64,000 nt of DNA from Parasporobacterium sp. (lineage in GTDB: Bacteria; Bacillota; Clostridia; Lachnospirales; Lachnospiraceae), in the NCBI GenBank assembly GCA_017510065.1, contig JAFWOB010000137.1, positions 1-64,000 of the forward strand. The letters run 5' to 3'. This document shows, one piece after another, positions 1-64,000 of this stretch; within the stretch, counting starts at the first letter, position 1; the number at the start of each line of letters is the position of its first letter. The notes beneath the pieces were generated by a model. It was given only the letters and a program-made list of their open reading frames with translations, was not told the DNA's origin and did no database searches. A program made the translations under genes and the position numbers.

Positions 1-48
1 ATTTAGTTATCAATGTACATATGGCCTACGAGCTGCCTGCCTCTGGCA

Positions 49-137
49 GGTGGCTCTCCCGGCTGGAACGCTGGCTCTCAATAACGGAACCGGTGGCTCA
101 GTTTTATCGGAATGGGTGGCTCCGCCACTCCGGAATA
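49..137. repeat. Four degenerate direct repeats, possible IS21-type element end
   Basis: Four imperfect copies, starting at about 49, 70, 92 and 115, follow a pattern of GGTGGCTC, about seven variable bases, then CGGAA. The period is 21-23 bp. IS21-family elements are known to carry several such terminal repeats, and similar GTGGCTC/CGGAA units flank istA/istB genes in Clostridia. No transposase gene is in the window, so this would be one end of an element lying to the left, or a relic. The element identity is inference from memory. Confidence 0.5.
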
Positions 138-172
138 ATCAATATTCTTAAATTCTGTTAATGGCTTGTTTG

Positions 173-358
173 AGAATATTTTTTATTCTTATCTAAGTTA
201 AACTCTTGATTTGAGAATAGTCTGCCTGTTCTCAAAAAATGAAAAATCGTTCTAAAAGAACACTTTGTATTCTTTTATTTTGAAAAAGCCAGAACTGAGA
301 ACACATGGTGTTCATGGATCAGATAAAGAGTGAATTTGAGAACACCACCTGGTGTTCT
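173..358. repeat. Cluster of five short inverted repeats in gene-free DNA
   Basis: The first 458 bases hold no credible gene. Five small hairpins stand in a row: 173-189 (AGAATA arms), 210-236 (TTTGAGAA/TTCTCAAA), 253-277 (TAAAAGAA/TTCTTTTA), 299-313 (GAACAC/GTGTTC) and 339-358 (AGAACACC/GGTGTTCT). The arms share an AGAA core, and the last two share GAACAC. None has a clean long U-tract except weakly the last. They could be mobile-element ends, protein-binding palindromes or a structured RNA; the function is unknown. Confidence 0.5.
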
Positions 359-402
359 TTTGCGTTTATTCATTTACTCTGAATGCTGATAAAGGGCAAA
401 CG

Positions 403-433
403 AAAGGCCGCCATTTTTATAAATGGTGGCCTT
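403..433 (-). terminator. Rho-independent terminator of the PPIase gene
   Basis: Arms AAGGCCACCATTT and AATGGCGGCCTT (minus-strand reading) pair with one wobble and a short loop, followed by TTTCGTTT. It lies 26 bases after the stop codon at 459. Confidence 0.8.
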
Positions 434-458
434 GAAAGATATTTCAAACAAATAGTGG

Positions 459-2276
459 TTATTTGACGGTTACAGAGGTAATATGCGGATTAGCTCCGTT
501 ATACCAGTACAGGAAGCCTTCCAGATCCACTACATCGCCAACCTGCAGCGCTTCAACTGCCTTATAGACATCGGTATCCTTGTCACACAGATAGGATTCT
601 ACAGTAAAGGTAAATTCCTGACCGTCTGCAGTCTGCACGTTGAAATACAGGTCATCACCCTGCGTACCGGAACCATCCCAGTTATACAGGAACGGTGCTT
701 CATTGCCATCAGCATCCGCAGAAGCAGCAACTGTTAAACCGTTGAAGGAAACGAATTGATTCATATAATTGACAAGTTCTTCTGTGCCGAGAAGATCTGT
801 CACATCTACAGCTTCTGCAATAAAGCTGTCCGCATCGTCTACAAATTCAAAGGTCGCATCCGCGATCTCGATCTCTCCGGACCATTCAGCCTTATATCCA
901 TCAACATGGATCTTGGTACCAGGAACCAGTTTAGCAGCATCTTCTTCAGAGCATGCCATGTTGTAGATAAAGTATGCTCCAAGCTGATCAGCCGCATAAA
1001 CGGTAATAGTGCCGTCCCACCAGGACTGTGTTGCCTGAACATAGACATCCAGATGAACCTCGTCATCTACATTGGCAGTCTGATAATCAAAATAGGTCAT
1101 TGCTGACTGTGAAATGACAACATTTTCTTCCAGTGCTTCCAAAACTTTGGATAACAGGACATTATATTTCGCGATCAGAGACCAGCCTTCTCCGTTGATT
1201 TCTTTAAACTCATCTACGGAATAGGTTCCCTCCAGACCATTTGCTGCAATGACATCGCTGATATACTGATTCAGTTCTTCGTCAGTGCACTCAATACCTT
1301 TATCTGCAGCGACAGAATCCACGAGCATCATGGTGTTCATATCATTGACTGAATACTGGTTGCAATAATCCTCTGCTGAAGCAAATCCATTCATCTGCGC
1401 GATCATGTCAGCATCATAGCCTTCCATTCCACTGGCTGCATACATGGTAACATAATACTCAAGAGATTCCATGTTATATGCTTTCATGATGTTGTAAATA
1501 TTTTCCGGATAGGTGACTACATGAACTTTGCTCTGCATTGCAGAGAACACTGCGTCATGCAGTTTTGCATGGTAGAGATAATCTCTTGTATATTCATTCA
1601 GCTCCTCTACGGAATTCAGTTCTGTATCCATATTGGCAGAAGAAAATTCCTTAACAAATTCGTCGGTCAGTTCCGGCGTATTTGTAACACTCTTATAATT
1701 CAGCGTGATGGTAAAGACAGCATTTTTACCGGCCAGTTCTTCTGTATACTCTTCCGGGAAAGTAACTGTAATATCAAATGTTTCCCCAATGGAATGTCCG
1801 ATCATCTGCTCTTCAAATCCCTCAATAAACATGCCGGATCCGATGGTCAGTTCATATCCCTGTGCGGTACCTCCTTCGAAAGGTTCTTCTTCACCTTCCA
1901 GAACACCGGAAAAATCGAAATTAACAAGATCTCCTTCTTCAACCGTGCCTTCTTTAATCTGTTCCGTTGTAGATGCATAATTCAGAATGCTGCTGATATA
2001 GCTTTCAATTTCGTAATCTTCTACCTTAACCTGATTGGAAGGAATTTCGATGTTTGAATAATCATCTACCAGAACTTCTCCCTCTTCACTTAAAGGAACC
2101 TCGATTGACTGAGCACCTTCGGAAGAAGCGCCAGGTTCTTCGGCATCTACAGCTTCTGTTTCTACAACAGCCTCCTGTGCGGTATCCGGTGCAGCAGCTT
2201 CATCTGCAAATGCGAGCATACTGATCATGGAAACGGCAAGAAGCATTGCTACTACCAGTGTCACAATTCGTTTCAT
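459..2276 (-). CDS. Secreted trigger-factor-like FKBP-type peptidyl-prolyl isomerase
   Basis: 605 residues. Residues 1-24 form a signal peptide ending LAFA, with no lipobox. An acidic linker (25-75) precedes a domain at about 112-197 that reads as the trigger-factor FKBP fold (GDLVNFDFSG, GSGMFIEGFEEQMIG, VTFPEEY, ELAGK). The next part (to about 390) resembles the helical substrate-binding arm of trigger factor. The last 110 or so residues look like an OB-type beta domain. The ribosome-binding N-domain of trigger factor is absent and replaced by the signal sequence, so the protein should fold or hold exported proteins outside the membrane. AGAGGT lies ahead of the ATG at 2276. It follows the fatty-acid operon by 59 bases, probably with its own expression. 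The C-terminal role is not recognised. Confidence 0.8.
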   Translation of the reverse strand: MKRIVTLVVAMLLAVSMISMLAFADEAAAPDTAQEAVVETEAVDAEEPGASSEGAQSIEVPLSEEGEVLVDDYSNIEIPSNQVKVEDYEIESYISSILNYASTTEQIKEGTVEEGDLVNFDFSGVLEGEEEPFEGGTAQGYELTIGSGMFIEGFEEQMIGHSIGETFDITVTFPEEYTEELAGKNAVFTITLNYKSVTNTPELTDEFVKEFSSANMDTELNSVEELNEYTRDYLYHAKLHDAVFSAMQSKVHVVTYPENIYNIMKAYNMESLEYYVTMYAASGMEGYDADMIAQMNGFASAEDYCNQYSVNDMNTMMLVDSVAADKGIECTDEELNQYISDVIAANGLEGTYSVDEFKEINGEGWSLIAKYNVLLSKVLEALEENVVISQSAMTYFDYQTANVDDEVHLDVYVQATQSWWDGTITVYAADQLGAYFIYNMACSEEDAAKLVPGTKIHVDGYKAEWSGEIEIADATFEFVDDADSFIAEAVDVTDLLGTEELVNYMNQFVSFNGLTVAASADADGNEAPFLYNWDGSGTQGDDLYFNVQTADGQEFTFTVESYLCDKDTDVYKAVEALQVGDVVDLEGFLYWYNGANPHITSVTVK

Positions 2277-2335
2277 GTATTTTTTACCTCTTTTCTATAA
2301 TCTGGTATACGGCAAAGAACCGTATGAACCTTCTA

Positions 2336-3544
2336 TCAATCTGCCCTGCCTACGATCACGCAGGAATTCTGGCCGCCAAATCCAAGAGCATTGGACATGG
2401 CAATCCGAATATCCTGTCCATCCAGACGATTAGCAGATACATTGATATCACACTCAGGGTCATGATCTGATAATCCGATATTGGCAGGCACAGTTCCTGT
2501 CTGGAGGATCCTGATGCAGGCGATCAGTTCGGTAATACCGCCTGCTCCCATCATATGACCGGTAATGCCTTTTGTGGAGCTGACCTTAACCGGATGATCA
2601 CCGAAGACAATGTGGATTGCATTGGTTTCAGCAATATCGCCCATCTTGGTTGCAGTACCATGAGCATTGATATAATCCACGTCTACCGGGCTGATTCCCG
2701 CGTCATGCAGTGCCAGTTTCATACAGGCAGCCGCACCTGCTCCGCTGGGATCCGGAGATACCGGATTGAAGGCATCCGTATTATTGGCGCATCCGAGCAG
2801 CACAGCAAGTGCTTTTGCTCCTCTCTTTACAGCAGACTCTTCACTTTCGAGAACGAGGGCACCACCACCCTCCCCCAGGACGAATCCATTGCGGTTTACA
2901 TCAAAAGGCCTGCTTTCCCCTGTCTTGGAAAGAGCGCCGGTTTTGGTAAGGCTCTGAATCAGCGGCGTGCAGATAGCGCCTTCACCTGCCATCACTACTA
3001 CTGCATCGCAGGCATCGGACTGAATCAACAATGATGCGATCTTTACCGCGTCACCACCGGAAGAACAGGCTGTACTGACTGTAAGACTCGGTCCCTTGAT
3101 CTTGTAATTGATGGAAAATTGTGCAGCCGCAATATTGCCCATTGCTTTCGTGAGGAACTTGGGGCCTGCTGCTTTGTGATTCAGTGCAAGCTGGGAATTG
3201 GTTTCACCGATAATACAGATACCGCTTAGGGCACTTCCCATCACGATTCCCACTCTGTCACTGTCCGTATCAAGTCCGCTCATGTTCACCGCTTCCATGG
3301 CAGAAACATAAGCATACTGCATATAGGGCTCCAGGTCCTGCACCAGTTTCATGGAAAGATAATCTTTCGGATTGAAATTTTTAACCTGGCCGGCTCTCTT
3401 AACAGTGAGATCTGTTGTATCCAGGCCTTCTATCTCATCAATCCCGCAGACTCCCTCTGTCAGAGATTTCCAGTATTCTTCGACGCCGATTCCCACCGGA
3501 GTGACTGCACCCATCCCGGTTATGAATATCTTTTTACTGTTCAT
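2336..3544 (-). CDS. Beta-ketoacyl-ACP synthase, FabF type (second copy)
   Basis: 402 residues, full length for the KAS I/II family. The thiolase-fold catalytic set is present: Cys160 in STACSSG, His295 in NAHGTAT and His330 in KGITGHMMGAGG with Lys325. It condenses acyl-ACP with malonyl-ACP. It sits 5 bases after the other fabF-type gene and its SD is inside that gene's end, so the two are co-expressed. It is clearly diverged from the neighbour (KMGD where the neighbour has PMND; different N-terminal half), so it is not a recent duplicate. A KAS II with different chain-length preference, or an initiation role covering the missing fabH, is possible. Last gene of the fab operon. Confidence 0.9.
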   Translation of the reverse strand: MNSKKIFITGMGAVTPVGIGVEEYWKSLTEGVCGIDEIEGLDTTDLTVKRAGQVKNFNPKDYLSMKLVQDLEPYMQYAYVSAMEAVNMSGLDTDSDRVGIVMGSALSGICIIGETNSQLALNHKAAGPKFLTKAMGNIAAAQFSINYKIKGPSLTVSTACSSGGDAVKIASLLIQSDACDAVVVMAGEGAICTPLIQSLTKTGALSKTGESRPFDVNRNGFVLGEGGGALVLESEESAVKRGAKALAVLLGCANNTDAFNPVSPDPSGAGAAACMKLALHDAGISPVDVDYINAHGTATKMGDIAETNAIHIVFGDHPVKVSSTKGITGHMMGAGGITELIACIRILQTGTVPANIGLSDHDPECDINVSANRLDGQDIRIAMSNALGFGGQNSCVIVGRAD

Positions 3545-3549
3545 CAGGT

Positions 3550-4782
3550 TTATACACCTGCCTTTCTGAATGCAATGCAGGCATTATGGCCACCAAAGCC
3601 AAGAGAGGAAGACATCGCTACATCAAAGTCCTTCTTTCTGGCAACCAACGGCGTATAATCAAGGTCGCATTCCGGATCCGGTTCAGTAAGACCGATGGTC
3701 GGAGGTGCAATTCCCTCTTCAAGAGCAAGAACTGAGATCACTGCTTCTGCTGCGCCTGCAGCTCCAAGCATATGTCCAGTCATGGATTTAGTAGAACTGA
3801 TAACGATCTTTCTTGCCCTTTCTTCTCCCAATGCCTTTTTGACAGCAATGGTTTCCGCTTTGTCATTCATCGGCGTAGCAGTACCATGTGCATTGTAATA
3901 GACATTATCTGTATCAATGCCGGTTTCCTGCCATGCCAGTTCAATCGCCTTTGCACCGCCTTCTGCTTCCGGATGAGGTGCTGTCATATGGTATGCGTCG
4001 CAGGTAGCGCCATATCCGCAGAGTTCCGCATAGATATGTGCTCCTCTGTTGACTGCATGTTCATATTCTTCCAGTACCAGCGCACCGGCACCTTCTCCCA
4101 TGACAAAACCGTTTCTTCTTTTATCAAACGGCAGAGACGCCTGCAGCGGGTCTTCTGAGAAGCTGAGAGCCTGCATGGTAGAAAATCCTGCAGCAGCAAG
4201 AGCATTCACCGTAGCTTCGGCACCGCCTGCGATCATGGCATCTGCATATCCGTGACGGATCAACCTCATCGCTTCTCCGATGGCATTGGTTGCGGAGGCG
4301 CATGCCGTTACACAAGGCATGGCAGGACCTTTACACTGATAGCGGATAGCGATCATGCCGGAAGCCATATTGGCGATCATCATAGGTATGAAGAACGGAG
4401 AAACTCTTCTTGGACCTTTTTCCATTAATTTCTGATGTTCTTTCATAAAGGTATCGATACCGCCGATTCCGGTTCCGATATAGACGCCGATCCTTGTATC
4501 ATCGACTGTCCCGATAATACCGCTTTCTTCTACAGCCTGTTTTGCTGCACCAATAGCGAACTGTGTGTAAATGTCGCTGTGAAGAACATCCATTTTGTCC
4601 ATGAATTCCTTCGGATCAAAATCCCTGACTTCTCCGGCGACTTTCACCTTATAGTCAGTGGTGTCAAATTTTGTGATAGGACCAATACCGCAAACACCGT
4701 TCTTGATATTTTCCCAGAATACCGGTACCTCATTGCCCAGCGGGCTCACGATTCCAAGTCCTGTGACTGCCACTCTTTTCAT
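3550..4782 (-). CDS. fabF: Beta-ketoacyl-ACP synthase II
   Basis: 410 residues, the usual FabF length. Catalytic Cys161 (VTACASA), His299 (NAHGTATPMND) and His337 (TKSMTGHMLGAAG, Lys332) are all present. It performs the elongating Claisen condensation of type II fatty-acid synthesis in the cytosol. The SD AAGGAGG overlaps the accA stop codon, indicating coupling. In many Clostridia fabF lies between fabG and accB; here that slot is empty and fabF is at the operon end, followed by a paralogue. Confidence 0.95.
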   Translation of the reverse strand: MKRVAVTGLGIVSPLGNEVPVFWENIKNGVCGIGPITKFDTTDYKVKVAGEVRDFDPKEFMDKMDVLHSDIYTQFAIGAAKQAVEESGIIGTVDDTRIGVYIGTGIGGIDTFMKEHQKLMEKGPRRVSPFFIPMMIANMASGMIAIRYQCKGPAMPCVTACASATNAIGEAMRLIRHGYADAMIAGGAEATVNALAAAGFSTMQALSFSEDPLQASLPFDKRRNGFVMGEGAGALVLEEYEHAVNRGAHIYAELCGYGATCDAYHMTAPHPEAEGGAKAIELAWQETGIDTDNVYYNAHGTATPMNDKAETIAVKKALGEERARKIVISSTKSMTGHMLGAAGAAEAVISVLALEEGIAPPTIGLTEPDPECDLDYTPLVARKKDFDVAMSSSLGFGGHNACIAFRKAGV

Positions 4783-4792
4783 ATTTTCCTCC

Positions 4793-5584
4793 TTACAGTT
4801 CCGTACTTCCTATTTTCCGGAAACGCTGGTAACGCTGCTCCAGCAGCTCCGTTATGTCCATTTCACACAGTACAGAAAACTCATCGATCAGCTGCTGTTT
4901 CAAAGAAGCATAAAACTCCACTTCTCCGATCTTTTCTTCCGGAATGATCTTTTCGATCAGCCCATTTGTCATGCTGTCCTGTGCTGTCAGCTGAAGGTTT
5001 TCTGCTGCATCTGCTGCTTTTGCGGAATCCTTCCAAAGGATACTTGCACATCCTTCCGGTGAGATCACGGAATAGATGGAATTTTCCATCATCCAGACCC
5101 TGTCGGATACGCTTAGGGCCAGAGCTCCGCCGCTTCCGCCTTCCCCGATCACAATTGAGATTGCAGGAGTTTTCAGAGTCATCATCTCCATCAGGTTCTC
5201 TGCGATTGCCTGTCCCTGGCCTCTCTCTTCTGCACCGATCCCACAATATGCTCCAGACGTATCTACCAGACACAGAACGGGTCTGTGGAATTTTTCTGCC
5301 TGTTTCATCAGGCGCAGGGCTTTTCTATAGCCTTCCGGATTCGGAGACCCAAAAGAATGCTGCATTCTCTCTTTGGTATTGCGTCCTTTTTCAATCCCGA
5401 TCACAGTAATCGGCTTTCCGTCAAGGCGGGCAATACCTCCTACGATAGCTCCATCATCGGCAAAGCGTCGGTCGCCATGCAGTTCTATAAAATCTGTCAA
5501 TAGATTATCAATATAATCAACAGCCGTCGGCCTCTTGTTGCTTCTGGCAATTTTTACTTTTTCATATGCTGTATTACTGTTCAT
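4793..5584 (-). CDS. accA: Acetyl-CoA carboxylase carboxyltransferase subunit alpha
   Basis: 263 residues from the ATG at 5584, chosen over an upstream GTG at 5599 because AGGTGAAGAAG lies directly before the ATG. The reading frame overlaps the end of accD by 11 bases. Crotonase-fold signatures of AccA are clear: ELHGDRRFADD, KGRNTKERMQHSFGSPNPEGYRKALR, DTSGAYCGIGAEERGQ and GEGGSGGALAL. With AccD it transfers carboxyl from carboxybiotin to acetyl-CoA, giving malonyl-CoA. It is shorter than the E. coli protein at the N-terminus, as is usual for Clostridia. Confidence 0.96.
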   Translation of the reverse strand: MNSNTAYEKVKIARSNKRPTAVDYIDNLLTDFIELHGDRRFADDGAIVGGIARLDGKPITVIGIEKGRNTKERMQHSFGSPNPEGYRKALRLMKQAEKFHRPVLCLVDTSGAYCGIGAEERGQGQAIAENLMEMMTLKTPAISIVIGEGGSGGALALSVSDRVWMMENSIYSVISPEGCASILWKDSAKAADAAENLQLTAQDSMTNGLIEKIIPEEKIGEVEFYASLKQQLIDEFSVLCEMDITELLEQRYQRFRKIGSTEL

Positions 5585-6446
5585 CTTCTTCACCTGCACT
5601 GTGCAATTTCAGAAGTGATGCGATCATCTCTTTCTGGACTGTACGCGGAGCAATAGCGTCCACAAAACCATGATCCAGAAGAAATTCCGCTGTCTGAAAT
5701 CCTTTGGGAAGTGTTTTTCTGGTAGTCTGCTCGATGACCCGGGCACCTGCAAAACCAACTGTAGCACCCGGTTCTGCAAGGATGACATCTCCCTCCATGG
5801 CAAAACTTGCTGTTACACCTCCGGTGGTAGGGTCTGTCAGAATCACCAGATAAAACAAGCCGAGATCACTATGTCTCTTTACGGCACCGCTTGTCTTGGC
5901 CATCTGCATCAGCGAAAACAGGCCTTCCTGCATCCTGGCACCTCCGGACACCGTATAACCAACAACAGGGAGACGATGTTCACTGGCATATTCAAATGTT
6001 CTGGTAATCCGTTCGCCAACAGCAGTTCCCATACTTCCCATCATAAAATACTGCTCCATAATAAAAATGCAGCATTTTACTCCGCCGATCCGTACAGTAC
6101 CGCAGATCACGGCCTCATCTTCTTTACTGGATATCCTGGTCAATTCCAGTTTTTTCTGGTATCCGGGGAAATGGATGGGATCCTGTGTTGACACATCGGA
6201 AAACATTTCAGAGAAGGAATCTTCATCTGCAATGTAAGCGATACGCTGAAGAGCACTCATGCGGAAGTGATATCCGCATGAGCAGGTATTTTCGTTAGCC
6301 CAAAGCCGGCTTAACGGAATGGATTTATGGCAGTTCGGACAGACTTTTTCCGGTTCGCTGGCATCTCCCTGGACCGGAAGGGAATTCCGTCCTCCTGATT
6401 CCAGTTCATTTCTGGATTGAAACAGAAATTTCAAAAATGCAGCCAA
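5574..6446 (-). CDS. accD: Acetyl-CoA carboxylase carboxyltransferase subunit beta
   Basis: 290 residues. An N-terminal zinc ribbon (Cys36, Cys39, Cys55, Cys57) precedes the crotonase-fold domain with SGGARMQEG, DPTTGGVTASFA and EPGATVGFAG. The second cysteine pair reads CxC (TCSCGYH) instead of the usual CxxC. The start is a TTG at 6446 with GAAGGTGAGG just upstream; no in-frame ATG exists before the zinc ribbon. It begins 4 bases after the accC stop. Partner of AccA in the carboxyltransferase heterotetramer. Confidence 0.95.
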   Translation of the reverse strand: MAAFLKFLFQSRNELESGGRNSLPVQGDASEPEKVCPNCHKSIPLSRLWANENTCSCGYHFRMSALQRIAYIADEDSFSEMFSDVSTQDPIHFPGYQKKLELTRISSKEDEAVICGTVRIGGVKCCIFIMEQYFMMGSMGTAVGERITRTFEYASEHRLPVVGYTVSGGARMQEGLFSLMQMAKTSGAVKRHSDLGLFYLVILTDPTTGGVTASFAMEGDVILAEPGATVGFAGARVIEQTTRKTLPKGFQTAEFLLDHGFVDAIAPRTVQKEMIASLLKLHSAGEEDEQ

Positions 6447-6450
6447 ATCC

Positions 6451-7758
6451 TCACCTTCCTTCCATGAACGTCAGATCATAATCACCGGAAGAAAACACGG
6501 GATCTCCGACGATCTCAAGCTGTTCCATGATATTGGTTTCAATCCCGTTAAACAGGATTTCGCATAAAGCGGAACGCATCTTGCGGACTGCTTCTTCTCT
6601 GGTACTTGCGTAGGCAATCAGTTTGCCGATCAGAGAATCATAATAGGGGCTTACCATTGTACCGGGAATCACCCCGCCGTCAAATCGAAGGAAAGGGCCT
6701 CCCGGGATATGACATGCCTGAAGTCGGCCGGGAGTAAGCGCATTGATTCGGCATTCAATAGAAGAACCCGAGAGGCTGATATCTTCCTGCTTAAAGGGAA
6801 GCGTAACACCTGCTGCAGTACGGATCTGCCATTTCACCATATCAATCCTGGTAAGGGCTTCTGTAACACAGTGCTCTACCTGAAGACGAACATTCATTTC
6901 CATGAACCAGAAATTGCCCATGGTATCCATCAGGAACTCCAGGGTACCGACTCCCGAATACCCCATTTTCTTTACGGCATCCGTAACATCCCGGATCAGT
7001 TTCTGCCGCTGCATTTCATTGACGCCCGGAGACGGGGATTCTTCGATCAGTTTCTGGTGACGTCTCTGGATGGAGCAGTCTCTTTCCCCGAGGCAGAGAA
7101 CGTTGCCTGCCTCATCCGCGATGATCTGCATTTCGATATGACGTGCAGGATAAATGAATTTTTCCATATAAACACTGCCGTCTCCGAATGTCGCTTCACT
7201 CTCGGAAACCGCCAGCGGATAAACTTTCAGAAGTTCTTCCTTTGTATTGACCTGACGGATCCCTCTGCCGCCGCCTCCGAAACAGGCTTTCAGCATGACA
7301 GGATAACCGATCCGCTCGGCACTCTCAACAGCCTCATCCAGTGAAGCTAGAGCCTCCGTACCCGGAATTGGGTGCAGATTTGTAGCTTCCATGATTTTTT
7401 TGATCTGGGCTTTGTCTCCCACTTTTTCCATTACTTCCGGATCCGGGCCGATAAAGACAATTCCGCATTTCTTGCATAGTTGTGCAAAATGAGGATTCTC
7501 TGACAGAAAACCATATCCGGGATGAATCGCCTGTGCTTTGGAGACCAGTGCTGCGCTTATGACCCGTTCTTCATTCAGATAACTTTCCGACGCCTGAGCC
7601 TTTCCGATACAGTAGCTTTCATCTGCCAGCTGTACATGAAGAGATTCCCGATCAGCTTCGGAATATACAGCAACTGTGGAAATACCCATTTCCTTACATG
7701 CACGTATAATACGCACCGCGATCTCGCCGCGGTTCGCGATCAGGATTTTTGAAAACAT
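6451..7758 (-). CDS. accC: Biotin carboxylase subunit of acetyl-CoA carboxylase
   Basis: 435 residues, slightly short of the usual 445-450. ATP-grasp features are present: KILIANRGEIAVRI at the N-terminus, the glycine-rich GGGGRG loop, MEKFI and ERDCSIQRRHQKLIEE. The signature EMNVRLQVEHCVTE replaces the common EMNTRIQVEHPVTE. It carboxylates biotin on AccB using ATP and bicarbonate. The start at 7758 lies within the end of fabZ (19-base overlap) with GGAG 8 bases ahead. Confidence 0.96.
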   Translation of the reverse strand: MFSKILIANRGEIAVRIIRACKEMGISTVAVYSEADRESLHVQLADESYCIGKAQASESYLNEERVISAALVSKAQAIHPGYGFLSENPHFAQLCKKCGIVFIGPDPEVMEKVGDKAQIKKIMEATNLHPIPGTEALASLDEAVESAERIGYPVMLKACFGGGGRGIRQVNTKEELLKVYPLAVSESEATFGDGSVYMEKFIYPARHIEMQIIADEAGNVLCLGERDCSIQRRHQKLIEESPSPGVNEMQRQKLIRDVTDAVKKMGYSGVGTLEFLMDTMGNFWFMEMNVRLQVEHCVTEALTRIDMVKWQIRTAAGVTLPFKQEDISLSGSSIECRINALTPGRLQACHIPGGPFLRFDGGVIPGTMVSPYYDSLIGKLIAYASTREEAVRKMRSALCEILFNGIETNIMEQLEIVGDPVFSSGDYDLTFMEGR

Positions 7759-8177
7759 ATCTTATTCTCCGTAATAGCAAATGAAAACTCAGCTTTCACA
7801 CAAAGACGGCCATCAACGTAGCCGGCACCTTCGGCAAAAAAGAAAGGAAACTTACTTTTTGTGATCCTGCATTTTGTTTCAAACAAATCTCCAGGATACA
7901 CTGGTGACTTGAATCTGACATTATTAAGTCCTGTATACATAGGCATTTTATCTGCCTGCATCTGATCAGCCAGAAGCACACAGGTGGACTGAGCCAGTAT
8001 CTCACACAGGATAACTCCAGGAACCACCGGAGCTCCCGGAAAATGTCCCTTCAGGAAAAACGCATCTTCCGGTATTTTATAATAGCCATGTGCAGTATCT
8101 TCTTCCCTTACCACTTCATCAAGAAGAAGCATATTGTCACGATGCGGCAGTATCTTTTTGATCTCTTCTTTATTCAT
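7740..8177 (-). CDS. fabZ: 3-hydroxyacyl-ACP dehydratase
   Basis: 145 residues, typical of FabZ hot-dog proteins. The catalytic pair is His45 in GHFPGAPVVPGV and Glu59 in CEILAQ. PHRDNMLLLD near the start is also a family mark. It removes water from 3-hydroxyacyl-ACP. It sits 2 bases after the accB stop. No fabA or fabM homologue is near, so how unsaturated fatty acids would be made is not visible here. Confidence 0.95.
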   Translation of the reverse strand: MNKEEIKKILPHRDNMLLLDEVVREEDTAHGYYKIPEDAFFLKGHFPGAPVVPGVILCEILAQSTCVLLADQMQADKMPMYTGLNNVRFKSPVYPGDLFETKCRITKSKFPFFFAEGAGYVDGRLCVKAEFSFAITENKICFQKS

Positions 8178-8179
8178 CT

Positions 8180-8605
8180 TTATTCACCGATCAGGAACAG
8201 TACCGTGCCGTATTCCACGGTGTCTCCATTCTTAACACAGATTTCCTGGATCGTACCGTCCTGTTCCGCTGTTACTTCATTCATAAGTTTCATTGCTTCA
8301 ATAATGCAGAGGGTATCACCCTTTTTCACCTTGTCGCCTTTTTTTACAAAAGGTTCTGCATTTTCAGCAGGTGCTTCATAAAAGACACCTACCATCGGTG
8401 ACAAGACCTCTTCAAACCCGATTTTTTCTTTGCTCTGCTCAGGTGCTGCAGAAGCTGTCTGTACGGATACCGGCGCTTCAGCCAAAACAGTTCCCTGAAC
8501 GCCTCTTTCCAAACGGATTTTTGTATCATTCTCAGAGATCTCCAGACCGGTCAGCTCCAGTTCCTTCATCAATCCAGCATATTTACGGATGATTTCTTCA
8601 TTCAT
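8180..8605 (-). CDS. accB: Biotin carboxyl carrier protein
   Basis: 141 residues. An N-terminal helical segment (1-33), an Ala/Pro/Glu-rich linker (40-62) and a C-terminal biotinyl domain holding EAMKLMNE, with the biotinylated lysine at Lys106. It carries carboxybiotin between AccC and the AccAD complex. AAGGAG lies 9 bases before the ATG. Confidence 0.95.
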   Translation of the reverse strand: MNEEIIRKYAGLMKELELTGLEISENDTKIRLERGVQGTVLAEAPVSVQTASAAPEQSKEKIGFEEVLSPMVGVFYEAPAENAEPFVKKGDKVKKGDTLCIIEAMKLMNEVTAEQDGTIQEICVKNGDTVEYGTVLFLIGE

Positions 8606-8633
8606 AATCGATACTCCTTGTTTCCTATTTCAG

Positions 8634-9368
8634 TTAGATGGCCATGCCGCCGTCTACGCGGATCACATCACCTGTCACATAATCAGCTGTTACAAGAAAT
8701 GCGACAGCGCCGGCAATGTCTTCCGGTGTACCTGCTCTTTTCAGGGGAATCGCGTTCAGGATATCCTGATTGTTCTGAGCAAGGTCTTTCGTCATATCCG
8801 TGGCAATAAAGCCAGGAGCGATCGCGTTGCAGGTGATCCCTTTTGACGCCAACTCTCTTGCGGTTGTTTTCGTCAGACCGATCACGCCGGCTTTGGAAGC
8901 AGAATAATTGATCTGTCCCGGGTTACCCATAATACCGGACACAGAGCTGATATTGATGATCCTTCCGTACTTGCCTCTGATCATAAGAGGACATACATGT
9001 CGAATCATATTGAAAGAACCTTTCAGATTCGTATCGATTACATCATCAAAAGCAGCTTCTTTCATTGTGGCGATCAGACCATCCCTTGTGATCCCGGCAT
9101 TATTGACAAGGATCCCGATATTTCCCAGGTCATTTTTGATGGCTGCCACCGTTTCTTTTGTCTGCTCAAAGTCAGCAACATTGCATTTATACGCCATTGC
9201 TTTTACACCGTAAGAATCTGAACATTCTTTGCAGACATTTTGAGCCAGTTCATCGCTTCCTGCGTAGATCACAGCGATATCCGCACCCATGGAAGCGAGT
9301 TTTTTTGCTACGGCAGCGCCAATCCCACGGGAGCCGCCGGTTATAATTGCAGTATGTCCTTTTAACAT
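8634..9368 (-). CDS. fabG: 3-oxoacyl-ACP reductase
   Basis: 244 residues from the ATG at 9368 (AGAGG 6 bases ahead); an in-frame TTG two codons upstream is less likely. Short-chain dehydrogenase fold with TGGSRGIG for NADP binding, NNAG, and the Ser142/Tyr155/Lys159 triad (ISSVSG, YSASK). It reduces 3-oxoacyl-ACP to 3-hydroxyacyl-ACP. The C-terminal VDGGMAI is a standard FabG ending. Confidence 0.95.
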   Translation of the reverse strand: MLKGHTAIITGGSRGIGAAVAKKLASMGADIAVIYAGSDELAQNVCKECSDSYGVKAMAYKCNVADFEQTKETVAAIKNDLGNIGILVNNAGITRDGLIATMKEAAFDDVIDTNLKGSFNMIRHVCPLMIRGKYGRIINISSVSGIMGNPGQINYSASKAGVIGLTKTTARELASKGITCNAIAPGFIATDMTKDLAQNNQDILNAIPLKRAGTPEDIAGAVAFLVTADYVTGDVIRVDGGMAI

Positions 9369-9379
9369 ATTCAACCTCT

Positions 9380-10291
9380 TTATAATGACTGAATCAGAAG
9401 ATCCAGGTCTTCAGGAACAGAAACATTAAACAGACGCACATCCGGATCGATCCTTTTGATCAGTCCCGTCAGAGTCTTTCCTGGTCCCAGTTCCACAAAT
9501 GTATCTGCGCCGTCAGCAATCATATGACGAACGATCATTTCCCATTTCACTGGATTATCGATCTGGGAAGTCAGGGTCTGTATAACATCCTCTGTATACG
9601 GAAGCCCTGTATAATTGGAATAGACTGTGACGGACGGTTCATGAAACGCCGGAAGCCCTGTTAAAACTTCTTTGAATCCTTCCGCCGCTTTTGACATATA
9701 GGGAGAATGAAATGCTCCATTTACCTTCAGCACTTTGGCGCGGCCGCCTGCCTCTTTCACTTTTTCCGCAAAAGCAAGCATTTCCTGTGCGTCACCTGAG
9801 ACAGATGTCTGTCCCGGACAATTGAAATTCACCGGATAGACATGTTCGTATCCCGCACAAAGTTCTTCGATCTTTTCGTTGGTCAGTTTGATCACGGCAG
9901 CCATGGATGTATCATGATCCAATGCGGCCTGCTGCATCAGTTCAGCTCTCTTCCTGACTGCACCAAGTCCCGTTTCAAGATCCATCACGCCTGCATATGT
10001 CAGCGCTGACAGTTCACCCAGCGAAAATCCGGCTGTCATTTCAGCTTTTAAGCCTTTTTCAGAAACAGCTGCTGCAATGGCCATTTCCACAGTATACAGA
10101 CAGGGTTGTGTATTTTTAGTTTCCTGCAGTTCTTCTTCGGTTCCATCAAAGCACTGGACGGATGTTCCCGGCCTTACTTCATCAGCAGCCCTGAATACAT
10201 TGGCAGCCGCTTCAGATGCTTCGAAAAAAGCCTTTCCCATACCGGGCGCCTGAGCACCCTGCCCTGCAAATACAAACGCTATTTTACCCAT
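9380..10291 (-). CDS. fabD: Malonyl-CoA:ACP transacylase
   Basis: 303 residues, normal length. The nucleophile Ser90 sits in GFSLGE rather than the almost universal GHSLGE. The catalytic His195 is in NGAFHSPYM, and FAGQGAQ marks the N-terminus. It loads malonate onto ACP. The start overlaps the fabK end by 13 bases. Confidence 0.95.
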   Translation of the reverse strand: MGKIAFVFAGQGAQAPGMGKAFFEASEAAANVFRAADEVRPGTSVQCFDGTEEELQETKNTQPCLYTVEMAIAAAVSEKGLKAEMTAGFSLGELSALTYAGVMDLETGLGAVRKRAELMQQAALDHDTSMAAVIKLTNEKIEELCAGYEHVYPVNFNCPGQTSVSGDAQEMLAFAEKVKEAGGRAKVLKVNGAFHSPYMSKAAEGFKEVLTGLPAFHEPSVTVYSNYTGLPYTEDVIQTLTSQIDNPVKWEMIVRHMIADGADTFVELGPGKTLTGLIKRIDPDVRLFNVSVPEDLDLLIQSL

Positions 10292-11223
10292 TTTGATGCC
10301 CCCAGCAGGATTGGTTCTGCTTCTTCTACTACTTCACGGATAATCTCCGCCGCCGGCTGTTCCTTATTGACCATGGCTGCAATCTGGCCGGAAAGGAACG
10401 TTCCTTCCTTCAGGTTGCCGTCAACAACCGCTTTGCGAAGTGTTCCGACGCCCATTTCCTCCAGCACCTCATCCGGTGTATCACTGTACTCCAGTTTGGA
10501 ATAATCTCTCGCAAACTGGGTTCTGAGACTTCTTACCGGATGACCGAGACGCTTGCCGGTAACCATCGTGCAAAGATCGGTTGCTTTCAGTATTTTTTCT
10601 TTATATACCGGATGGATCGTACATTCATATGCACATAAAAATCTGGTGCCCATCTGAACGCCGCAGGCTCCAAGCATCAAAGCTGCCGCAAATCCTCTGC
10701 CGTCTGCGATACCGCCGGCTGCAAGGACCGGAAGATCCGTAGCATCAACGATCTGGGGAACTAAAACCATTGTGGTTAGTTCTCCTACATGTCCGCCGCT
10801 TTCTCCACCCTCCGCGATCAGGGCCGTTGCGCCGACACGGGTCATCAGTTTAGCCATAGCCACAGATGCGACAACAGGGATCACCTTAATCCCGGCTGCA
10901 TGAAAGCTTTCCATATATTTAGCAGGATTTCCTGCACCTGTTGTGACTACCTGAACTTTTTCATCACATACCAGCTGAGCCACATCATCCGCAAAAGGAC
11001 TCTGCAGCATAATATTCACGCCAAAAGGTTTTTCTGTAAGAGATTTGGCAATTCTGATCTGCTCCTTTAAAAGATCCGCGGGCATATTGCCTCCTGCAAT
11101 GATCCCAAGGCCGCCGCCGTTGGAAACTGCCGCTGCGAGCTTGCCGTCAGCGATCCATGCCATGCCTCCCTGAAAAACAGGGTATTCGATACCTAAAATA
11201 TCGCAAATAACTGATTTGATCAT
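10279..11223 (-). CDS. fabK: Enoyl-ACP reductase II (FMN-dependent)
   Basis: 314 residues from the ATG at 11223, which has GGAGAG just ahead; a longer frame starting at 11253 lacks a ribosome site. Nitronate-monooxygenase/FabK TIM-barrel features are present: YPVFQGGMAWIAD, NGGGLGIIAGG, PFGVNIML, EGGESGGHVGE, AAGGIADGRG and GVQMGTRF. It performs the last reduction of each elongation cycle. No fabI, fabL or fabV is seen in the window, so FabK appears to be the enoyl reductase here. FabK enzymes are naturally insensitive to triclosan. Confidence 0.95.
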   Translation of the reverse strand: MIKSVICDILGIEYPVFQGGMAWIADGKLAAAVSNGGGLGIIAGGNMPADLLKEQIRIAKSLTEKPFGVNIMLQSPFADDVAQLVCDEKVQVVTTGAGNPAKYMESFHAAGIKVIPVVASVAMAKLMTRVGATALIAEGGESGGHVGELTTMVLVPQIVDATDLPVLAAGGIADGRGFAAALMLGACGVQMGTRFLCAYECTIHPVYKEKILKATDLCTMVTGKRLGHPVRSLRTQFARDYSKLEYSDTPDEVLEEMGVGTLRKAVVDGNLKEGTFLSGQIAAMVNKEQPAAEIIREVVEEAEPILLGASKWVK

Positions 11224-11251
11224 CTTTTCTCTCCTGTTGAAAGCCGCAAAC

Positions 11252-11279
11252 ACAAGAGTGAAATTGCTCTCACTCTTGT
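11252..11279 (-). terminator. Hairpin between acpP and fabK (probable attenuator)
   Basis: A perfect 10-bp inverted repeat (ACAAGAGTGA/TCACTCTTGT) with an 8-base loop lies in the 108-base gap between acpP and fabK. The following bases GTTTGC give only a weak U-tract. It is likely a partial terminator or mRNA-stabilising stem that lets acpP be made in excess over the enzymes. Confidence 0.65.
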
Positions 11280-11331
11280 TGTTACGGACCTTTATACATG
11301 ATCAGCGAAAAATATTGCCTGAAAGTGCTTC

Positions 11332-11556
11332 TTACTTTCCGATCTTTTTCTCGATGAAGTCACATAATTCGCCAACTGTTGAAACCTTCTCGTCAAGTTC
11401 GATCTCAGCGCCGAGCTTATCTTCCAGATCCATAAGCATCTCAACAGTATCAAGGGAATCAATTCCCAGATCAGAGAACAGTGTTTCACGTTTGATTTCG
11501 GAAACATCAATTTCATTTCTTTCGGCAATAAGCTCAGCAATTGTTTCAAATACCAT
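11332..11556 (-). CDS. acpP: Acyl carrier protein
   Basis: 74 residues from the ATG at 11556 (AGGAGG 6 bases ahead). Four-helix acidic protein with the phosphopantetheine serine Ser34 in DLGIDSLDTVEM. It carries growing acyl chains. It is the first gene of the fatty-acid operon and is separated from fabK by a strong hairpin. Confidence 0.96.
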   Translation of the reverse strand: MVFETIAELIAERNEIDVSEIKRETLFSDLGIDSLDTVEMLMDLEDKLGAEIELDEKVSTVGELCDFIEKKIGK

Positions 11557-11621
11557 AACCAACCTCCTGAATTAACTGTATATTATATGACTGAATGATG
11601 ATATTCAGGCATATTTGTGAT

Positions 11622-11650
11622 AGTGTAAAACATCTAAATTGTTATGTCAA
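11622..11650 (-). promoter_or_regulatory. Promoter of the acpP-fab operon
   Basis: On the minus strand, TTGACA (11645-11650), 17 bases, TACACT (11622-11627). It lies 66 bases before the acpP start and just after the stop codon of the zinc-ribbon gene. A small stem (TGAAT/ATTCA) lies in the leader. No convincing FapR- or FabT-type operator is seen. Confidence 0.75.
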
Positions 11651-11655
11651 CCGGA

Positions 11656-12165
11656 CTACAGTTCCGTGTCGTCCGGCTTTTTTTCTTCCTCTTCGATCTT
11701 TCTTCCGCAGGAAGTGCAGAACCTGGATCCCGGGATGATCACAGCGCCACATTCAGAGCAGTATCTCTTTTCCGGTCTGACTGTTTCTTCTCCATCTTCC
11801 TGTGGTTCCACACGGATCGCTTCCGCACCGCAGTCCGGGCAGAATTTTGCTCCGTTCGGAATGTCGCCGCCGCAGTTTACACATTTTGTGATTCCCTGCA
11901 GCTCTTTGATCGAATCCTGATATTCCCTGATCCTTTCCTGGGATTCCTTTACCCCGATAATAAAATCAGCAAAGTCTTCTTCATTGGCTTCACTGCGCAG
12001 ATCAAAATATTTTCTTCCCAACTGTTCAAATAATTTCGACATTGCTCTTTCTTCATCCGAGATCAGACGGCTGAATTTAGCAACGTTTGCAACATCTTTT
12101 CCTTTTTGGATTGTTGACTGACTGAAGTCAGAGATTCCTTTACCGAGATTTTCTAAAAAGCCCAT
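11656..12165 (-). CDS. Double zinc-ribbon protein of unknown function
   Basis: 169 residues. The N-terminal two thirds are helical and charged, starting with a short amphipathic stretch (FLENLGKGISDFSQ). The C-terminal third contains two zinc ribbons, CVNCG...FCPDCG and CSECG...FCTSCG, at about 94-113 and 133-152. The tail is Glu/Lys/Asp rich. Such proteins are common in Firmicutes without a settled function. AGGAGG lies ahead of the ATG. It is expressed from its own promoter. Confidence 0.75.
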   Translation of the reverse strand: MGFLENLGKGISDFSQSTIQKGKDVANVAKFSRLISDEERAMSKLFEQLGRKYFDLRSEANEEDFADFIIGVKESQERIREYQDSIKELQGITKCVNCGGDIPNGAKFCPDCGAEAIRVEPQEDGEETVRPEKRYCSECGAVIIPGSRFCTSCGRKIEEEEKKPDDTEL

Positions 12166-12223
12166 ATTGACCTCCTTTTCCGGATCCGTATCTGTACGGA
12201 CTCAATTCCTTCATGTGTTAAAA

Positions 12224-12252
12224 AGTATACACGTTCGGGCATTCCTTAGCAA
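12224..12252 (-). promoter_or_regulatory. Promoter of the zinc-ribbon gene
   Basis: TTGCTA (12247-12252), 17-base spacer, TATACT (12224-12229) on the minus strand, about 60 bases before the gene start. Confidence 0.65.
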
Positions 12253-12295
12253 GTGAATCTTCCGTGAACAAAGAATACCTGCTTCCATCAGCAGA

Positions 12296-13414
12296 TCAGT
12301 CAGTAATGTCCAGATCAGTGGTAATCACACATTTATAGCCGGGAAAATGGACGTTCATCTCTTCATATAGTATTTTCACTGCATCTTTTGGCTCGATGTC
12401 AAAACTGACAACCACATCATAGCGCATGCTCTTTTCTTCTATGTTCACATAAAAACCGTGCAGCTGCAGTGCCCAGTCATAGGAAAGAACAATATTCTGT
12501 ACCTTATTGCGGATCTTAGCTGCTTCATCGTCCGTTGTATTATAGGAATAAACTCCAATGCCGGTAAGAATCACACCGGTTTTCAGATAGACGTTCTGCT
12601 GGATCTTTCTTGTCAAAAGATCCAGTTCGGAAACCCGCATGACATCCGGGACCTCGATATGAACAGAAGCATATTCCCTGTTTGGTCCATAATTGTTGAG
12701 AAACAGGTCATACGCCCCGCGGACTTCCGGTTCTTCGTTAATGATACTTTTGATCTCTTTGGTCATTTCCGGATCTGCTCTGTGCCCCAGGATATCATCC
12801 AGGGTCTCTTTCATCATTTCCAGACCGGATTTGATGATAAATGCAGAGATCACCAGGCCTACATAGGCTTCCAGAGAGACATGCAGTACCATATATAAGA
12901 TCGCACATACCAGGACTGAAAAAGATAGTATGGCATCGAACAACGCATCAGACCCTGATGCCTTTAAGGCAGTTGAATGAACCTTTTCTCCTTGTTTTTT
13001 TACAAAAATCCCAAGCAGGATCTTAACTGCAACTGCTACAGCGATGATGACCAGGGAGATCACGGAATAATCAGGAACCTGAGGATTGAAGATATTTTTG
13101 ATCGATTCAACAGCGGAAGTAATGCCGGCATACAACACGATAGCTGAAACGATCAATGCACTCAGATACTCTACTCTTCCATGTCCAAGCGGATGCTTGC
13201 GATCGGGCTTTCGGTTGGCCAGTTTTGTTCCGATAATGGTGATCACAGAAGATAATGCATCTGAAAGATTATTAACGGAATCAAGAATAACAGCGATGGA
13301 GTTGGACAGGATCCCGATTGCGGCTTTAAATGCCGCGAGAAACACATTGGCAATGATGCCTAGAATACTGGTTCTTACTACAACTTTATCTCTGTTTTCC
13401 ATATCCGTACCCAT
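12296..13414 (-). CDS. Cation diffusion facilitator (metal efflux) transporter
   Basis: 372 residues from the ATG at 13414 (GGAG 9 bases ahead). The open frame runs further upstream but would be antisense to the tRNA-Leu gene, so the longer form is rejected. Six membrane helices are expected. DSVNNLSD (helix 2) and SDALFD (helix 5) are the CDF metal-site motifs, and HPLGHGRVE is a family mark. The DxxxD-like pairs suggest Mn2+, Fe2+ or Zn2+ as substrate; the metal cannot be fixed from sequence. The C-terminal part contains the usual cytoplasmic ferredoxin-like domain plus an extra repeat-like segment, making it longer than the common 300. Confidence 0.88.
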   Translation of the reverse strand: MGTDMENRDKVVVRTSILGIIANVFLAAFKAAIGILSNSIAVILDSVNNLSDALSSVITIIGTKLANRKPDRKHPLGHGRVEYLSALIVSAIVLYAGITSAVESIKNIFNPQVPDYSVISLVIIAVAVAVKILLGIFVKKQGEKVHSTALKASGSDALFDAILSFSVLVCAILYMVLHVSLEAYVGLVISAFIIKSGLEMMKETLDDILGHRADPEMTKEIKSIINEEPEVRGAYDLFLNNYGPNREYASVHIEVPDVMRVSELDLLTRKIQQNVYLKTGVILTGIGVYSYNTTDDEAAKIRNKVQNIVLSYDWALQLHGFYVNIEEKSMRYDVVVSFDIEPKDAVKILYEEMNVHFPGYKCVITTDLDITD

Positions 13415-13496
13415 TTTTATGTTCTCCGTTTCATGTAATAATTGTTGAGACAGACTGAAGCCGATTATACCAGTGAATAAATCTTTTCTCAAGAAC

Positions 13497-13525
13497 TTGC
13501 ATCCGTGTTTTGATTTTGTTATAAT
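13497..13525 (+). promoter_or_regulatory. Promoter of tRNA-Leu
   Basis: TTGCAT (13497-13502), 17 bases, TATAAT (13520-13525), ten bases before the mature tRNA. Confidence 0.8.
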
Positions 13526-13534
13526 GCAGCAAGC

Positions 13535-13617
13535 GCGGATGTGGCGGAATGGCAGACGCATCAGACTCAAAATCTGACGGTGGTAACATCGTGTGGGTTC
13601 AAGTCCCACCATCCGCA
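13535..13617 (+). tRNA. tRNA-Leu (anticodon CAA)
   Basis: The acceptor arms GCGGATG and CATCCGC pair perfectly. The anticodon stem is TCAGA/TCTGA around the loop CTCAAAA, giving anticodon CAA. A long variable arm typical of class II tRNA (CGGTGGTAACATCG) and a T-loop GTTCAAG follow. The CCA end is not encoded. It is a single-gene transcript with its own promoter and terminator. Confidence 0.97.
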
Positions 13618-13618
13618 T

Positions 13619-13652
13619 AATAAGAGCATGTCATATACGACATGCTCTTATT
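13619..13652. terminator. Bidirectional terminator between tRNA-Leu and the esterase gene
   Basis: A perfect 14-bp inverted repeat (AATAAGAGCATGTC/GACATGCTCTTATT) with a 6-base loop lies two bases before the stop of the minus-strand esterase gene (13655) and two bases after the tRNA, so it can end both transcripts. Confidence 0.85.
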
Positions 13653-13654
13653 TG

Positions 13655-15352
13655 TTATGGTCGACCTGTATGACTATCAGAAATCACCTGCGTTCCATCA
13701 TAATACAGCTTTCCCTCCGTTCCTCTTGTGTAATGCCGGAGGAAGTCAAAATAGATAGGAACTTCCTCTTTAGGATACGAATGCTCTTTCTCATCTACAA
13801 CAATCCACTGGCATACGGGAAGCATGTTCTTGCTCTGGTAAGTATAGATCCTGAATTTGCCTTTCTTATCATATTGATAGTCTTCCTGATTAAATCCATA
13901 GAAACGTCTCCAGAATTCCAGATGCCTGATTGCGGGAATATCATCGATTTCAGCCGTATTATTAAAGTATTTCAAATACGGATCGTCTTCGCCATAAGAA
14001 AACAGGATCGCCGCTTCATTTAGACTTTCAGGATCGAGAGGTCCGTAATATTCTTCATCAAAATAGACCGGTGCACTTAGGGCTGCCGCAGCAAACAGAT
14101 CAGAACAACGGATCACAAGATTTTGTGCCATGCCAGCTCCGTTGGAATATCCTGTAACATAGATCCGGGAAGGATCCACCGGATACAAGCTGCAGACACG
14201 TTCGACCAGATATCTGATAAAACTGATTTCTTCTGGTATATTCTGCCAGTAATGCTGATATCCATTCCGATATAAAGAAGAAGGATACAGGATAATGCTG
14301 TTCATTTCAGCAGCATTTTCATGCCATCCGGACCGGAATATCATATCTTCACCGTTTCCGCCGCTTCCGTGAAGGCAAAGGATCAGACTGAAAGGCTGAT
14401 CTGTTTTTCGTTTCTGATCGGGAACATAGATCCAGCAGTCTCTTTGCTGCCCTTGATATTCCATTCGGTTATAGGTAAAACCCGGATCATGTATTTCCGT
14501 GATCTCGCCTCCTGTGACCGGATCCCGAAAACATACACTGTCGCGTGTAACAGTTGAAATAAAGTTTCTTGCAATCTTTCCAGAAACAAAATGCGTTCTG
14601 TATTCTTCCTCTCTGCTGAAGACTACAATACCCATTCTGCTGATTTCCGGATCAATCCCATCTGCTGAAGAAGCAGCCGGAAGAAACAACTCATCCGCAA
14701 AACGGCATTTCCAGCTTTGCAGGCTGCTTCCTTTGATCTGGTTCCTGGCTTTCCAGTACGACAGATTTTTTGTATCGGAAGAAGTCTTTCCTGTATTAAT
14801 GATCCAGACACTGAGTGGGATCTCCTCTTCCTGCTCCGTGCTTCCTTGAAGAATATCTTTTTCGATTCCATTTCCCCCTAACGTAACCAAACCGTCATAC
14901 CTGTCTGTATGTTCGGATGCTTCCTTTGCCGCAAAGTCTGCCCCTTGTTCATAACCGATCAAAAACATAGTCTGATAATCCGATGATTCCGTAAGACTGC
15001 CATACACGTCTTCATAATAGGAGAAAACGAAAGGATCCTCTTCCCAGGAGGCAGACAACAGCGCAATATCGAATCTGTCAATCTGAGCAAACAAAGACCA
15101 TTCTGTCTTCTTCATAAACTCATCCTGCTCTTCCTCCTCAGGGATCAGGATAAGGCATAAGACAGAAACCGGTTCAGCACTTTTATACAGAAGAAAAGAA
15201 TTACCGGAAGATGTCTGCATTTTTGTTTCAGTGATCTGTCCAGAAAATTCGGGAAAACCGGGAGGTTGAGCAAAGCATGGGGAAAGATGCGATACCGCAG
15301 ATAAAAGATATAAAAAAACAGCAAACAAAAAAAACAGGGCTTTATATTTCAT
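13655..15352 (-). CDS. Secreted esterase of the PHB-depolymerase-like alpha/beta-hydrolase family
   Basis: 565 residues with an N-terminal signal peptide (about 1-28, ending CFAQ). The C-terminal half (about 295-545) is a polyhydroxybutyrate-depolymerase/feruloyl-esterase-like hydrolase: oxyanion motif LHGSGGNGED, nucleophile Ser403 in GYSNGAGM, likely acid Asp456 or Asp457 and His524. The first half (about 45-260) also reads like an alpha/beta hydrolase, but its elbow is GYEQG with Glu135 where Ser would be, so it is probably catalytically dead. Likely substrates are acyl or feruloyl esters outside the cell. No clear Shine-Dalgarno precedes the ATG. It is divergent from the aminotransferase gene. 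Confidence 0.75.
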   Translation of the reverse strand: MKYKALFFLFAVFLYLLSAVSHLSPCFAQPPGFPEFSGQITETKMQTSSGNSFLLYKSAEPVSVLCLILIPEEEEQDEFMKKTEWSLFAQIDRFDIALLSASWEEDPFVFSYYEDVYGSLTESSDYQTMFLIGYEQGADFAAKEASEHTDRYDGLVTLGGNGIEKDILQGSTEQEEEIPLSVWIINTGKTSSDTKNLSYWKARNQIKGSSLQSWKCRFADELFLPAASSADGIDPEISRMGIVVFSREEEYRTHFVSGKIARNFISTVTRDSVCFRDPVTGGEITEIHDPGFTYNRMEYQGQQRDCWIYVPDQKRKTDQPFSLILCLHGSGGNGEDMIFRSGWHENAAEMNSIILYPSSLYRNGYQHYWQNIPEEISFIRYLVERVCSLYPVDPSRIYVTGYSNGAGMAQNLVIRCSDLFAAAALSAPVYFDEEYYGPLDPESLNEAAILFSYGEDDPYLKYFNNTAEIDDIPAIRHLEFWRRFYGFNQEDYQYDKKGKFRIYTYQSKNMLPVCQWIVVDEKEHSYPKEEVPIYFDFLRHYTRGTEGKLYYDGTQVISDSHTGRP

Positions 15353-15417
15353 ACAATAAAAAAATTATGCAACGGCGGATCTACTGCCATATCCTGCAGC
15401 AGCATTTCATCATAGGC

Positions 15418-15446
15418 TTGAAGATTTTTGTTTCTGACAGTATAAT
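15418..15446 (+). promoter_or_regulatory. Promoter of the aminotransferase gene
   Basis: TTGAAG (15418-15423), 17 bases, TATAAT (15441-15446). The 142-base divergent gap 15353-15494 presumably also holds the promoter of the esterase gene, which I could not fix. Confidence 0.75.
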
Positions 15447-15494
15447 GCATAAATTATATAGTAAGAGAGCTACTCTGACAACCAGGAGGTACTG

Positions 15495-16802
15495 ATGAAA
15501 GCATACACAGAACTGTCGCGGGCAGAACTTCAGGAAGAATTTGAAAAAATGACCCTTGAATACAAACGCTATCAGGCTATGGACCTGAATCTTAATATGT
15601 CCAGAGGAAAGCCATGCCGTGAACAGCTCGATCTGTCCATGGGATTAATGGATGCCCTTAATTCAGAAGCGGATCTGTCCTGTGAAGATGGAACAGACTG
15701 TCGTAATTACGGTGTTCTTGACGGCATTTCAGAAGTCAAGGAACTTATGGGTGATATGATGGAAAATAATCCATCCAATCTTATCATTTATGGTAATTCC
15801 TCTCTGAACATCATGTATGATACAGTGTCCAGAGCTATGACCCACGGTATCATGGGCAATACCCCATGGTGCAAACTCGATAAAGTGCAGTTCCTCTGCC
15901 CTGTTCCCGGATATGACAGACATTTCGGCATAACAGAATATTTTGGCATCAATATGATCCCTGTTCCCATGACGGAAACAGGCCCGGATATGGATCTTGT
16001 AGAGCGTCTGGTGGCGGAAGATGAAACGATCAAAGGTATCTGGTGCGTTCCCAAATACTCTAACCCTCAGGGTTATACTTATTCTGATGAAACGGTACGT
16101 CGTTTTGCCAGGCTGAAACCAGCCGCCAAAGATTTCCGGATCTTTTGGGACAACGCCTATACGATCCACCATCTTTATGATGACAAACAGGATCATCTGA
16201 TCGAGATCCTGGCGGAATGCAAACGTGCCGGCAATCCGGACATGGTCTACAAATTTGCTTCTACTTCCAAGATCACATTCCCTGGAAGCGGTATCAGTGC
16301 GCTGGCTACTTCATTAAATAATCTTGAAGATGTGCGTAAACAGATGGTCCATCAGACAATCGGCCACGATAAAGTAAACCAGTTGAGGCATGTCCGCTTC
16401 TTCGGTGACATCCATGCAATGGTGGAACACATGAGAAAGCACGCGGATATCCTCCGTCCTAAATTTGAAGCAGTAGAAGATATTTTTGAGAAAAATCTTG
16501 GTGGGCTCGGGATTGCAGAATGGACGAAACCATATGGCGGATATTTTATCAGTTTCGACGGTCTTCCCGGAACGGCAAAAAGGATCGTTGATAAAGCAAG
16601 AAAAGGAGGCGTTGTGCTGACCAGTGCCGGCGCAACCTGGCCTTACGGAAAGGACCCGCTTGACAGCAATATCCGTATTGCCCCAAGCTATCCGCCTATA
16701 GATGACCTGAAACTGGCAGCTGAGTTGTTTACCGTTTGCGTCAGATATATCAGTATTAAAAAGATACTTGAAAACAGAGCCGAAGACGAAGCACAAAAAT
16801 AG
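15495..16802 (+). CDS. Type Ic aspartate-aminotransferase-family PLP enzyme
   Basis: 435 residues. It matches the Asp_aminotransf family (class Ic) in features such as NLNMSRGKPCREQLDLS, YGNSSLNIM, CPVPGYDRHF and DNAYTIHHL. The PLP lysine is Lys259 in STSKITFPGSGI, and Asn/Asp/Tyr ligands (DNAY) precede it. It should transfer amino groups between aspartate and 2-oxoglutarate. AGGAGG is 5 bases before the ATG. It is a single gene flanked by a promoter and a terminator. Annotation pipelines often mislabel such proteins as MocR-like regulators; no DNA-binding part is present here. Confidence 0.88.
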   Translation: MKAYTELSRAELQEEFEKMTLEYKRYQAMDLNLNMSRGKPCREQLDLSMGLMDALNSEADLSCEDGTDCRNYGVLDGISEVKELMGDMMENNPSNLIIYGNSSLNIMYDTVSRAMTHGIMGNTPWCKLDKVQFLCPVPGYDRHFGITEYFGINMIPVPMTETGPDMDLVERLVAEDETIKGIWCVPKYSNPQGYTYSDETVRRFARLKPAAKDFRIFWDNAYTIHHLYDDKQDHLIEILAECKRAGNPDMVYKFASTSKITFPGSGISALATSLNNLEDVRKQMVHQTIGHDKVNQLRHVRFFGDIHAMVEHMRKHADILRPKFEAVEDIFEKNLGGLGIAEWTKPYGGYFISFDGLPGTAKRIVDKARKGGVVLTSAGATWPYGKDPLDSNIRIAPSYPPIDDLKLAAELFTVCVRYISIKKILENRAEDEAQK

Positions 16803-16823
16803 CTCTTCACAAGTCAAATGAAA

Positions 16824-16857
16824 AACACCCGCCGGACCTTACGATCCTGCGGGTGTT
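16824..16857. terminator. Bidirectional terminator between aminotransferase and rny
   Basis: Arms AACACCCGC/GCGGGTGTT with an inner GGA/TCC stem. It is followed by TCTTTTC on the plus strand and by TTTTTC on the minus strand, ending both convergent genes. Confidence 0.85.
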
Positions 16858-16863
16858 GTCTTT

Positions 16864-18417
16864 TCATTTCGCGTAGTTTGTTACTCTGGATTCTCGAATA
16901 ATATTCACTTTGATCTGTCCCGGATATTCCAATTCATCTTCAATACGTTTGCATATATCCCGACCCATGATGACCATATCGGCATCACTGATCTTATCCG
17001 GTACAACCATTACTCTGACCTCACGGCCGGCCTGAATTGCGAAGGATTTTTCCACACCTTTGTATTCGTTGCAGATATCTTCTAATTGTTTAAGTCTGTT
17101 CGTGTAAGTGTCTAATGTTTCTCTTCTTGCTCCGGGTCTTGCTGCACTGATGGCATCGGCTGCCTGTACAATGCATGCGATGAGAGACTCAGGTTCTACA
17201 TCTCCGTGATGTGCCGCAACTGCATTGATCACAGTAGCGTTTTCTTTGTATTTCTTACAAAGATCCACACCGATCTGAATATGAGATCCTTCTATCTCAT
17301 GGTCAATCGCTTTTCCGATATCATGGAGCAGTCCTGCCCTCTTGGCAAGTCTTACGTCGCATCCCAGTTCTCCGGCAAGCAGTCCGGACAATATTGCTAC
17401 TTCAATGGAATGCTTCAGGGCATTCTGCCCGTAACTCGTACGGTAGCGCATCTTGCCCAGCAGTTTGATCAATTCCGGATGCAGGCTATGCACACCGACT
17501 TCCAGTATGGCTGCTTCGCCTTCCTCCTTGATGATCTTATCCACTTCTTTTTGGGCCTTCTCGACAGTTTCTTCAATCCTTGCCGGATGGATCCGCCCGT
17601 CAACAATCAGTTTTTCAAGGGCTATCCTTGCCACTTCACGTCTTACCGGGTCAAATCCTGACAGGATCACTGCTTCCGGCGTATCGTCAATGATCAGGTC
17701 AACGCCGGTGATCGTTTCGAGGGCACGTATATTTCTGCCCTCTCTGCCAATGATGCGGCCTTTCATCTCATCATTCGGCAGCTGCACGACCGATACCGTA
17801 GATTCTGATACATGGTCTGCGGCGGAACGCTGGATCGCATTGACAATATACTCTTTCGCTTTATTGTCTGCTTCTTCCTTTGCCCTCGCCTCAAGTTCCT
17901 TGATCATCCTTGCAGTATCGATCTTAACATCTTCTTCTACACTCTTAAACAATAACTCTTTCGCCTGCTCGGAGGTGAGACCAGATATTCTTTCCAGTTC
18001 CTTTATACGCTGTTCGTTAACATTTTTGAGTTCTTCCCGCTCCTTATCCAGAGCAGCTTCTTTCTGCGTCAGAGTATTCTGCAGTTTATCGAGCTTATCG
18101 CTCTTTTTATCTACAGATTCCTCTTTTTGAAGAACCCTTTTCTCGTACTTCTGTAATTCATTGCGTCTGTCTCTTGTTTCTTTTTCCAGTTCATTTTTCG
18201 CTTTGATCGATTCTTCCTTGATTTCCAGGGAAGCTTCTTTTTTCTTACTCTCAGCGGTCTTTAAGGCATCGTCTATGATCGTTCTTGCTCTATCTTCAGC
18301 ACTGCCTACTTTTTCGTTGTAGTCTTTGATCGTCCTGTTTTTGGAAATAGACCAGAAAATGACAGCTCCTATGCAGAATGTAATTACAGCTATGACAATA
18401 GCTAACCAAATCGGCAT
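16864..18417 (-). CDS. rny: Ribonuclease Y
   Basis: 517 residues, standard length. One N-terminal membrane helix (3-23), a long coiled coil (about 30-160), a KH domain ([12 protein letters not shown], 220-231) and an HD domain (His336, LLHDIGKA with His365/Asp366). A membrane-anchored endoribonuclease that starts mRNA decay. It has its own promoter and a strong but possibly masked SD (AAGGAGGTACTCCTCG, in which AGGAG can pair with CTCCT). Upstream on this strand is the guaB terminator. Confidence 0.96.
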
Positions 18418-18467
18418 ACGAGGAGTACCTCCTTATTAAGTTTTCATTGTACAAATTACAACTAAGT

Positions 18468-18496
18468 ATTGTATATGTCTTTGTGCAAAATGTCAA
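18468..18496 (-). promoter_or_regulatory. Promoter of rny
   Basis: TTGACA (18491-18496), 17 bases, TACAAT (18468-18473) on the minus strand. The upstream side is extremely T-rich on that strand, like an UP element. Confidence 0.85.
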
Positions 18497-18539
18497 ACAA
18501 AAAAACAACAACAAAAACAATAACGTAAAAATAGCATAA

Positions 18540-18613
18540 AGAACGATGATAAACGATTCCCCTCCAAAACGCATTCGCTGATTGTTTTGAAGGGGAATGT
18601 TTATCATCGTTCT
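18540..18613 (-). terminator. Very long hairpin after the IMP dehydrogenase gene
   Basis: The two arms, about 29 bp each, begin AGAACGATGATAAAC. They pair almost completely when read as minus-strand RNA: one G bulge, one G-U pair and a loop of about 14. It lies 13 bases after the guaB stop and ends in TTTATGCTATTTTTACG. It is much longer than a normal terminator stem and could be a MITE-like palindrome recruited as terminator. Confidence 0.7.
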
Positions 18614-18626
18614 ATTATACTTTTGT

Positions 18627-20129
18627 TTATTGTTTATTGTTGTTGTCTTTTTGTATAACGTCGTGGGCGCCGCCCTCTACAATGCTGGTAGCGGAAACGA
18701 GTGTCAGTTTCGCTTTTTTCTGGAGTTCAGGGATCGACAAAGCGCCGCAGTTGCACATAGTGGAACGCACTTTGTTAAGGGAAAGAGCTACATTATCCTT
18801 CAAAGATCCGGCATACGGTACATAGGAATCAACTCCTTCCACAAAGGACAGACGCGCGTCACCGCCCAGGTCATACCTCTGCCAGTTTCTGGCACGGGCA
18901 GATCCTTCTCCCCAGTATTCTTTATAATAAGTTCCATTCAGGCTGATCTTGTTGGACGGGCTCTCATCAAACCGTGCAAAATATCTTCCCAGCATCATGA
19001 AATCCGCTCCCATTGCCAGTGCAAGAGTCATATGATGATCATAGACGATACCTCCGTCAGAACAAATAGGAACATAGATTCCGGTTTCTTCATAATAACG
19101 GTTTCTTTCCGCACTGACTTCGATCAGTGCGCTGGCCTGGCCTCTTCCGATGCCCTTGGTTTCCCTTGTGATACAGATGGAACCACCGCCGATACCAACT
19201 TTGACAAAATCGGCACCGCAGTCTGCCAGGAAACGGAATCCATCCGCATCCACAACATTTCCGGCTCCTACCTTAACAGAATCACCATAGTTTTCCCGGA
19301 TCCATTCCAGTGTCAGTTTCTGCCATTCCGAAAAGCCTTCGGAGGAATCGATACAAAGAACATCTGCTCCTGCTTCGATCAAAGCCGGGACACGTTCTTT
19401 ATAATCCCTGGTATTGATGCCGGCTCCAACTACATAACGTTTCTGGCTGTCAAGCAGTTCGTTGGGATTTTGTTTGTGAGTATCATAGTCTTTCCGAAAT
19501 ACCATATAGCACAGTCTGCCGGCATTATCCACAATAGGGAGAGAATTCAGTTTATGATCCCAGATGATATCATTTGCTTCTTTCAGAGTGGTACTCTCCG
19601 GCGCAGTAACGAGCTTTTCCAGCGGAGTCATGAACTCTTTCACTTTCAGGTCCGTACTCATGCGGCTGATCCTGTAATCCCTTCCGGTTACGATACCGAG
19701 CAGTTTTCCGTCCGACGTGCCATCCTGTGTGATAGCAATCGTAGAATGTCCTGTTCTTCTTGTCAAAGCAATTACGTCTGCCAGGGTATCTTCCGGTGTC
19801 AGATTGGAATCGCTTTCCACAAATCCGGCTCTATGGTCTTTCGCCCTTTTTACCATAGCAGCCTCATCTTCCACAGACTGTGATCCATAGATAAAGGAAA
19901 CGCCTCCTTCTGTTGCAAGAGCAACAGCAAGACGATCTCCCGATACTGCCTGCATAATGGCAGAAACCAGAGGAATATTCATTTTGATCGCCGGTTCTTC
20001 TCCTTTACGGAATTTCACCAGCGGGGTCTTAAGTGATACATTGGATGGGATACATTCACTGGAAGAATATCCTGGAATAAGCAAATATTCGTTAAATGTA
20101 CGTGACGGTTCATCAATATAGGTCGCCAT
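18627..20129 (-). CDS. guaB: IMP dehydrogenase of the Tritrichomonas-like subtype
   Basis: 500 residues. TIM barrel interrupted by a CBS pair (about 103-220). Catalytic Cys319 lies in [10 protein letters not shown] and the flap dyad Arg418-Tyr419 in NWQRYDLGG. Residue numbering, the [12 protein letters not shown] stretch and the ending VEGGAHDVI match my recollection of Tritrichomonas foetus IMPDH, including Lys310 and Glu431, which cause mycophenolic-acid resistance there. Ordinary bacterial IMPDH reads GSICTTR. It oxidises IMP to XMP, the first step to GMP. It lies 24 bases after an FNT channel gene and is likely in one unit with it. GGAGG precedes the ATG. Confidence 0.93.
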
Positions 20130-20153
20130 AAGTTCCTCCCTAAACTATAAAAT

Positions 20154-20759
20154 CTATGACTGTTTTTTCATTGCTCCTGTCAATACAGGAAGCAGCATGC
20201 CGCCGATCGCATTCCCGATAATAATAAGCCAGATATAACCAAATGCATGAAGAGAAACGATCCCAGAAGCTGCGAAATAGAACATATCCGCAATGGAATG
20301 TTCAAATCCGCAGAGAATAAAAACGGGTATACAGAATACGATCCCTGCGATCGTATGCTTATCCCTGTATATGCTCACTGCAAGATACATTAAGATCCCG
20401 CAGAAGATGCCTCTTATCAATGCCGAGGGAATGGACTGAGCCAATTTTGCCGTACAGATTGTCTCAGCAGTTTCCCGGATGGAAGGCAGTGCATAGCTGA
20501 TCACATATCCGCAGACTGATGTGGCCACTGCATTTCCCAAAAGCCCTAACAGCAGTACGGAAAATGCATTTTTATCGTGCTTTTCCGGAATGAAGCCGAT
20601 CTTGCCCGTAAACAGCGAATACCCTTTGTAGCAGATACACAAGAGCGCAACGGAAAACAATACGGCACCTATATATCTGATATCACACGACAGGAAGATC
20701 GTCCCGCCAATGGAGATCAGGATACCGGCAGCGACTCCGGATAAAAACTGACTGATCAT
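20154..20759 (-). CDS. Compact formate/nitrite (FNT) family channel
   Basis: 201 residues, clearly shorter than the usual 260-280. Five to six hydrophobic segments are visible. The FNT marks are the pore-histidine motif CGFEHSIADMF and GNAIGGMLLP near the C-terminus; LGLLGNAVAT is the matching first half-repeat. It would pass formate, acetate, lactate, nitrite or hydrosulfide. GAGGTG precedes the ATG. Loops between helices are trimmed rather than a domain being lost. The substrate is unknown. Confidence 0.8.
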   Translation of the reverse strand: MISQFLSGVAAGILISIGGTIFLSCDIRYIGAVLFSVALLCICYKGYSLFTGKIGFIPEKHDKNAFSVLLLGLLGNAVATSVCGYVISYALPSIRETAETICTAKLAQSIPSALIRGIFCGILMYLAVSIYRDKHTIAGIVFCIPVFILCGFEHSIADMFYFAASGIVSLHAFGYIWLIIIGNAIGGMLLPVLTGAMKKQS

Positions 20760-20781
20760 AACACACCTCGGATCTTACGGA

Positions 20782-21849
20782 TCAGTTTCCGTAAATAATA
20801 TTATGGAGCCGGGAAGCAGCTTTGTTCAGATCATAAACATAAACCCAGGATCCTGTATCATCAATCCCACCCCACAGATCTGTTTCATACTGGATATCGG
20901 GAATCGTATTGTTTACCATCTGAATCGTATTCAGATCCAGATTGGTCACATAATCCCATATTTCCGAATAGGTCAGGGACGTTTCCACACAGCTCATGAT
21001 CTCCCGGATCAGGGTCGGATACTGGGAGATGGAAACAGATTTGATCTTATTCAGGAGCGCGGAGATCACAGTCTGCTGTCTCGAAGCTCTGTAATAATCC
21101 GAATCGATCTTTCGGATCCTTGCATAAAGCATCGTCTGTTCTCCGTTCAAAGTCTGAAGACCGGCACTGATCGTGTTGCCTTCCGAGACATATTCGTTAA
21201 TGAATCCGGCTTCATCCTGTGTCACATCGATAACGATCCCTCCCAGCAGATCCACAATATGTTCGATCCCGGCAAAATCCACAGTTGCATAATCCGAGAT
21301 ATTGAGCATAAAATTCTGATTCAGAGTCTTGATCGCCAGTTCTGCTCCTCCGTATACATAGGCTCCGTTGATCTTCTGCGGATCATGTCCTTCAATCGGA
21401 ACTTTGGAATCACGCAGGATATTTGTCAGTTTTACAGTATTATTCGTCTGATCAATGGAAACGATGATCATAGAATCGCTGCGGTTCTTATCTCCGTAAG
21501 CAGCCTGTTCATCCGTGGAGTCAATACCAAAGAAGGCAATGTTGGTAATCTCTGTCCATTTCCGGATCAGTTCCTCCTCTTCTACAGGATCTTCCACAGT
21601 TTCGCCGGCATCGGAACCGGTATCCCTGGCCATAGATGCCAGCAGATCGGACAGATTAACAATCCCCAGGTTTTCTTCATTCAGTGTGACGGTTTTCTTG
21701 CCTCCGGTGATGTAGCACAGGATGATCACAGCTGCCAGAATGATCATCAGCAGAATATCAACAATAAGGAGGACAACTGTCTTCCAGCGGGAACGTTTAG
21801 GAGGCTGGTAATCATCATAATAATCTTCGTAATAATCTCTCTTTGCCAT
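20782..21849 (-). CDS. LytR-CpsA-Psr family cell-wall glycopolymer ligase
   Basis: 355 residues. A Tyr/Asp-rich cytoplasmic start (DYYEDYYDDYQPPKRSRW), one membrane helix (about 24-48) and an extracellular LCP domain with RSDSMIIVSID, NILRDSKVPI, KINGAYVYGG and the arginine-rich RIRKIDSDYYRASRQQ. LCP enzymes move undecaprenyl-linked teichoic-acid or capsule chains to peptidoglycan. It is directly downstream of a second LCP gene (16 bases). Confidence 0.9.
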   Translation of the reverse strand: MAKRDYYEDYYDDYQPPKRSRWKTVVLLIVDILLMIILAAVIILCYITGGKKTVTLNEENLGIVNLSDLLASMARDTGSDAGETVEDPVEEEELIRKWTEITNIAFFGIDSTDEQAAYGDKNRSDSMIIVSIDQTNNTVKLTNILRDSKVPIEGHDPQKINGAYVYGGAELAIKTLNQNFMLNISDYATVDFAGIEHIVDLLGGIVIDVTQDEAGFINEYVSEGNTISAGLQTLNGEQTMLYARIRKIDSDYYRASRQQTVISALLNKIKSVSISQYPTLIREIMSCVETSLTYSEIWDYVTNLDLNTIQMVNNTIPDIQYETDLWGGIDDTGSWVYVYDLNKAASRLHNIIYGN

Positions 21850-21865
21850 ATTGTTTTCTCCGGGA

Positions 21866-22765
21866 TCATTCTTCAGGCGCCTGTGCAGGCTGCTGATTGT
21901 TAATGATATCGTTAAATCTTACACTTGCTGCATCCAGATCCATAAACCAGACCCATTCTCCATGCTCATCTATATCCCCCCAGACATCATGATCCAGGTC
22001 AGCGTCCGGGAAATGATTGTTAATGATCTCATAATCCTTATAGGGAATAGAGAGCAAGGTCATAACAGCAGCCGGCGTCAGGGAGGTAGATTCCACTCCC
22101 TGGACAAATACATTCATCAGCGCGCGTGCCTCTTCGGGATTCATGTTCGTCACGGTATCCAGAAGGTCTACAAGGACCTTACGCTGTCTGGCGGATCTCT
22201 GGACATCGGAATCGATCTTCCTGATTCTGCAGTATTCCAGGGTTTCCGTACCATTCAGAAGCCTGGGACCGGCGGTAAAATCAGTTCCTACATATTCATC
22301 CCAGTTCATATAGTCCGCTTCTTCTTCTGTCAGGTCCACATGTACGCCCCCAAGGCAGTCGACGATATATTCAAAGTTCCAGAAAGTAACGGTAATGTAA
22401 TCTTTCAGGTTAAGATTGAAATTCTCGTTCAGTGTCTGAAGAGCCAGTTCCGGCCCGCCGTAACGGTATGCCGCATTGATCTTCTGCGGTTCATGGCCTT
22501 CGATCGATGCTTTGATATCTCTCAATACGGACGTGAATTTCAGCTGTTTGTATTCATTATCAACCGTAACTACGATAATACTGTCTGTCCGGTTGGTATC
22601 CAGTCCGTCGTTGTCGCCGCTCAGCCCGAACAGTACGATACTGAACCTGTCCGGAAGACCTGACGCAGATCCATTCTCTGCTGCAGACACACTGAACCCA
22701 GCTATCAGAATAAACGCCAGTACAAGGACAACGGCTCTTTTCCATAAAGTTCTGTTATAAACCAT
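21866..22765 (-). CDS. LytR-CpsA-Psr family cell-wall glycopolymer ligase (second)
   Basis: 299 residues. A cleavable-looking signal sequence (1-29, FSVSAAE) instead of the cytoplasmic tail plus anchor of its neighbour, followed by the LCP domain: NRTDSIIVVTVD, SVLRDIKASI, KINAAYRYGG, CRIRKIDSDVQRSARQR. Sequence similarity along the whole domain, including the VWGDIDEHGEWVW end (WGGIDDTGSWVYV in the neighbour), indicates a tandem duplication. GAGGAACAG precedes the ATG. It starts 14 bases after metA. Confidence 0.88.
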   Translation of the reverse strand: MVYNRTLWKRAVVLVLAFILIAGFSVSAAENGSASGLPDRFSIVLFGLSGDNDGLDTNRTDSIIVVTVDNEYKQLKFTSVLRDIKASIEGHEPQKINAAYRYGGPELALQTLNENFNLNLKDYITVTFWNFEYIVDCLGGVHVDLTEEEADYMNWDEYVGTDFTAGPRLLNGTETLEYCRIRKIDSDVQRSARQRKVLVDLLDTVTNMNPEEARALMNVFVQGVESTSLTPAAVMTLLSIPYKDYEIINNHFPDADLDHDVWGDIDEHGEWVWFMDLDAASVRFNDIINNQQPAQAPEE

Positions 22766-22779
22766 ATCTGTTCCTCGCT

Positions 22780-23691
22780 TTACAGGTTGTTCAGATCATA
22801 CGGAGTGATCTGGTATACATAATAGTTCAGCCAGTTTGTGTAAAGTGTATTGGCATGGGCTCTCCAGGTCAGGACAGGCTTATTTTCCGGATTGTCATCC
22901 GGATAATAATTGACCGGGATATCCGGATTCATACCCTTTTTCATATCTCTTTTGTACTCACTGTCCAGGGTATTCCGGTCATACTCCGGATGTCCCATGA
23001 TAAAGATCTTCTTTCCTTCGTCTGCCATAGCAAGAAAAAGACCTGCTTCTTCGGAATCCCCCAAAACTACGATCTCTTTATGCCGCGATACTTCCCTCAG
23101 GCTGATCTCAGTATGCCTGGAGTGTGGAGCCAGAAAAACATCATCAAATCCCCTGACAAGAGGAGTCTTGCGGTGATGAACTTTGTGACTGTAAATACCG
23201 GATAGTTTTTTATTCAGAAGTCTTTTTTTCAGACCGTAAAAATGATAAAACGCGGCCTGAGCAGCCCAGCACAAAAAGATTGTCGATGTCACGTGTGTCT
23301 GAGACCAGTCCATGATCCGAACGATCTCATCCCAGAAATCCACTTCTTCAAACTCCAGCATCTCAACAGGAGCGCCCGTGATGATCAGACCGTCAAAATT
23401 GCGGTTTTCGATTTCTTCAAAGGTATGATAAAACTGGTTCAGATGAGATACGGGAGTGTTTTTGCTGATATGGTGCGGTGCGACGAAAGACAGATTCACC
23501 TGCAGCGGCGTATTGGAAAGGCTTCTCAGCATCTGGATCTCTGTATCTTCTTTCAGAGGCATCAGGTTGACCAGTACAATTTCAAGCGGACGAATATCCT
23601 GATTGATAGCCCTGGTCTCATCCATTATAAATATATTCTCTTTTTCGATCACAGCCCTTGCAGGTAGATCTTTCTGAACTTTGATCGGCAT
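22780..23691 (-). CDS. metA: Homoserine O-acyltransferase, predicted acetyl type
   Basis: 303 residues, aligned by eye along its length with E. coli MetA. Catalytic Cys141 (FLCWAAQAA) and the GHPEYD histidine are present. At the position that sets the acyl donor, E. coli has Gly111 (APLGL) while this protein has Glu110 (APVEM). In Bacillus enzymes a glutamate there selects acetyl-CoA, so this MetA should make O-acetylhomoserine for direct sulfhydrylation. The 67-base leader is too short for a SAM riboswitch and shows none. AGAGGAGG precedes the ATG. Confidence 0.93.
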   Translation of the reverse strand: MPIKVQKDLPARAVIEKENIFIMDETRAINQDIRPLEIVLVNLMPLKEDTEIQMLRSLSNTPLQVNLSFVAPHHISKNTPVSHLNQFYHTFEEIENRNFDGLIITGAPVEMLEFEEVDFWDEIVRIMDWSQTHVTSTIFLCWAAQAAFYHFYGLKKRLLNKKLSGIYSHKVHHRKTPLVRGFDDVFLAPHSRHTEISLREVSRHKEIVVLGDSEEAGLFLAMADEGKKIFIMGHPEYDRNTLDSEYKRDMKKGMNPDIPVNYYPDDNPENKPVLTWRAHANTLYTNWLNYYVYQITPYDLNNL

Positions 23692-23758
23692 GAATTCCTC
23701 CTCTGATCTATAAAACGTAATACTATAATTTATTTATTTTAACACAGAAAATATTTTT

Positions 23759-25741
23759 TTACATCAATTCGCGTATCATTTCAAGATATTCTTCTTCTGT
23801 TATGACCGGAATATTCAGTTCCCGCGCTTTTTTATTTTTGGATGATCCTGACAGGATATCGTTATTGATCAGATAGGATGTCTTTGCGGAAACGCTTCCG
23901 GCAACTTTTCCTCCCATAGCTTCGATCTCGCTTTTCAGCGCATCCCGGTTTTCATAATGCGTCAGGCTTCCGGTAATGACGAATGTCATACCGGTCAGCT
24001 TCAGGTCAGATTCCTCTGCCTGCTCCTGTTCCAGTGTAATTTCCTGCAGAAGATCATCCAGCATTCTCTTGTTTTCTTCATCAGCAAAATAGGACCGGAT
24101 ATTTCCTGCCAGAACTTCGCCGATTCCATCAGCACCGGTCAATTCTTCCACCCCCGCACAGCGCAGTTTTTCAAAGTCATTTTTAAAATGCCTGCACAGC
24201 ACTTTCGCATTCTGCGGACCGATCCCGATGATCCCAAGACCATTAATAAGTCTGTATAAGGCGGTTTTTCTGGACTGATTAACAGATCTGATCAGGTTCT
24301 CATAGGACTTTTCACCGAACCCATTCATGTTTACGATCTCATCCCGATAGCGTGACAGCCGGTAAATATCAGCAAATTCGGTAATAAATCCATGCCCTAT
24401 GAATTTCTCCAGAGTCTCTTCTGAAATCCCTTCGATATTCATGGCGTTTCTGCTGACAAAATCCGCAAACAATTTGATCTTTTTAGCAGGACATTCCGGA
24501 TTCGGGCAATGCAGCGTCTTAACGTCGTTTTCTTCTACGACGCAAGTAGCTCCGTGGCATGCGGGGCAGGTATCAGGGATTGGGAAATTCCCGCTTTCTG
24601 TCAGGTTTTCCGCAATCTGCGGAATGATCATATTGGCTTTATATACGGTAATGGTATCCCCGATTCCCAGCTTCAGACCTTCCATGATACTCAGGTTGTG
24701 AAGGCTTGCGCGGGACACCGTAGTTCCTTCCAGTTCCACCGGATCAAAGATGGCCACCGGATTGATCAGTCCTGTTCTGGAGGGAGACCATTCTATTTCT
24801 GTCAGTGTCGTCTGTGCCGTTTCATCCATCCATTTAAAAGCGATCGCATTTCTGGGGAATTTGGCAGTTCTTCCCAGGCTCTCCCCGTAAGCAATATCAT
24901 CCAGAAGGAGTACAAGACCGTCAGAAGGAATATCAAAAGATTGGATCTCCTCTGCATAGGTTCTGACGTCTTGCTGAACAGAATCATGATCTGTCATACG
25001 GTATGGAACGACATCAAATCCAAGACCTTTCAGCCAAAGGAATTTCTTTTCATTTGAATTACAAAAATCAGGCTGAACATCGGCATCTCCTGATACTGTA
25101 ACTAATGAAAACACAAGATAATTAACACTTCTTGATGCAGTCACAGCGGGATCAAGCTGTCTAACTGAGCCGGAACACAGATTCCTTGGATTCTTATATT
25201 TTGCATCTGCATCCGGTATTTCCCGGTTGATCCTTTCAAAATCAGAATAACGGATCACTGCTTCTCCTCGTAAGACCAGTTTTCCTTTATAGGGAATCGT
25301 CAAAGGAAGGTTCGCAAAGGTCCTCGCATTGGCGGTCACGACTTCTCCTATCTCACCGTTCCCTCTGGTGACTGCTTTCAACAGGTTCCCGTTTTCATAT
25401 GTTACAACCACGGTAAGTCCATCCAGTTTCCAGGAAAGGATTCCTTTCTGCACACCCAGAAAATCCGCCAGCACCTGCGGATCTTTGGTTTTGTCCAGAG
25501 ACAGAGCCGGTGTTTCATGAGCTTCCTTAACAAGCTGTTGTGCTGCTTCATATCCCACATTCTGTGTAGGAGAATTGGAAAGGATAAAGCCGGTTTCTTC
25601 CTCCAGGGAAACCAGTTCATCGTAGAGGGCATCATACTCATAATTGGACATGATCTCTGTGCCTTCCGCGTAATAGGCCCTGGAAGCTTTGTTAAGCAAT
25701 TCGGTCAGTTCTTTGATCCTGGCTGTTTTTTCACTGTTCAT
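23759..25741 (-). CDS. ligA: NAD-dependent DNA ligase, divergent
   Basis: 660 residues from the ATG at 25741, which overlaps the rluF-like stop codon (ATGA); the frame extends upstream but that part is antisense-like and lacks a ribosome site. Order: NAD-binding Ia region (YYAEGTEIMSNYEYDALYDEL), adenylation lysine Lys105 in SWKLDGL, OB fold, Cys4 zinc finger (CPAC...CPNPEC), helix-hairpin-helix repeats and a BRCT domain. Several motifs differ from the textbook LigA: SWKLDGL for the common ExKIDGL, DGLVLLLDD for DGVVVK and RNAIAFKW for RWAIAYKF. It may be the housekeeping ligase of a divergent lineage or a second ligase. Confidence 0.88.
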   Translation of the reverse strand: MNSEKTARIKELTELLNKASRAYYAEGTEIMSNYEYDALYDELVSLEEETGFILSNSPTQNVGYEAAQQLVKEAHETPALSLDKTKDPQVLADFLGVQKGILSWKLDGLTVVVTYENGNLLKAVTRGNGEIGEVVTANARTFANLPLTIPYKGKLVLRGEAVIRYSDFERINREIPDADAKYKNPRNLCSGSVRQLDPAVTASRSVNYLVFSLVTVSGDADVQPDFCNSNEKKFLWLKGLGFDVVPYRMTDHDSVQQDVRTYAEEIQSFDIPSDGLVLLLDDIAYGESLGRTAKFPRNAIAFKWMDETAQTTLTEIEWSPSRTGLINPVAIFDPVELEGTTVSRASLHNLSIMEGLKLGIGDTITVYKANMIIPQIAENLTESGNFPIPDTCPACHGATCVVEENDVKTLHCPNPECPAKKIKLFADFVSRNAMNIEGISEETLEKFIGHGFITEFADIYRLSRYRDEIVNMNGFGEKSYENLIRSVNQSRKTALYRLINGLGIIGIGPQNAKVLCRHFKNDFEKLRCAGVEELTGADGIGEVLAGNIRSYFADEENKRMLDDLLQEITLEQEQAEESDLKLTGMTFVITGSLTHYENRDALKSEIEAMGGKVAGSVSAKTSYLINNDILSGSSKNKKARELNIPVITEEEYLEMIRELM

Positions 25742-26508
25742 TTTCCTGTTTCTCCTGTATGGAACTCCTGAGGCTTTTCCTCCTGCAGTTCTTTCATTAA
25801 ACGTCTTCGTTCCGCTTCTGTGACATTGCGATAATGTCCTTCCGAAAGATTCCCCAGAAGAATATTCATGACACGGATCCTTTTCAGAGATACTACATGA
25901 TACCCGAGTTTCTCGCACATTCTCCGGATCTGCCGGTTCAGTCCCTGGGTCAGGATGATCCGAAAGCTCCTTTTTCCTGTCGCCTGCGCAAAGCATGGTC
26001 TGGTGGTGATCTTTTTGGCTCCGTCATCCAGTTCGATCTCCACTCCGTTTTTAAGCTGCCGGATCATTTCAGCCGTTACCGGATGATCGACGGTTACTTC
26101 ATATTCTTTTTCATGATAATTGGAACCTCTCAGGATCCGGTCGGATAATTCTCCTTTATTGGTCATCAGGATCAGTCCGGAAGAGTTTTTGTCTAGTCTT
26201 CCTATCGGAAAGATCCTGGAAGGATAGCGAATATAATCAATAATATTATCCTTAACATCAGAGGAAGTTGTGCATTCGATCCCAACAGGTTTATGAAACG
26301 CCAGCAGGATCAGAGGAGTGTCATCTTTCACCTCCCTGCCTTCGCAGAAAACTTTCTGTCCCGGAAAGACTTTCTGTCCAGTAACTGCCGGTTTTCCATC
26401 GATCATGATTTTGCCTGCTTCGATCAGACGGTCTGCTTCTCTTCTGGAACATAGGCCTGCATCGCTCAGGTATTTATTTATTCTAACAGGAGTATTCTCA
26501 GATATCAT
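25738..26508 (-). CDS. 23S rRNA pseudouridine synthase, RluF/RsuA family
   Basis: 256 residues. An S4 RNA-binding domain (RINKYLSDAGLCSRREADRLI, about 8-28) and a catalytic domain with Asp in GRLDKNSSGL. HEKEYEVTVDHPVT and GLNRQIRRMCEKLGY resemble RluF, which modifies U2604 of 23S rRNA. It overlaps thiN and ligA by 4 bases at each end (ATGA), a tightly coupled trio. GGAGG is 10 bases before the start. Confidence 0.9.
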   Translation of the reverse strand: MISENTPVRINKYLSDAGLCSRREADRLIEAGKIMIDGKPAVTGQKVFPGQKVFCEGREVKDDTPLILLAFHKPVGIECTTSSDVKDNIIDYIRYPSRIFPIGRLDKNSSGLILMTNKGELSDRILRGSNYHEKEYEVTVDHPVTAEMIRQLKNGVEIELDDGAKKITTRPCFAQATGKRSFRIILTQGLNRQIRRMCEKLGYHVVSLKRIRVMNILLGNLSEGHYRNVTEAERRRLMKELQEEKPQEFHTGETGK

Positions 26509-27251
26509 TTCGTTTCATTTTCCTCCCGGAACACTTTTACCAGCAGCAGTCTTCCTTCGCCGACTGTGATCCTGGCTGTTTTTCCCGGAAGCACTTCATT
26601 ACTGATAGCATACTGATGTTCACTTGTGATCTCCCGGTTCGGGAGAAAGGTATACCGGGCATTTTCGATCGCAATCTCTTTCGCAGTCCCGCAAACCGCC
26701 AGGAGAGAAAAGCAGGAATAGCAGTCGGAAACAAATGCAGGTTTAGATGAGACGATCTCCATTTCTGAATAATCATCAATGAGTTTCGCTTTTTTATCAA
26801 GACTGTCCAGCATCAGAAGGATGGAAATATTGGCAAAAGAATGGTCAAAACGCTGACCGACGACTCCTGCCAGAAGAAACTCTTCAAAGCCTCTTTCCAG
26901 TCCGGTCCTGACGCCGAACATAGTATCGCTGTCGTATTTTTCCGGCGTGATCCGAATAGCCGGTGCTGTTTTGGCAGATTCATACTCCAGCATGAAATGA
27001 TCCGGTTCAGCATCCAGATAATTGAATAGATCGAACTTCTTTATCTGATCATCGGATCTGTGTCTTATCTGAATATGATAGTCTGTACAGGAGTCAAAAT
27101 CCCCTACGATCAGATCAGGATCTTTTCCCAGTAATCTCCGGTGCTTCAGCCCGCTGTCGCAATAGATGATAAAATCATCATCGGACAGGAAGGATCTGAT
27201 CCTGTCATACGCTTTGATATCTGCACCGCCTATGATCACGCATTTACTCAT
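26505..27251 (-). CDS. thiN: Thiamine diphosphokinase-like protein
   Basis: 248 residues. Begins CVIIGGADIKAYD; contains DLIVGDFDS, the thiamine-pyrophosphokinase catalytic motif, and TPEKYDSDTMFGVRTGLERGF and GQRFDHSFANI, standard in Firmicutes thiN. It converts thiamine to thiamine diphosphate with ATP. In many Clostridia the linked gene after thiN is a different one; here it is coupled to the pseudouridine synthase. Confidence 0.88.
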   Translation of the reverse strand: MSKCVIIGGADIKAYDRIRSFLSDDDFIIYCDSGLKHRRLLGKDPDLIVGDFDSCTDYHIQIRHRSDDQIKKFDLFNYLDAEPDHFMLEYESAKTAPAIRITPEKYDSDTMFGVRTGLERGFEEFLLAGVVGQRFDHSFANISILLMLDSLDKKAKLIDDYSEMEIVSSKPAFVSDCYSCFSLLAVCGTAKEIAIENARYTFLPNREITSEHQYAISNEVLPGKTARITVGEGRLLLVKVFREENETK

Positions 27252-27283
27252 ATTCGTTCTCTTTCAATCACGATCTCGCCGGA

Positions 27284-28462
27284 TCAGTATTTCATGATCT
27301 TCGGCGCAATCTTATAAACCAGTTTCAGAGGAGGCAGCTCAAATCTGCGTCCGACCGCTTTTAATTCTTTCCGGATCTGTATTCCCTGCGGGCAATGCTG
27401 CTCGCATTTTCCGCACTGTACACAATTGGCAACTCCTGTATAGTTTTTACGGAGCACCGTACACATCATATACTCCCGGAGTCCGATATATAAGCCACCG
27501 GAGCTCATGTTGTTATACGCTGAAAAGCATCCCGGAATGTCGACTCCTTTCGGACAGGGCATACAGTACCGGCACCCGGTACAGGGAACTTTGATATTAA
27601 TATTGATTGCGTTTACGACATCTTTATAAACCCGGAATTCTTCTTCTGTAAGAGAACCAACCGTCATGGAGTCTGCTTCTTCCAGGTTTTCCTGCAGCAT
27701 TTCCATGGAATTCATACCAGACAGGACACAGGTTACTTCCGGTTGGTTCCACAGCCATCGGAAAGCCCAGGCAGCAGGAGTTCTGTGAACAGGATAATCA
27801 TCCAGGATCTTAAGCGCCTGCTGCGGCAGTTTATTGGCAAGACGTCCTCCACGCAGCGGTTCCATGATGATCACCGGAATCCCTTTGGAGGCAGCATATT
27901 TCAGTCCTTTGACGCCGGCCTGGGAATGTTCATCCTGATAATTATATTGGATCTGACAGAAATCCCAGTCATAGGCATCCAGCAGTTTCTGGAATGGTTC
28001 AGTTCCTCCATGATAGGAAAAACCGATCTGCCCGATCTGTCCGCTTTCTTTCTTTTCCCGGATCCATTCCCGGATTCCCATATCACAGAGCCTCTTCCAG
28101 GTATCTGCATCCGTCAGCATATGCATCAGATAATACTCTACATGATCGGTACGAAGCCTTGATAGCTGCTCTTCGAAATACCTGTCAAAATCTTCTGTTT
28201 TTTTCAGAAGATAATGCGGCAGTTTTGTCGCGATCCTGACACGATCCCTCATGTGGAGTTGTTCCAGTATCTGACCTACAGCAGCTTCGCTGCCCGGGTA
28301 GATATAAGCGGTATCAAAATAATTGATCCCGCCTTCAATGGCTGCACGGATCTCTCCGGATGCTTTGTCCAGGTCAATATGGCCTCCGGATGTTGTAAAC
28401 CGCATGCAGCCAAGTCCCAGGATAGAGATGTCATTTCCGTATCTGTCTTTTCTGTATTGCAT
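27284..28462 (-). CDS. Aldo/keto reductase with C-terminal ferredoxin-type cluster domain
   Basis: 392 residues. The first 280 form an aldo/keto reductase barrel (GLGCMRF, NYFDTAYIYPGSE, ATKLP, HMLTD in place of the usual HxxD region). The last 110 carry two [4Fe-4S]-type motifs, CTGCRYCMPCPKGVDIP and CVQCGKCEQHCPQGI. Such fused reductases are common in anaerobes; the substrate is unknown. The catalytic Tyr appears to be that of DTAYIYPGS. The SD GAGGTG lies before the ATG. Confidence 0.88.
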   Translation of the reverse strand: MQYRKDRYGNDISILGLGCMRFTTSGGHIDLDKASGEIRAAIEGGINYFDTAYIYPGSEAAVGQILEQLHMRDRVRIATKLPHYLLKKTEDFDRYFEEQLSRLRTDHVEYYLMHMLTDADTWKRLCDMGIREWIREKKESGQIGQIGFSYHGGTEPFQKLLDAYDWDFCQIQYNYQDEHSQAGVKGLKYAASKGIPVIIMEPLRGGRLANKLPQQALKILDDYPVHRTPAAWAFRWLWNQPEVTCVLSGMNSMEMLQENLEEADSMTVGSLTEEEFRVYKDVVNAININIKVPCTGCRYCMPCPKGVDIPGCFSAYNNMSSGGLYIGLREYMMCTVLRKNYTGVANCVQCGKCEQHCPQGIQIRKELKAVGRRFELPPLKLVYKIAPKIMKY

Positions 28463-28470
28463 GATTCACC

Positions 28471-29826
28471 TCATATCACTTTTTTCGTTCTCCATTTGCC
28501 GCTCTTGAATCGGATATAAGCGATCATGAATCCGACAAACCATCCGATCGGCTGCGCCCACCAGATAAACACAGGATCATGGATAAAAGCAGTCATAATA
28601 TAGGCAAAGGCAATACGAATGCCAAAGTTGCCCAATAGAGAGACCATAGTAGGCATGATATCTCCGGTACCTCTTAACACACCGCAGGTATTATTCATGA
28701 AACCCATAATGATATAGAAAGCACAGACGATCTTCACATAGTCCGCTCCCACGGCAATGGATTCAGCGCTTGTGGCGGCATCCATAAACAGGCTGACAAC
28801 AGGTCCGCACCAGATAAACATGATAACTGCCAGTGTAATGCTGACAACTGCAGTCATGGCAAGAGCTGTATGATATCCTTTTACCACACGGTCTTGCTGC
28901 CCGGCTCCCATATTCTGGGCTGCAAAGGTTGATACTGCATTTCCGATCTGTATCATGGGTACCATTGCAATACCATCGATCTTGGAAGCAGCCGTAAATC
29001 CTGACATAACAGAAGGGCCAAAGCTGTTCACCAGAGCCTGCATCACGACAATTCCCACAGACAGAATGGTCTGTGTGATCATTGTTGGCACTGCTACCCG
29101 GGCGATTCCTGACAGTGTCTTCCAGTCAAAGACTTTTACTACATGTTCATCCGAAGGATCTGTCCGGCATTCTTTCCTGATATAGTGCAGAAGAACAATA
29201 AAACTGAGGATAGCTGCCAGATACTGCGAAACAATGGTAGCAATGGCAGCCCCTGCCACTCCCCAGTGAAAGCCAAGTATAAACCACAGGTCAAGTCCGA
29301 TATTCAGGGATGCGGATCCGGCCAGGAAATACAGCGGAATCTTGCTTTTTCCAAGTGCATTGAAAATAGAGTTGGAAATATTATACAAAAACAGCCCGGG
29401 AAATCCGATAATATAGATCAGATAGTAGGTTCTGGCATCCTGGAATAATTCGTCCGGGGTATTCATCAGCGCGGTTACCCCGTCACAGGAAAGGATCCCG
29501 ATCACCATAAAGATAAGACTCAGGCTCATCATGGAAATGATGGAAGTATAGATTGCCGTCTTCATCCTGCCGTATCTTCCGGCACCAAACAGCTGCGAGA
29601 TCACTACAGAGCATCCGATTCCCAGTCCCAACGCGATGGAAACATAGACCCAGCAGATTGAAACAGCACTTCCCACTGCCCCAAGCGGACCTGCTCCGAG
29701 CGTTCTTCCGACAATCATGGTATCTGCGAGTGAATAGATCTGTTGAAACAGCTGCCCTATGATCATGGGGATCGCAAAGAGGATCAGAGATTTTGTCGGA
29801 TGACCGACGATCATTTCTTTATTCAT
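28471..29826 (-). CDS. MATE family multidrug/sodium antiporter
   Basis: 451 residues from the ATG at 29826 (GAGG 6 bases ahead), which lies inside the end of the HD-protein gene. Twelve membrane helices in two MatE halves; starts MIVGHPTKSLILFAIPMIIG and includes LADTMIVGRTLG, typical of the DinF/NorM-like clade in Clostridia. It exports organic cations or metabolites using Na+ or H+. It ends 9 bases before the aldo/keto reductase start. Confidence 0.9.
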   Translation of the reverse strand: MNKEMIVGHPTKSLILFAIPMIIGQLFQQIYSLADTMIVGRTLGAGPLGAVGSAVSICWVYVSIALGLGIGCSVVISQLFGAGRYGRMKTAIYTSIISMMSLSLIFMVIGILSCDGVTALMNTPDELFQDARTYYLIYIIGFPGLFLYNISNSIFNALGKSKIPLYFLAGSASLNIGLDLWFILGFHWGVAGAAIATIVSQYLAAILSFIVLLHYIRKECRTDPSDEHVVKVFDWKTLSGIARVAVPTMITQTILSVGIVVMQALVNSFGPSVMSGFTAASKIDGIAMVPMIQIGNAVSTFAAQNMGAGQQDRVVKGYHTALAMTAVVSITLAVIMFIWCGPVVSLFMDAATSAESIAVGADYVKIVCAFYIIMGFMNNTCGVLRGTGDIMPTMVSLLGNFGIRIAFAYIMTAFIHDPVFIWWAQPIGWFVGFMIAYIRFKSGKWRTKKVI

Positions 29827-30385
29827 GGATATCCTCTTCTGTCTCCTGCATGGCATGCAAGGTCATCTCCAGCAGTTGATCCAGTTCCCATCCAAGCATT
29901 TCGGCGCCTTTTAAGATGACCTCTCTGGAGCATCCTGCAGCGAATCTTTTGTCTTTATATTTTTTCTTGAGAGATTTCAGTTCCATGTCTTTCGTGCTCT
30001 TAGACGGGCGCATAAGAGCCGCTGCCCAGATGAGTCCAGTCAGTTCGTCAGCAGCGAACAAAACTTTTTCCATTTCATGTTCCGGAGCAATATCTACACA
30101 GATCCCGTATCCATGACAGACAACACTGTGTATGATATCTTCTGATACACCTCCGTCCCTTAACAGTTCCGGTGCTTTTTTGCAATGTTCTTCCGGATAC
30201 AGCTCAAAGTCGATGTCATGTAAAAGCCCGACAATTCCCCAGTAATCAGCATCTTCTGCATAGCCCAATTCATTTGCATACCATTTCATCACAGCTTCAA
30301 CAGTCAATGCGTGCCGGATATGAAACGGGTCTTTGTTATATTGTTTCAGAAGATCAAATGCCTTATTCCTCTCGATGTGTTCCAT
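29819..30385 (-). CDS. HD-domain phosphohydrolase-like protein
   Basis: 188 residues from the ATG at 30385 (AAAGGGA 8 bases ahead). An HD fold: His in HIRHALTVEAVM, GLLHDIDFE, VCHGYG and Asp in AADELTGLI. Proteins of this type hydrolyse nucleotides or phosphate esters with divalent metals. It overlaps the MATE gene by 8 bases. The substrate is unknown. Confidence 0.8.
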   Translation of the reverse strand: MEHIERNKAFDLLKQYNKDPFHIRHALTVEAVMKWYANELGYAEDADYWGIVGLLHDIDFELYPEEHCKKAPELLRDGGVSEDIIHSVVCHGYGICVDIAPEHEMEKVLFAADELTGLIWAAALMRPSKSTKDMELKSLKKKYKDKRFAAGCSREVILKGAEMLGWELDQLLEMTLHAMQETEEDIHE

Positions 30386-30429
30386 AGCTGATTCCCTTTC
30401 AGATCGAAAATATAATTTGTATATAAAAA

Positions 30430-30452
30430 TCATGGAACATTTCGTTCCATGA
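30430..30452 (-). terminator. Terminator after the acetyltransferase gene
   Basis: Perfect 9-bp stem TCATGGAAC/GTTCCATGA with a 5-base loop, followed on the minus strand by TTTTTATAT. Confidence 0.85.
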
Positions 30453-30514
30453 AATTACTGTGTTTATATTGTATTATTTAAGATGCAAAAGTCAAGAAAT
30501 ATCTGAAATACGGT

Positions 30515-31138
30515 TTATAAAAGAAGGTTCAGTTCATCCCAGTCCAGTTTATTATCTTTGTAATAATAAATATCATCCCTTTCCGAAATGTGTCTTAATA
30601 TCCTGCAGGGATTCCCTACAGCCACTACATCGGCAGGAATATCTTTTGTCACTATGCTTCCGGCACCGATCACACTGTTTTCACCAATGTGAACGCCTGG
30701 AAGGATCGTTACATTACTTCCGATCCAGGCATTTTTGCCGATATACACGTCGCGATTGAACTGATAAGCCTTTTTTCTCAATTCCGGATTCACCGGATGG
30801 GCTGCAGTAATGATCGTGACATTGGGGCCTAACATTACCTGATCCCCGACGTAGATATGACCGTCATCCACTACCGTTAGATTGTAATTGGCATAGATTC
30901 CGGATCCAAAATGAACATGATGCCCTCCCCAGTTTGCGCGAAAAGGAAGCTCAATATAACAGTTGTTTCCGCATTCGGCAAAAACACCCCGGAGATATCT
31001 GTCTTTTTCTTCTGCCTGTGATGGGGAAAGCTGGTTAAATTCCCATAGTTTCTTTTGAAAGATCTGCTGTTCTTCCATGATCTCCGGATCACCCGGATCA
31101 TACACTAGTCCTGCTGTCATTCGTTCGTAATGTGTCAT
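30515..31138 (-). CDS. Maltose/galactoside O-acetyltransferase family protein
   Basis: 207 residues. N-terminal MTAGLVYDPGDPEI segment of the Maa/LacA family, then a left-handed beta helix of hexapeptide repeats. The catalytic histidine is in ITAAHPVNPE; GNPCRILRHI ends the fold. It uses acetyl-CoA to acetylate sugars or, in similar proteins, may serve detoxification of non-metabolised sugars, which would suit its place just downstream of a glycoside catabolic island. Confidence 0.9.
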   Translation of the reverse strand: MTHYERMTAGLVYDPGDPEIMEEQQIFQKKLWEFNQLSPSQAEEKDRYLRGVFAECGNNCYIELPFRANWGGHHVHFGSGIYANYNLTVVDDGHIYVGDQVMLGPNVTIITAAHPVNPELRKKAYQFNRDVYIGKNAWIGSNVTILPGVHIGENSVIGAGSIVTKDIPADVVAVGNPCRILRHISERDDIYYYKDNKLDWDELNLLL

Positions 31139-31160
31139 CTGGTCTCTCCCCTTTAAGATG

Positions 31161-31196
31161 ACTGCCGTATACCGGCAAGTTCCGATATACGGCAGT
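31161..31196. terminator. Inverted repeat after the ROK kinase gene
   Basis: Perfect 11-bp arms ACTGCCGTATA/TATACGGCAGT around a 14-base loop, 34 bases after the kinase stop codon. No good U-tract follows on either strand, so it may be an mRNA-end stabiliser or partial terminator closing the glycoside operon. Confidence 0.6.
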
Positions 31197-31229
31197 ATAT
31201 TTCACTTATGTTAATCTGTTTGGATATGG

Positions 31230-32171
31230 TCAGCTCAGCAGCATGCCGACGCCGCCGTAGATGCCGGCCAGATTTCCTAATGTGGCCAGTTTGATCTCTG
31301 TTCCCCTGGAAGCATGAAATGCGTATTCTTTATAATACTTTTCAATGCAGTCCGTCAGGATCGGTCCTGATTTGGACATGCCGCCTCCCAGAACAAATAC
31401 CTGAGGATCAGCCACACAGGAGATCGTAGCAAGAGCCTTTCCAAGGATCCTGCCTACTTCATCCACCATATGAAGGGCAACCGCATCGCCTTCTTTTGCG
31501 GCGTCAAAGATCACTTTGGAACTAAGCTCCGGAGCATTTTTCAGAACCGTTTCAGCATCCGGATTGGCTTCCAGATATCTTTTTGTGATCCTGGTAAAGC
31601 CATTGGCAGAAGCATACTGCTCGAGGCACCCTTTTTTTCCGCAGCCGCAGCATTCAGTTTCATCATCTCTGGTCGGGATATGACCCAGCTCTCCGGCTGC
31701 GCCGTTAAATCCCGAAACGATCTTGCCGTCCTGGATCACGCCGCCGCCAACACCGGTACCGAGAGTGACCATAACGACGTTTTTATATCCTTTTCCGCCT
31801 CCCTGCCACATTTCTCCCATGGCTGCTACATTGGCATCGTTGCCTGCTTTGACCCTGAGTCCTGTCAATTCTCCCAGGATCTGTTCGACATTGATCACGC
31901 CCCATCCCAGGTTGATACACTTATTCACCGTTCCGTCATTCAGTACCGGTCCCGGCACGCCCATGCCGATGCCTTCCACATCATCCAGGGAAATGTTTTT
32001 CTCATCCATTTTCTCTGCGATTGTGCGGCTGATATCCGGCAGGATCGCAGCACCATCATTTGCTGTTACAGTCGGGATCTCCCAGGTCTCCAGAAGATTT
32101 CCGGTGGTCTCAAAAAGACCCATTTTGACGGTTGTACCGCCTACATCTGCTCCAAATGCGTATTTTTTCAT
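31230..32171 (-). CDS. ROK family glucokinase-like sugar kinase
   Basis: 313 residues. DVGGTTVKMG phosphate loop, LGTGVGGGVI, the catalytic Asp in GNDANVAA, ELGHIP, and the ROK zinc motif CCGCGKKGCLEQYAS. It matches glucokinase rather than a NagC-type repressor because it has no helix-turn-helix. As the last gene of the C-glycoside-type operon it would phosphorylate the freed hexose. GAGGTG precedes the ATG. Confidence 0.9.
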   Translation of the reverse strand: MKKYAFGADVGGTTVKMGLFETTGNLLETWEIPTVTANDGAAILPDISRTIAEKMDEKNISLDDVEGIGMGVPGPVLNDGTVNKCINLGWGVINVEQILGELTGLRVKAGNDANVAAMGEMWQGGGKGYKNVVMVTLGTGVGGGVIQDGKIVSGFNGAAGELGHIPTRDDETECCGCGKKGCLEQYASANGFTRITKRYLEANPDAETVLKNAPELSSKVIFDAAKEGDAVALHMVDEVGRILGKALATISCVADPQVFVLGGGMSKSGPILTDCIEKYYKEYAFHASRGTEIKLATLGNLAGIYGGVGMLLS

Positions 32172-32192
32172 TTTTTCACCTCTGAGGAAGAA

Positions 32193-32227
32193 CAGACAGC
32201 CAGCATATACGAATATGCGGCTGTCTG
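32193..32227 (-). terminator. Hairpin between the DUF6379 gene and the ROK kinase
   Basis: Arms CAGACAGCC/GGCTGTCTG with an inner CATAT/ATATG stem fill the 69-base gap. No U-run follows, so it probably tunes or protects the mRNA inside the operon. Confidence 0.55.
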
Positions 32228-32240
32228 CCTCATTAATAAT

Positions 32241-32687
32241 TTAAACGATGATCATCCTTCTGCTGTTTACATGATGCCCGAATTCCGGCATAAAGATCAT
32301 GCTTTCCTTATCGGGATCCAATGCTTCGTCATTCTGCATGATCGGCGGCATATAAGATGAGGTAAAGCTGAATCCATAGGTCAGATCATGATACCCCTGG
32401 GACAGTCCGCCCGGTTTTTTCACCTTGATCACAGCCGGTACCTGCACAGACCAGTGGGTCTTGAAATCATGCTTCATCTCTTCTGCCGTAAAGTCTTCTC
32501 CCTTTACATTCCAGAGCACATTTTCTTTGGAAATGGACTCGCCGTCGATGATCACGGTTCCCGGACGAAGCTGGGAAAGGAATACTCCCCGGTAATAAGG
32601 AAGACGGACTTTAAACTGAAATCCCGTAACCTCGCCGTTTTCCACGATGTTGCGGAATCCAACTGTCTGAATAACCTGTTTTTCCAT
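32241..32687 (-). CDS. C-deglycosylation enzyme beta-subunit-like protein (DUF6379), copy 1
   Basis: 148 residues, small beta protein without signal. It resembles the DUF6379 beta subunit (DgpB/CarB type) of C-glycoside deglycosylases: VTGFQFKVRLPYYRGVFLSQL, IDGESIS, VPAVIKVKKPGGLSQGYHDL. In the characterised enzymes this subunit binds the TIM-barrel alpha subunit and helps place the 3-keto-C-glycoside for C-C cleavage. The alpha-like gene is immediately upstream (15 bases), SD AAGGAGG. A second beta gene sits at 42801. The family call is from memory of the motifs. Confidence 0.75.
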   Translation of the reverse strand: MEKQVIQTVGFRNIVENGEVTGFQFKVRLPYYRGVFLSQLRPGTVIIDGESISKENVLWNVKGEDFTAEEMKHDFKTHWSVQVPAVIKVKKPGGLSQGYHDLTYGFSFTSSYMPPIMQNDEALDPDKESMIFMPEFGHHVNSRRMIIV

Positions 32688-32702
32688 GTCTCTACCTCCT
32701 TA

Positions 32703-33575
32703 TCAGTCGCCCAGGATACGTTTCATCATGATGTGCTGTTTTCTGAGCATCTGTGTTACTTCATAGCCATCCTGATATTTATCCGCACCTTCATACTCGC
32801 TCAGAAGATATCCGTTCCAGCCATGATCCATCATCACTTTCAGGACTTCCGGATACGGGATCGTTGTCTCTTCAAAATCATCGTTCATATTGATGAACTT
32901 GGCATGGCAGCAGTAAATATAAGGAAGCAGCGGGATGATATCCTCAGGATCGTTTGCCTTGTATAAAGGATCGACCCATTCATGCTCACTGAATTTTGTC
33001 CGGAATACGGAAAAATCCACATTGATGCCGAAGCATTCGGTTCCTGTTTCTTTTGCAAAATCAACGAACTGTTTTACCATATCCGATTTCAGGTTCGTCG
33101 GCGTATGGATCTCCGGCATCATCTTGATACCGAACTTCTCAGCTACCGGAAGCGCGCCTTTAATGATCTCACGCCAGTTAAGGACCGGTTCCAGTTTTTC
33201 ATTGATAACCGGCATCTTTGTTCTCATGCAGGTAAAGCCAAGTCTTGCGGCAAGACGGATATCCCTGCAGAGCATTTCTATAGATTCTTCGGTCGTCAGA
33301 TCTCTATATCCAAGAACATGGGAATCGATCCAGTTACCGTACTCTACCGGCTCGACCTCATATTTTTCACAGAGATGGTGCCAGTTCTCTACCCACTCAT
33401 CGGTTGGATAAGGATAGTTTTCAATATGGGTATTGGCCAGGATCTCAATGCCGTGTGCACCCATATCATGCACATCCTCAAAACAATCCTCCAGTGTCTT
33501 TGTCAGGCCGAATTCCGCGGAATAGCTGTATAATGCCACACCTCTTTTCGGTCCTTTCTTATCGTAACGATACAT
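32703..33575 (-). CDS. C-deglycosylation enzyme alpha-subunit-like TIM-barrel protein, copy 1
   Basis: 290 residues from the ATG at 33575 (AGGAGG 6 bases ahead; an upstream in-frame start includes that SD and is rejected). A sugar-phosphate isomerase/epimerase-type (AP_endonuc_2) barrel. Likely metal ligands are Glu155 (MMPEIH), Asp187 (NVDFS), His224 (CCHAKF) and Glu260 (LLSEYEGA), the set used with Mn2+ in DgpC/CarC alpha subunits. Pairing with the DUF6379 gene next door is the strongest sign of a deglycosylase rather than a simple isomerase. The exact substrate is unknown. Confidence 0.75.
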
Positions 33576-33620
33576 ATGTTCCTCCTGTTGATGACTGATC
33601 AATACGAAATTAAGATCATA

Positions 33621-34688
33621 TCATTCTTCAAACATGATCGCTTTACCGGTACGGCCGGATTCCCGGACCGCATCCATCAAAGCAAATACTCTTCGGCATT
33701 CCGGGATCTGAATAAGGAATTCCTCTTCTCCCCAGTATGCTTTTCTGTAGTTTTCAAAATACATATCATGTGTAGTCTGTGCTGTCGGCAGCGGTTCTGT
33801 TACCAGGGTTCCTTCCGGCGGCGGCCCGAAAGATCTGGTTGGGCCGGCAGCCGTCATCGTACGGGAACCTCCCACATTTTTCAGGAGCTCCGTCTTGCGG
33901 ACGATCTTTCCCTCCGGCCAGAAACCGTCTTCATAGGCAGTTCCCTTGTTGCCGGACATGATCCAGTGACGTTCAAACCAGTGTTCCTTATCTCCCAGGA
34001 AATAGGTTCCCAGTTCGATCTCCGCCAGCACATTGTTGTCAAATTTCATCAGGATCTTGAAATAATCATCTACTTCCTTATTGATGACATTCCGGATATC
34101 TGCATAAACCGATAAGACTTTATGTCCTTTCATCATCCACAGGACCTGATCGATCAGATGCACGCCCCAGTCAAGGAGCATACCGCCGCCCTGATCGATA
34201 TATACATGCCAGTCATGCATATTTCCGTTATGTCCGTAAAGACTGCTTTTGATCGAGTAAACATCACCAAGCGTCCCGGAATCATAGACATTTTTCATGG
34301 TCCGGAAATCAGGATCAAAACGTCTCTGATGATGGATCGTGAATTTCACACCGCATTCTTTCGTTACCCTGATCATGTCATCGATCTCATCCAGGCTCAT
34401 GGCGATCGGTTTCTCACAGATCACATCCTTGCCGGCTCTTGCAGCCTGACAGACAAGATCATGATGATAGATATTATTAGCGGCGATCAGAACAACATCC
34501 ACATCAGGATCTGCCAGCAGTTCTTCGTTGCTGGAATACCGTTTCAGTCCTTCTGTAACATCTTTCAATTGTTCCGGATCCTTATCGGAAAAACCGATCA
34601 GCTGAAAGCCGGGTTGTTTCAGAAGCATGGTCTCATGTTCATGTCCCATGAAGCCGTGCCCTATAATCGCAATTCTGATGTCTTTCAT
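33621..34688 (-). CDS. Gfo/Idh/MocA family sugar oxidoreductase (A)
   Basis: 355 residues. Rossmann fold at the start (IAIIGHGFMGHEH), CEKPIAMS with the catalytic-region Lys, and DWGVHLIDQ with the conserved His/Asp. It should oxidise or reduce a hydroxyl on a sugar ring with NAD(P). In this island it is a candidate for 3-OH oxidation of the glycoside or for reducing the keto sugar after cleavage. It starts 36 bases after the TIM-barrel gene stop (34725). Confidence 0.85.
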   Translation of the reverse strand: MKDIRIAIIGHGFMGHEHETMLLKQPGFQLIGFSDKDPEQLKDVTEGLKRYSSNEELLADPDVDVVLIAANNIYHHDLVCQAARAGKDVICEKPIAMSLDEIDDMIRVTKECGVKFTIHHQRRFDPDFRTMKNVYDSGTLGDVYSIKSSLYGHNGNMHDWHVYIDQGGGMLLDWGVHLIDQVLWMMKGHKVLSVYADIRNVINKEVDDYFKILMKFDNNVLAEIELGTYFLGDKEHWFERHWIMSGNKGTAYEDGFWPEGKIVRKTELLKNVGGSRTMTAAGPTRSFGPPPEGTLVTEPLPTAQTTHDMYFENYRKAYWGEEEFLIQIPECRRVFALMDAVRESGRTGKAIMFEE

Positions 34689-34724
34689 TGGTCCCCCTTT
34701 CTGGCAGTCTTCATAACTGGCTTA

Positions 34725-35633
34725 TCATGAAACAAAGTTTCTCAGGTAGCCTACACTTTGGATGATAGACTTCTTGACTGCCTCTTCACTGCCTTCGAAA
34801 GCCTTGTCTTCGATCTCGATACAGGTAAATCCGTCATAACCAATGTCGGTTAATGCGGAAACATATTTTCCCCAGTCAACATCTCCAAGTCCAGGAAGTT
34901 TCGGGGACATGAACTGCAGCGGATAGCCCATAACACCGACTTCCTGCAGTCTGTCCCAGTAGACCTTGATATCCTTATAATGGACATGGAAGATCTTCTC
35001 CCGGAATTCATAGATCGGTTTGATATAATCGATCATCTGCCATACAAAATGAGATGGGTCATAGTTGATACCAAGATTGGGGCTGTCCAGGATCTCAAAG
35101 ACTTTTCTCCAATTTGCAGGAGTTGTCATGATATTCTGTCCTCCCGGCCATTCATCTTTCGTAAACAGCATCGGACAGTTCTCAATGGCGATCCTGACGC
35201 CGGCTTCTTCAGCATGCCTGATGATGGGAGGCCATATCTCCTTCACCAGTTCCATGTTTTCTTCCACATTTTTTTTGCTGTCTCTGCCGATAAAAGTTGT
35301 GACGAGGTTCACGCCCAGTTTCTTCGAAGCATCGATCAGCTTATGGATGTGTTCCACCGCAGCAGGACCTTTTTCAGGATCCAGAGGATTTGGATAATAT
35401 CCCAAAGAGGAGATTTCCACGCCGTTTTTAGCAAGACACTGTTTGATCTTGCTGACCCTGACATCATCGAGTTTATCCACATCAATATGGCTGACGCCTG
35501 CATAGCGTCTCTCTGCTTTACCCACCGGCCAGCAGGCTACTTCAAGGCATTCAATACCGTATTCGCCTGCAAATTCGCACAGTTCTTCAAAAGACAGATC
35601 TGGCAGGATCGCACTAACTAAACCCAATTTCAT
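34725..35633 (-). CDS. Sugar phosphate isomerase/epimerase-type TIM-barrel protein
   Basis: 302 residues, AP_endonuc_2 fold without a DUF6379 partner of its own. IAIENCP, GINYDPSHFVWQ, HVHYKDIK and CIEIED give the E/D-H/H/E metal set of the IolE/IolI-like group. Unlike the two alpha-like barrels it ends with CIEIED instead of SE(Y/F)EG. Possible role: hydratase or epimerase acting on the keto-glycal or keto-sugar product. It lies between two oxidoreductases in the same transcript. Confidence 0.8.
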   Translation of the reverse strand: MKLGLVSAILPDLSFEELCEFAGEYGIECLEVACWPVGKAERRYAGVSHIDVDKLDDVRVSKIKQCLAKNGVEISSLGYYPNPLDPEKGPAAVEHIHKLIDASKKLGVNLVTTFIGRDSKKNVEENMELVKEIWPPIIRHAEEAGVRIAIENCPMLFTKDEWPGGQNIMTTPANWRKVFEILDSPNLGINYDPSHFVWQMIDYIKPIYEFREKIFHVHYKDIKVYWDRLQEVGVMGYPLQFMSPKLPGLGDVDWGKYVSALTDIGYDGFTCIEIEDKAFEGSEEAVKKSIIQSVGYLRNFVS

Positions 35634-35653
35634 AGTTTTGTCCCCCTGTGGTC

Positions 35654-36772
35654 TTACAGCTTGATCTCTTTCCCTTCTGCAGCCGATTTATAGATCGCAT
35701 CCAGGATCTGGGTCACGACAAATGCCTGCTCCGGCTTTACGCACGGATCTGTATCATTGATGATACACTCCAGCCACTGCTTGCATTCAATGTCTTTCGG
35801 TTCAGAAGATCCGCCTTCAAAGAAAGCGATCGTGCCGGTATCGGACAGGCTCTGCTCTACCAGATTGCCGTGATAGGTTCCGTTCACGATCAGATTGTAT
35901 TCTCTGCCTGTTGCATTTCCGCCTGCCATTTCGCCGACGATTTCAGCTCCGCCCTTTGTACCGCACAGAGTGCAGGCAGCTTCACGAGAATCTTTCATGT
36001 TGATTGCCCATGCAGCCTCCAGGAAGATGGTTGCGCCGTTTTCGAATTTGATGAAGCCGAAAGCAGAATCTTCTACTTCGAAGTTCTTGGTATCCCATGC
36101 GCCGAACATATTGCCCTGAGCAGCGAGATCTGAATGACCGAGTTTTTCAAAAACAGAACCCATAACAGATACCGGTTTGTAATTGTTCATGCACCACAGC
36201 GTGATATCAAGTGCGTGTGTTCCGATATCGATCAGCGGACCGCCGCCCTGTTTGGACTTATCCGGGAATACGCCCCATGTCGGAACCGCTCTTCTTCTGA
36301 TCGCATGTGCCTTAGCGAAATAGATCTCGCCGAACTCATCCGCTTCGCAGGCTGCATGCAGCAGCTGAGTGTCCTGACGGAATCTGTTCTGATATCCGAT
36401 GGTGAACTTCTTGCCGGATTTCTTCCATGCATCCATCATTTTCTGTGCAGATTCTGTGTTGTGCGCCATCGGCTTCTCACACATAACGTTCTTTCCTGCT
36501 TCAAATGCTGCGCAGGTGATCGGGCAATGTGCCACGTTCGGGGTACATACATGAACCACATCGATGCTTTCATCCTTCAGCAGCTCATTGTAATCTGTAT
36601 AATATTTTGCGCCTTCCACGCCATACTGTTCACAGGCTTTCTTTGCGCGTTCTTCAATAATATCGCAGAACGCCACCAGTTCGCACAGATCTTTCTGAGC
36701 AGAAAGTGCCGGTAAATGTTTCTGATTTGCAATACCACCGCAGCCGATAACTGCTACTTTTAATTTTGCCAT
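35654..36772 (-). CDS. Gfo/Idh/MocA family sugar oxidoreductase (B)
   Basis: 372 residues. VAVIGCGGIANQKHLPAL for NAD(P), CEKPMAHN, and GGGPLIDIGTHALDITLW with the conserved D-x3-H. The C-terminal substrate domain is full length. It is the first catabolic gene after the ABC-transporter genes and is the best candidate for the first oxidation step (DgpA-like), by position and general resemblance only. 44 bases separate it from the permease gene. Confidence 0.85.
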   Translation of the reverse strand: MAKLKVAVIGCGGIANQKHLPALSAQKDLCELVAFCDIIEERAKKACEQYGVEGAKYYTDYNELLKDESIDVVHVCTPNVAHCPITCAAFEAGKNVMCEKPMAHNTESAQKMMDAWKKSGKKFTIGYQNRFRQDTQLLHAACEADEFGEIYFAKAHAIRRRAVPTWGVFPDKSKQGGGPLIDIGTHALDITLWCMNNYKPVSVMGSVFEKLGHSDLAAQGNMFGAWDTKNFEVEDSAFGFIKFENGATIFLEAAWAINMKDSREAACTLCGTKGGAEIVGEMAGGNATGREYNLIVNGTYHGNLVEQSLSDTGTIAFFEGGSSEPKDIECKQWLECIINDTDPCVKPEQAFVVTQILDAIYKSAAEGKEIKL

Positions 36773-36816
36773 TTTATAAATCTCCTATCTTTTCTTTAAA
36801 ACTTTTCTTGTTTCAA

Positions 36817-37806
36817 TTATGCAGCCTGGGCGGTTCCATCGTCCAGTTTTTTCTGGTTCACAGCTGCCTGTTCATGGCTGGAACTGATCTTTCTGTTCAG
36901 GAACAGTGTAAATGCCACGGACGCCAGAAGAACGATACCTTTGATCAGCTGGGTCAGACCGGAATCGGCACCAGCCAGGGTCAAGCCGTTGGTCAGGATG
37001 ATGATCGTGAATGCGCCGATGATGATCTTGTACAGCTGGGATTTCATACCGCCGTTGACCGGGATACCGCCGATGAACATTGCCATCATAACGTTCATTT
37101 CAAAGGAAACGCCGACCTTATTATCCACAGCGCCGATACGAACAGCATTGAAAACTGCGGCAAAAGCACACAGTCCGCCTGAAATAATGAACGCGATGAT
37201 CTTGATCTTCGCAACATTGATACCGACATGCCTCATGGCGACTTCATTTTCACCGATACCTTTCAGGTATACACCGTAGGGCGTATAGTTATAAACGAAT
37301 AATACAAGCAGGAACAGAACGATCAGTACAATGATCTTGAACACTGTATTATTGATAAAGGACAGTGATGCAGGAGGCACTGCCGGGGATGCGGCAAAGA
37401 ACAGGTTGTTCAGCGCCTTGAACGCGATCATGATAGCCAGAGACATCATGAAGGTATTGGCGCGGAATTTCGCATTCAGAGTTCCCAGAAGAGCTCCGGA
37501 CGCAATACCGATGATCAGAGCTGCCGGAAATACCAGCCAGGCGCTGGCACCGCCTGCTACACAGGCAAAACCGCCTGCCAGGCCCAGCAATGCACCATGG
37601 GTAATATCCGTTCCGCCCATAGTCGTTGCAAATACCATACCAAATCCGGCAACGATGATCGCAAATCCCTGATTGAACATACTCTCCAGATTGGAAACGC
37701 TCAATATTTTATCAAAACCATCTATAATACCAAAGATAATCAGCATGAATGCCAAGATCAAAAATGGTATTACAGTTAACCACGGAAAATTCTTTTTTGT
37801 CTTCAT
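36817..37806 (-). CDS. Ribose-type sugar ABC transporter permease (1)
   Basis: 329 residues, about nine or ten membrane helices of the BPD_transp_2 (RbsC) family: GGTDITHGALLGLAGG, GTLNAKFRANTFM, VYLKGIGENEVAMRHVGI. The start codon shares one base with the stop codon of the ATPase gene, so the two are translationally coupled. It imports the sugar or glycoside together with the permease at 39317 and the ATPase. Confidence 0.9.
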   Translation of the reverse strand: MKTKKNFPWLTVIPFLILAFMLIIFGIIDGFDKILSVSNLESMFNQGFAIIVAGFGMVFATTMGGTDITHGALLGLAGGFACVAGGASAWLVFPAALIIGIASGALLGTLNAKFRANTFMMSLAIMIAFKALNNLFFAASPAVPPASLSFINNTVFKIIVLIVLFLLVLFVYNYTPYGVYLKGIGENEVAMRHVGINVAKIKIIAFIISGGLCAFAAVFNAVRIGAVDNKVGVSFEMNVMMAMFIGGIPVNGGMKSQLYKIIIGAFTIIILTNGLTLAGADSGLTQLIKGIVLLASVAFTLFLNRKISSSHEQAAVNQKKLDDGTAQAA

Positions 37807-39317
37807 TACAGCATCACCTCGATTATCTTGTCTTCAATAAAGTCTGTTGTTCTGCTGAGCATTCCGGCCATTTCATGATCTTTCATGACCAGCAGCCTGT
37901 CAGACATACCCATTGCTTCCGGAAGTTCGTCAGAGATCAGGATAATGGCGATGCCTTTCTCCTTCATCTGCTTCATAACGCCGTAAATATAAGCTTTAAC
38001 ACCGATATCCACGCCTCGTGTCGGGCAGTCCAGGATGACATATTCCAGATCCTGTACCAGCCAACGGCTTAAGTTGACTTTCTGTTTATTACCGCCGGAC
38101 AGGCTCTTCACTACCTGACCCAGTCCTGAAGATTTGATCTCAAAATCCACCGAGGCTTTGTTGGCCAGTTTATTTACACGGGCGGGACTAAGGAATTTGA
38201 GGGGGCCCTGGGTTAAAAGCCTGACATTCGGCACAGAAATATTCTGCCCGATAGAAGCATCCAGCATCAGTCCGTCCGCATCACGGTCCTTGGACAGATA
38301 TGCGCCGTTGGTCTGGATCATATCCTTTGGCCCTTTCAGCTGTCTGTTTGCCGGAACATATATGATGTTTCCTTTACGGTGCTCGGAAAGACCAAACAAT
38401 GCAGGTCCTACGGAGTGGATACCGCCGTCAGACAGACCGCAGACACCCAGGATCTCACCTTTATGCAGATCAAAACTGATATCATTCAGCTCGCCGGGAA
38501 CTGTCAGGTGTTCTACTTTCAGGACAACGTCCTGCTGATACATTTCCTCCCGGTCTGCACGGTAATAATCTCCGGAGACCTCACGTCCGATCATCAGACG
38601 TTTCAGTTCATCCATTGAATATTCAGATGTCGGTCTGGTGTCGATGATCTGTCCGTCTCGCAGTACGCTGATATGGGTGCAGATCTCCATCATTTCTTCC
38701 AGATCGTGGGTGACCATCAGGATGGTTCCTCCTACTTCCGGAGAAGTGAAATGCTCGATGAATTTATAGAGCATTTTACGATTGTCATGAGAAAGTGCCT
38801 GAGAGATCTCATCCAGGATCAGGAACTTCGGATCAATGGAGAGCGCTCTCGCAAGTTCCAGGACTTTCCTGTTCTCAATAGACATGTTTCCGGCGACACC
38901 GGTCAGCGGGACCTTGGTCAGGTTCCATTTTTCAAAAGTAGCTTCCGCTTCTTTTTTCATTCCTGAAAGGCTTACCAGAGGACCTGATTTAAATTTACCG
39001 GTTCTTCCGAGAAACATATTGGTTACCGGATCCAGAGGTCCTACCACACCCAGTTCCTGAAGAACCATTGCCACATGATGCTCATTGGCGTCCACAGGGT
39101 TTGACGGAGCGTATTCCTGGCCGTTCAGATACATTTTGCCGCTGGTAGGCTTCTGAATACCGCAGATCATGGAGGCAAGGGTGGATTTGCCGGAACCATT
39201 CTCTCCAGCAAGACCCAAGACGGCTCCTCTGGGGATTTCCAGGTTCAGATCATTATTGGCCTTAGTGGCACCAAAGAATTTGCAGAGATGTTCTGTTTTT
39301 AATACGATATCTGCCAT
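37806..39317 (-). CDS. Ribose-type sugar ABC transporter ATP-binding protein
   Basis: 503 residues with two fused nucleotide-binding domains, as in RbsA. Domain 1 has Walker A GENGSGKST, Walker B FLILDE and the H-loop VTHD, but a poor signature (MSIENRKVLELARAL). Domain 2 has the canonical signature LSGGNKQKVNLSRWL, yet a degenerate Walker A (GLSDGGIHSVG) and Walker B ending DC instead of DE. So each composite ATP site mixes good and degenerate parts, as is common in this family. It overlaps the flanking permease genes by one base at both ends. Confidence 0.92.
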   Translation of the reverse strand: MADIVLKTEHLCKFFGATKANNDLNLEIPRGAVLGLAGENGSGKSTLASMICGIQKPTSGKMYLNGQEYAPSNPVDANEHHVAMVLQELGVVGPLDPVTNMFLGRTGKFKSGPLVSLSGMKKEAEATFEKWNLTKVPLTGVAGNMSIENRKVLELARALSIDPKFLILDEISQALSHDNRKMLYKFIEHFTSPEVGGTILMVTHDLEEMMEICTHISVLRDGQIIDTRPTSEYSMDELKRLMIGREVSGDYYRADREEMYQQDVVLKVEHLTVPGELNDISFDLHKGEILGVCGLSDGGIHSVGPALFGLSEHRKGNIIYVPANRQLKGPKDMIQTNGAYLSKDRDADGLMLDASIGQNISVPNVRLLTQGPLKFLSPARVNKLANKASVDFEIKSSGLGQVVKSLSGGNKQKVNLSRWLVQDLEYVILDCPTRGVDIGVKAYIYGVMKQMKEKGIAIILISDELPEAMGMSDRLLVMKDHEMAGMLSRTTDFIEDKIIEVML

Positions 39318-40303
39318 TATTTCGCCACCCCCTTATAGTTCAGACGTGCCAGCACGCCGCAAATGATAACAACTGCACCGAGGATTACTTCCTGCAGTGT
39401 TCCAGCCTGTACGCCCATAATGGTCAGGAAGTTGAACAGTGAGCTGACAAAGATACCGGCTCCTAACGCTCCCACAGGCTCGCTGATCCAGGAATTAAGG
39501 GACATTGCGATAAGCGTTACGGCAAGAGCCTTGAAAATGGTAGAAAGGCTGGCAAGACCGGAAGATGCTGAGATGGAACCTGCTTTACTGATATTCAGGA
39601 TCGCAGCAGCACCAACGATCACCGCACCAATGATCGCGGCTATAATAAGCGCTTTTCTGCGGTTGATACCGACAGCAGAGGAAACACCGGGGTCTCCGCC
39701 GATCGCCTTCAGGTTGATTCCGATAGAAGTACGATTATAGATAAGATAAACGATCACAAAAATGACCACCATGATAATCACGTTGACCGGCCATCTGCCA
39801 AGCACTCTCAGATCATCACCCAATGTGATAACGGCAGAACCTGCTGTCTTTGATCTGGCCTGTGTCCACATTACCATGATAGCCTCAAAGATCAGACCGC
39901 ATCCCAGACCTGCGATCCAACCCGGAATTTTCAGAAATTCGGAACAGAAAACGACCATCAGCTCACAGATCACGATCACGATAAACGGAGCAATGATCAG
40001 TCCGACATAGCCTAGGCCTGCATCCATGGCCAGGATCGCGCCGATGTTAGCGCCTAAGATCACCTGTGCACCGATGGAAAGATCGACCAGACCGGTACCG
40101 AAGATGAACATCATACCCCAGGCAACCACCGTTGGGAACACTGCCTGCGGAAGAATATTCTTCGTGATATTCTTCATGCTCAGCATTTTTCCTCCGGTGA
40201 TCAGATGCATGATAACAATTAGAACAATCAGTAATACAAGCAAAAGGATCTGTTTAAACAGAGGCTTGCTTGTAAATCCTTGTTTTGTTGCTGTTTTTGT
40301 CAT
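39317..40303 (-). CDS. Ribose-type sugar ABC transporter permease (2)
   Basis: 328 residues from the ATG at 40303 (GGGAGG 6 bases ahead; the upstream in-frame start overlaps that SD). RbsC-type membrane protein: DLSIGAQVILGANIGAI, NRTSIGINLKAIGGDPGVSSAVGI, EPVGALGAGIFVSSLFN. Forms a probable heterodimer with the permease at 36817, since two different permease genes flank one double ATPase. Confidence 0.9.
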   Translation of the reverse strand: MTKTATKQGFTSKPLFKQILLLVLLIVLIVIMHLITGGKMLSMKNITKNILPQAVFPTVVAWGMMFIFGTGLVDLSIGAQVILGANIGAILAMDAGLGYVGLIIAPFIVIVICELMVVFCSEFLKIPGWIAGLGCGLIFEAIMVMWTQARSKTAGSAVITLGDDLRVLGRWPVNVIIMVVIFVIVYLIYNRTSIGINLKAIGGDPGVSSAVGINRRKALIIAAIIGAVIVGAAAILNISKAGSISASSGLASLSTIFKALAVTLIAMSLNSWISEPVGALGAGIFVSSLFNFLTIMGVQAGTLQEVILGAVVIICGVLARLNYKGVAK

Positions 40304-40320
40304 AATATCCTCCCACACAC

Positions 40321-40415
40321 ATCCGAAATGACATATTAACTCATTTTCGGATCTTTCGAAGAATGCGTGTCATTCTCCTTATTAATTCGGCGGCACTCGT
40401 TTCCGAGGCCGCCGA
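40321..40415 (-). terminator. Two hairpins between the binding-protein and permease genes
   Basis: One stem at 40387-40415 (TCGGCGGC, CTCG, loop TTTC, CGAG, GCCGCCGA) and one at 40321-40352 (ATCCGAAA/TTTCGGAT). Neither has a U-run. This is the usual layout after a binding-protein gene, allowing more binding protein than membrane parts by partial termination or mRNA protection. Confidence 0.6.
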
Positions 40416-40458
40416 GTGGTTTACTTCATAATGCTGTTTCTGATTAAATAGGTTTTCC

Positions 40459-41547
40459 TTATTCAGTAATGCCATGAGCTGCTGCACGCTCATCGATGCT
40501 GTAGCTGTACAGAGCATTGACGAAATCATCATATGTGCCGTTGACCAGTGCTACAGTCTCTTCCTGTGAGTAAGGAGTTGCATTCAGGAATACTTCTTCA
40601 TAGAGTGCATATTTGTCAGCCGGAACTTCGAACGGAGCAACATCATCGATGTACGGAACGTTGCCGTCAGCATCCTTCAGCTGGTTGCCATGCAGATATG
40701 CTTCCAGAAGAACAGCTGCATAATATCCGCATACCCAGAAGTCGCCGTTGATCATCTGGATCTTGCCCTGTGCTTCATAATCCAGAGCCTGCTTGTCAAG
40801 ACCGGAGGTCACGACCGGGATATCTTCTTCTGCATTGTTCAGTGCGTTGACAGCTGCAATACCGAAATCAGAACCGGTACCATAGATGAAATCAGGCTCA
40901 TTCACGATCAGGGAGTTTTCAATCTTGGTGGTAGCATCATCGATATTCTCGCAGTTCAGAACATCAAGGATCTCGCCGCCAGCTGCTTCGAATTTCGCTC
41001 TGAAGGCTTCCAGACGCGGGGTGTCAGTGGGATCACCAATGGTAGCTGTAGCAACCAGAACGGTCTTGTAGCCCTGCTCGATCGCATAGTCAGCGATTGC
41101 TTCGCCATAAACAGCGTTAGCCGGTCCGATAGATCCTACATAGAACGGATTCTCGCAGAATGATTTGTGCATTTCCGGATCCGGAACTTTATCGTTGAAG
41201 ACAAACGGAACTTCATATTTGGAGCAGATTTCAGCTACAGTCGGATACAGATCCGGAACCGGGAGCCAGATCAGGATACCGTCACAGCCAGCGTTGCACA
41301 TATTTTCAACGTCAGCGATGATCTGCTCGATCTGGAAATTGTCATTGGTTCCCATCGGGGTATCGCCCATATGTGCGATCGCATAGTCTGAGTTGTTAGC
41401 AAGTGACAGAAGTGCATAAGAGCCTGCGCCGAAATAGTTGTAGCCAACCTTGAATCCTTCGCCTGCTTCTTCTGCAGATGCGATGCCTGCGAATGCCGTA
41501 ACGAGCATAGCGCAGGCTGCGATAATTGCGATAATTCTTTTCTTCAT
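40459..41547 (-). CDS. Sugar ABC transporter substrate-binding protein
   Basis: 362 residues, periplasmic-binding-protein-4 (ribose-type) fold. The signal peptide ends ASA-EE at about residue 25; no lipobox cysteine follows, so it appears to be released or held otherwise, which is unusual for a Gram-positive importer. GCDGILIWLPVP and YGTGSDFGIAAVNAL mark the two lobes. The SD AGGAGG precedes the ATG. Upstream is a strong terminator, so it has its own promoter. The ligand is unknown; context suggests a glycoside. Confidence 0.88.
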   Translation of the reverse strand: MKKRIIAIIAACAMLVTAFAGIASAEEAGEGFKVGYNYFGAGSYALLSLANNSDYAIAHMGDTPMGTNDNFQIEQIIADVENMCNAGCDGILIWLPVPDLYPTVAEICSKYEVPFVFNDKVPDPEMHKSFCENPFYVGSIGPANAVYGEAIADYAIEQGYKTVLVATATIGDPTDTPRLEAFRAKFEAAGGEILDVLNCENIDDATTKIENSLIVNEPDFIYGTGSDFGIAAVNALNNAEEDIPVVTSGLDKQALDYEAQGKIQMINGDFWVCGYYAAVLLEAYLHGNQLKDADGNVPYIDDVAPFEVPADKYALYEEVFLNATPYSQEETVALVNGTYDDFVNALYSYSIDERAAAHGITE

Positions 41548-41690
41548 ATTTTTCCTCCTGAAAAATCATGTGTGACTGCCCACTCGGACAATCTTTATCA
41601 GATGTGGTTATTGTAATTTATTTATCTCAAAACAGCTTTTTAAAAGACGCAGTATTTCTGATGATTTTTTTCAGATTTCAGAAGGCAGAA

Positions 41691-41732
41691 AAAAAGAAGA
41701 GACAATTTTTGCAAAATATGTCTCTTCTTTTT
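41691..41732. terminator. Terminator after the second alpha-like gene
   Basis: Arms AAAAAGAAGAGACA/TGTCTCTTCTTTTT with a 14-base loop and U-runs on both strands. It separates the regulator transcript (araC, beta 2, alpha 2) from the transporter operon. Confidence 0.85.
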
Positions 41733-41762
41733 TCATTTTTTGCACTTCAATGATCTTTATCA

Positions 41763-42770
41763 TCAGATCATATCCAGTATGTTTTTATTCATGGCTACAT
41801 AATGAGCCAACTGCTCTTCGCAATCCACTTCTGAATAAAAATGATGCCCTTCAAATTCACTGGCAATAAACCCTTTATAGCCATATTCCACGAATTTCGG
41901 GATCAACTCTTCATACGGGATACAGGGATCATGTCTGTCATTATCCAGATAATAGAATTTTCCGTGGATATAAAATACACAGTCTATTACGTCCCGGAAC
42001 TGTTCGATTCTTGCCGGATGATTGAATTTGCCGAACATCTCTGCAGCATAATGCTTTTCGATCTCTGTGAAATCCCCGTCTTCTATCCTCTTCAGGCAAT
42101 ACGTTTCCCGTTCTGCCGGATTATCAGGAAAAGAGCAATTACCCTCTTCATGGATCTTAACGATCTTGTCCAATGCTTCTTTCCGGCATCCATATTCTAT
42201 TGCCTGACGCAGATACAGAGCATGGGGCATATACTGGAAAATAGAAAAGTCCGGTACAAATCCCAAATATCCCTTTCCTTCTCCTTTCATGATCTTGAAA
42301 TACTCTTTCCACACCGGCACTTCCGGATGATGCGGCCAGTGCATTTCGATGGTAAGCTTCATATCCAGCTGTTTGCAGAAGGGTATCATTTTCCGGAAGA
42401 TCGCAGGCGATATGGCGTGCTGCGTTCTTACCATGGAAAATCCAGCCTTTTTTGCATAGATCAGATCATTTACTGTGTACTGGATGATCTCGGCTTCTGT
42501 CAGATCGCGGTCTGTTCTTGTTCCCATATCAATATAGGCTGACCAGCAAACGGGCTCCAGTTCATATTGTTCCAACAGTCCCCGGAACATATAAAGCCAC
42601 TTATCAGAAGGAAACGGATATTCCGGTACCATCTGCGCCGCGACGATCTCAACGCCTTTATATCCCATATCGTGTACTTTTTTCAGACAGCCTTCCAGAT
42701 CAAGCACTCCATGGATAAAGGGAGTGGTAAGGCTGTAAAGTGATACGCCGATCCTGATATCTTCTTTCAT
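41763..42770 (-). CDS. C-deglycosylation enzyme alpha-subunit-like TIM-barrel protein, copy 2
   Basis: 335 residues from the ATG at 42770, with AGGAGG 10 bases ahead (the upstream in-frame start contains the SD). Same barrel as the gene at 32703 (GVSLYSL, CLKKVHDMGYKGVEI, YPFPSDKW) with the metal set Glu142 (TIEMH), Asp174 (VPDFS), His269 (YIHGKF) and Glu305 (ASEFEG). It carries an extra segment of roughly 45 residues (about 195-245) absent from copy 1, so it probably acts on a different substrate. The beta-like gene is directly upstream (30 bases). Confidence 0.72.
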   Translation of the reverse strand: MKEDIRIGVSLYSLTTPFIHGVLDLEGCLKKVHDMGYKGVEIVAAQMVPEYPFPSDKWLYMFRGLLEQYELEPVCWSAYIDMGTRTDRDLTEAEIIQYTVNDLIYAKKAGFSMVRTQHAISPAIFRKMIPFCKQLDMKLTIEMHWPHHPEVPVWKEYFKIMKGEGKGYLGFVPDFSIFQYMPHALYLRQAIEYGCRKEALDKIVKIHEEGNCSFPDNPAERETYCLKRIEDGDFTEIEKHYAAEMFGKFNHPARIEQFRDVIDCVFYIHGKFYYLDNDRHDPCIPYEELIPKFVEYGYKGFIASEFEGHHFYSEVDCEEQLAHYVAMNKNILDMI

Positions 42771-42800
42771 CTGTTTCAAACCTCCTGTCCGCTTCATCTG

Positions 42801-43220
42801 TTATCCTTCACAGGACCTTGTTTCCATCCGGTCGCTTTCCAGTACCAGATAGGTCCCGAAGTACCCTGTATATGGCACGCGGTGTTTCATATACACACGG
42901 ATAGTATGCTCTCCTTTTGAAAGTCCACCCGGCTTCAGAACACGGATCACTGCAGGATCCCTGATAAACCAGTATTCCCGGAACAGTTCCGGAAGTTCTC
43001 CGATCGTAAACTGCTTACCATTCAGGCAGAAGAATACTTCTGTTTCGGAAAGTCTCTGTCCGTCCACTTCAAAATACAGTTCTTCAATACAGCTCAGAAA
43101 ACAACCGCGGTAGGAAGGGTATTTGATCCGGAATTCATATCCGATGACGACCCCGGAAACCGGGACATTGCAGATCGGTGTATTGCAGATCATGATCTCA
43201 TTGTAAGCAACAAAATCCAT
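42801..43220 (-). CDS. C-deglycosylation enzyme beta-subunit-like protein (DUF6379), copy 2
   Basis: 139 residues from the ATG at 43220 (AGGAGG 7 bases ahead). The same beta fold signatures as the gene at 32241: VVIGYEFRIKYPSYRGCFLSCI, VDGQRLSE, DPAVIRVLKPGGLSKGEHTI. The C-terminal part differs and is Tyr-rich. It is paired with its own alpha-like gene, here in beta-alpha order, opposite to the first pair. Confidence 0.72.
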   Translation of the reverse strand: MDFVAYNEIMICNTPICNVPVSGVVIGYEFRIKYPSYRGCFLSCIEELYFEVDGQRLSETEVFFCLNGKQFTIGELPELFREYWFIRDPAVIRVLKPGGLSKGEHTIRVYMKHRVPYTGYFGTYLVLESDRMETRSCEG

Positions 43221-43267
43221 TTCCACGCCTCCTGTAATAATACATAGTTAGTTATTTACTAATTTAC

Positions 43268-45718
43268 TTATTTATAAATGTGAAGAAGCAGCATCTCATG
43301 CGTTTTCAGCTCTGCCTCAAGGAAAATCTCTCCGTTTTCTGCGGTGCGGTGTTCCATTTGGATCCTGGGGATACAGATATTCTTCATATACTCAATATCA
43401 TTGCTCCGCATAACCGGCTCGAATCCCAGCCGTTTCCATTCATCCATAACACTTCCGTGTTCCCGGTTGACAATATGCCTTTTGATCACATATTCTCCGC
43501 CGGGGATCAGATCATGTACCAGGAATTTCATTGTCACCGGGTCATTGTTCTCAAACATGGTATCCACGTTATATACATCCACAAGATTTTCTTCTTCGTA
43601 TTTATAATTGAAGATCAGGTTCTTGTAATTATAGCACAGGATATAGATATTGTTCGGACTGTTCCGGACCGCAATATATCCATCGCCGCTGGAAAGCAGA
43701 TCATCCCCCAGTTTGGCAAGGAAATACAATGCATAATAGGATGGTTTCGGGATCCCGTCTTTGCTCATCAGGCCGGATCCGCCATGCAGGATACCAGGCG
43801 GCGCATAATGAACAGACAGACGATCCGTTGCCACCCAGAAACAGATCAGATCCGCATATTCCTGAAATGCATTGGTGACCCGCAGAACATTTGTTCCACG
43901 TCCGCAGTGATCGTTCATGGCATTCCGGTTGGAGAGGATCGTTGTCGTTTCCGTAACGAACAGCGGACGTTCCGGTGCATGGACAGCTTTCAGCCGGTTA
44001 GTGATATTCTGGATCTGGTTCATCATAAAATCCGGGTCCATATTCCGGATCTGATTCATCATTAAATCCGGGTCCATATTCCGAAGCTGGTCGGTAATAT
44101 CATCCTGTTCCTGCAGATCCCTATTGGAGGAAACTTTATAAGGAAACAGAAAAACTGAATAAAAATCCGGATAGATCCCCATCTTTTCCCATTGATCCAT
44201 ATCGCATCCGACATCAAACTCACTTCCGTCCAGCAGCCAGTCAGGTCCTCCGACCATACAGCTTTGGCAGCGTGATTTAATGATATTGTAGGAAGATTCG
44301 AACACTTTCCAGTAATCATTGTTTTCGTAATAGGCAAATCCAAGAGTTACTGGGAAATTACCGAATTCGAAGATCCAATGGGATACTTCTTCTTCCCCGT
44401 ACCGGAACATGACATGCTCCATAAACTGGGTCAGAAAATAACTCCACTGATCCAGATTCTGAAACCCCATGTTGTCTTCCTTTCGGAAATACAGCATGCG
44501 GTTATTCTTGATCACGCACTCCGGATGGTCTGTCATATCAAAGAAGGGGTGTACATGAAGACCGGTCAAAAAGTCCAAAACCATATCCACCATATCGAAA
44601 CTCAGCGTTTTTTCATCCGGATCCGCAGCGATCATACACTGTGGGGAAAACAGATTCCACATGCGGATATAAGACAGTCCCAGCTGTTTCACCATCTGGG
44701 AAATCTGTTTCTGTACAGATGAACTGACCATTTTATAAAACGCTCCTATAGTAACCGCTTTTGTGGAAATATGCCGGAAAGGACGGATCTTGTTCTGGAA
44801 AATGTTGATCGTCTCAGAGGGCTTTTGTGCTTTCTGTACCTGGACATGTGTATTCAGGTACTGTCTGATCTGCGCTTCTTCTTCATCTGTCAGCTTTATG
44901 CTGCCTTTTTCCTGGATATTCCGGACACTCTTTTTATACTGGGAAGGCGTTGTCCTGTACAATTCCTTAAAGACCCGGTTGAAAGAAGACGGGCTGGAAA
45001 AACCATTATCGATTGCAATCTCTGTGATCGACTTATTGGAATTCAGTAAATCGTCCACAGCATAATGCATCCTGACCTGATTCACATAATCCGGAAATTT
45101 AACACCGGTAATTTTCTTGAAGATCCTGGATAACGTTGAAACGGACACAAACATACTGTCAGAAAGGCTGACAAGACTGATCGGTTCCTGATAATTATTA
45201 TTGATATAAGTAAGGATTTCCTGGATACGGGCAGAATCTGTAATACTCTTTCCTGTTCCGCCTTCCGCCGCCGTCATCTTGTAATTGCGTACAAGGCAGT
45301 TGATCAGACGGCCGTACAGTTCCATAAAACGGAATGCATCTTTTTTGTCATCGTTCATCTTCAGAAAGATGATCTGATGGAAAATGTCATATAATTCCCG
45401 GTAATTCGGTGTATCGGATGGGATCTGTGCACACCAGAAACTAATGTAGTCTTCGTCCAGAAGATCTGTCATCATCTCATAGGAAATATTGATCCTGCAT
45501 ACAAGAGCATCTCCATTTACATAAATATAATGCCTTTTATTGCTGTTGATCAGCAGGATTTCTTCAGAATGAAGCACATATTCATTCTCTTCGATCACTA
45601 CAGTCACATGACCTTCGATAATGAACAGCATTTCAATATTCCGGTGAAAATGTTCTGTTTCATTTTTTGCACGGAAAACATCACATGTGATGCCTCTGCT
45701 GTCTAATTTCTTGCTCAT
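43268..45718 (-). CDS. AraC family regulator with cupin and GH39-like domains
   Basis: 816 residues. N-terminal cupin (about 15-95, ETEHFHRNIEM), AraC helix-turn-helix pair (about 163-262), then a long C-terminal domain (about 300-816) like a GH39 beta-xylosidase barrel. The acid/base NE pair of GH39 enzymes reads GNF here (Asn454-Phe455), while the nucleophile-like Glu590 remains (FVTETTT), so it is probably a sugar sensor, not an enzyme. Residues 546-569 are two copies of a 12-residue repeat (RNMDPDLMMNQI). It heads the transcript containing the second alpha/beta pair and likely controls the island. The SD is weak. Confidence 0.85.
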   Translation of the reverse strand: MSKKLDSRGITCDVFRAKNETEHFHRNIEMLFIIEGHVTVVIEENEYVLHSEEILLINSNKRHYIYVNGDALVCRINISYEMMTDLLDEDYISFWCAQIPSDTPNYRELYDIFHQIIFLKMNDDKKDAFRFMELYGRLINCLVRNYKMTAAEGGTGKSITDSARIQEILTYINNNYQEPISLVSLSDSMFVSVSTLSRIFKKITGVKFPDYVNQVRMHYAVDDLLNSNKSITEIAIDNGFSSPSSFNRVFKELYRTTPSQYKKSVRNIQEKGSIKLTDEEEAQIRQYLNTHVQVQKAQKPSETINIFQNKIRPFRHISTKAVTIGAFYKMVSSSVQKQISQMVKQLGLSYIRMWNLFSPQCMIAADPDEKTLSFDMVDMVLDFLTGLHVHPFFDMTDHPECVIKNNRMLYFRKEDNMGFQNLDQWSYFLTQFMEHVMFRYGEEEVSHWIFEFGNFPVTLGFAYYENNDYWKVFESSYNIIKSRCQSCMVGGPDWLLDGSEFDVGCDMDQWEKMGIYPDFYSVFLFPYKVSSNRDLQEQDDITDQLRNMDPDLMMNQIRNMDPDFMMNQIQNITNRLKAVHAPERPLFVTETTTILSNRNAMNDHCGRGTNVLRVTNAFQEYADLICFWVATDRLSVHYAPPGILHGGSGLMSKDGIPKPSYYALYFLAKLGDDLLSSGDGYIAVRNSPNNIYILCYNYKNLIFNYKYEEENLVDVYNVDTMFENNDPVTMKFLVHDLIPGGEYVIKRHIVNREHGSVMDEWKRLGFEPVMRSNDIEYMKNICIPRIQMEHRTAENGEIFLEAELKTHEMLLLHIYK
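44011..44082. repeat. 36-bp tandem duplication inside the AraC/GH39 gene
   Basis: Units 44011-44046 and 44047-44082 differ at 2 of 36 positions and keep the frame, giving a doubled 12-residue segment in the GH39-like domain. The near identity suggests a recent event. Confidence 0.9.
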
Positions 45719-45765
45719 AACACCAATCTCATGATAAAATTGTGAAATTTTTTATGATTTTTTGC

Positions 45766-45794
45766 ATTATAACAGATTTCTGCAAGACACTCAA
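45766..45794 (-). promoter_or_regulatory. Promoter of the AraC regulator transcript
   Basis: TTGAGT (45789-45794), 17 bases, TATAAT (45766-45771) on the minus strand, 48 bases ahead of the start codon. Confidence 0.75.
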
Positions 45795-45831
45795 GATAGG
45801 ACACCGCATTTAACCAATCGATTTTTGCATT

Positions 45832-46887
45832 TCAGGATCCAGGTTCATTCCATTCATCTTCCGGAAAGTGTATCCCGGCAGATTTTCTGGCTTCTTCGAT
45901 CACTTCTATCGTATCGATCGTTACAGAAAGCCTTCGTTCAAATTCCTTTGTATTCTTTTCCAACATCAGACGGACAATTTCCCGGATCTCATAATAATAC
46001 CGGTTAGTCGGTCCCGGAACAGTCATATCCTGCAGATCGTATGTGTGGCCCTCCTCTTTTGTTACGATACGTACGGAAACGATTCCGTTCGTTCCTTCTT
46101 TCACATACAGATATCCGTCTTCTCCTTCGATCTGAGCATAATTGACTCCCCAGGTATCTTTCGCCCCGGCTCCGCTGAACAGAAAATCCGGATACCGAAG
46201 GATCATGAGCCCGGAGGTATCTATCATTTCTTTTTGAGGGAGTGCAGCGAGGTTGGGATAATACACTGCTGACAGAGGCTTTCCAAACAGCAGACAGGCA
46301 AAATAGACATTATAATAATTGATATCCATCAGGCTTCCGCCGGAAAAAGCTGGATGAAACACATTGGGGATTTCCGTTTCCTTTTTCTCTTTCAAGGCTT
46401 CACGGAAGCGGTCATACCGGCTGGAATACTGGCTGTAATTGCAAAGTACCAGACGGATCCTTCCGATTTTCGGAAGCATCTGCTGTAAAACTGAGAAGTT
46501 CGGAAGATAAGAGGTCGGCGTCGCATCAATAAGAAACAGGCCTTTTTCTTTCGCCAGAGTTTTCAGTTCTTCTATCTTTGAAGCATTGGCACACATGGGT
46601 TTTTCACAGATGACATGTTTCCCGCTCAAAAGAGCCTGCTCAATATACTTTCCGTGAAGGCTGTTGGGCGATGCGATATAGATACAATCCAAATCGGGAT
46701 CCTCCAGATAAGCCTGCAGATCAGTGAAGACTTTGTCGGCGCCATACTCCCGGGCAAGTACAGTTCCTTTTTCCCGGTCTCTGGAATACACCGCTTTCAG
46801 ACAGATCCCGTCGTTTAGTTTTACAGCATCCAGAATAGAATGCACGATGCTTCCTGTTCCGATCGTTCCGAGTCTTATTTCCTTCAT
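45832..46887 (-). CDS. Gfo/Idh/MocA family sugar oxidoreductase (C)
   Basis: 351 residues. IRLGTIGTGSIVHSIL, YIASPNSLHGKY, CEKPMCAN. At the usual G-G-x3-D-x3-H place it reads SGGSLMDINYYNVYFA, so the conserved catalytic histidine is missing and it may have an altered reaction or substrate. It stands upstream of the AraC gene with the same orientation, separated by the regulator's promoter. GGAG lies before the ATG. It belongs to the glycoside island by type. Confidence 0.85.
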   Translation of the reverse strand: MKEIRLGTIGTGSIVHSILDAVKLNDGICLKAVYSRDREKGTVLAREYGADKVFTDLQAYLEDPDLDCIYIASPNSLHGKYIEQALLSGKHVICEKPMCANASKIEELKTLAKEKGLFLIDATPTSYLPNFSVLQQMLPKIGRIRLVLCNYSQYSSRYDRFREALKEKKETEIPNVFHPAFSGGSLMDINYYNVYFACLLFGKPLSAVYYPNLAALPQKEMIDTSGLMILRYPDFLFSGAGAKDTWGVNYAQIEGEDGYLYVKEGTNGIVSVRIVTKEEGHTYDLQDMTVPGPTNRYYYEIREIVRLMLEKNTKEFERRLSVTIDTIEVIEEARKSAGIHFPEDEWNEPGS

Positions 46888-46985
46888 GGTTTATCTCCTT
46901 CATTTATGTCCTTTTTTGCGGACACCATATCTGATAGCCTGTTTTTGTAAGGGTTATTACAATATCTTAACAGGAGGATTAAGTG

Positions 46986-47198
46986 ATGGCAAATGTTCCC
47001 ATACAGGCCCCGGCTGATTTCCGGTATTATGCTGCCTACTGCAAGGGCCGTCCGCAGCATGACAAGTTTGATCCTTTTCTGATCCGGCATCCTTCCATGA
47101 AGAGCTCACGCAGAGCCAAGATCTTCAGTCCCTTCGATGCACTGCGGGGATTCCGGGATGCGCTTTGCGCGGCAGAAGAAGGCTCCATTTCCCGTTAA
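46986..47198 (+). CDS. Small YolD-like protein
   Basis: 70 residues, rightward, with AGGAGG 8 bases before the ATG. The pattern HPSM...RAKIFSPFDALRGF recalls the small YolD-like proteins of Firmicutes (FSPFAALTGY type), which often lie beside a UmuC-type polymerase gene. No polymerase gene is present here, so it is an orphan or the link is lost. It is divergent from oxidoreductase C and ends 11 bases from the stop of the EamA gene. The ribosome site makes it a real gene; the family call is tentative. Confidence 0.6.
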   Translation: MANVPIQAPADFRYYAAYCKGRPQHDKFDPFLIRHPSMKSSRRAKIFSPFDALRGFRDALCAAEEGSISR

Positions 47199-47209
47199 AG
47201 CAGCGTCCT

Positions 47210-48085
47210 TTACAGATTCAAAAGCACCAGGGCCAGCACTATGACCGCAAGTCCTGCCCACGCTCTCTTTCCCGGCTGCTCCCGGAAAAAGGCAGCACCG
47301 ATCACCGTAACAAGCAGAAGGGTTCCGGCACAAAAACACGGATATACAACGAAGGAAGGAAGTCCTGTCAATGCCTGCAGCAGAAGCGCTGAGGAAAAAT
47401 AATTCGGAATCCCGACCAGGATCCCTGCCAGGAATTCTTTTCCAGATAGTTTTTTCCCGGTTTTTCTGTATTCCATATACATCAGAATACATGTGATCAG
47501 CGCTGCCGCCGCAAAAAGGATCAGGAAATACAGCTGGTCCTCTTCCCTTTTTCCGACATGTTCGAAAACCTTCGCCATTGCATCCGCAAAGCCGCATGCC
47601 AGAAGAACCGCCAGAAGAAGAACCGGCTTTCTGCGGGAAGCAATCCCTGCCTGCTGCTTTTTAATGGATTCTTTATCAAAAAGGATCAGCCAAAAGGACA
47701 GAAAGATCAGCAGGATCCCTGGAATCTGCAGGATTCTGATCCGATCGCCAAAAAATATGGTACTGATCAAAAGAGGGACGATAAGTCCCAGCTTTGAAAA
47801 AGCAGAAGTCAGGATTGCGCCGTTGACTGCAATGCTGCTCTGCATACTGACCAGCCCTGCAACAAATAATAGCCCGGCAACAATCCCACACAGTAAAGTG
47901 ATCGCATCCGGCGAAAGAAGCGCTTGTTTTTCCGGCATCAGGAGAAAGGACAAAAGAACGCAGGTCAGATAATTTCCCAGGATGATCCCATACCGGTTCC
48001 CCTTCTGTTTTCGAAAGATCTTAAGAACAATGGCCATAGAGGCACTGCTCAAGACCGCTATGATCAGATATACCGTTGATGACAT
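47210..48085 (-). CDS. EamA/DMT-type membrane transporter
   Basis: 291 residues, about ten membrane helices in two five-helix halves, no signal. FSKLGLIVPLLISTIFFGDRI and the second-half FVVYPCFCAGTLLLVTVIGAAFFRE fit the drug/metabolite transporter superfamily. GCAGGAGG precedes the ATG. It lies 56 bases downstream of the MBOAT gene and could be in the dlt-like operon. The substrate is unknown. Confidence 0.8.
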   Translation of the reverse strand: MSSTVYLIIAVLSSASMAIVLKIFRKQKGNRYGIILGNYLTCVLLSFLLMPEKQALLSPDAITLLCGIVAGLLFVAGLVSMQSSIAVNGAILTSAFSKLGLIVPLLISTIFFGDRIRILQIPGILLIFLSFWLILFDKESIKKQQAGIASRRKPVLLLAVLLACGFADAMAKVFEHVGKREEDQLYFLILFAAAALITCILMYMEYRKTGKKLSGKEFLAGILVGIPNYFSSALLLQALTGLPSFVVYPCFCAGTLLLVTVIGAAFFREQPGKRAWAGLAVIVLALVLLNL

Positions 48086-48141
48086 TTTGATCCTCCTGCA
48101 TTATCACAGGCAGGATAACATATCAGATTGATTTTGAAAAC

Positions 48142-49779
48142 TCAGAACTGCATGTAAACGAATTCACCGGATGCTACGCCGGGGCCGTACATGCCGAAGA
48201 CGATGATGGCAGCAAAACATCCAAGCATCAATACCCACTGAAGCCATAGATTCTGCTTTTCAAGTCCTGATCTGACACTCTTTCCTGTGATCTCCTGATA
48301 CAGGCTGACAGCAAATACGATCAGCAGGCAGATTCCTGCCAGGATCCAGTTCTGTATCGTCAGCCCGCTGTCGATTTCTGTACCCAGATGGCTGACCGGC
48401 CCTCCGGCAGGTGTCAGACATTTCCAGATCAGTGAAAGGCTGTCCCTGAAACCGTCCGCAATATCAAACGCAAAAGACAATCCGATCAATGCACTCGTAC
48501 GAAGGATCTGCCAGATCTTCCAGCTGACAGCTTCGGTACGGATGTTGAGCTTTCTCAGAAGCCACTGAAACAAGGGATCCAGAAAACCTGCCAGCGCGAT
48601 CAGGACGCCGTTCCAGATGCCGTATCCTGCGTCTTTCCAACTGGCACCATGCCAGATACCGATGATAAAAAAGGTGATCAGAGTCGCCAGACAACCCGGA
48701 AGGACTCTGCCTAAGTGTTGGAGGAATGTATATCCTCCCCACAGGCTGTCTTCCGGAAGTTCTCGCTCGGATCGCTCCAGGCTGCAGATCCGATTCCCGA
48801 ATCTTAAGAAGGCCCTGGATACTGCCATTGGATAAAACAGATAGTTTTTCAGCCAGGAACAAAGAGAAATATGCCATCTCTGCCAGAATCCTGCGAGAGA
48901 CCGGGAGAAGAACGGTCGTTTGAAGTTAAGCGCCATCTCGACTCCCATCATCTGGGCCACGCCGCGTACGATATCAATGCCGCCGGAAAAATCCATATAC
49001 AACTGTATACAGTAGATCACCAGGAGCAGCAGATTGGAGGCATTGCTGAGATCGTGTTTCAGGGGAAGAAGATGATCCAGCGCGATCACCAGCCTGTCCG
49101 CGATCACCAGCTTTTTAAAAAGTCCCCATAAGATCAATTGAAAACCGTGTTTGATATTCTCATAGTCCAGTTTATGACCCTGATAAAGCTGATGGGCCAG
49201 GTCATTATACACGCCAATGGGCCCCTGCACGATCTGAGGAAAAAATGTCACAAACAGCAGAAATTTTGCAGGATTTTTCTCCGGGACAGTTTTCTCCCAA
49301 TAAACATCGATCATATATCCCATCGCCTGGAATGTATAAAAGCTGATTCCTAAGGGGAGAAGGATTCCAAGGCTTTGGACCTCGGTATGGAACCAGCTGC
49401 CTAAAAGTCCGGCTGCCACGTCATAGTATTTCAGCACAGCCAGGATACCGAAATTAAGGACCAGAACAAGCAGCAGGATCAGACGTTTTCTGATCATTGT
49501 TCCATGCTTATGCTCTTTTTTCTGCGTGACATCCCACTCTGCCTTATGAGAGCGAAATTCCAGGCCGCGCTTTTCGATCTCTCTGCCCATCCACAAAGCA
49601 CCTGCCCAGGTGCTGAAAGCAGTAAACAGGATAAACGGACAGTATCGAAGGCATATCATTCCATAGAAAGCCAGGCTGGCGGCAAGCAGCACCAACCATC
49701 TGAACTTAGCGGGTACGATATAATATACAATGATACATGCCAGGACAAAGGCAAAAAAAGTCAGGGATGTCAGCGTCAT
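48142..49779 (-). CDS. MBOAT family O-acyltransferase (DltB-like)
   Basis: 545 residues, longer than DltB (about 400) and similar in size to AlgI-type proteins. Multiple membrane helices; GISFYTFQAMGYMIDVY, FFPQIVQGPI, YMDFSGGIDI, RPFFSRSLAGFWQRWHISL and FIIGIWHGASW with the MBOAT catalytic histidine. It would pass an acyl group from the carrier protein across the membrane toward a polymer. Just downstream of the carrier-protein gene (12 bases). Confidence 0.9.
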   Translation of the reverse strand: MTLTSLTFFAFVLACIIVYYIVPAKFRWLVLLAASLAFYGMICLRYCPFILFTAFSTWAGALWMGREIEKRGLEFRSHKAEWDVTQKKEHKHGTMIRKRLILLLVLVLNFGILAVLKYYDVAAGLLGSWFHTEVQSLGILLPLGISFYTFQAMGYMIDVYWEKTVPEKNPAKFLLFVTFFPQIVQGPIGVYNDLAHQLYQGHKLDYENIKHGFQLILWGLFKKLVIADRLVIALDHLLPLKHDLSNASNLLLLVIYCIQLYMDFSGGIDIVRGVAQMMGVEMALNFKRPFFSRSLAGFWQRWHISLCSWLKNYLFYPMAVSRAFLRFGNRICSLERSERELPEDSLWGGYTFLQHLGRVLPGCLATLITFFIIGIWHGASWKDAGYGIWNGVLIALAGFLDPLFQWLLRKLNIRTEAVSWKIWQILRTSALIGLSFAFDIADGFRDSLSLIWKCLTPAGGPVSHLGTEIDSGLTIQNWILAGICLLIVFAVSLYQEITGKSVRSGLEKQNLWLQWVLMLGCFAAIIVFGMYGPGVASGEFVYMQF

Positions 49780-49791
49780 GATCTTACACCT

Positions 49792-50016
49792 TTAGTTTTC
49801 CAGTCTATCCATCATATCCCACATCGCTTTGGCGCTGTTGAAATTGTCAGGAATGATCTGAGAAGGCGGAACGCTGATCCCGTATTCCCGATCGATCATA
49901 CCGATGATCTGGATCACATCAAAGGATTTCAAAAAACCACCGTCGATCAGGCTCGTTTCGTGTTCAAAATCGACTCCCTTTTTGATCTTTTTTAACTGTT
50001 CGATAAACTTTTCCAT
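49792..50016 (-). CDS. Acyl/aminoacyl carrier protein (DltC-like)
   Basis: 74 residues, ACP fold. The phosphopantetheine serine is Ser31 in GGFLKSFDVIQII, where the usual DSL/DSF has Lys before the Ser. VPPSQIIPDNFNS resembles DltC-type helix 3. It should receive an adenylated substrate from the ligase at 51830 and pass it to the MBOAT. AGGAGGAG precedes the ATG. A separate protein from the acpP of fatty-acid synthesis. Confidence 0.85.
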   Translation of the reverse strand: MEKFIEQLKKIKKGVDFEHETSLIDGGFLKSFDVIQIIGMIDREYGISVPPSQIIPDNFNSAKAMWDMMDRLEN

Positions 50017-50049
50017 TTTCTCCTCCTATCGTCATCTTTGTAACAAGGA

Positions 50050-51693
50050 TTATTTTCCAACTGCATTCATATATGGGATCAGCCAGAAGATCAGCAATAC
50101 CGCAAAGATACCGACGCCAACGAAACAGCCGATCCTCATGACCCGAAGAGTGCGTTTCACATCTCCCGGTTCTTTTTCGGATTCCGGCATTGTCAGGATC
50201 TTCTTCCGCGCAGCTTTTTCCTGATCCGTTACCTGAGTGAAGGCAGAACCGATTGTCATGGCAATTACATTCAGCACCATGCCCACCAGAGCCGAATCCA
50301 AATAAACCGGCGGTTCCCATCCGGCAAAATAAGTGGCGATCTTGTAGATAAATGCTCCCGCAAATCCAGCCAGCATACCGCAGAAAGCACCTGTTTTCGT
50401 CACTCTCTTGCTGAATACGCTGGCGATTGCCACCGGCATCCAGGTACTGGCGATCATGGAGCTACCCAAAAACATAATGATAAACAGCGCCTGAGGATTG
50501 GTCACGGAGATTGCTACCGCAATCACAGCAGCTGCTATCATAGCAATCCTTCCGATCCGGATGTCCCTTCGGTCGGTATTTTGCTCTGCGCTCTTTTCCG
50601 GATGCATCCGAATACGGATCAGTTTCATAATGTCGTTTGAAACCGAAGCACCGATCAGAGACTGAAATGTTGTTGCAGACGATATCCCGGCCGACAGTAT
50701 CCCGGTCAGCAATATCACACCTATGATCTTCGGCATCAGATTCATGCTGGCCCAGATCATAACGCGGCTTGGATCCGGCATATCAGGATATACCCGGTTT
50801 ACCAGCAATGCGGCCATCATGGCAAAAAAATCCAGGGCAAACAATCCGAACGCCGCGATCAGAGAGCTCTTCAGGATCACATGTTCTGATTTTGCCATCT
50901 GATAACGACTTGCCTGCCAGGGGCTGATCATTCCTACAGCGCCCCAGACAATACCGTATACTCCGCCCCACAAGATCACGTCAAAAGTAGAATTTACGTT
51001 AAAACCCAGCACACCGGGTTTCCCTGTCCAGGACAGGATTGCACTGGTATCCGGATCAGAAGCAAGAGAACGGATCGTATCAAAATATCCACCTGTTTCT
51101 TTGGCGATGAAACCGATCCCGATCAATAGTGATAACGTAAATAATGCTGCCATCAGGGTATCAGTGATCAAAACCCCCTTGCTGCCGGCTGTTACGGAAA
51201 TGAATGTAAAAACAGCCGCACAGGCGATCAGACAGATATGATAATGTACGCCTGTTACCGTTGACATCAGTGTTCCCAGTCCCTGAACAACACTGATCAG
51301 ATAGACCGCCATGGTTACCACAGAGACAACGGCAGAAAGCATTCGCATCGAATCGGAATGGAAGCGCATGCCAAAATATTCCGGTATGGTAATGGTGTTG
51401 GATCTTCTTAACTGACGTCCGAAAAATACAGCCCCGAAGATACTTCCGGCACCCAACATACTGGCTATGATCGTCATAGGACCTAATGCGCCTTTATAAC
51501 TTGTGGCAGCATCACCCATGAACAGCCCTGTTCCCATATATGACGCAAGCAGGGAACCTGCGATCAGAAGAACCGGGGCGTTTCTTCCCGCCACATAAAA
51601 ATCTTCTGCGTTCCTGACTTTCCTGCTGACAAAATAACTGATGACAAGAAAGGCTGCCATGACGATGATCATTCCTACAAAATAAATATTCAT
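50050..51693 (-). CDS. Sodium:solute symporter (SSS family) inside a dlt-like operon
   Basis: 547 residues, about 13 membrane helices. SRKVRNAEDFYVAGRN, SYMGTGLFMGDAATSYKGALG, IPEYFGMRF and GILSAGISSATTFQSLIGASVSNDI are SSS features. The start overlaps the stop of a 46-residue gene (ATGA). Its insertion between the ligase and carrier-protein genes suggests that it brings in the substrate to be adenylated or a counter-ion-linked metabolite. The substrate is unknown. Confidence 0.88.
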   Translation of the reverse strand: MNIYFVGMIIVMAAFLVISYFVSRKVRNAEDFYVAGRNAPVLLIAGSLLASYMGTGLFMGDAATSYKGALGPMTIIASMLGAGSIFGAVFFGRQLRRSNTITIPEYFGMRFHSDSMRMLSAVVSVVTMAVYLISVVQGLGTLMSTVTGVHYHICLIACAAVFTFISVTAGSKGVLITDTLMAALFTLSLLIGIGFIAKETGGYFDTIRSLASDPDTSAILSWTGKPGVLGFNVNSTFDVILWGGVYGIVWGAVGMISPWQASRYQMAKSEHVILKSSLIAAFGLFALDFFAMMAALLVNRVYPDMPDPSRVMIWASMNLMPKIIGVILLTGILSAGISSATTFQSLIGASVSNDIMKLIRIRMHPEKSAEQNTDRRDIRIGRIAMIAAAVIAVAISVTNPQALFIIMFLGSSMIASTWMPVAIASVFSKRVTKTGAFCGMLAGFAGAFIYKIATYFAGWEPPVYLDSALVGMVLNVIAMTIGSAFTQVTDQEKAARKKILTMPESEKEPGDVKRTLRVMRIGCFVGVGIFAVLLIFWLIPYMNAVGK

Positions 51694-51830
51694 CTCACAG
51701 TGTCCTTCCCTTTTTTCGTCACGGAAACAGAAGAACTGTCATTTCGATAGTCTTTTTTCACTTTCAGATAAGCCCATACTGCGAAAAAAGTGATCCAGGC
51801 GCATACTGCTGCTGCAATTAATATCTCCAT
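51690..51830 (-). CDS. 46-residue single-helix protein coupled to the symporter
   Basis: A gene too short for most callers. The start codon shares one base with the stop of the ligase gene (TAATG) and the stop overlaps the symporter start (ATGA), so it is fully coupled on both sides. Residues 3-22 form one membrane helix (LIAAAVCAWITFFAVWAYLK), followed by a basic/polar tail (KVKKDYRND...). Small helix proteins are known partners of SSS and NSS symporters; that role is inferred from position. Confidence 0.8.
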   Translation of the reverse strand: MEILIAAAVCAWITFFAVWAYLKVKKDYRNDSSSVSVTKKGKDTVR

Positions 51831-53350
51831 TACGACAGACTCCTTTTCAGGAAAGCGCGGTCTATTTTACCGTTCAGGTTCAGCGGCATTTCCTCCAGTT
51901 TATGAACTTCCGTCGGTACCATGTAATCCGGTATCATGTTCCGAAGCTTCAGGATAACTTCTTCATCGTCCGGCGTACCGGTATAAAACAGGACAATCTG
52001 GTCTCTTTCCCTGTCATGAAAGCAGCAGTTGCGGTCAACACCCTTCAGTGCGGAAACTGCTGTTTCAATCTCTCCCAGTTCGATACGGTGTCCCATATGC
52101 TTGATCTGGAAATCTTTTCTGCCGATATAGATCATATCTCCGTTTTCATCTTTTTTCACCAGATCACCCATGCGGTACATTGTCCGCATATCTTCCGGAT
52201 CGCCATCCCGGAACAACGGATTCGGCACAAAGACTTCCGCTGTCCGTACCGGATCATTATAATAACCGTCAGCAAGAGAAGGCCCCAGGCCGCATAATTC
52301 ACCGATCTCGCCATCCGGAACCGGACGGTTTTCTTCGTCCAATATTAATGTTTTCATATGACCGGCTGTTTTTCCAATGGGAATGGAAGCGTTTTCATCC
52401 AGGATACCAGGGACATCATAATAAGTCAGGGTATCCGCAACTTCTGTTGCCCCGTAAAGATCCGCAAATAAAGTATCCGGATACTCACGGATCCACATGT
52501 TCAGCTGCTTGACGGGCATCACTTCTCCGCCGAAGATAACCAGCTTCAGATCATTCAGATGTACTTCCGGCAAGGCATGAAAATTGGCAATAAAGCACAG
52601 TACAGACGGTACAATGTACAGCGTATTGATATGATGTTCTTTCAGAAAATCCAAAAGCATTACCGGAAAAGAAAACAGTCGTTCCGGGATCAGGTGACAT
52701 TCACCTGCTGTACGGATCGTCTGGAAGATATCAAACGCCGCCATGATAAAATACATAGGAACCTGGCTTGCCAGTATCATATGACCGTCATCCAGTCCAT
52801 ACTGCTTTGCGATCCATTCCAGATGACAGGTTTCCGCTTTATGGGATATGATCACCCCTTTCGGCACTCCGGTGGATCCTGATGTGAAAAGAACAAACAT
52901 CGTATCTTCCGGTTTCATACCGTTTCGGGCACTCAAAAGAGCATTTTCATCCGGTATTTGTTCCATGGCATCTTCACAAATGATATAGATCATTTGTGAT
53001 CCGAACAGTTCCCGTGCTTTTCCGGCAAGATCTTTGGTCGTAATGACAGCTTCCGGTTCCAGTACTTCAATGATCTTTTCAATCCTTGCGCCGGGCATAT
53101 GAACATCTATGACCGTATAGAAATTACCGCTGTAAACAACAGACAGCATAGCTTCTATGCACCGAATGGATTTGGGAAGATAGATACAGACCGGACGATG
53201 CTTGAGACCAGTCCTGCAGACTGCTGTGGCAAGTCTGCGGGATCTTTCCCTCAATTCACCAAATGTTACCGTGCCATCTGAATCTGTAAATCCTGTTTTG
53301 TCAGGATACTTCTTAGCTGTCTGATCAAGCATGTCAGAAACAAACTGCAT
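51830..53350 (-). CDS. Amino acid/acyl adenylating ligase (DltA-like)
   Basis: 506 residues, ANL superfamily. Core motifs: TSGSTGVPKG (ATP loop), YGATEVADT, YRMGDL, GRKDFQIKHMGHRIEL and the catalytic Lys in NGKIDR. The length and the neighbours match DltA, which loads D-alanine onto DltC, but pocket residues are not close enough to fix the substrate. GGAGG is 7 bases before the ATG. It is coupled to the small membrane protein gene. Confidence 0.85.
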   Translation of the reverse strand: MQFVSDMLDQTAKKYPDKTGFTDSDGTVTFGELRERSRRLATAVCRTGLKHRPVCIYLPKSIRCIEAMLSVVYSGNFYTVIDVHMPGARIEKIIEVLEPEAVITTKDLAGKARELFGSQMIYIICEDAMEQIPDENALLSARNGMKPEDTMFVLFTSGSTGVPKGVIISHKAETCHLEWIAKQYGLDDGHMILASQVPMYFIMAAFDIFQTIRTAGECHLIPERLFSFPVMLLDFLKEHHINTLYIVPSVLCFIANFHALPEVHLNDLKLVIFGGEVMPVKQLNMWIREYPDTLFADLYGATEVADTLTYYDVPGILDENASIPIGKTAGHMKTLILDEENRPVPDGEIGELCGLGPSLADGYYNDPVRTAEVFVPNPLFRDGDPEDMRTMYRMGDLVKKDENGDMIYIGRKDFQIKHMGHRIELGEIETAVSALKGVDRNCCFHDRERDQIVLFYTGTPDDEEVILKLRNMIPDYMVPTEVHKLEEMPLNLNGKIDRAFLKRSLS

Positions 53351-53393
53351 ATGGAAACCTCCATTTTCCGGCAGGAGCCTTTTTAATTATAAT

Positions 53394-54458
53394 CTAGTGC
53401 AAAAAATCGCGTTGGGTATAAAGGAACCCATTCGCATTCTGTGACGTCAGTTCCTCAACATAAGGCAGAATCTGTGCATTATAGGAAGCGCATTCTTCCC
53501 ACTCCCTGCAGACAGCATCCTCATGTTCCGTCTTCAGATCGTAACGCTTTACGATGTAATCAGCCAGGAATCTGGTATATTTCTCAGCCCCGAAGATATT
53601 TAAATGGGTTGTATTGTAAAAATCATGTGTGACGTCGATTCCCATATCCTTTGCCGCAGCATTCAGATTAAGAAAATCAAACCCGGCTTCCCTGATCATA
53701 TCGATCATCTGATGATAAGAATCGGTCGGTTTACAGATACTCATTTCCGGGGTTCTGATAAATAAGACATTATCGATATCCGCTTCTTTCAGATAATCCA
53801 GAAGGATCTGAAGGTAATAAAGGCCGTTCTCGGAAACGTGATATTCCTCATCTGTATTTCGAAACGGCTGGATAAAAGGAGTCGTACCGAAGTTTTTGGT
53901 AACAGAATATCCCTTGCGGTTCATGTCGATCTTATCCCGAAAGACCTGCACCAGTTCTCCGAACCGGTCCCAGTTGGAATGGTACTTTTGAAACGGATTC
54001 CGGAAAGAGTCCCTTAACTCCTCCGGAACGATGTCCTCGATGGCTCGCTGCCGTATGTTCTGATCGGGAAGTGCGTCCAGGAATTTACGCAGGCTTGTCT
54101 CATCCTGCTGATTTTCATAACAGAAACTCCAGGTTTCAAAAACCAGAAGCTGGGGATGCTGCCTCTCGATCGCAATCTCCGCCGCATAGCGATATAACGG
54201 TGCCGTCATGGTGGAAGTAGACAGGGAATAACTGGTGATCCCCTGTTCTTCATAGGCAAGCGGCGGATAATAAGAAGTATAGACAGCGCTGGATCCGATC
54301 AGCACGACATCCAGACTGTCTTTCGGTTCCTTATAAAAGCCATAGATCCCTACCGCATCTTTTTCATTGGCAACACAAAGCAGGCCGGAAGCCAGAAAGA
54401 CCACCAGACTTGCACAGATAATAAACAGGATGACTTTGAGCCATTGTTTTCGTTTCAT
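53394..54458 (-). CDS. Membrane-anchored SGNH/DltD-like protein
   Basis: 354 residues. One N-terminal membrane helix (about 8-30), rest outside. Block I is GSSAVYTSYYP (Ser56/57). The C-terminal block reads NTTHLNIFGAEKYT, where SGNH enzymes have DxxH; the Asp is Asn here with an Asp six residues before the His. The arrangement equals DltD, which helps hand the acyl group to the polymer outside. It is the first gene of the dlt-like set. Confidence 0.8.
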   Translation of the reverse strand: MKRKQWLKVILFIICASLVVFLASGLLCVANEKDAVGIYGFYKEPKDSLDVVLIGSSAVYTSYYPPLAYEEQGITSYSLSTSTMTAPLYRYAAEIAIERQHPQLLVFETWSFCYENQQDETSLRKFLDALPDQNIRQRAIEDIVPEELRDSFRNPFQKYHSNWDRFGELVQVFRDKIDMNRKGYSVTKNFGTTPFIQPFRNTDEEYHVSENGLYYLQILLDYLKEADIDNVLFIRTPEMSICKPTDSYHQMIDMIREAGFDFLNLNAAAKDMGIDVTHDFYNTTHLNIFGAEKYTRFLADYIVKRYDLKTEHEDAVCREWEECASYNAQILPYVEELTSQNANGFLYTQRDFLH

Positions 54459-54487
54459 GTTTTCAGGATTTCACCGGTAATTCCGGA

Positions 54488-55321
54488 TCAGGGATTAAAC
54501 ATGGCATCATCAATATCGATGCAGCCGTCCACACCCTGCGGTTCATAGTAAGTGTCTTCATACGAATAATCATAGGAATAATCCTCGGAATAATCATAGT
54601 AATAGTCATCATCATAATAAGTATCGTATGAATCGGTGCTATGTTCCTGCTCGTAAACAGCTTTTTCCGCTTCCAAAGTAGAGATCCGTTCTTCGGAACC
54701 AGGTGTCTGATAAGTAAAATATAAAAGATCTTCCTCAACATGCAGTTCAATCTTCTCTGCATTGTCCAGCGGGATCAGGTGAAGGGAGTATTCCACTTCG
54801 TCATCCTTGAATTTCACAGTCCCTCTGAAATCCGGAATCGTTACGAACTGATCATCAGATACTTCTGTTTCTTCTGCTTCCCATGTAAACTTGGCAGTTT
54901 CCCCATCTTTCCAAGTTTTGGATTCCTCCAGGAGATTGCCGTCATCATAGTCCCCGTATAAGAGTGTAAGCATTTCCGTATCCGCCAGATCTTCCTCGGA
55001 AAGGCCCTTTGCTTTCCGGAAAGCAATGACCGCTTCCTGTGTCTTGGGGCCGTATGATCCGTCTGCCACATCATCCAGGAACTTCTGTTCGATCAACGCT
55101 TCCTGCATTCTGCGGACTTCCTCTGCGGGGTCATAATTTTCATCATATTCAAAGACCGTGAAATAGACGATCTCTTTACCGGTTGAATTGATTACTTCAA
55201 GCTTCGTTTCCACTGCCTTGCTCTCCGGCGCACTGTCCTGCGATGCCAGAGTGGTTCCGGCAAAAAGAAGGCTGAATAATAATACTACTATGATACAATT
55301 CAAAAATACTCTGTTCTTCAT
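54488..55321 (-). CDS. Secreted protein with peptidoglycan-binding domain and Tyr/Asp-rich tail
   Basis: 277 residues. Signal peptide 1-26 (TTLAS). A PG_binding_1 motif at about 66-106 (EVRRMQEALIEQKFLDD...TQEAVIAFRKAKGL), then a beta-rich middle. The C-terminal 45 or so residues are a low-complexity run of Tyr, Asp, Ser and Glu (YYDDDYYYDYSEDYSYDYSY) ending GCIDIDDAMFNP. The tail may bind cations or polymer. It lies 29 bases before the SGNH gene, so it may be in the dlt-like operon. Confidence 0.75.
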   Translation of the reverse strand: MKNRVFLNCIIVVLLFSLLFAGTTLASQDSAPESKAVETKLEVINSTGKEIVYFTVFEYDENYDPAEEVRRMQEALIEQKFLDDVADGSYGPKTQEAVIAFRKAKGLSEEDLADTEMLTLLYGDYDDGNLLEESKTWKDGETAKFTWEAEETEVSDDQFVTIPDFRGTVKFKDDEVEYSLHLIPLDNAEKIELHVEEDLLYFTYQTPGSEERISTLEAEKAVYEQEHSTDSYDTYYDDDYYYDYSEDYSYDYSYEDTYYEPQGVDGCIDIDDAMFNP

Positions 55322-55370
55322 TTTCCTGCTGCTCCTTTATATATCCATATCTTTGTTGAAAAACAAGTTC

Positions 55371-57296
55371 TCAATCTCCATATACACTGCCATATACATA
55401 CAGCCAGGTTCCCGACTGTCCGTAATTGATCATATAACCGTTTCTTCCTGTCTGCATTTCAAAATCAGGGTCGCAGACATAGGTCGCTCCGTCAACTTTG
55501 ATCTCAACCCATGCATGTTCTCCGAAGCCGCCGCTTCGATAGGGAACCTGTCCGTCGATCACAACAGCCTCGTATCCCAGCACTCTGGCCATCCAGCAGA
55601 ACGTAGACGCCATACTGATGCAGTTTCCATAATGTGTACTAAAGGAATAGATGGCATTTTCCGTAGTTGTGGATCCGCAGTCCAGATTGATATTGTAACT
55701 GATGCCGACAGACCATTTATAAGCAGAATATAAGTCCCATCCCACCTTGTCAAGAACAGCTTTTGACATCATCTCCACTTCGCTCTCTGCATTATCCAGC
55801 AGTTCCTGGTCAAATGCGATGGGATCCGAAAACAGTTTTTCCGCCGTATTCTTTCCAAAAGAGCCATCTCTTGGAAGCGAGTTGATGATCTGGAAATTCC
55901 GGACCGCCTGTACCGTGTAATTACCGTATATGCCATCCGGTTCAACCGTCAGATACCCCAGTCCTTTCAGGATTTTCTGAAGCATTCTGACAGCAGTTCC
56001 CTGTGATCCCTTCATAAGACCTGAAAAGGTACACGCACCTCGATAGATCGCATTAACGGTACTGGCGTCAGCAACACCTGTGCTCCTCATTCCATAATAC
56101 ATCTGGAATTTTTTGATCGCTCTCTGTGTATATCCGCCAAAGATTCCATCCGGCTGCGCAGAAAGAAATCCCAGTTCTGACAATTTTGCCTGAAGAAGCA
56201 GGACTGTATTCCCCTGACTTCCGATCTTGTTGACCTTAAACGTCTCTGTGTTTTCGATCAATTGTGCTGTGGTCCAGTTTCCGACACCGCCATCCGGTGA
56301 TTCGAGCCCCGCCTGTGCCTGAAACGCCCTGACTGCTGCTTCTGTGTAAGTGCCGAAGCTTCCGTCCGGATAAACCGGAAGGAATCCTGCATTGTACAGA
56401 TACTGCTGTACACCATAGACCGCTTTCCCTGTTGATCCTTTCCAGAGCGTCCTGTAAGCCTGCGCGCTTCCCTGATACAGAAGGGCAAGGGTTTCACTGT
56501 CTGCTGTCCCTGTTACGGGCAGGCAGTTATACAACTGAAATCTTTTTACCGCCATCAGAGACTGTCCGCCAAAGATCCCATCAGGTGTTGCAAACAGATA
56601 GTTCAGTTCTTTTAATGCTTTTTGCATTTTCAGAACATCTTCTCCTGTCATGCCTACAGAAAGAGAGGCCCGGTCTTCCTGTGCGGGCAGTTCTTCCTCC
56701 TGCGTATCCTGGATTTCTTCTTCTATTTCAGAGAAATCTTCTGCAGCCACCTGTGATTCTACTTCTGTCATCGTTTCTTCGACAGGTTCTTCCTCTTCAG
56801 TTTCAGGCTGCATTTCTTCTACTGCTGCTGTTTCATCTTCCGCAGGCTCTTCCATTTCTTCAACAGATTCTTCCGTATCCGATGGTTTCTCTTCTGCAGC
56901 TGGTTCTTCCGCAGCTGGTTCGCTATTCTCTTCTTCCGTCTCTGTCGGCTCTTCGGATGCTGTTTCTTCCTCTATGGCAGGCTGTTCTTCTACAGCCGGC
57001 TCTTCCGGCTCCGCTTCTGCAGGCATTGCCTTCTCTTCTTCTGAGAATTGTGTTTGATCATTTTCTTCCGGCTGCAGGATCTCTTCCTCCGGGATCATTT
57101 CCTGATCCTCAACCTGTTCAGTGATAACGGTTGCTTCTTCCTGATCAGTCTCCTGTGCCAAAACCTCTTGTGCTTCCTCTGCTAAAGCTGTCTGCGAGAA
57201 CATCAGGCACATAAAAATAAGTGCAAAAAAAAGAACTGCTGTTTTTTTGATGAACAAAGCAGTCCGACGTGCAAGAAAACTACTATTCTGTTTCAT
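55371..57296 (-). CDS. Secreted transglutaminase-like protein with four peptidoglycan-binding repeats
   Basis: 641 residues. Signal peptide to about 39 (ALAEEA), then a 170-residue Glu/Pro/Ala/Thr-rich stretch (40-210). Four PG_binding_1 repeats follow (about 212-275, 285-348, 356-420, 427-492), each with a DG.FG/YG..T..A...FQ core. The C-terminal domain (about 510-641) is a transglutaminase/protease-like fold with Cys559 (GNCISMASTFC), His594 (EHAWVEI) and Asp609 (YVCDPD). It probably binds cell wall and acts on cross-links or proteins. No strong SD; own promoter. Confidence 0.85.
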   Translation of the reverse strand: MKQNSSFLARRTALFIKKTAVLFFALIFMCLMFSQTALAEEAQEVLAQETDQEEATVITEQVEDQEMIPEEEILQPEENDQTQFSEEEKAMPAEAEPEEPAVEEQPAIEEETASEEPTETEEENSEPAAEEPAAEEKPSDTEESVEEMEEPAEDETAAVEEMQPETEEEEPVEETMTEVESQVAAEDFSEIEEEIQDTQEEELPAQEDRASLSVGMTGEDVLKMQKALKELNYLFATPDGIFGGQSLMAVKRFQLYNCLPVTGTADSETLALLYQGSAQAYRTLWKGSTGKAVYGVQQYLYNAGFLPVYPDGSFGTYTEAAVRAFQAQAGLESPDGGVGNWTTAQLIENTETFKVNKIGSQGNTVLLLQAKLSELGFLSAQPDGIFGGYTQRAIKKFQMYYGMRSTGVADASTVNAIYRGACTFSGLMKGSQGTAVRMLQKILKGLGYLTVEPDGIYGNYTVQAVRNFQIINSLPRDGSFGKNTAEKLFSDPIAFDQELLDNAESEVEMMSKAVLDKVGWDLYSAYKWSVGISYNINLDCGSTTTENAIYSFSTHYGNCISMASTFCWMARVLGYEAVVIDGQVPYRSGGFGEHAWVEIKVDGATYVCDPDFEMQTGRNGYMINYGQSGTWLYVYGSVYGD

Positions 57297-57347
57297 AGCT
57301 AAATACCAATAACATAAAATAACAAATTACAAAAACTAACGAGAAAT

Positions 57348-57376
57348 ATATTACTCTTTTCCACAGGAATAATCAA
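57348..57376 (-). promoter_or_regulatory. Promoter of the transglutaminase-like gene
   Basis: TTGATT (57371-57376), 17 bases, TAATAT (57348-57353) on the minus strand, 51 bases before the start codon. Confidence 0.65.
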
Positions 57377-57399
57377 GCGCATGTATGAGAACAGAAATA

Positions 57400-57434
57400 A
57401 AAAAGCTGCGTCATTACCTATGCCGCAGCTTTTT
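57400..57434 (-). terminator. Terminator of ssrA
   Basis: Stem AAAAAGCTGCG/CGCAGCTTTTT immediately after the tmRNA 3-prime end, with a U-run on the minus strand. Confidence 0.9.
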
Positions 57435-57436
57435 CA

Positions 57437-57785
57437 TGGAGATGAGGGGAATCGAACCCCTGTCCGAAATTCTGTCCTCAGGACTTTCTTCCACTACAGT
57501 CATTGAAATTTTGTTTCCCCGGTACGGATCCCCAATGACAGACTTCCATACAAGGTAGCTTCATGATACTCCTGCAGCTGCAAAGCTTAGACTGCAGGGT
57601 TCCCCGCAAGGATGACGCCGGACAGGAAGGCAGCGGGACTCCCTCCGCCGACGAGCCGCTTAATTAAGCAGCAAAAGCTAATTTATTATCTTTAGCGTTT
57701 AGATTTAATTGGATCTTTTAAGGTAGTGACCCGCTACCAGTGGCTTATCCTGCCTCGAAAACCCCGTCGAAACCTGTACATCCCC
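57437..57785 (-). ncRNA. ssrA: Transfer-messenger RNA
   Basis: 349 nt. The 5-prime end GGGGATG pairs with CATCTCC at the 3-prime end, with the tRNA-like T arm GGGGTTCGATTCCCC. The tag frame reads (N)AKDNKLAFAA then TAA at about 57660-57690. The CCA end is not encoded. It rescues stalled ribosomes and tags the product for proteolysis. smpB lies 8 bases upstream and the terminator directly downstream. Confidence 0.96.
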
Positions 57786-57792
57786 GGATCGA

Positions 57793-58263
57793 TCAGGCCC
57801 GCAGATTACGGACTTTGTAGTCCCTCTCCGCTTCCCGTCTCTGATCTTTTTTGGCGATATCCTGCCGCTTATCATAGAGTTTCTTGCCGCGGCAAAGGCC
57901 CAGTTCCACTTTGCACAAACTTCCTTTGAAATAAACCTGCAGAGGAATCAGGGTCATCCCCTGTTCCATGATCTTCTGGTTCATCCGCCGGATCTCTGCT
58001 TTGTGCAAAAGCAGTTTTCTGACCCTTAATGGATCACGGTTAAAAATGTTGCCTTTTTCATAGGGAGAGATATTCATGCCATAAACAAGCGCTTCCCCGT
58101 TCCGTATGCGGATAAAAGACTCCTTGATGCTGCACTTGCCCATTCTCAGAGACTTTACTTCTGTCCCGACAAGCTCAATTCCTGCTTCAAATGTCTCCTC
58201 CACAAAATAATCGTGATAGGCTTTTTTATTATTTGCGATCAGTTTGAATAACTCTTTTCCCAT
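57793..58263 (-). CDS. smpB: SsrA-binding protein
   Basis: 156 residues from the ATG at 58263, matching the normal SmpB start (MGK.. [13 protein letters not shown]). Further marks are [42 protein letters not shown] and the basic end [13 protein letters not shown]. It binds tmRNA and places it in stalled ribosomes. The SD is weak (CCGGAT), and a rho-independent terminator stands only 40 bases upstream, so expression would depend on read-through or an unseen promoter. In other Firmicutes rnr often lies between secG and smpB; it is absent here. Confidence 0.95.
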
Positions 58264-58302
58264 ATCCGGCAGCCAGACAGTTCTCAAAGCTTCTGTCAAC
58301 AA

Positions 58303-58331
58303 TAAAAAAGCACTCTCCTGCGAGAGTGCTT
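58303..58331 (-). terminator. Terminator between secG and smpB
   Basis: Stem AAGCACTCTC/GAGAGTGCTT with loop CTGC and a run of six T on the minus strand. Confidence 0.88.
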
Positions 58332-58342
58332 CAGCTGATTTT

Positions 58343-58582
58343 TTATTTTACAAGTGCTCCGATATTCAGGAGGATTGCCAAAACAAAAAATACAATTCCC
58401 GCAATCGTGGTGATCCTCTCCAGCTTTCCTTCCTTTGATCTGGACTTATTCTTAGCCCAGTAGGTTTCGGAAGATCCTGCAAGGGAGCTGGAAAGACCTG
58501 CGCTCTTGCCCTGCTGAAGAATGATGGCAACGATCAAAATAACACTTATGATAGAGATAATGATTGTCAATACAGTGTACAA
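58343..58582 (-). CDS. secG: Preprotein translocase subunit SecG
   Basis: 79 residues with two membrane helices (about 3-22 and 57-76) and the SecG loop [27 protein letters not shown]. The start codon is TTG at 58582 with AGGAGGG 8 bases ahead; no nearby ATG is in frame. Part of the SecYEG export channel. Confidence 0.92.
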
Positions 58583-58617
58583 AACGATTCCCTCCTAAAC
58601 ATAAATCAACAGCTAGT

Positions 58618-58646
58618 ATGTTAACATAATCCTTTTTTCTTGGCAA
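58618..58646 (-). promoter_or_regulatory. Promoter of secG
   Basis: TTGCCA (58641-58646), 17 bases, TAACAT (58618-58623) on the minus strand. It faces the promoter of the acyltransferase gene in the 118-base divergent gap. Confidence 0.7.
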
Positions 58647-58666
58647 GTAAAAAATTGTTTTTTTAG

Positions 58667-58694
58667 TTGAAATACCCGGTAAAGCAGATATAAT
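58667..58694 (+). promoter_or_regulatory. Promoter giving a likely leaderless mRNA
   Basis: TTGAAA (58667-58672), 16 bases, TATAAT (58689-58694). The ATG at 58701 is only 7 bases after the -10 box, at the expected transcription start, and no Shine-Dalgarno exists between them. Confidence 0.7.
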
Positions 58695-58700
58695 TTCAAT

Positions 58701-59762
58701 ATGGAAACAAATCAATCTCCCTACGCATTATTATCCCGCTACCGTTCCGTTCTGATGGGCATCGCGATCCTCCTGATCGTATGGTACCATTCTTCCTTTC
58801 AGTTCGATTTCGTTTCTTTTGAACCGCTGCGCCTTTCCCTGGCATTTCTGAAAGAACTTTGTTACTGCGGAGTTGACATCTTCATGTTCTTAAGCGGCAT
58901 GGGGATCTGGTCTTCCCTGGAAAAGAACAGCATTTCTCAATTTGCCCGAAACAGGTTCCGTAAGATCCTTCCCATCTGGTGGGGGTATCTGCTGATCCGG
59001 ATCGCAGTCGGCGCACTTGTTTGTGATCCGCCCTATACGTTTTTAGAGATCCTGGGTTTTTCCACCTTCACCGGTTTCTGGCTCGGCATGCCGGGGCAGG
59101 GGAACTGGTTTGTCTATTTCATTGTTCTGTTTTATATGCTTTCTCCGGTCCTTTACTCGCTTCTTAAAGACAGCCGTCGTAAAACAGGCATGTTTCTGCT
59201 CCTTCTTGCTGCTTCTTTTCTTCTCTCCCTGTCTTTCGCATTCAGGTTTGAACTGACGGGATTTTCAAGGCTTCCCGTTTATATCACCGGTATGTATACT
59301 GCTGCTGTCATGAAAGAAGTCCCCATGAAGAAAAAACACTGGCTGATCACAGCAGGCTTTTTTGTCACGGGGACCGTCATTCTGCTCTTATGCTATTGTT
59401 GTTTCAGAAGCTATCTGTATGACCTCGGATTATGGTGGTATCCTTTTATCCTGATCACTCCGTCCATGCTGCTTCTTATATGTGCCATCCTCAGAGTTCT
59501 GGAAAAACCGCTGAAATATCTTTTCCTGCTGTTCGGAAAATGCGGTCAGGCTTCCCTCGAGATCCTTCTGATCTCAGATCTTCTCTACCAGAACAACAGA
59601 TATATCTTTTCTGAAATCTCTTTTCTGAAACAGTTCTCCGGCAATCTTCAGGTTCTGATCCTTATGCTTGCCGCGGTTCTGCTCGGTCTTGTCTTCCATT
59701 TACTCGTCGAGCTTCTTAAGAAGACTGTGTCCCGTCATTTCCTGCGGTTTGGCAAGTCCTAA
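58701..59762 (+). CDS. Acyltransferase 3 family membrane protein (OafA-like)
   Basis: 353 residues, about ten membrane helices. The family opening RYRSVLMGIAILLIVWYHSSF contains the catalytic-type His, and FMFLSGMGIW and RKILPIWW follow. Such proteins O-acetylate or O-succinylate sugars of cell-surface polymers. There is no ribosome site, so translation is probably leaderless; a later start at 58755 would cut the conserved opening. The 3-prime end overlaps the end of gpmI by 63 bases, tail to tail. Confidence 0.82.
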   Translation: METNQSPYALLSRYRSVLMGIAILLIVWYHSSFQFDFVSFEPLRLSLAFLKELCYCGVDIFMFLSGMGIWSSLEKNSISQFARNRFRKILPIWWGYLLIRIAVGALVCDPPYTFLEILGFSTFTGFWLGMPGQGNWFVYFIVLFYMLSPVLYSLLKDSRRKTGMFLLLLAASFLLSLSFAFRFELTGFSRLPVYITGMYTAAVMKEVPMKKKHWLITAGFFVTGTVILLLCYCCFRSYLYDLGLWWYPFILITPSMLLLICAILRVLEKPLKYLFLLFGKCGQASLEILLISDLLYQNNRYIFSEISFLKQFSGNLQVLILMLAAVLLGLVFHLLVELLKKTVSRHFLRFGKS

Positions 59763-61244
59763 CAGCTCCAGCAGAGTCGGGGCGATATCGCATAAACGGC
59801 CTCCCTCCATAAGTCCCACTCCTTCAGGACCGTTGATCAGAATAAACGGCACCGGATTTGTGGTATGAGCAGTCCAGGGTTCCCCTGTCTTATAATCGAT
59901 CAGTTCTTCCGCATTACCATGATCTGCGCACAGGAAGATCACACCATCCGCCTTTTTGACGGCTTCCACCGCTCTTCCCACCATTTCGTCCACAGTCTCA
60001 ATGGCTTTGATCACAGCCTCCTTGACACCGGTATGTCCAACCATATCCGGGTTTGCAAAATTAATAATGATCACATCATATTCTCCGGACCCGATCTTTT
60101 CCACCAGGGTTTCACAGACTGCAGGTGCACTCATTTCCGGCTGAAGATCATAGGTAGCGACCTTCGGCGACGGGATCAGGAACCTGTCTTCTCCCTTATT
60201 GGGAGTCTCTACGCCTCCGTTAAAGAAGAAGGTAACATGGGCATATTTTTCGGTCTCTGCGATCCTTGCCTGCCTCAATCCCTGTTTAGACAAGTATTCA
60301 CCAAGGGTATTGATGATCTCTTCTTCTTTGAAAACGATAGACTTGTTGGGAATTGTGCTGTCATATTCCGTAAAGCATACATAATTCGTGCAGATCCGTT
60401 CACCCCGGTCAAAACCGTCGAAGTCTTCCATGCAGAATGTCCTGGTGATCTCTCTGGCACGATCCGGCCTGAAATTAAAGAAGATCACGGAATCGCCGCT
60501 CTTGATCACGGCTTTCGGACATCCCTGCGGATCTGTGATCACTGTCGGTTCGATGAATTCATCATTTACGCCTCTGTCATAAGAATGCTGCATTGCTTCC
60601 ACAGGATCCTTTTCCAGGATCCCTTCACCTTTCGTCAAAGCTGCATACGCCCTGGAAACCCGCTCCCAGCGATTGTCACGGTCCATGGCATAATACCTTC
60701 CCGTGATGGTAGCGATCTGACCGGTCTGCTCTTTCATGACGTCAACAAGTTCCCGGATATACCCGATCCCGGAAGTCGGAGAGGTATCTCTTCCATCCAT
60801 GAACGCATGGACATAAACCCTGTCAAGTCCCTTCTGTCTGCACAGTTTCAAAAGGGCAAACAGATGACGGATGTCGCTGTGAACACCGCCATCGGACATC
60901 AGACCGTAAATATGAAGATCCGTGTTGTTGGAAAGACAGTTGTCAATGGCAGACAGCAACTCCGGTTTTTCGAAAAAGTCCCCGTCTTCGATGGATTTTG
61001 TAATTCTGGTAAGATCCTGGTAAACGACTCTACCGGCTCCCATATTCAAATGTCCGACTTCAGAATTCCCCATCTGTCCATCGGGAAGTCCGACTGCAAG
61101 TCCGGACGCCTGACCTTCCACAAAAGGATATTCCTTCATCAGCCGTTCCATCACAGGTCTTTTTGCCTGCGTGATCGCATTTCCTTCATAATCGATTCCA
61201 AGCCCGTAACCGTCCAATATCATCAGAACAACCGGTTTCTTCAT
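59700..61244 (-). CDS. gpmI: 2,3-bisphosphoglycerate-independent phosphoglycerate mutase
   Basis: 514 residues, standard length. MILDGYGLG metal motif, phosphoserine Ser61 in GNSEVGH, HSDIRHLFAL, GRYYAMDRDNRWERV, FNFRPDRAREI and CADHGNAEEL. Mn2+ enzyme of glycolysis converting 3- to 2-phosphoglycerate. A rightward open frame of 532 codons lies antisense inside it but has no coding signs. Confidence 0.97.
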   Translation of the reverse strand: MKKPVVLMILDGYGLGIDYEGNAITQAKRPVMERLMKEYPFVEGQASGLAVGLPDGQMGNSEVGHLNMGAGRVVYQDLTRITKSIEDGDFFEKPELLSAIDNCLSNNTDLHIYGLMSDGGVHSDIRHLFALLKLCRQKGLDRVYVHAFMDGRDTSPTSGIGYIRELVDVMKEQTGQIATITGRYYAMDRDNRWERVSRAYAALTKGEGILEKDPVEAMQHSYDRGVNDEFIEPTVITDPQGCPKAVIKSGDSVIFFNFRPDRAREITRTFCMEDFDGFDRGERICTNYVCFTEYDSTIPNKSIVFKEEEIINTLGEYLSKQGLRQARIAETEKYAHVTFFFNGGVETPNKGEDRFLIPSPKVATYDLQPEMSAPAVCETLVEKIGSGEYDVIIINFANPDMVGHTGVKEAVIKAIETVDEMVGRAVEAVKKADGVIFLCADHGNAEELIDYKTGEPWTAHTTNPVPFILINGPEGVGLMEGGRLCDIAPTLLELLGLAKPQEMTGHSLLKKLDE

Positions 61245-61259
61245 TTTATTTATCCTCCG

Positions 61260-62117
61260 TTATCTCATTTTTCTTCCAAGATGCTCAACAAAACTCATTT
61301 TATCCAGCCGCAGGAAAAGCAGCTTTTTATGCGACTTTGTGACGCTGACAATATCCCCATGTTCCAGGATAATGTCATTGTCGCCATCAAAGGAGATTGC
61401 TTTAACCTGTCTGTCTTCATCATCTTTGTTCCTTACGATCACATCAATCCTGGCATCTGCTGAAAATACCACGCTCCTGGAATTCAGGGAATGTTCGCAG
61501 ATCGGGGTTGTGATCAGAACTTCCGATACAGGATCTGCAACGGGGCCTCCCGCCGACAGATTGTATCCTGTGGATCCTGTTGGCGTACAGATGATATATC
61601 CGTCCGCCGAATAGGAGTTCAGGAACCGGTCATTAACCAGGACATCATAATTGATGATCTTCATTGTGCCGATCCTGTTCAGAACGATATCATTGACAGC
61701 GATATCTTTGACAACAATCTGTCCCTTCCGTCTGATTTCACCTTCGATCAGCATACGTTCCTCGATATGGTATTCACCGGTAATAATATGCTGAAAGGCA
61801 TCTCCGAAGCTGTCCAGATCGATCTCCGTCAGGTATCCTAAAGTACCGATATTAATACCAGCTACCGGAATCTTCAGATCGATCAGGTCTTTCGCTGTGT
61901 GAAGGAAGGAACCGTCTCCTCCCAGAGATATGATCAGATCTGTATTGGAAGGAATGGCTGCCGGATCGATCCTGTCATATTGTCCGGAACTGTTTTTCCC
62001 TTTAAACAGACATGCCGTACAGATTCCGCCGTTTTGTTCTATCGAGGATCTTATGCGCGCTGTCACAGCACCGTCAGGATCCTTTGCCGTATTTGTGATC
62101 AATACAACGTGTTTCAT
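61260..62117 (-). CDS. nadK: NAD kinase
   Basis: 285 residues from the ATG at 62117; a TTG four codons earlier directly follows the AGGA and is less likely. GGDG motif in LIISLGGDGSFLHTA, GINIGTLGYLTEI, NDIVLNR and CTPTGSTGYNLSAGGP are diagnostic. It makes NADP from NAD and ATP. It ends 15 bases before gpmI; in many Clostridia argR and recN follow instead. Confidence 0.96.
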   Translation of the reverse strand: MKHVVLITNTAKDPDGAVTARIRSSIEQNGGICTACLFKGKNSSGQYDRIDPAAIPSNTDLIISLGGDGSFLHTAKDLIDLKIPVAGINIGTLGYLTEIDLDSFGDAFQHIITGEYHIEERMLIEGEIRRKGQIVVKDIAVNDIVLNRIGTMKIINYDVLVNDRFLNSYSADGYIICTPTGSTGYNLSAGGPVADPVSEVLITTPICEHSLNSRSVVFSADARIDVIVRNKDDEDRQVKAISFDGDNDIILEHGDIVSVTKSHKKLLFLRLDKMSFVEHLGRKMR

Positions 62118-62138
62118 TTGATGGTTCAATCCTTTATT

Positions 62139-62933
62139 TCAATCAAGGTTCTCATGTGCATTTTTGACAACCTGCTTAATGAGCTCCGGATCGACCGTAC
62201 CGGACTCTGCCCTGACATACATCAGGTATTCAATATTACCTTCCGGTCCTTTTACCGGAGAAAAATCAAGTCCGGCAGGACACAGACCCAGGGAATGCAC
62301 ATAATCCCAGATTTTGCGGATCACTTCTTCATGAACAGCAGGATCTTTGACGACGCCTTTTTTTCCCACTTTTTCCCTGCCGGCTTCGAACTGGGGCTTG
62401 ATCAGCATCACCATTTCCTTACGCTCGTCCAGCACGGAGAGGGCCGCCGGGATCACCAGCGTCAGGGAAATAAAAGAAACATCCACACTGGCAAATCCGA
62501 TCTTTTCCGGAACATCTTCTGCCTTCAGATACCGTACATTGGTTTTCTCCATGACCACAACACGGGGATCATTCCGAAGCTTATAATGAAGCAGTCCCTT
62601 TCCGACATCAACAGAATATACTTTGGCCGCACCATTTTGCAGCATACAGTCGGTGAAGCCGCCTGTTGAAGAACCGATATCCATGCAGACACGGTCTTTC
62701 AGATCAACCGGGAAGCACGCCATCGCCTTCTCCAGTTTCAATCCTCCGCGGCTGACGTATTTCAAAGTCTCTCCCCGGATCTCTATGCTGCAATCATCTG
62801 CAAACATGGATCCTGCTTTCAGTTCTTTCTGTCCGTCTACATAGACAGCCCCGCTCATAATAACGGCCTGGGCTTTTGATCTTGTCATTTCCGGATTCAG
62901 TTCCGTCAGAAGTACATCCAGTCTCTTTTTCAA
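62139..62933 (-). CDS. tlyA: TlyA-family 16S/23S rRNA 2-O-methyltransferase
   Basis: 264 residues from a TTG at 62933 whose bases overlap the dxs stop codon (TTGA), giving the usual family start (M)KKRLDVLLTEL. An S4 RNA-binding domain (1-60) and an FtsJ-type methyltransferase with SAM motif DIGSSTGGFTDCML, DVSFISL, LIKPQFEAG. It modifies ribosomal RNA cytidines; some annotations call it hemolysin A. The dxs-tlyA-nadK order is common in Clostridia. Confidence 0.93.
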   Translation of the reverse strand: MKKRLDVLLTELNPEMTRSKAQAVIMSGAVYVDGQKELKAGSMFADDCSIEIRGETLKYVSRGGLKLEKAMACFPVDLKDRVCMDIGSSTGGFTDCMLQNGAAKVYSVDVGKGLLHYKLRNDPRVVVMEKTNVRYLKAEDVPEKIGFASVDVSFISLTLVIPAALSVLDERKEMVMLIKPQFEAGREKVGKKGVVKDPAVHEEVIRKIWDYVHSLGLCPAGLDFSPVKGPEGNIEYLMYVRAESGTVDPELIKQVVKNAHENLD

Positions 62934-64000
62934 ACCAGTTCTTTCTCCAGTCTCTCCATGATAGAATCTGCGTCGATCCTGCATTCCCGTTTCTGGAGGC
63001 TCACATCTCCCTGTTCCACATACATATTCGGGATCGCGATCGGGATTACCTTGACATCTGCTCCCACATTATTGATGTGTCTTAGCACTTCCACACCATA
63101 TCCGCCGCTGATCACATTTTCTTCGATCGTGATGATATACCTGTGAGAGATCAGAAGATCATCGATCAGTTTTTCGTCAAAGGGCTTCAGGAAACGTGCA
63201 TTGACTAACGTCACATTCCATCCTTTCTCCTTCAGGCGATGACGTACGAGGACTGCAGTTCCGATCATTGTGCCTACCGATATGATCGCTACATCCGTTT
63301 CCAGGAAGATTCCTTCACTCTTTCCATATACAATAGGCTCCCGAAACTCTGCGGCCACATCATCCGCAGTACCTCTGGGATAACGGATGGCAAGCGGCGC
63401 ATTGAAACCGGCAGCAAATCGGATCGCGTCTGCCAGTTCTATGCTGTTTTTCGGGGCAAGGATATTCATGTTCGGGATCATACTGAGATAGGAGATATCA
63501 AAAATACCCTGATGCGTCTCCCCATCCTGTCCTACCAGTCCAGCCCTGTCAATACAGAATGTAACCGGAAGATTCTGAATACAGACATCATGCAGGATCT
63601 GATCAAATGCCCGCTGCAGGAAAGAAGAATAGATCGCTACAAACGGCTTGTAGCCTGAAGCTGCAAGACCTGCCGCAAAGGTAACGGCATGTTCCTCCGC
63701 GATCCCCACATCAAAGAAGCGGTCCGGGAAATGTTCCGCAAATTTTTTAAGCCCGGTGCCATCCGGCATAGCCGCTGTGATAGCTACGATCTTGGGATCT
63801 GCTTCCCCTGCTTTCACAAGGGCATCCGCAAAACAGGATGTATAACTCTTTCCGGGATTGGTATTCAGAAGTTCTCCGGTAGCAGGATCAAAAGGTCCGA
63901 TTCCATGGAATTTTTCAGGATTCTTTTCTGCCGGTTTGTACCCTTTTCCTTTTTTGGTCCTGACATGGATCACAACAGGATGATCGATCTTTCTTGCCTC
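62930..64000 (-). CDS. dxs: 1-deoxy-D-xylulose-5-phosphate synthase (partial)
   Basis: The C-terminal 356 residues; the frame is open through the right edge, so roughly the first 40 percent, with the thiamine diphosphate GDG motif, is outside. Visible: KKGKGY, FHGIGPFDPATGE, the pyrimidine domain with DVGIAEEHAVTFAAG, DRAGLVGQDGETHQG and FDISYL, and the C-terminal domain. First enzyme of the MEP isoprenoid pathway. Confidence 0.97.
   Translation of the reverse strand, partial: EARKIDHPVVIHVRTKKGKGYKPAEKNPEKFHGIGPFDPATGELLNTNPGKSYTSCFADALVKAGEADPKIVAITAAMPDGTGLKKFAEHFPDRFFDVGIAEEHAVTFAAGLAASGYKPFVAIYSSFLQRAFDQILHDVCIQNLPVTFCIDRAGLVGQDGETHQGIFDISYLSMIPNMNILAPKNSIELADAIRFAAGFNAPLAIRYPRGTADDVAAEFREPIVYGKSEGIFLETDVAIISVGTMIGTAVLVRHRLKEKGWNVTLVNARFLKPFDEKLIDDLLISHRYIITIEENVISGGYGVEVLRHINNVGADVKVIPIAIPNMYVEQGDVSLQKRECRIDADSIMERLEKELV

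Follow-up and report, generated by a model that had tools for sequence, protein, structure and literature searches.

The published cluster type that matches the core of the locus analysed here is dfgABCDE of Eubacterium cellulosolvens (DfgAB = EuCGD, PDB 7bvs). Both contain a DfgAB-type pair, a TIM barrel and two oxidoreductases, one of them an oxidase of the DgpA/DfgE type; however, the genes of our locus run in the order E-D-C-A-B, and the locus adds a second CGD pair, an importer of the ABC type with its solute-binding protein (SBP), an AraC-GH39 regulator and a ROK kinase. With dgpABC of Dorea sp. PUE (PuCGD, 7bvr; DgpA, 7xr9) the locus shares a DgpA-type oxidase, and its second pair resembles that system in the lid-length insert and the beta-alpha gene order, although this pair and PuCGD belong to separate clades; a further pair in the genome studied here, L024, shares 76% identity with DgpC. 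The same logic of oxidation, elimination, hydration and reduction is found in the AtOGE/AtHYD operon of Agrobacterium and in the levoglucosan operon (PMC10628242), whereas the cleaving enzyme of our locus is of the CGD alpha-beta type, not AtOGE. For Catenibacillus decagia, the available part of the description (PMC11170127) gives homologues of DfgAB, DfgCD and DfgE plus six dgpBC clusters, to be compared with seven CGDB matches in the genome studied here; linkage to an importer or a regulator is not described in that part. In the open-access literature, outside which most subscription papers lie, we found no report of how C-glycoside degraders sense or import these compounds.

Gene content of the island

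The window, i.e., the whole analysed stretch of 64,000 nucleotides of a contig of Parasporobacterium sp., a gut-type bacterium, contains the following genes in the region of interest; those named in the initial annotation lie where it placed them:

30515..31138, minus strand: O-acetyltransferase of the maltose-acetyltransferase type, possibly the operon's last gene (PF12464, PF00132)
31230..32171, minus strand: ROK-family glucokinase (TIGR00744, over cut-off)
32241..32687, minus strand: pair 1 beta subunit, DfgB-type (PF19906 CGDB, E 1.2e-38; 7bvs_B, 243.9 bits)
32703..33575, minus strand: pair 1 alpha subunit, DfgA-type, without lid insert (79% identity over 290 aa to 7bvs_A)
33621..34688, minus strand: DfgC-like, DgpA2-type oxidoreductase (9m37, 'P581a DgpA2 and isoorientin complex structure', 417.1 bits)
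34725..35633, minus strand: DfgD-like TIM barrel, possibly a 2-hydroxy-3-keto-glucal hydratase (8ro4 and 2zds matches)
35654..36772, minus strand: DgpA/DfgE-type glycoside C3 oxidoreductase (DgpA 7xr9, 515.5 bits, E 8.2e-154)
36817..37806, minus strand: ABC permease (PF02653)
37806..39317, minus strand: ABC ATPase with two ATPase stretches (PF00005)
39317..40318, minus strand: ABC permease (PF02653)
40459..41547, minus strand: SBP, ribose-type (PF13407, E 1.9e-18)
41763..42770, minus strand: pair 2 alpha subunit, TIM barrel with a lid-length insert (residues, solved CGD alphas)
42801..43226, minus strand: pair 2 beta subunit, CGDB (PF19906, E 2.1e-34; nearest solved 9m3a_B, DgpB 7bvr_B)
43268..45718, minus strand: fusion of an AraC-type regulator with a GH39 domain, probable glycoside sensor (PF12833, PF01229)
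45832..46887, minus strand: divergent Gfo/Idh/MocA oxidoreductase, role uncertain (PF01408, E 2.4e-25)

We read this island as a regulated unit that would catabolise plant aryl C-glucosides, and probably O-glucosides too, and assign to this reading a probability of about 80%. Gene context supports the proposal of a C-deglycosylase island, as do the protein families, the conserved residues and the closest relatives of solved structure. Judged by sequence, pair 1, the DgpA/DfgE-type and DgpA2-like oxidoreductases and the DfgD-like barrel make up a known dfg-type cluster. The core enzymes are predicted to be of known kind; the linked importer, the sensor and the second cleaving enzyme are candidates.

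A single operon is assumed from gene spacing. The O-acetyltransferase gene lies 91 bp from the ROK gene, with a terminator-like site past it at 30452-30430. It should be noted that gaps of 140 and 215 bp flank the SBP gene and leave room for other promoters. Two pairs per island are not rare: CGDB matches over the cut-off occur in 38 genomes, and seven of these have at least two matches within 20 kb, which rules out the two-pair island as a unique trait.

The two predicted deglycosidase pairs

Both small genes, annotated initially as DUF6379-like, match the PF19906 CGDB profile far over its cut-off of 27.6 bits (131.8 bits for 32241 and 118.2 bits for 42801). The gene order is indeed opposite, alpha-beta in pair 1 and beta-alpha in pair 2. 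The proposed ligand sets were exact in both barrels when counted from start codons preceded by AGGAGG: E155/D187/H224/E260 from ATG 33575 in barrel 1, and E142/D174/H269/E305 from ATG 42770 in barrel 2, where the ORF extends to 42797 and the ATG with a clear ribosome site was taken as the start. Barrel 1 also keeps a fifth ligand, K226, and catalytic H157 and E262; barrel 2 keeps K271, H144 and E307. All seven ligand and catalytic residues (reference numbering of the catalytic pair, His149/Glu307 of AgCGD2; metal ligands Glu/Asp/His/Lys/Glu) are therefore present in both, and of the 104 alpha sequences in the alignment, five of them references, 100 have the same set. Structures, metal and mutants of CGDs have been published (PMC8563793). 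Alpha and beta may form one complex; gene adjacency and natural fusions in relatives, among them the solved chain 8qrz, are indirect signs of this. Natural beta-alpha fusions number five, and the one at L119 is A2/B2-like.

The alpha tree was built from non-identical sequences of at least 280 aa with 230 or more residues aligned, and the five references entered it as fragments as printed. In this tree, pair 1 groups with EuCGD (7bvs; support 0.848). The Asp-His spacing is 37 in both, with no lid, and Leu128alpha and Pro115beta are retained as in DfgAB. Pair 2 alpha reaches 30.3 bits against AP_endonuc_2, slightly below the 31.1 bits that Pfam requires, and is matched by solved CGD alphas at 185.7 bits; 95 residues separate its Asp174 from His269. 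It does not group with PuCGD/DgpBC (7bvr) but falls into a separate clade of 13 members (support 0.975) that contains none of the five reference enzymes, and outside this clade it has no relative above about 35% identity in our set. A clade without any of the references would be compatible with a pair 2 that cleaves some other 3-keto glycoside, e.g., an O- or N-linked one, with reuse of the CGD fold and metal site. This is improbable, given that all ligand and catalytic residues are kept, that the lid-length insert resembles that of PuCGD/AgCGD2, and that the pair adjoins a DfgABE-type set. The separate clades and the lid difference fit the initial suggestion of two cleaving enzymes, which may have different substrate ranges; a by-eye reading of the published clash residues in printed alignments gave no conclusive substrate call for pair 2.

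Candidate importer, oxidoreductases and candidate regulator

The ribose-type ABC importer was recovered in full (PF13407, PF02653 twice, PF00005). Of 11 SBP homologues with at least 41% identity, 10 have a CGD pair no more than 10 kb away; these 10 span six genera, half of them being in the window's own genus. Strong matches (E 1e-60) were found in only 4 of 299 genomes of the family, all four CGDB-positive, and one homologue adjoins the DgpBC-type pair L024. These observations argue against a chance neighbour that carries ribose, glucose or another simple sugar, a possibility that we consider very improbable, although the SBP belongs to the general PF13407 family and four weaker homologues (26-32%) are away from any CGD pair. 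A dedicated importer had been proposed initially; the strict linkage to CGD pairs supports such a dedication, with glycosides as the presumed cargo. The SBP of the window's genus has no lipobox Cys.

Pfam matches confirmed the three Gfo/Idh/MocA oxidoreductase genes and the AraC/GH39 gene, and the further TIM-barrel gene (34725..35633) is present beyond the two pair barrels. The 35654 enzyme matches DgpA near full length (residues 1-365 of 372). The 45832 oxidoreductase has an 87% identical counterpart in genome G012 and no close match in two stretches of genome G001 that were examined. The names DfgC, DfgD and DfgE rest here on gene content and on DgpA, not on the E. cellulosolvens sequences. 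The 34725 barrel is perhaps a 2-hydroxy-3-keto-glucal hydratase: 8ro4, a solved structure deposited under that name, matches it weakly, at E 2.5e-6 across a stretch of 95 residues, and 2zds ('Putative DNA-binding protein') matches at E 2.2e-17. Because published DfgCD deglycosylates O-glucosides, the barrel may instead be an O-glycoside eliminase.

In a rival model, the main function of the island would be a 3-keto pathway for O-glycosides, in which the DfgC-like and DfgD-like proteins oxidise and eliminate O-glucosides and the CGD pairs form a side branch. Consistent with it, 20 of 39 DfgD-positive genomes carry DfgD homologues without any CGDB match, and D3dgpA also oxidises O-glycosides (PMC11239390). 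Conversely, close SBP homologues occur almost only beside CGD pairs, both pairs are kept in G001 despite diverged four-fold sites, and the nearest relative of the DfgC-like protein was deposited in complex with isoorientin, which is a C-glycoside. We consider this model rather unlikely and prefer the C-glucoside unit.

The AraC-GH39 protein is probably a glycoside sensor with a dead GH39 domain. In an alignment to xylosidases 1w91/2bfg, the position of the acid/base Glu is Phe, while the nucleophile Glu is retained. Among the 46 linked ORFs of AraC-GH39 size (L031/L123 being one gene counted twice), 42, that of the window included, have another residue in place of the acid/base Glu, suggesting that most linked proteins of this kind are probably sensors. 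An ORF of this size occurs within 15 kb of 45 of 94 CGD sites, compared to about 3.9 expected from a simple Poisson model on rounded genome sizes with contig ends ignored; the 38 genomes behind the sites were chosen for CGDB, and some of them are related to each other. This difference speaks against high copy number as the source of the linkage. The count comprises PF01229 matches in ORFs of fitting size, the AraC part not being scanned for each ORF, and leaves out a CGDB match below the cut-off (G025) and PF01229 matches in shorter or very long ORFs. By this count, 48 of 98 ORFs are near a CGD pair and 50 are elsewhere; four added ORFs of 581-793 aa (G013:C177, G104:C2, G207:C16, G028:C38) are all away from CGDB matches, which makes the numbers 48 and 54 of 102. 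In a 150-genome draw, such ORFs were present in 10 of 13 CGDB genomes vs 7 of 137 others, with CGDB status carried over from a larger draw of which this one is taken to be a subset. The 21 unlinked ORFs compared came from 20 stretches hand-picked among about 58 unlinked places; one of them, L132, is on a contig of 4.7 kb, too short for a verdict on linkage.

An active beta-xylosidase-like enzyme, generally linked to sugar loci, would account for a GH39 score far above the Pfam cut-off and for the 54 ORFs that are not near a CGD pair. The replaced acid/base Glu and the excess of linked sites make it quite improbable, and the sensor is the preferred reading. Among the best NCBIfam matches of this protein are the AryK and Rsp regulators of Staphylococcus (NF047455, NF033869), which have an AraC plus GH39-like architecture; however, the protein is far under their equivalog cut-offs (153.8 vs 850 and 69 vs 400 bits).

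Conservation and proposed pathway

In another genus (G327, L094), the same order is found: AraC-GH39, beta, alpha, SBP, permease, ATPase, permease, DfgE, DfgD, with the SBP match running across one stop. In G001, the island is at the same chromosomal place, with the regulator between the SBP gene and pair 2 and with the ATPase split into two ORFs. Its proteins except the regulator are 71-98% identical, whereas their four-fold sites are just 40-64% identical. Comparing G000 and G001, four-fold sites are 33-64% identical inside the island and 34-44% in seven flanking genes. The highest values (50-64%) belong to the permease, ATPase and SBP genes, where codon bias or local recombination may apply. 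GC content is fairly even (0.411-0.492 in 2-kb steps, with the minimum over the regulator). Given the even GC, the shared place in G001 and the diverged four-fold sites, a recent transfer of the whole island is unsupported.

The following pathway is proposed. The ABC importer would take up the intact glycoside, and the NAD-bound DfgE/DgpA-type enzyme would oxidise the glucosyl C3, a chemistry in print for DgpA and DfgE, with the DgpA2-type protein as a putative second oxidase. The alpha-beta deglycosidases, presumably of the Mn type, would then eliminate the aglycone: pair 1 is expected to act like E. cellulosolvens DfgAB, with a preference for C6-glycosides, and pair 2 would be a lid-bearing deglycosidase, its residues placing it in a subfamily with no characterised member among the five references. 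The DfgD-like barrel might hydrate the released 2-hydroxy-3-keto-glucal to 3-keto-glucose, which the oxidoreductase would reduce to glucose. This last reduction would restore its bound NAD+ and thus make the cycle redox-neutral, as published for DgpA, for which ping-pong kinetics with 3-oxo-glucose are reported (PMC11239390). Glucose would be converted to glucose 6-phosphate by the ROK glucokinase (TIGR00744 ROK glucokinase profile, 303.9 vs a cut-off of 260.35 bits, in agreement with the initial call), and the AraC-GH39 protein may sense the glycoside through its catalytically dead GH39 domain. The full route from glycoside import to hexose phosphate, as first suggested, is plausible in this form, its hydratase step being represented by a weak match.

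In C-glycosides of food and herbal plants, the sugar is attached through a carbon-carbon bond that is difficult to break, and opening them is confined to certain bacteria. We tentatively suggest, at somewhat less than even odds, that the island is a complete unit for sensing, import, cleavage and recycling, comprising an SBP family dedicated to C-glycosides, a regulator family that reads these compounds through a dead GH39 domain, and one more CGD subfamily whose aglycone range is its own. Candidates for an importer, for a sensor and for an additional cleaving enzyme thus come from a single island, and the SBP and AraC-GH39 genes could be used as markers to locate such loci.

Layout and conservation of the island

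The island contains two pairs of putative C-glycoside deglycosidase (CGD) subunits, each consisting of a TIM-barrel alpha subunit and a beta subunit of the CGDB family (Pfam PF19906).

Genes of the island in order of transcription
30515-46887, minus strand: whole island, all genes in one direction
45832-46887: Gfo/Idh/MocA oxidoreductase (divergent)
43268-45718: AraC-GH39 regulator
42801-43226: CGDB protein, pair 2
41763-42770: barrel, pair 2
40459-41547: solute-binding protein (SBP)
then: permease, double ATPase, permease
35654: Gfo/Idh/MocA oxidoreductase
34725: TIM barrel
33621: Gfo/Idh/MocA oxidoreductase
32703-33575: barrel, pair 1
32241-32687: CGDB protein, pair 1
31230-32171: ROK kinase
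last: sugar O-acetyltransferase

The gene identities of the initial annotation were borne out here, and the chemistry it proposed, oxidation followed by C-C bond cleavage, is probably right; the island core is an already known cluster type. We consider it likely (probability about 0.8) that this is a regulated catabolic island for plant aryl C-glucosides, and probably for O-glucosides too. Intergenic gaps from the regulator through the ROK gene range from -1 to 215 bp. The promoter scan gave just one promoter-like site that scores 10 of 12 and has an extended -10, and it lies directly before the regulator (45794-45766); promoter-like sites overall showed no clear excess over shuffles (36 versus 30.6, SD 5.4).

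CGDB matches were found in 35 of 397 family genomes (34 above the cut-off) and in 4 of 14 genomes of the genus; the window's genome has seven. The two highest per-genome counts were at least 11, from a genome in which 11 of 17 candidates were scored, and 8. In G001, another genome of the genus, the counterpart island holds three pairs, one of them between the acetyltransferase and ROK genes, and the regulator lies between the SBP and pair 2, unlike the order in the window; no counterpart of the 45832 gene was found in the compared stretches of G001. Island proteins are 71-98% identical to those of G001, except the regulator (57-59%), and four-fold sites across all island genes are 33-64% identical. 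Because the proteins stay similar while the four-fold sites have diverged, selection probably acts on both pairs. The G001 gene for the importer ATPase (L028:15787-17298) is in two ORFs (179 and 292 aa), through either an assembly error or a real break. CGD alpha homologues (<60% identity) also occur on 22 plasmid records, most commonly of Novosphingobium (9) and Enterococcus (5).

Elsewhere, the window carries ordinary fatty-acid-synthesis-type genes (2336-9374: two ketoacyl synthases, a biotin carboxylase and a short-chain reductase), a tmRNA (57434-57785, minus strand, tag AKDNKLAFAA) and a tRNA-Leu(CAA) (13535-13617, plus strand). Because the latter overlaps the 5' end of the opposite-strand ORF 12296-13618, the called start of this ORF is probably too long.

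Putative deglycosidase pairs and accompanying enzymes

The pair 1 alpha subunit shares 79% identity over 290 residues with the E. cellulosolvens protein DfgA (PDB 7bvs), clusters with it in the alpha tree (support 0.848), and has no lid insert, with the same Asp-His ligand spacing of 37 residues. Mori et al. 2021 (PMC8563793) report that, in a model, Leu128alpha and Pro115beta clash with a C8-glycoside, and describe the E. cellulosolvens enzyme, EuCGD, as acting on C6-glycosides. Since the insert is absent and both residues are retained, C6-glycosides are the expected substrates of pair 1, as for EuCGD.

The pair 2 alpha subunit has all ligand residues and a lid-length insert of 95 residues, compared with 84-90 in four solved relatives. 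It belongs to a 13-member clade of the alpha tree (support 0.975) that contains none of the five reference enzymes and whose remaining members are 35-94% identical to it. One locus in this clade, L119 (genome G345), encodes a single 475-residue protein with a beta part 39% and an alpha part 43% identical to the pair 2 subunits; this natural fusion argues that the two subunits function as one unit. Five natural beta-alpha fusions (464-495 aa) were seen, at L053, L054, L070 (two) and L119. In a pair-2-type alpha of genome G147 (L055:2922-3887), the catalytic His is replaced by Tyr and the ligands are retained; CGD-like alphas at L121 and L122 (genomes G028 and G376) have Ala at this position, keep every metal ligand, and adjoin ribose-type ABC genes.

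Among the accompanying enzymes, 35654 matches DgpA (515 bits), 33621 matches the enzyme deposited as DgpA2 with isoorientin (417 bits), and 34725, which is DfgD-like, weakly matches a solved 2-hydroxy-3-keto-glucal hydratase. For an Agrobacterium operon that they liken to the PUE operon, Bitter et al. 2023 (PMC10628242) propose a route of oxidation, elimination, hydration and reduction. Kim et al. 2024 (PMC11239390) report that 3-oxo-glucose regenerates the NAD+ of DgpA; thus, a hydratase would provide the oxidant needed for continued DgpA turnover, along with glucose for the ROK kinase. Cleavage of O-glucosides by DfgCD, as stated in PMC11170127, counts against the hydratase role. So does the distribution of DfgD homologues (E 1e-80): of the 39 family genomes that have one, among 299 searched, 20 lack a CGDB match and 19 have one. 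A role of the DfgD-like enzyme in both the C- and O-glycoside routes fits best.

Candidate importer and regulator

According to PMC8398226, the PUE cluster contains transporters as well as accessory genes whose function is unclear, and no characterised C-glycoside importer or regulator was found in the mostly open-access literature searched. Among the 38 CGDB-positive genomes, there are 11 SBP homologues of at least 41% identity, 10 of them at 1.5-8.8 kb from a CGDB match (five in the window's own genus); the lone homologue away from CGDB (G013:C440) starts at a contig end. Four weaker matches (26-32%) in these genomes are not near a CGDB match. At E 1e-60, SBP matches occur in only 4 of 299 family genomes, all CGDB-positive, and all five matches are near a pair. 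The second SBP of the window's genome (67% identity) adjoins a DgpBC-type pair (L024; 76% to DgpC). By eye, the SBP at 40459-41547 has a signal peptide without a lipobox Cys, as do four in-genus homologues (L024, L028, L030, L036); this Cys is present in the N-termini of L039, L066, L090 and L094, which come from other genera.

Of the 94 CGDB sites, 45 have an ORF of AraC-GH39 size no more than 15 kb away, where about 3.9 would be expected; these sites are spread over 26 of the 38 genomes. The position of the acid/base Glu was set by alignment to xylosidase 1w91; the same residue is Ala in the 2bfg entry. This Glu is present in 4 of 46 linked versus 9 of 21 unlinked ORFs, the nucleophile in 40 of 46 versus 16 of 21, and the WNEP motif in 1 of 46 versus 7 of 21. 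In the tree, a clade of 18 (support 1.0) comprises 15 unlinked and 3 linked ORFs, and the remaining 6 unlinked ORFs are scattered among linked ones. Given the loss of the acid/base Glu and this tree pattern, most CGD-linked ORFs look like sensors in which catalysis has been lost. It should be noted that the residue is also gone from many unlinked ORFs, which tempers the sensor reading.

More tentatively, and at somewhat less than even odds, the island may be a complete unit for sensing, import, cleavage and recycling, with an SBP family dedicated to C-glycosides, a dead-GH39 regulator family, and a further CGD subfamily with its own aglycone range. Our confidence in both this and the catabolic-island reading was slightly lowered because gene order differs in G001 and because numerous unlinked GH39 domains lack the acid/base residue as well. 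Three parts merit testing: the SBP importer family, the regulator as a putative sensor, and the subfamily of pair 2.
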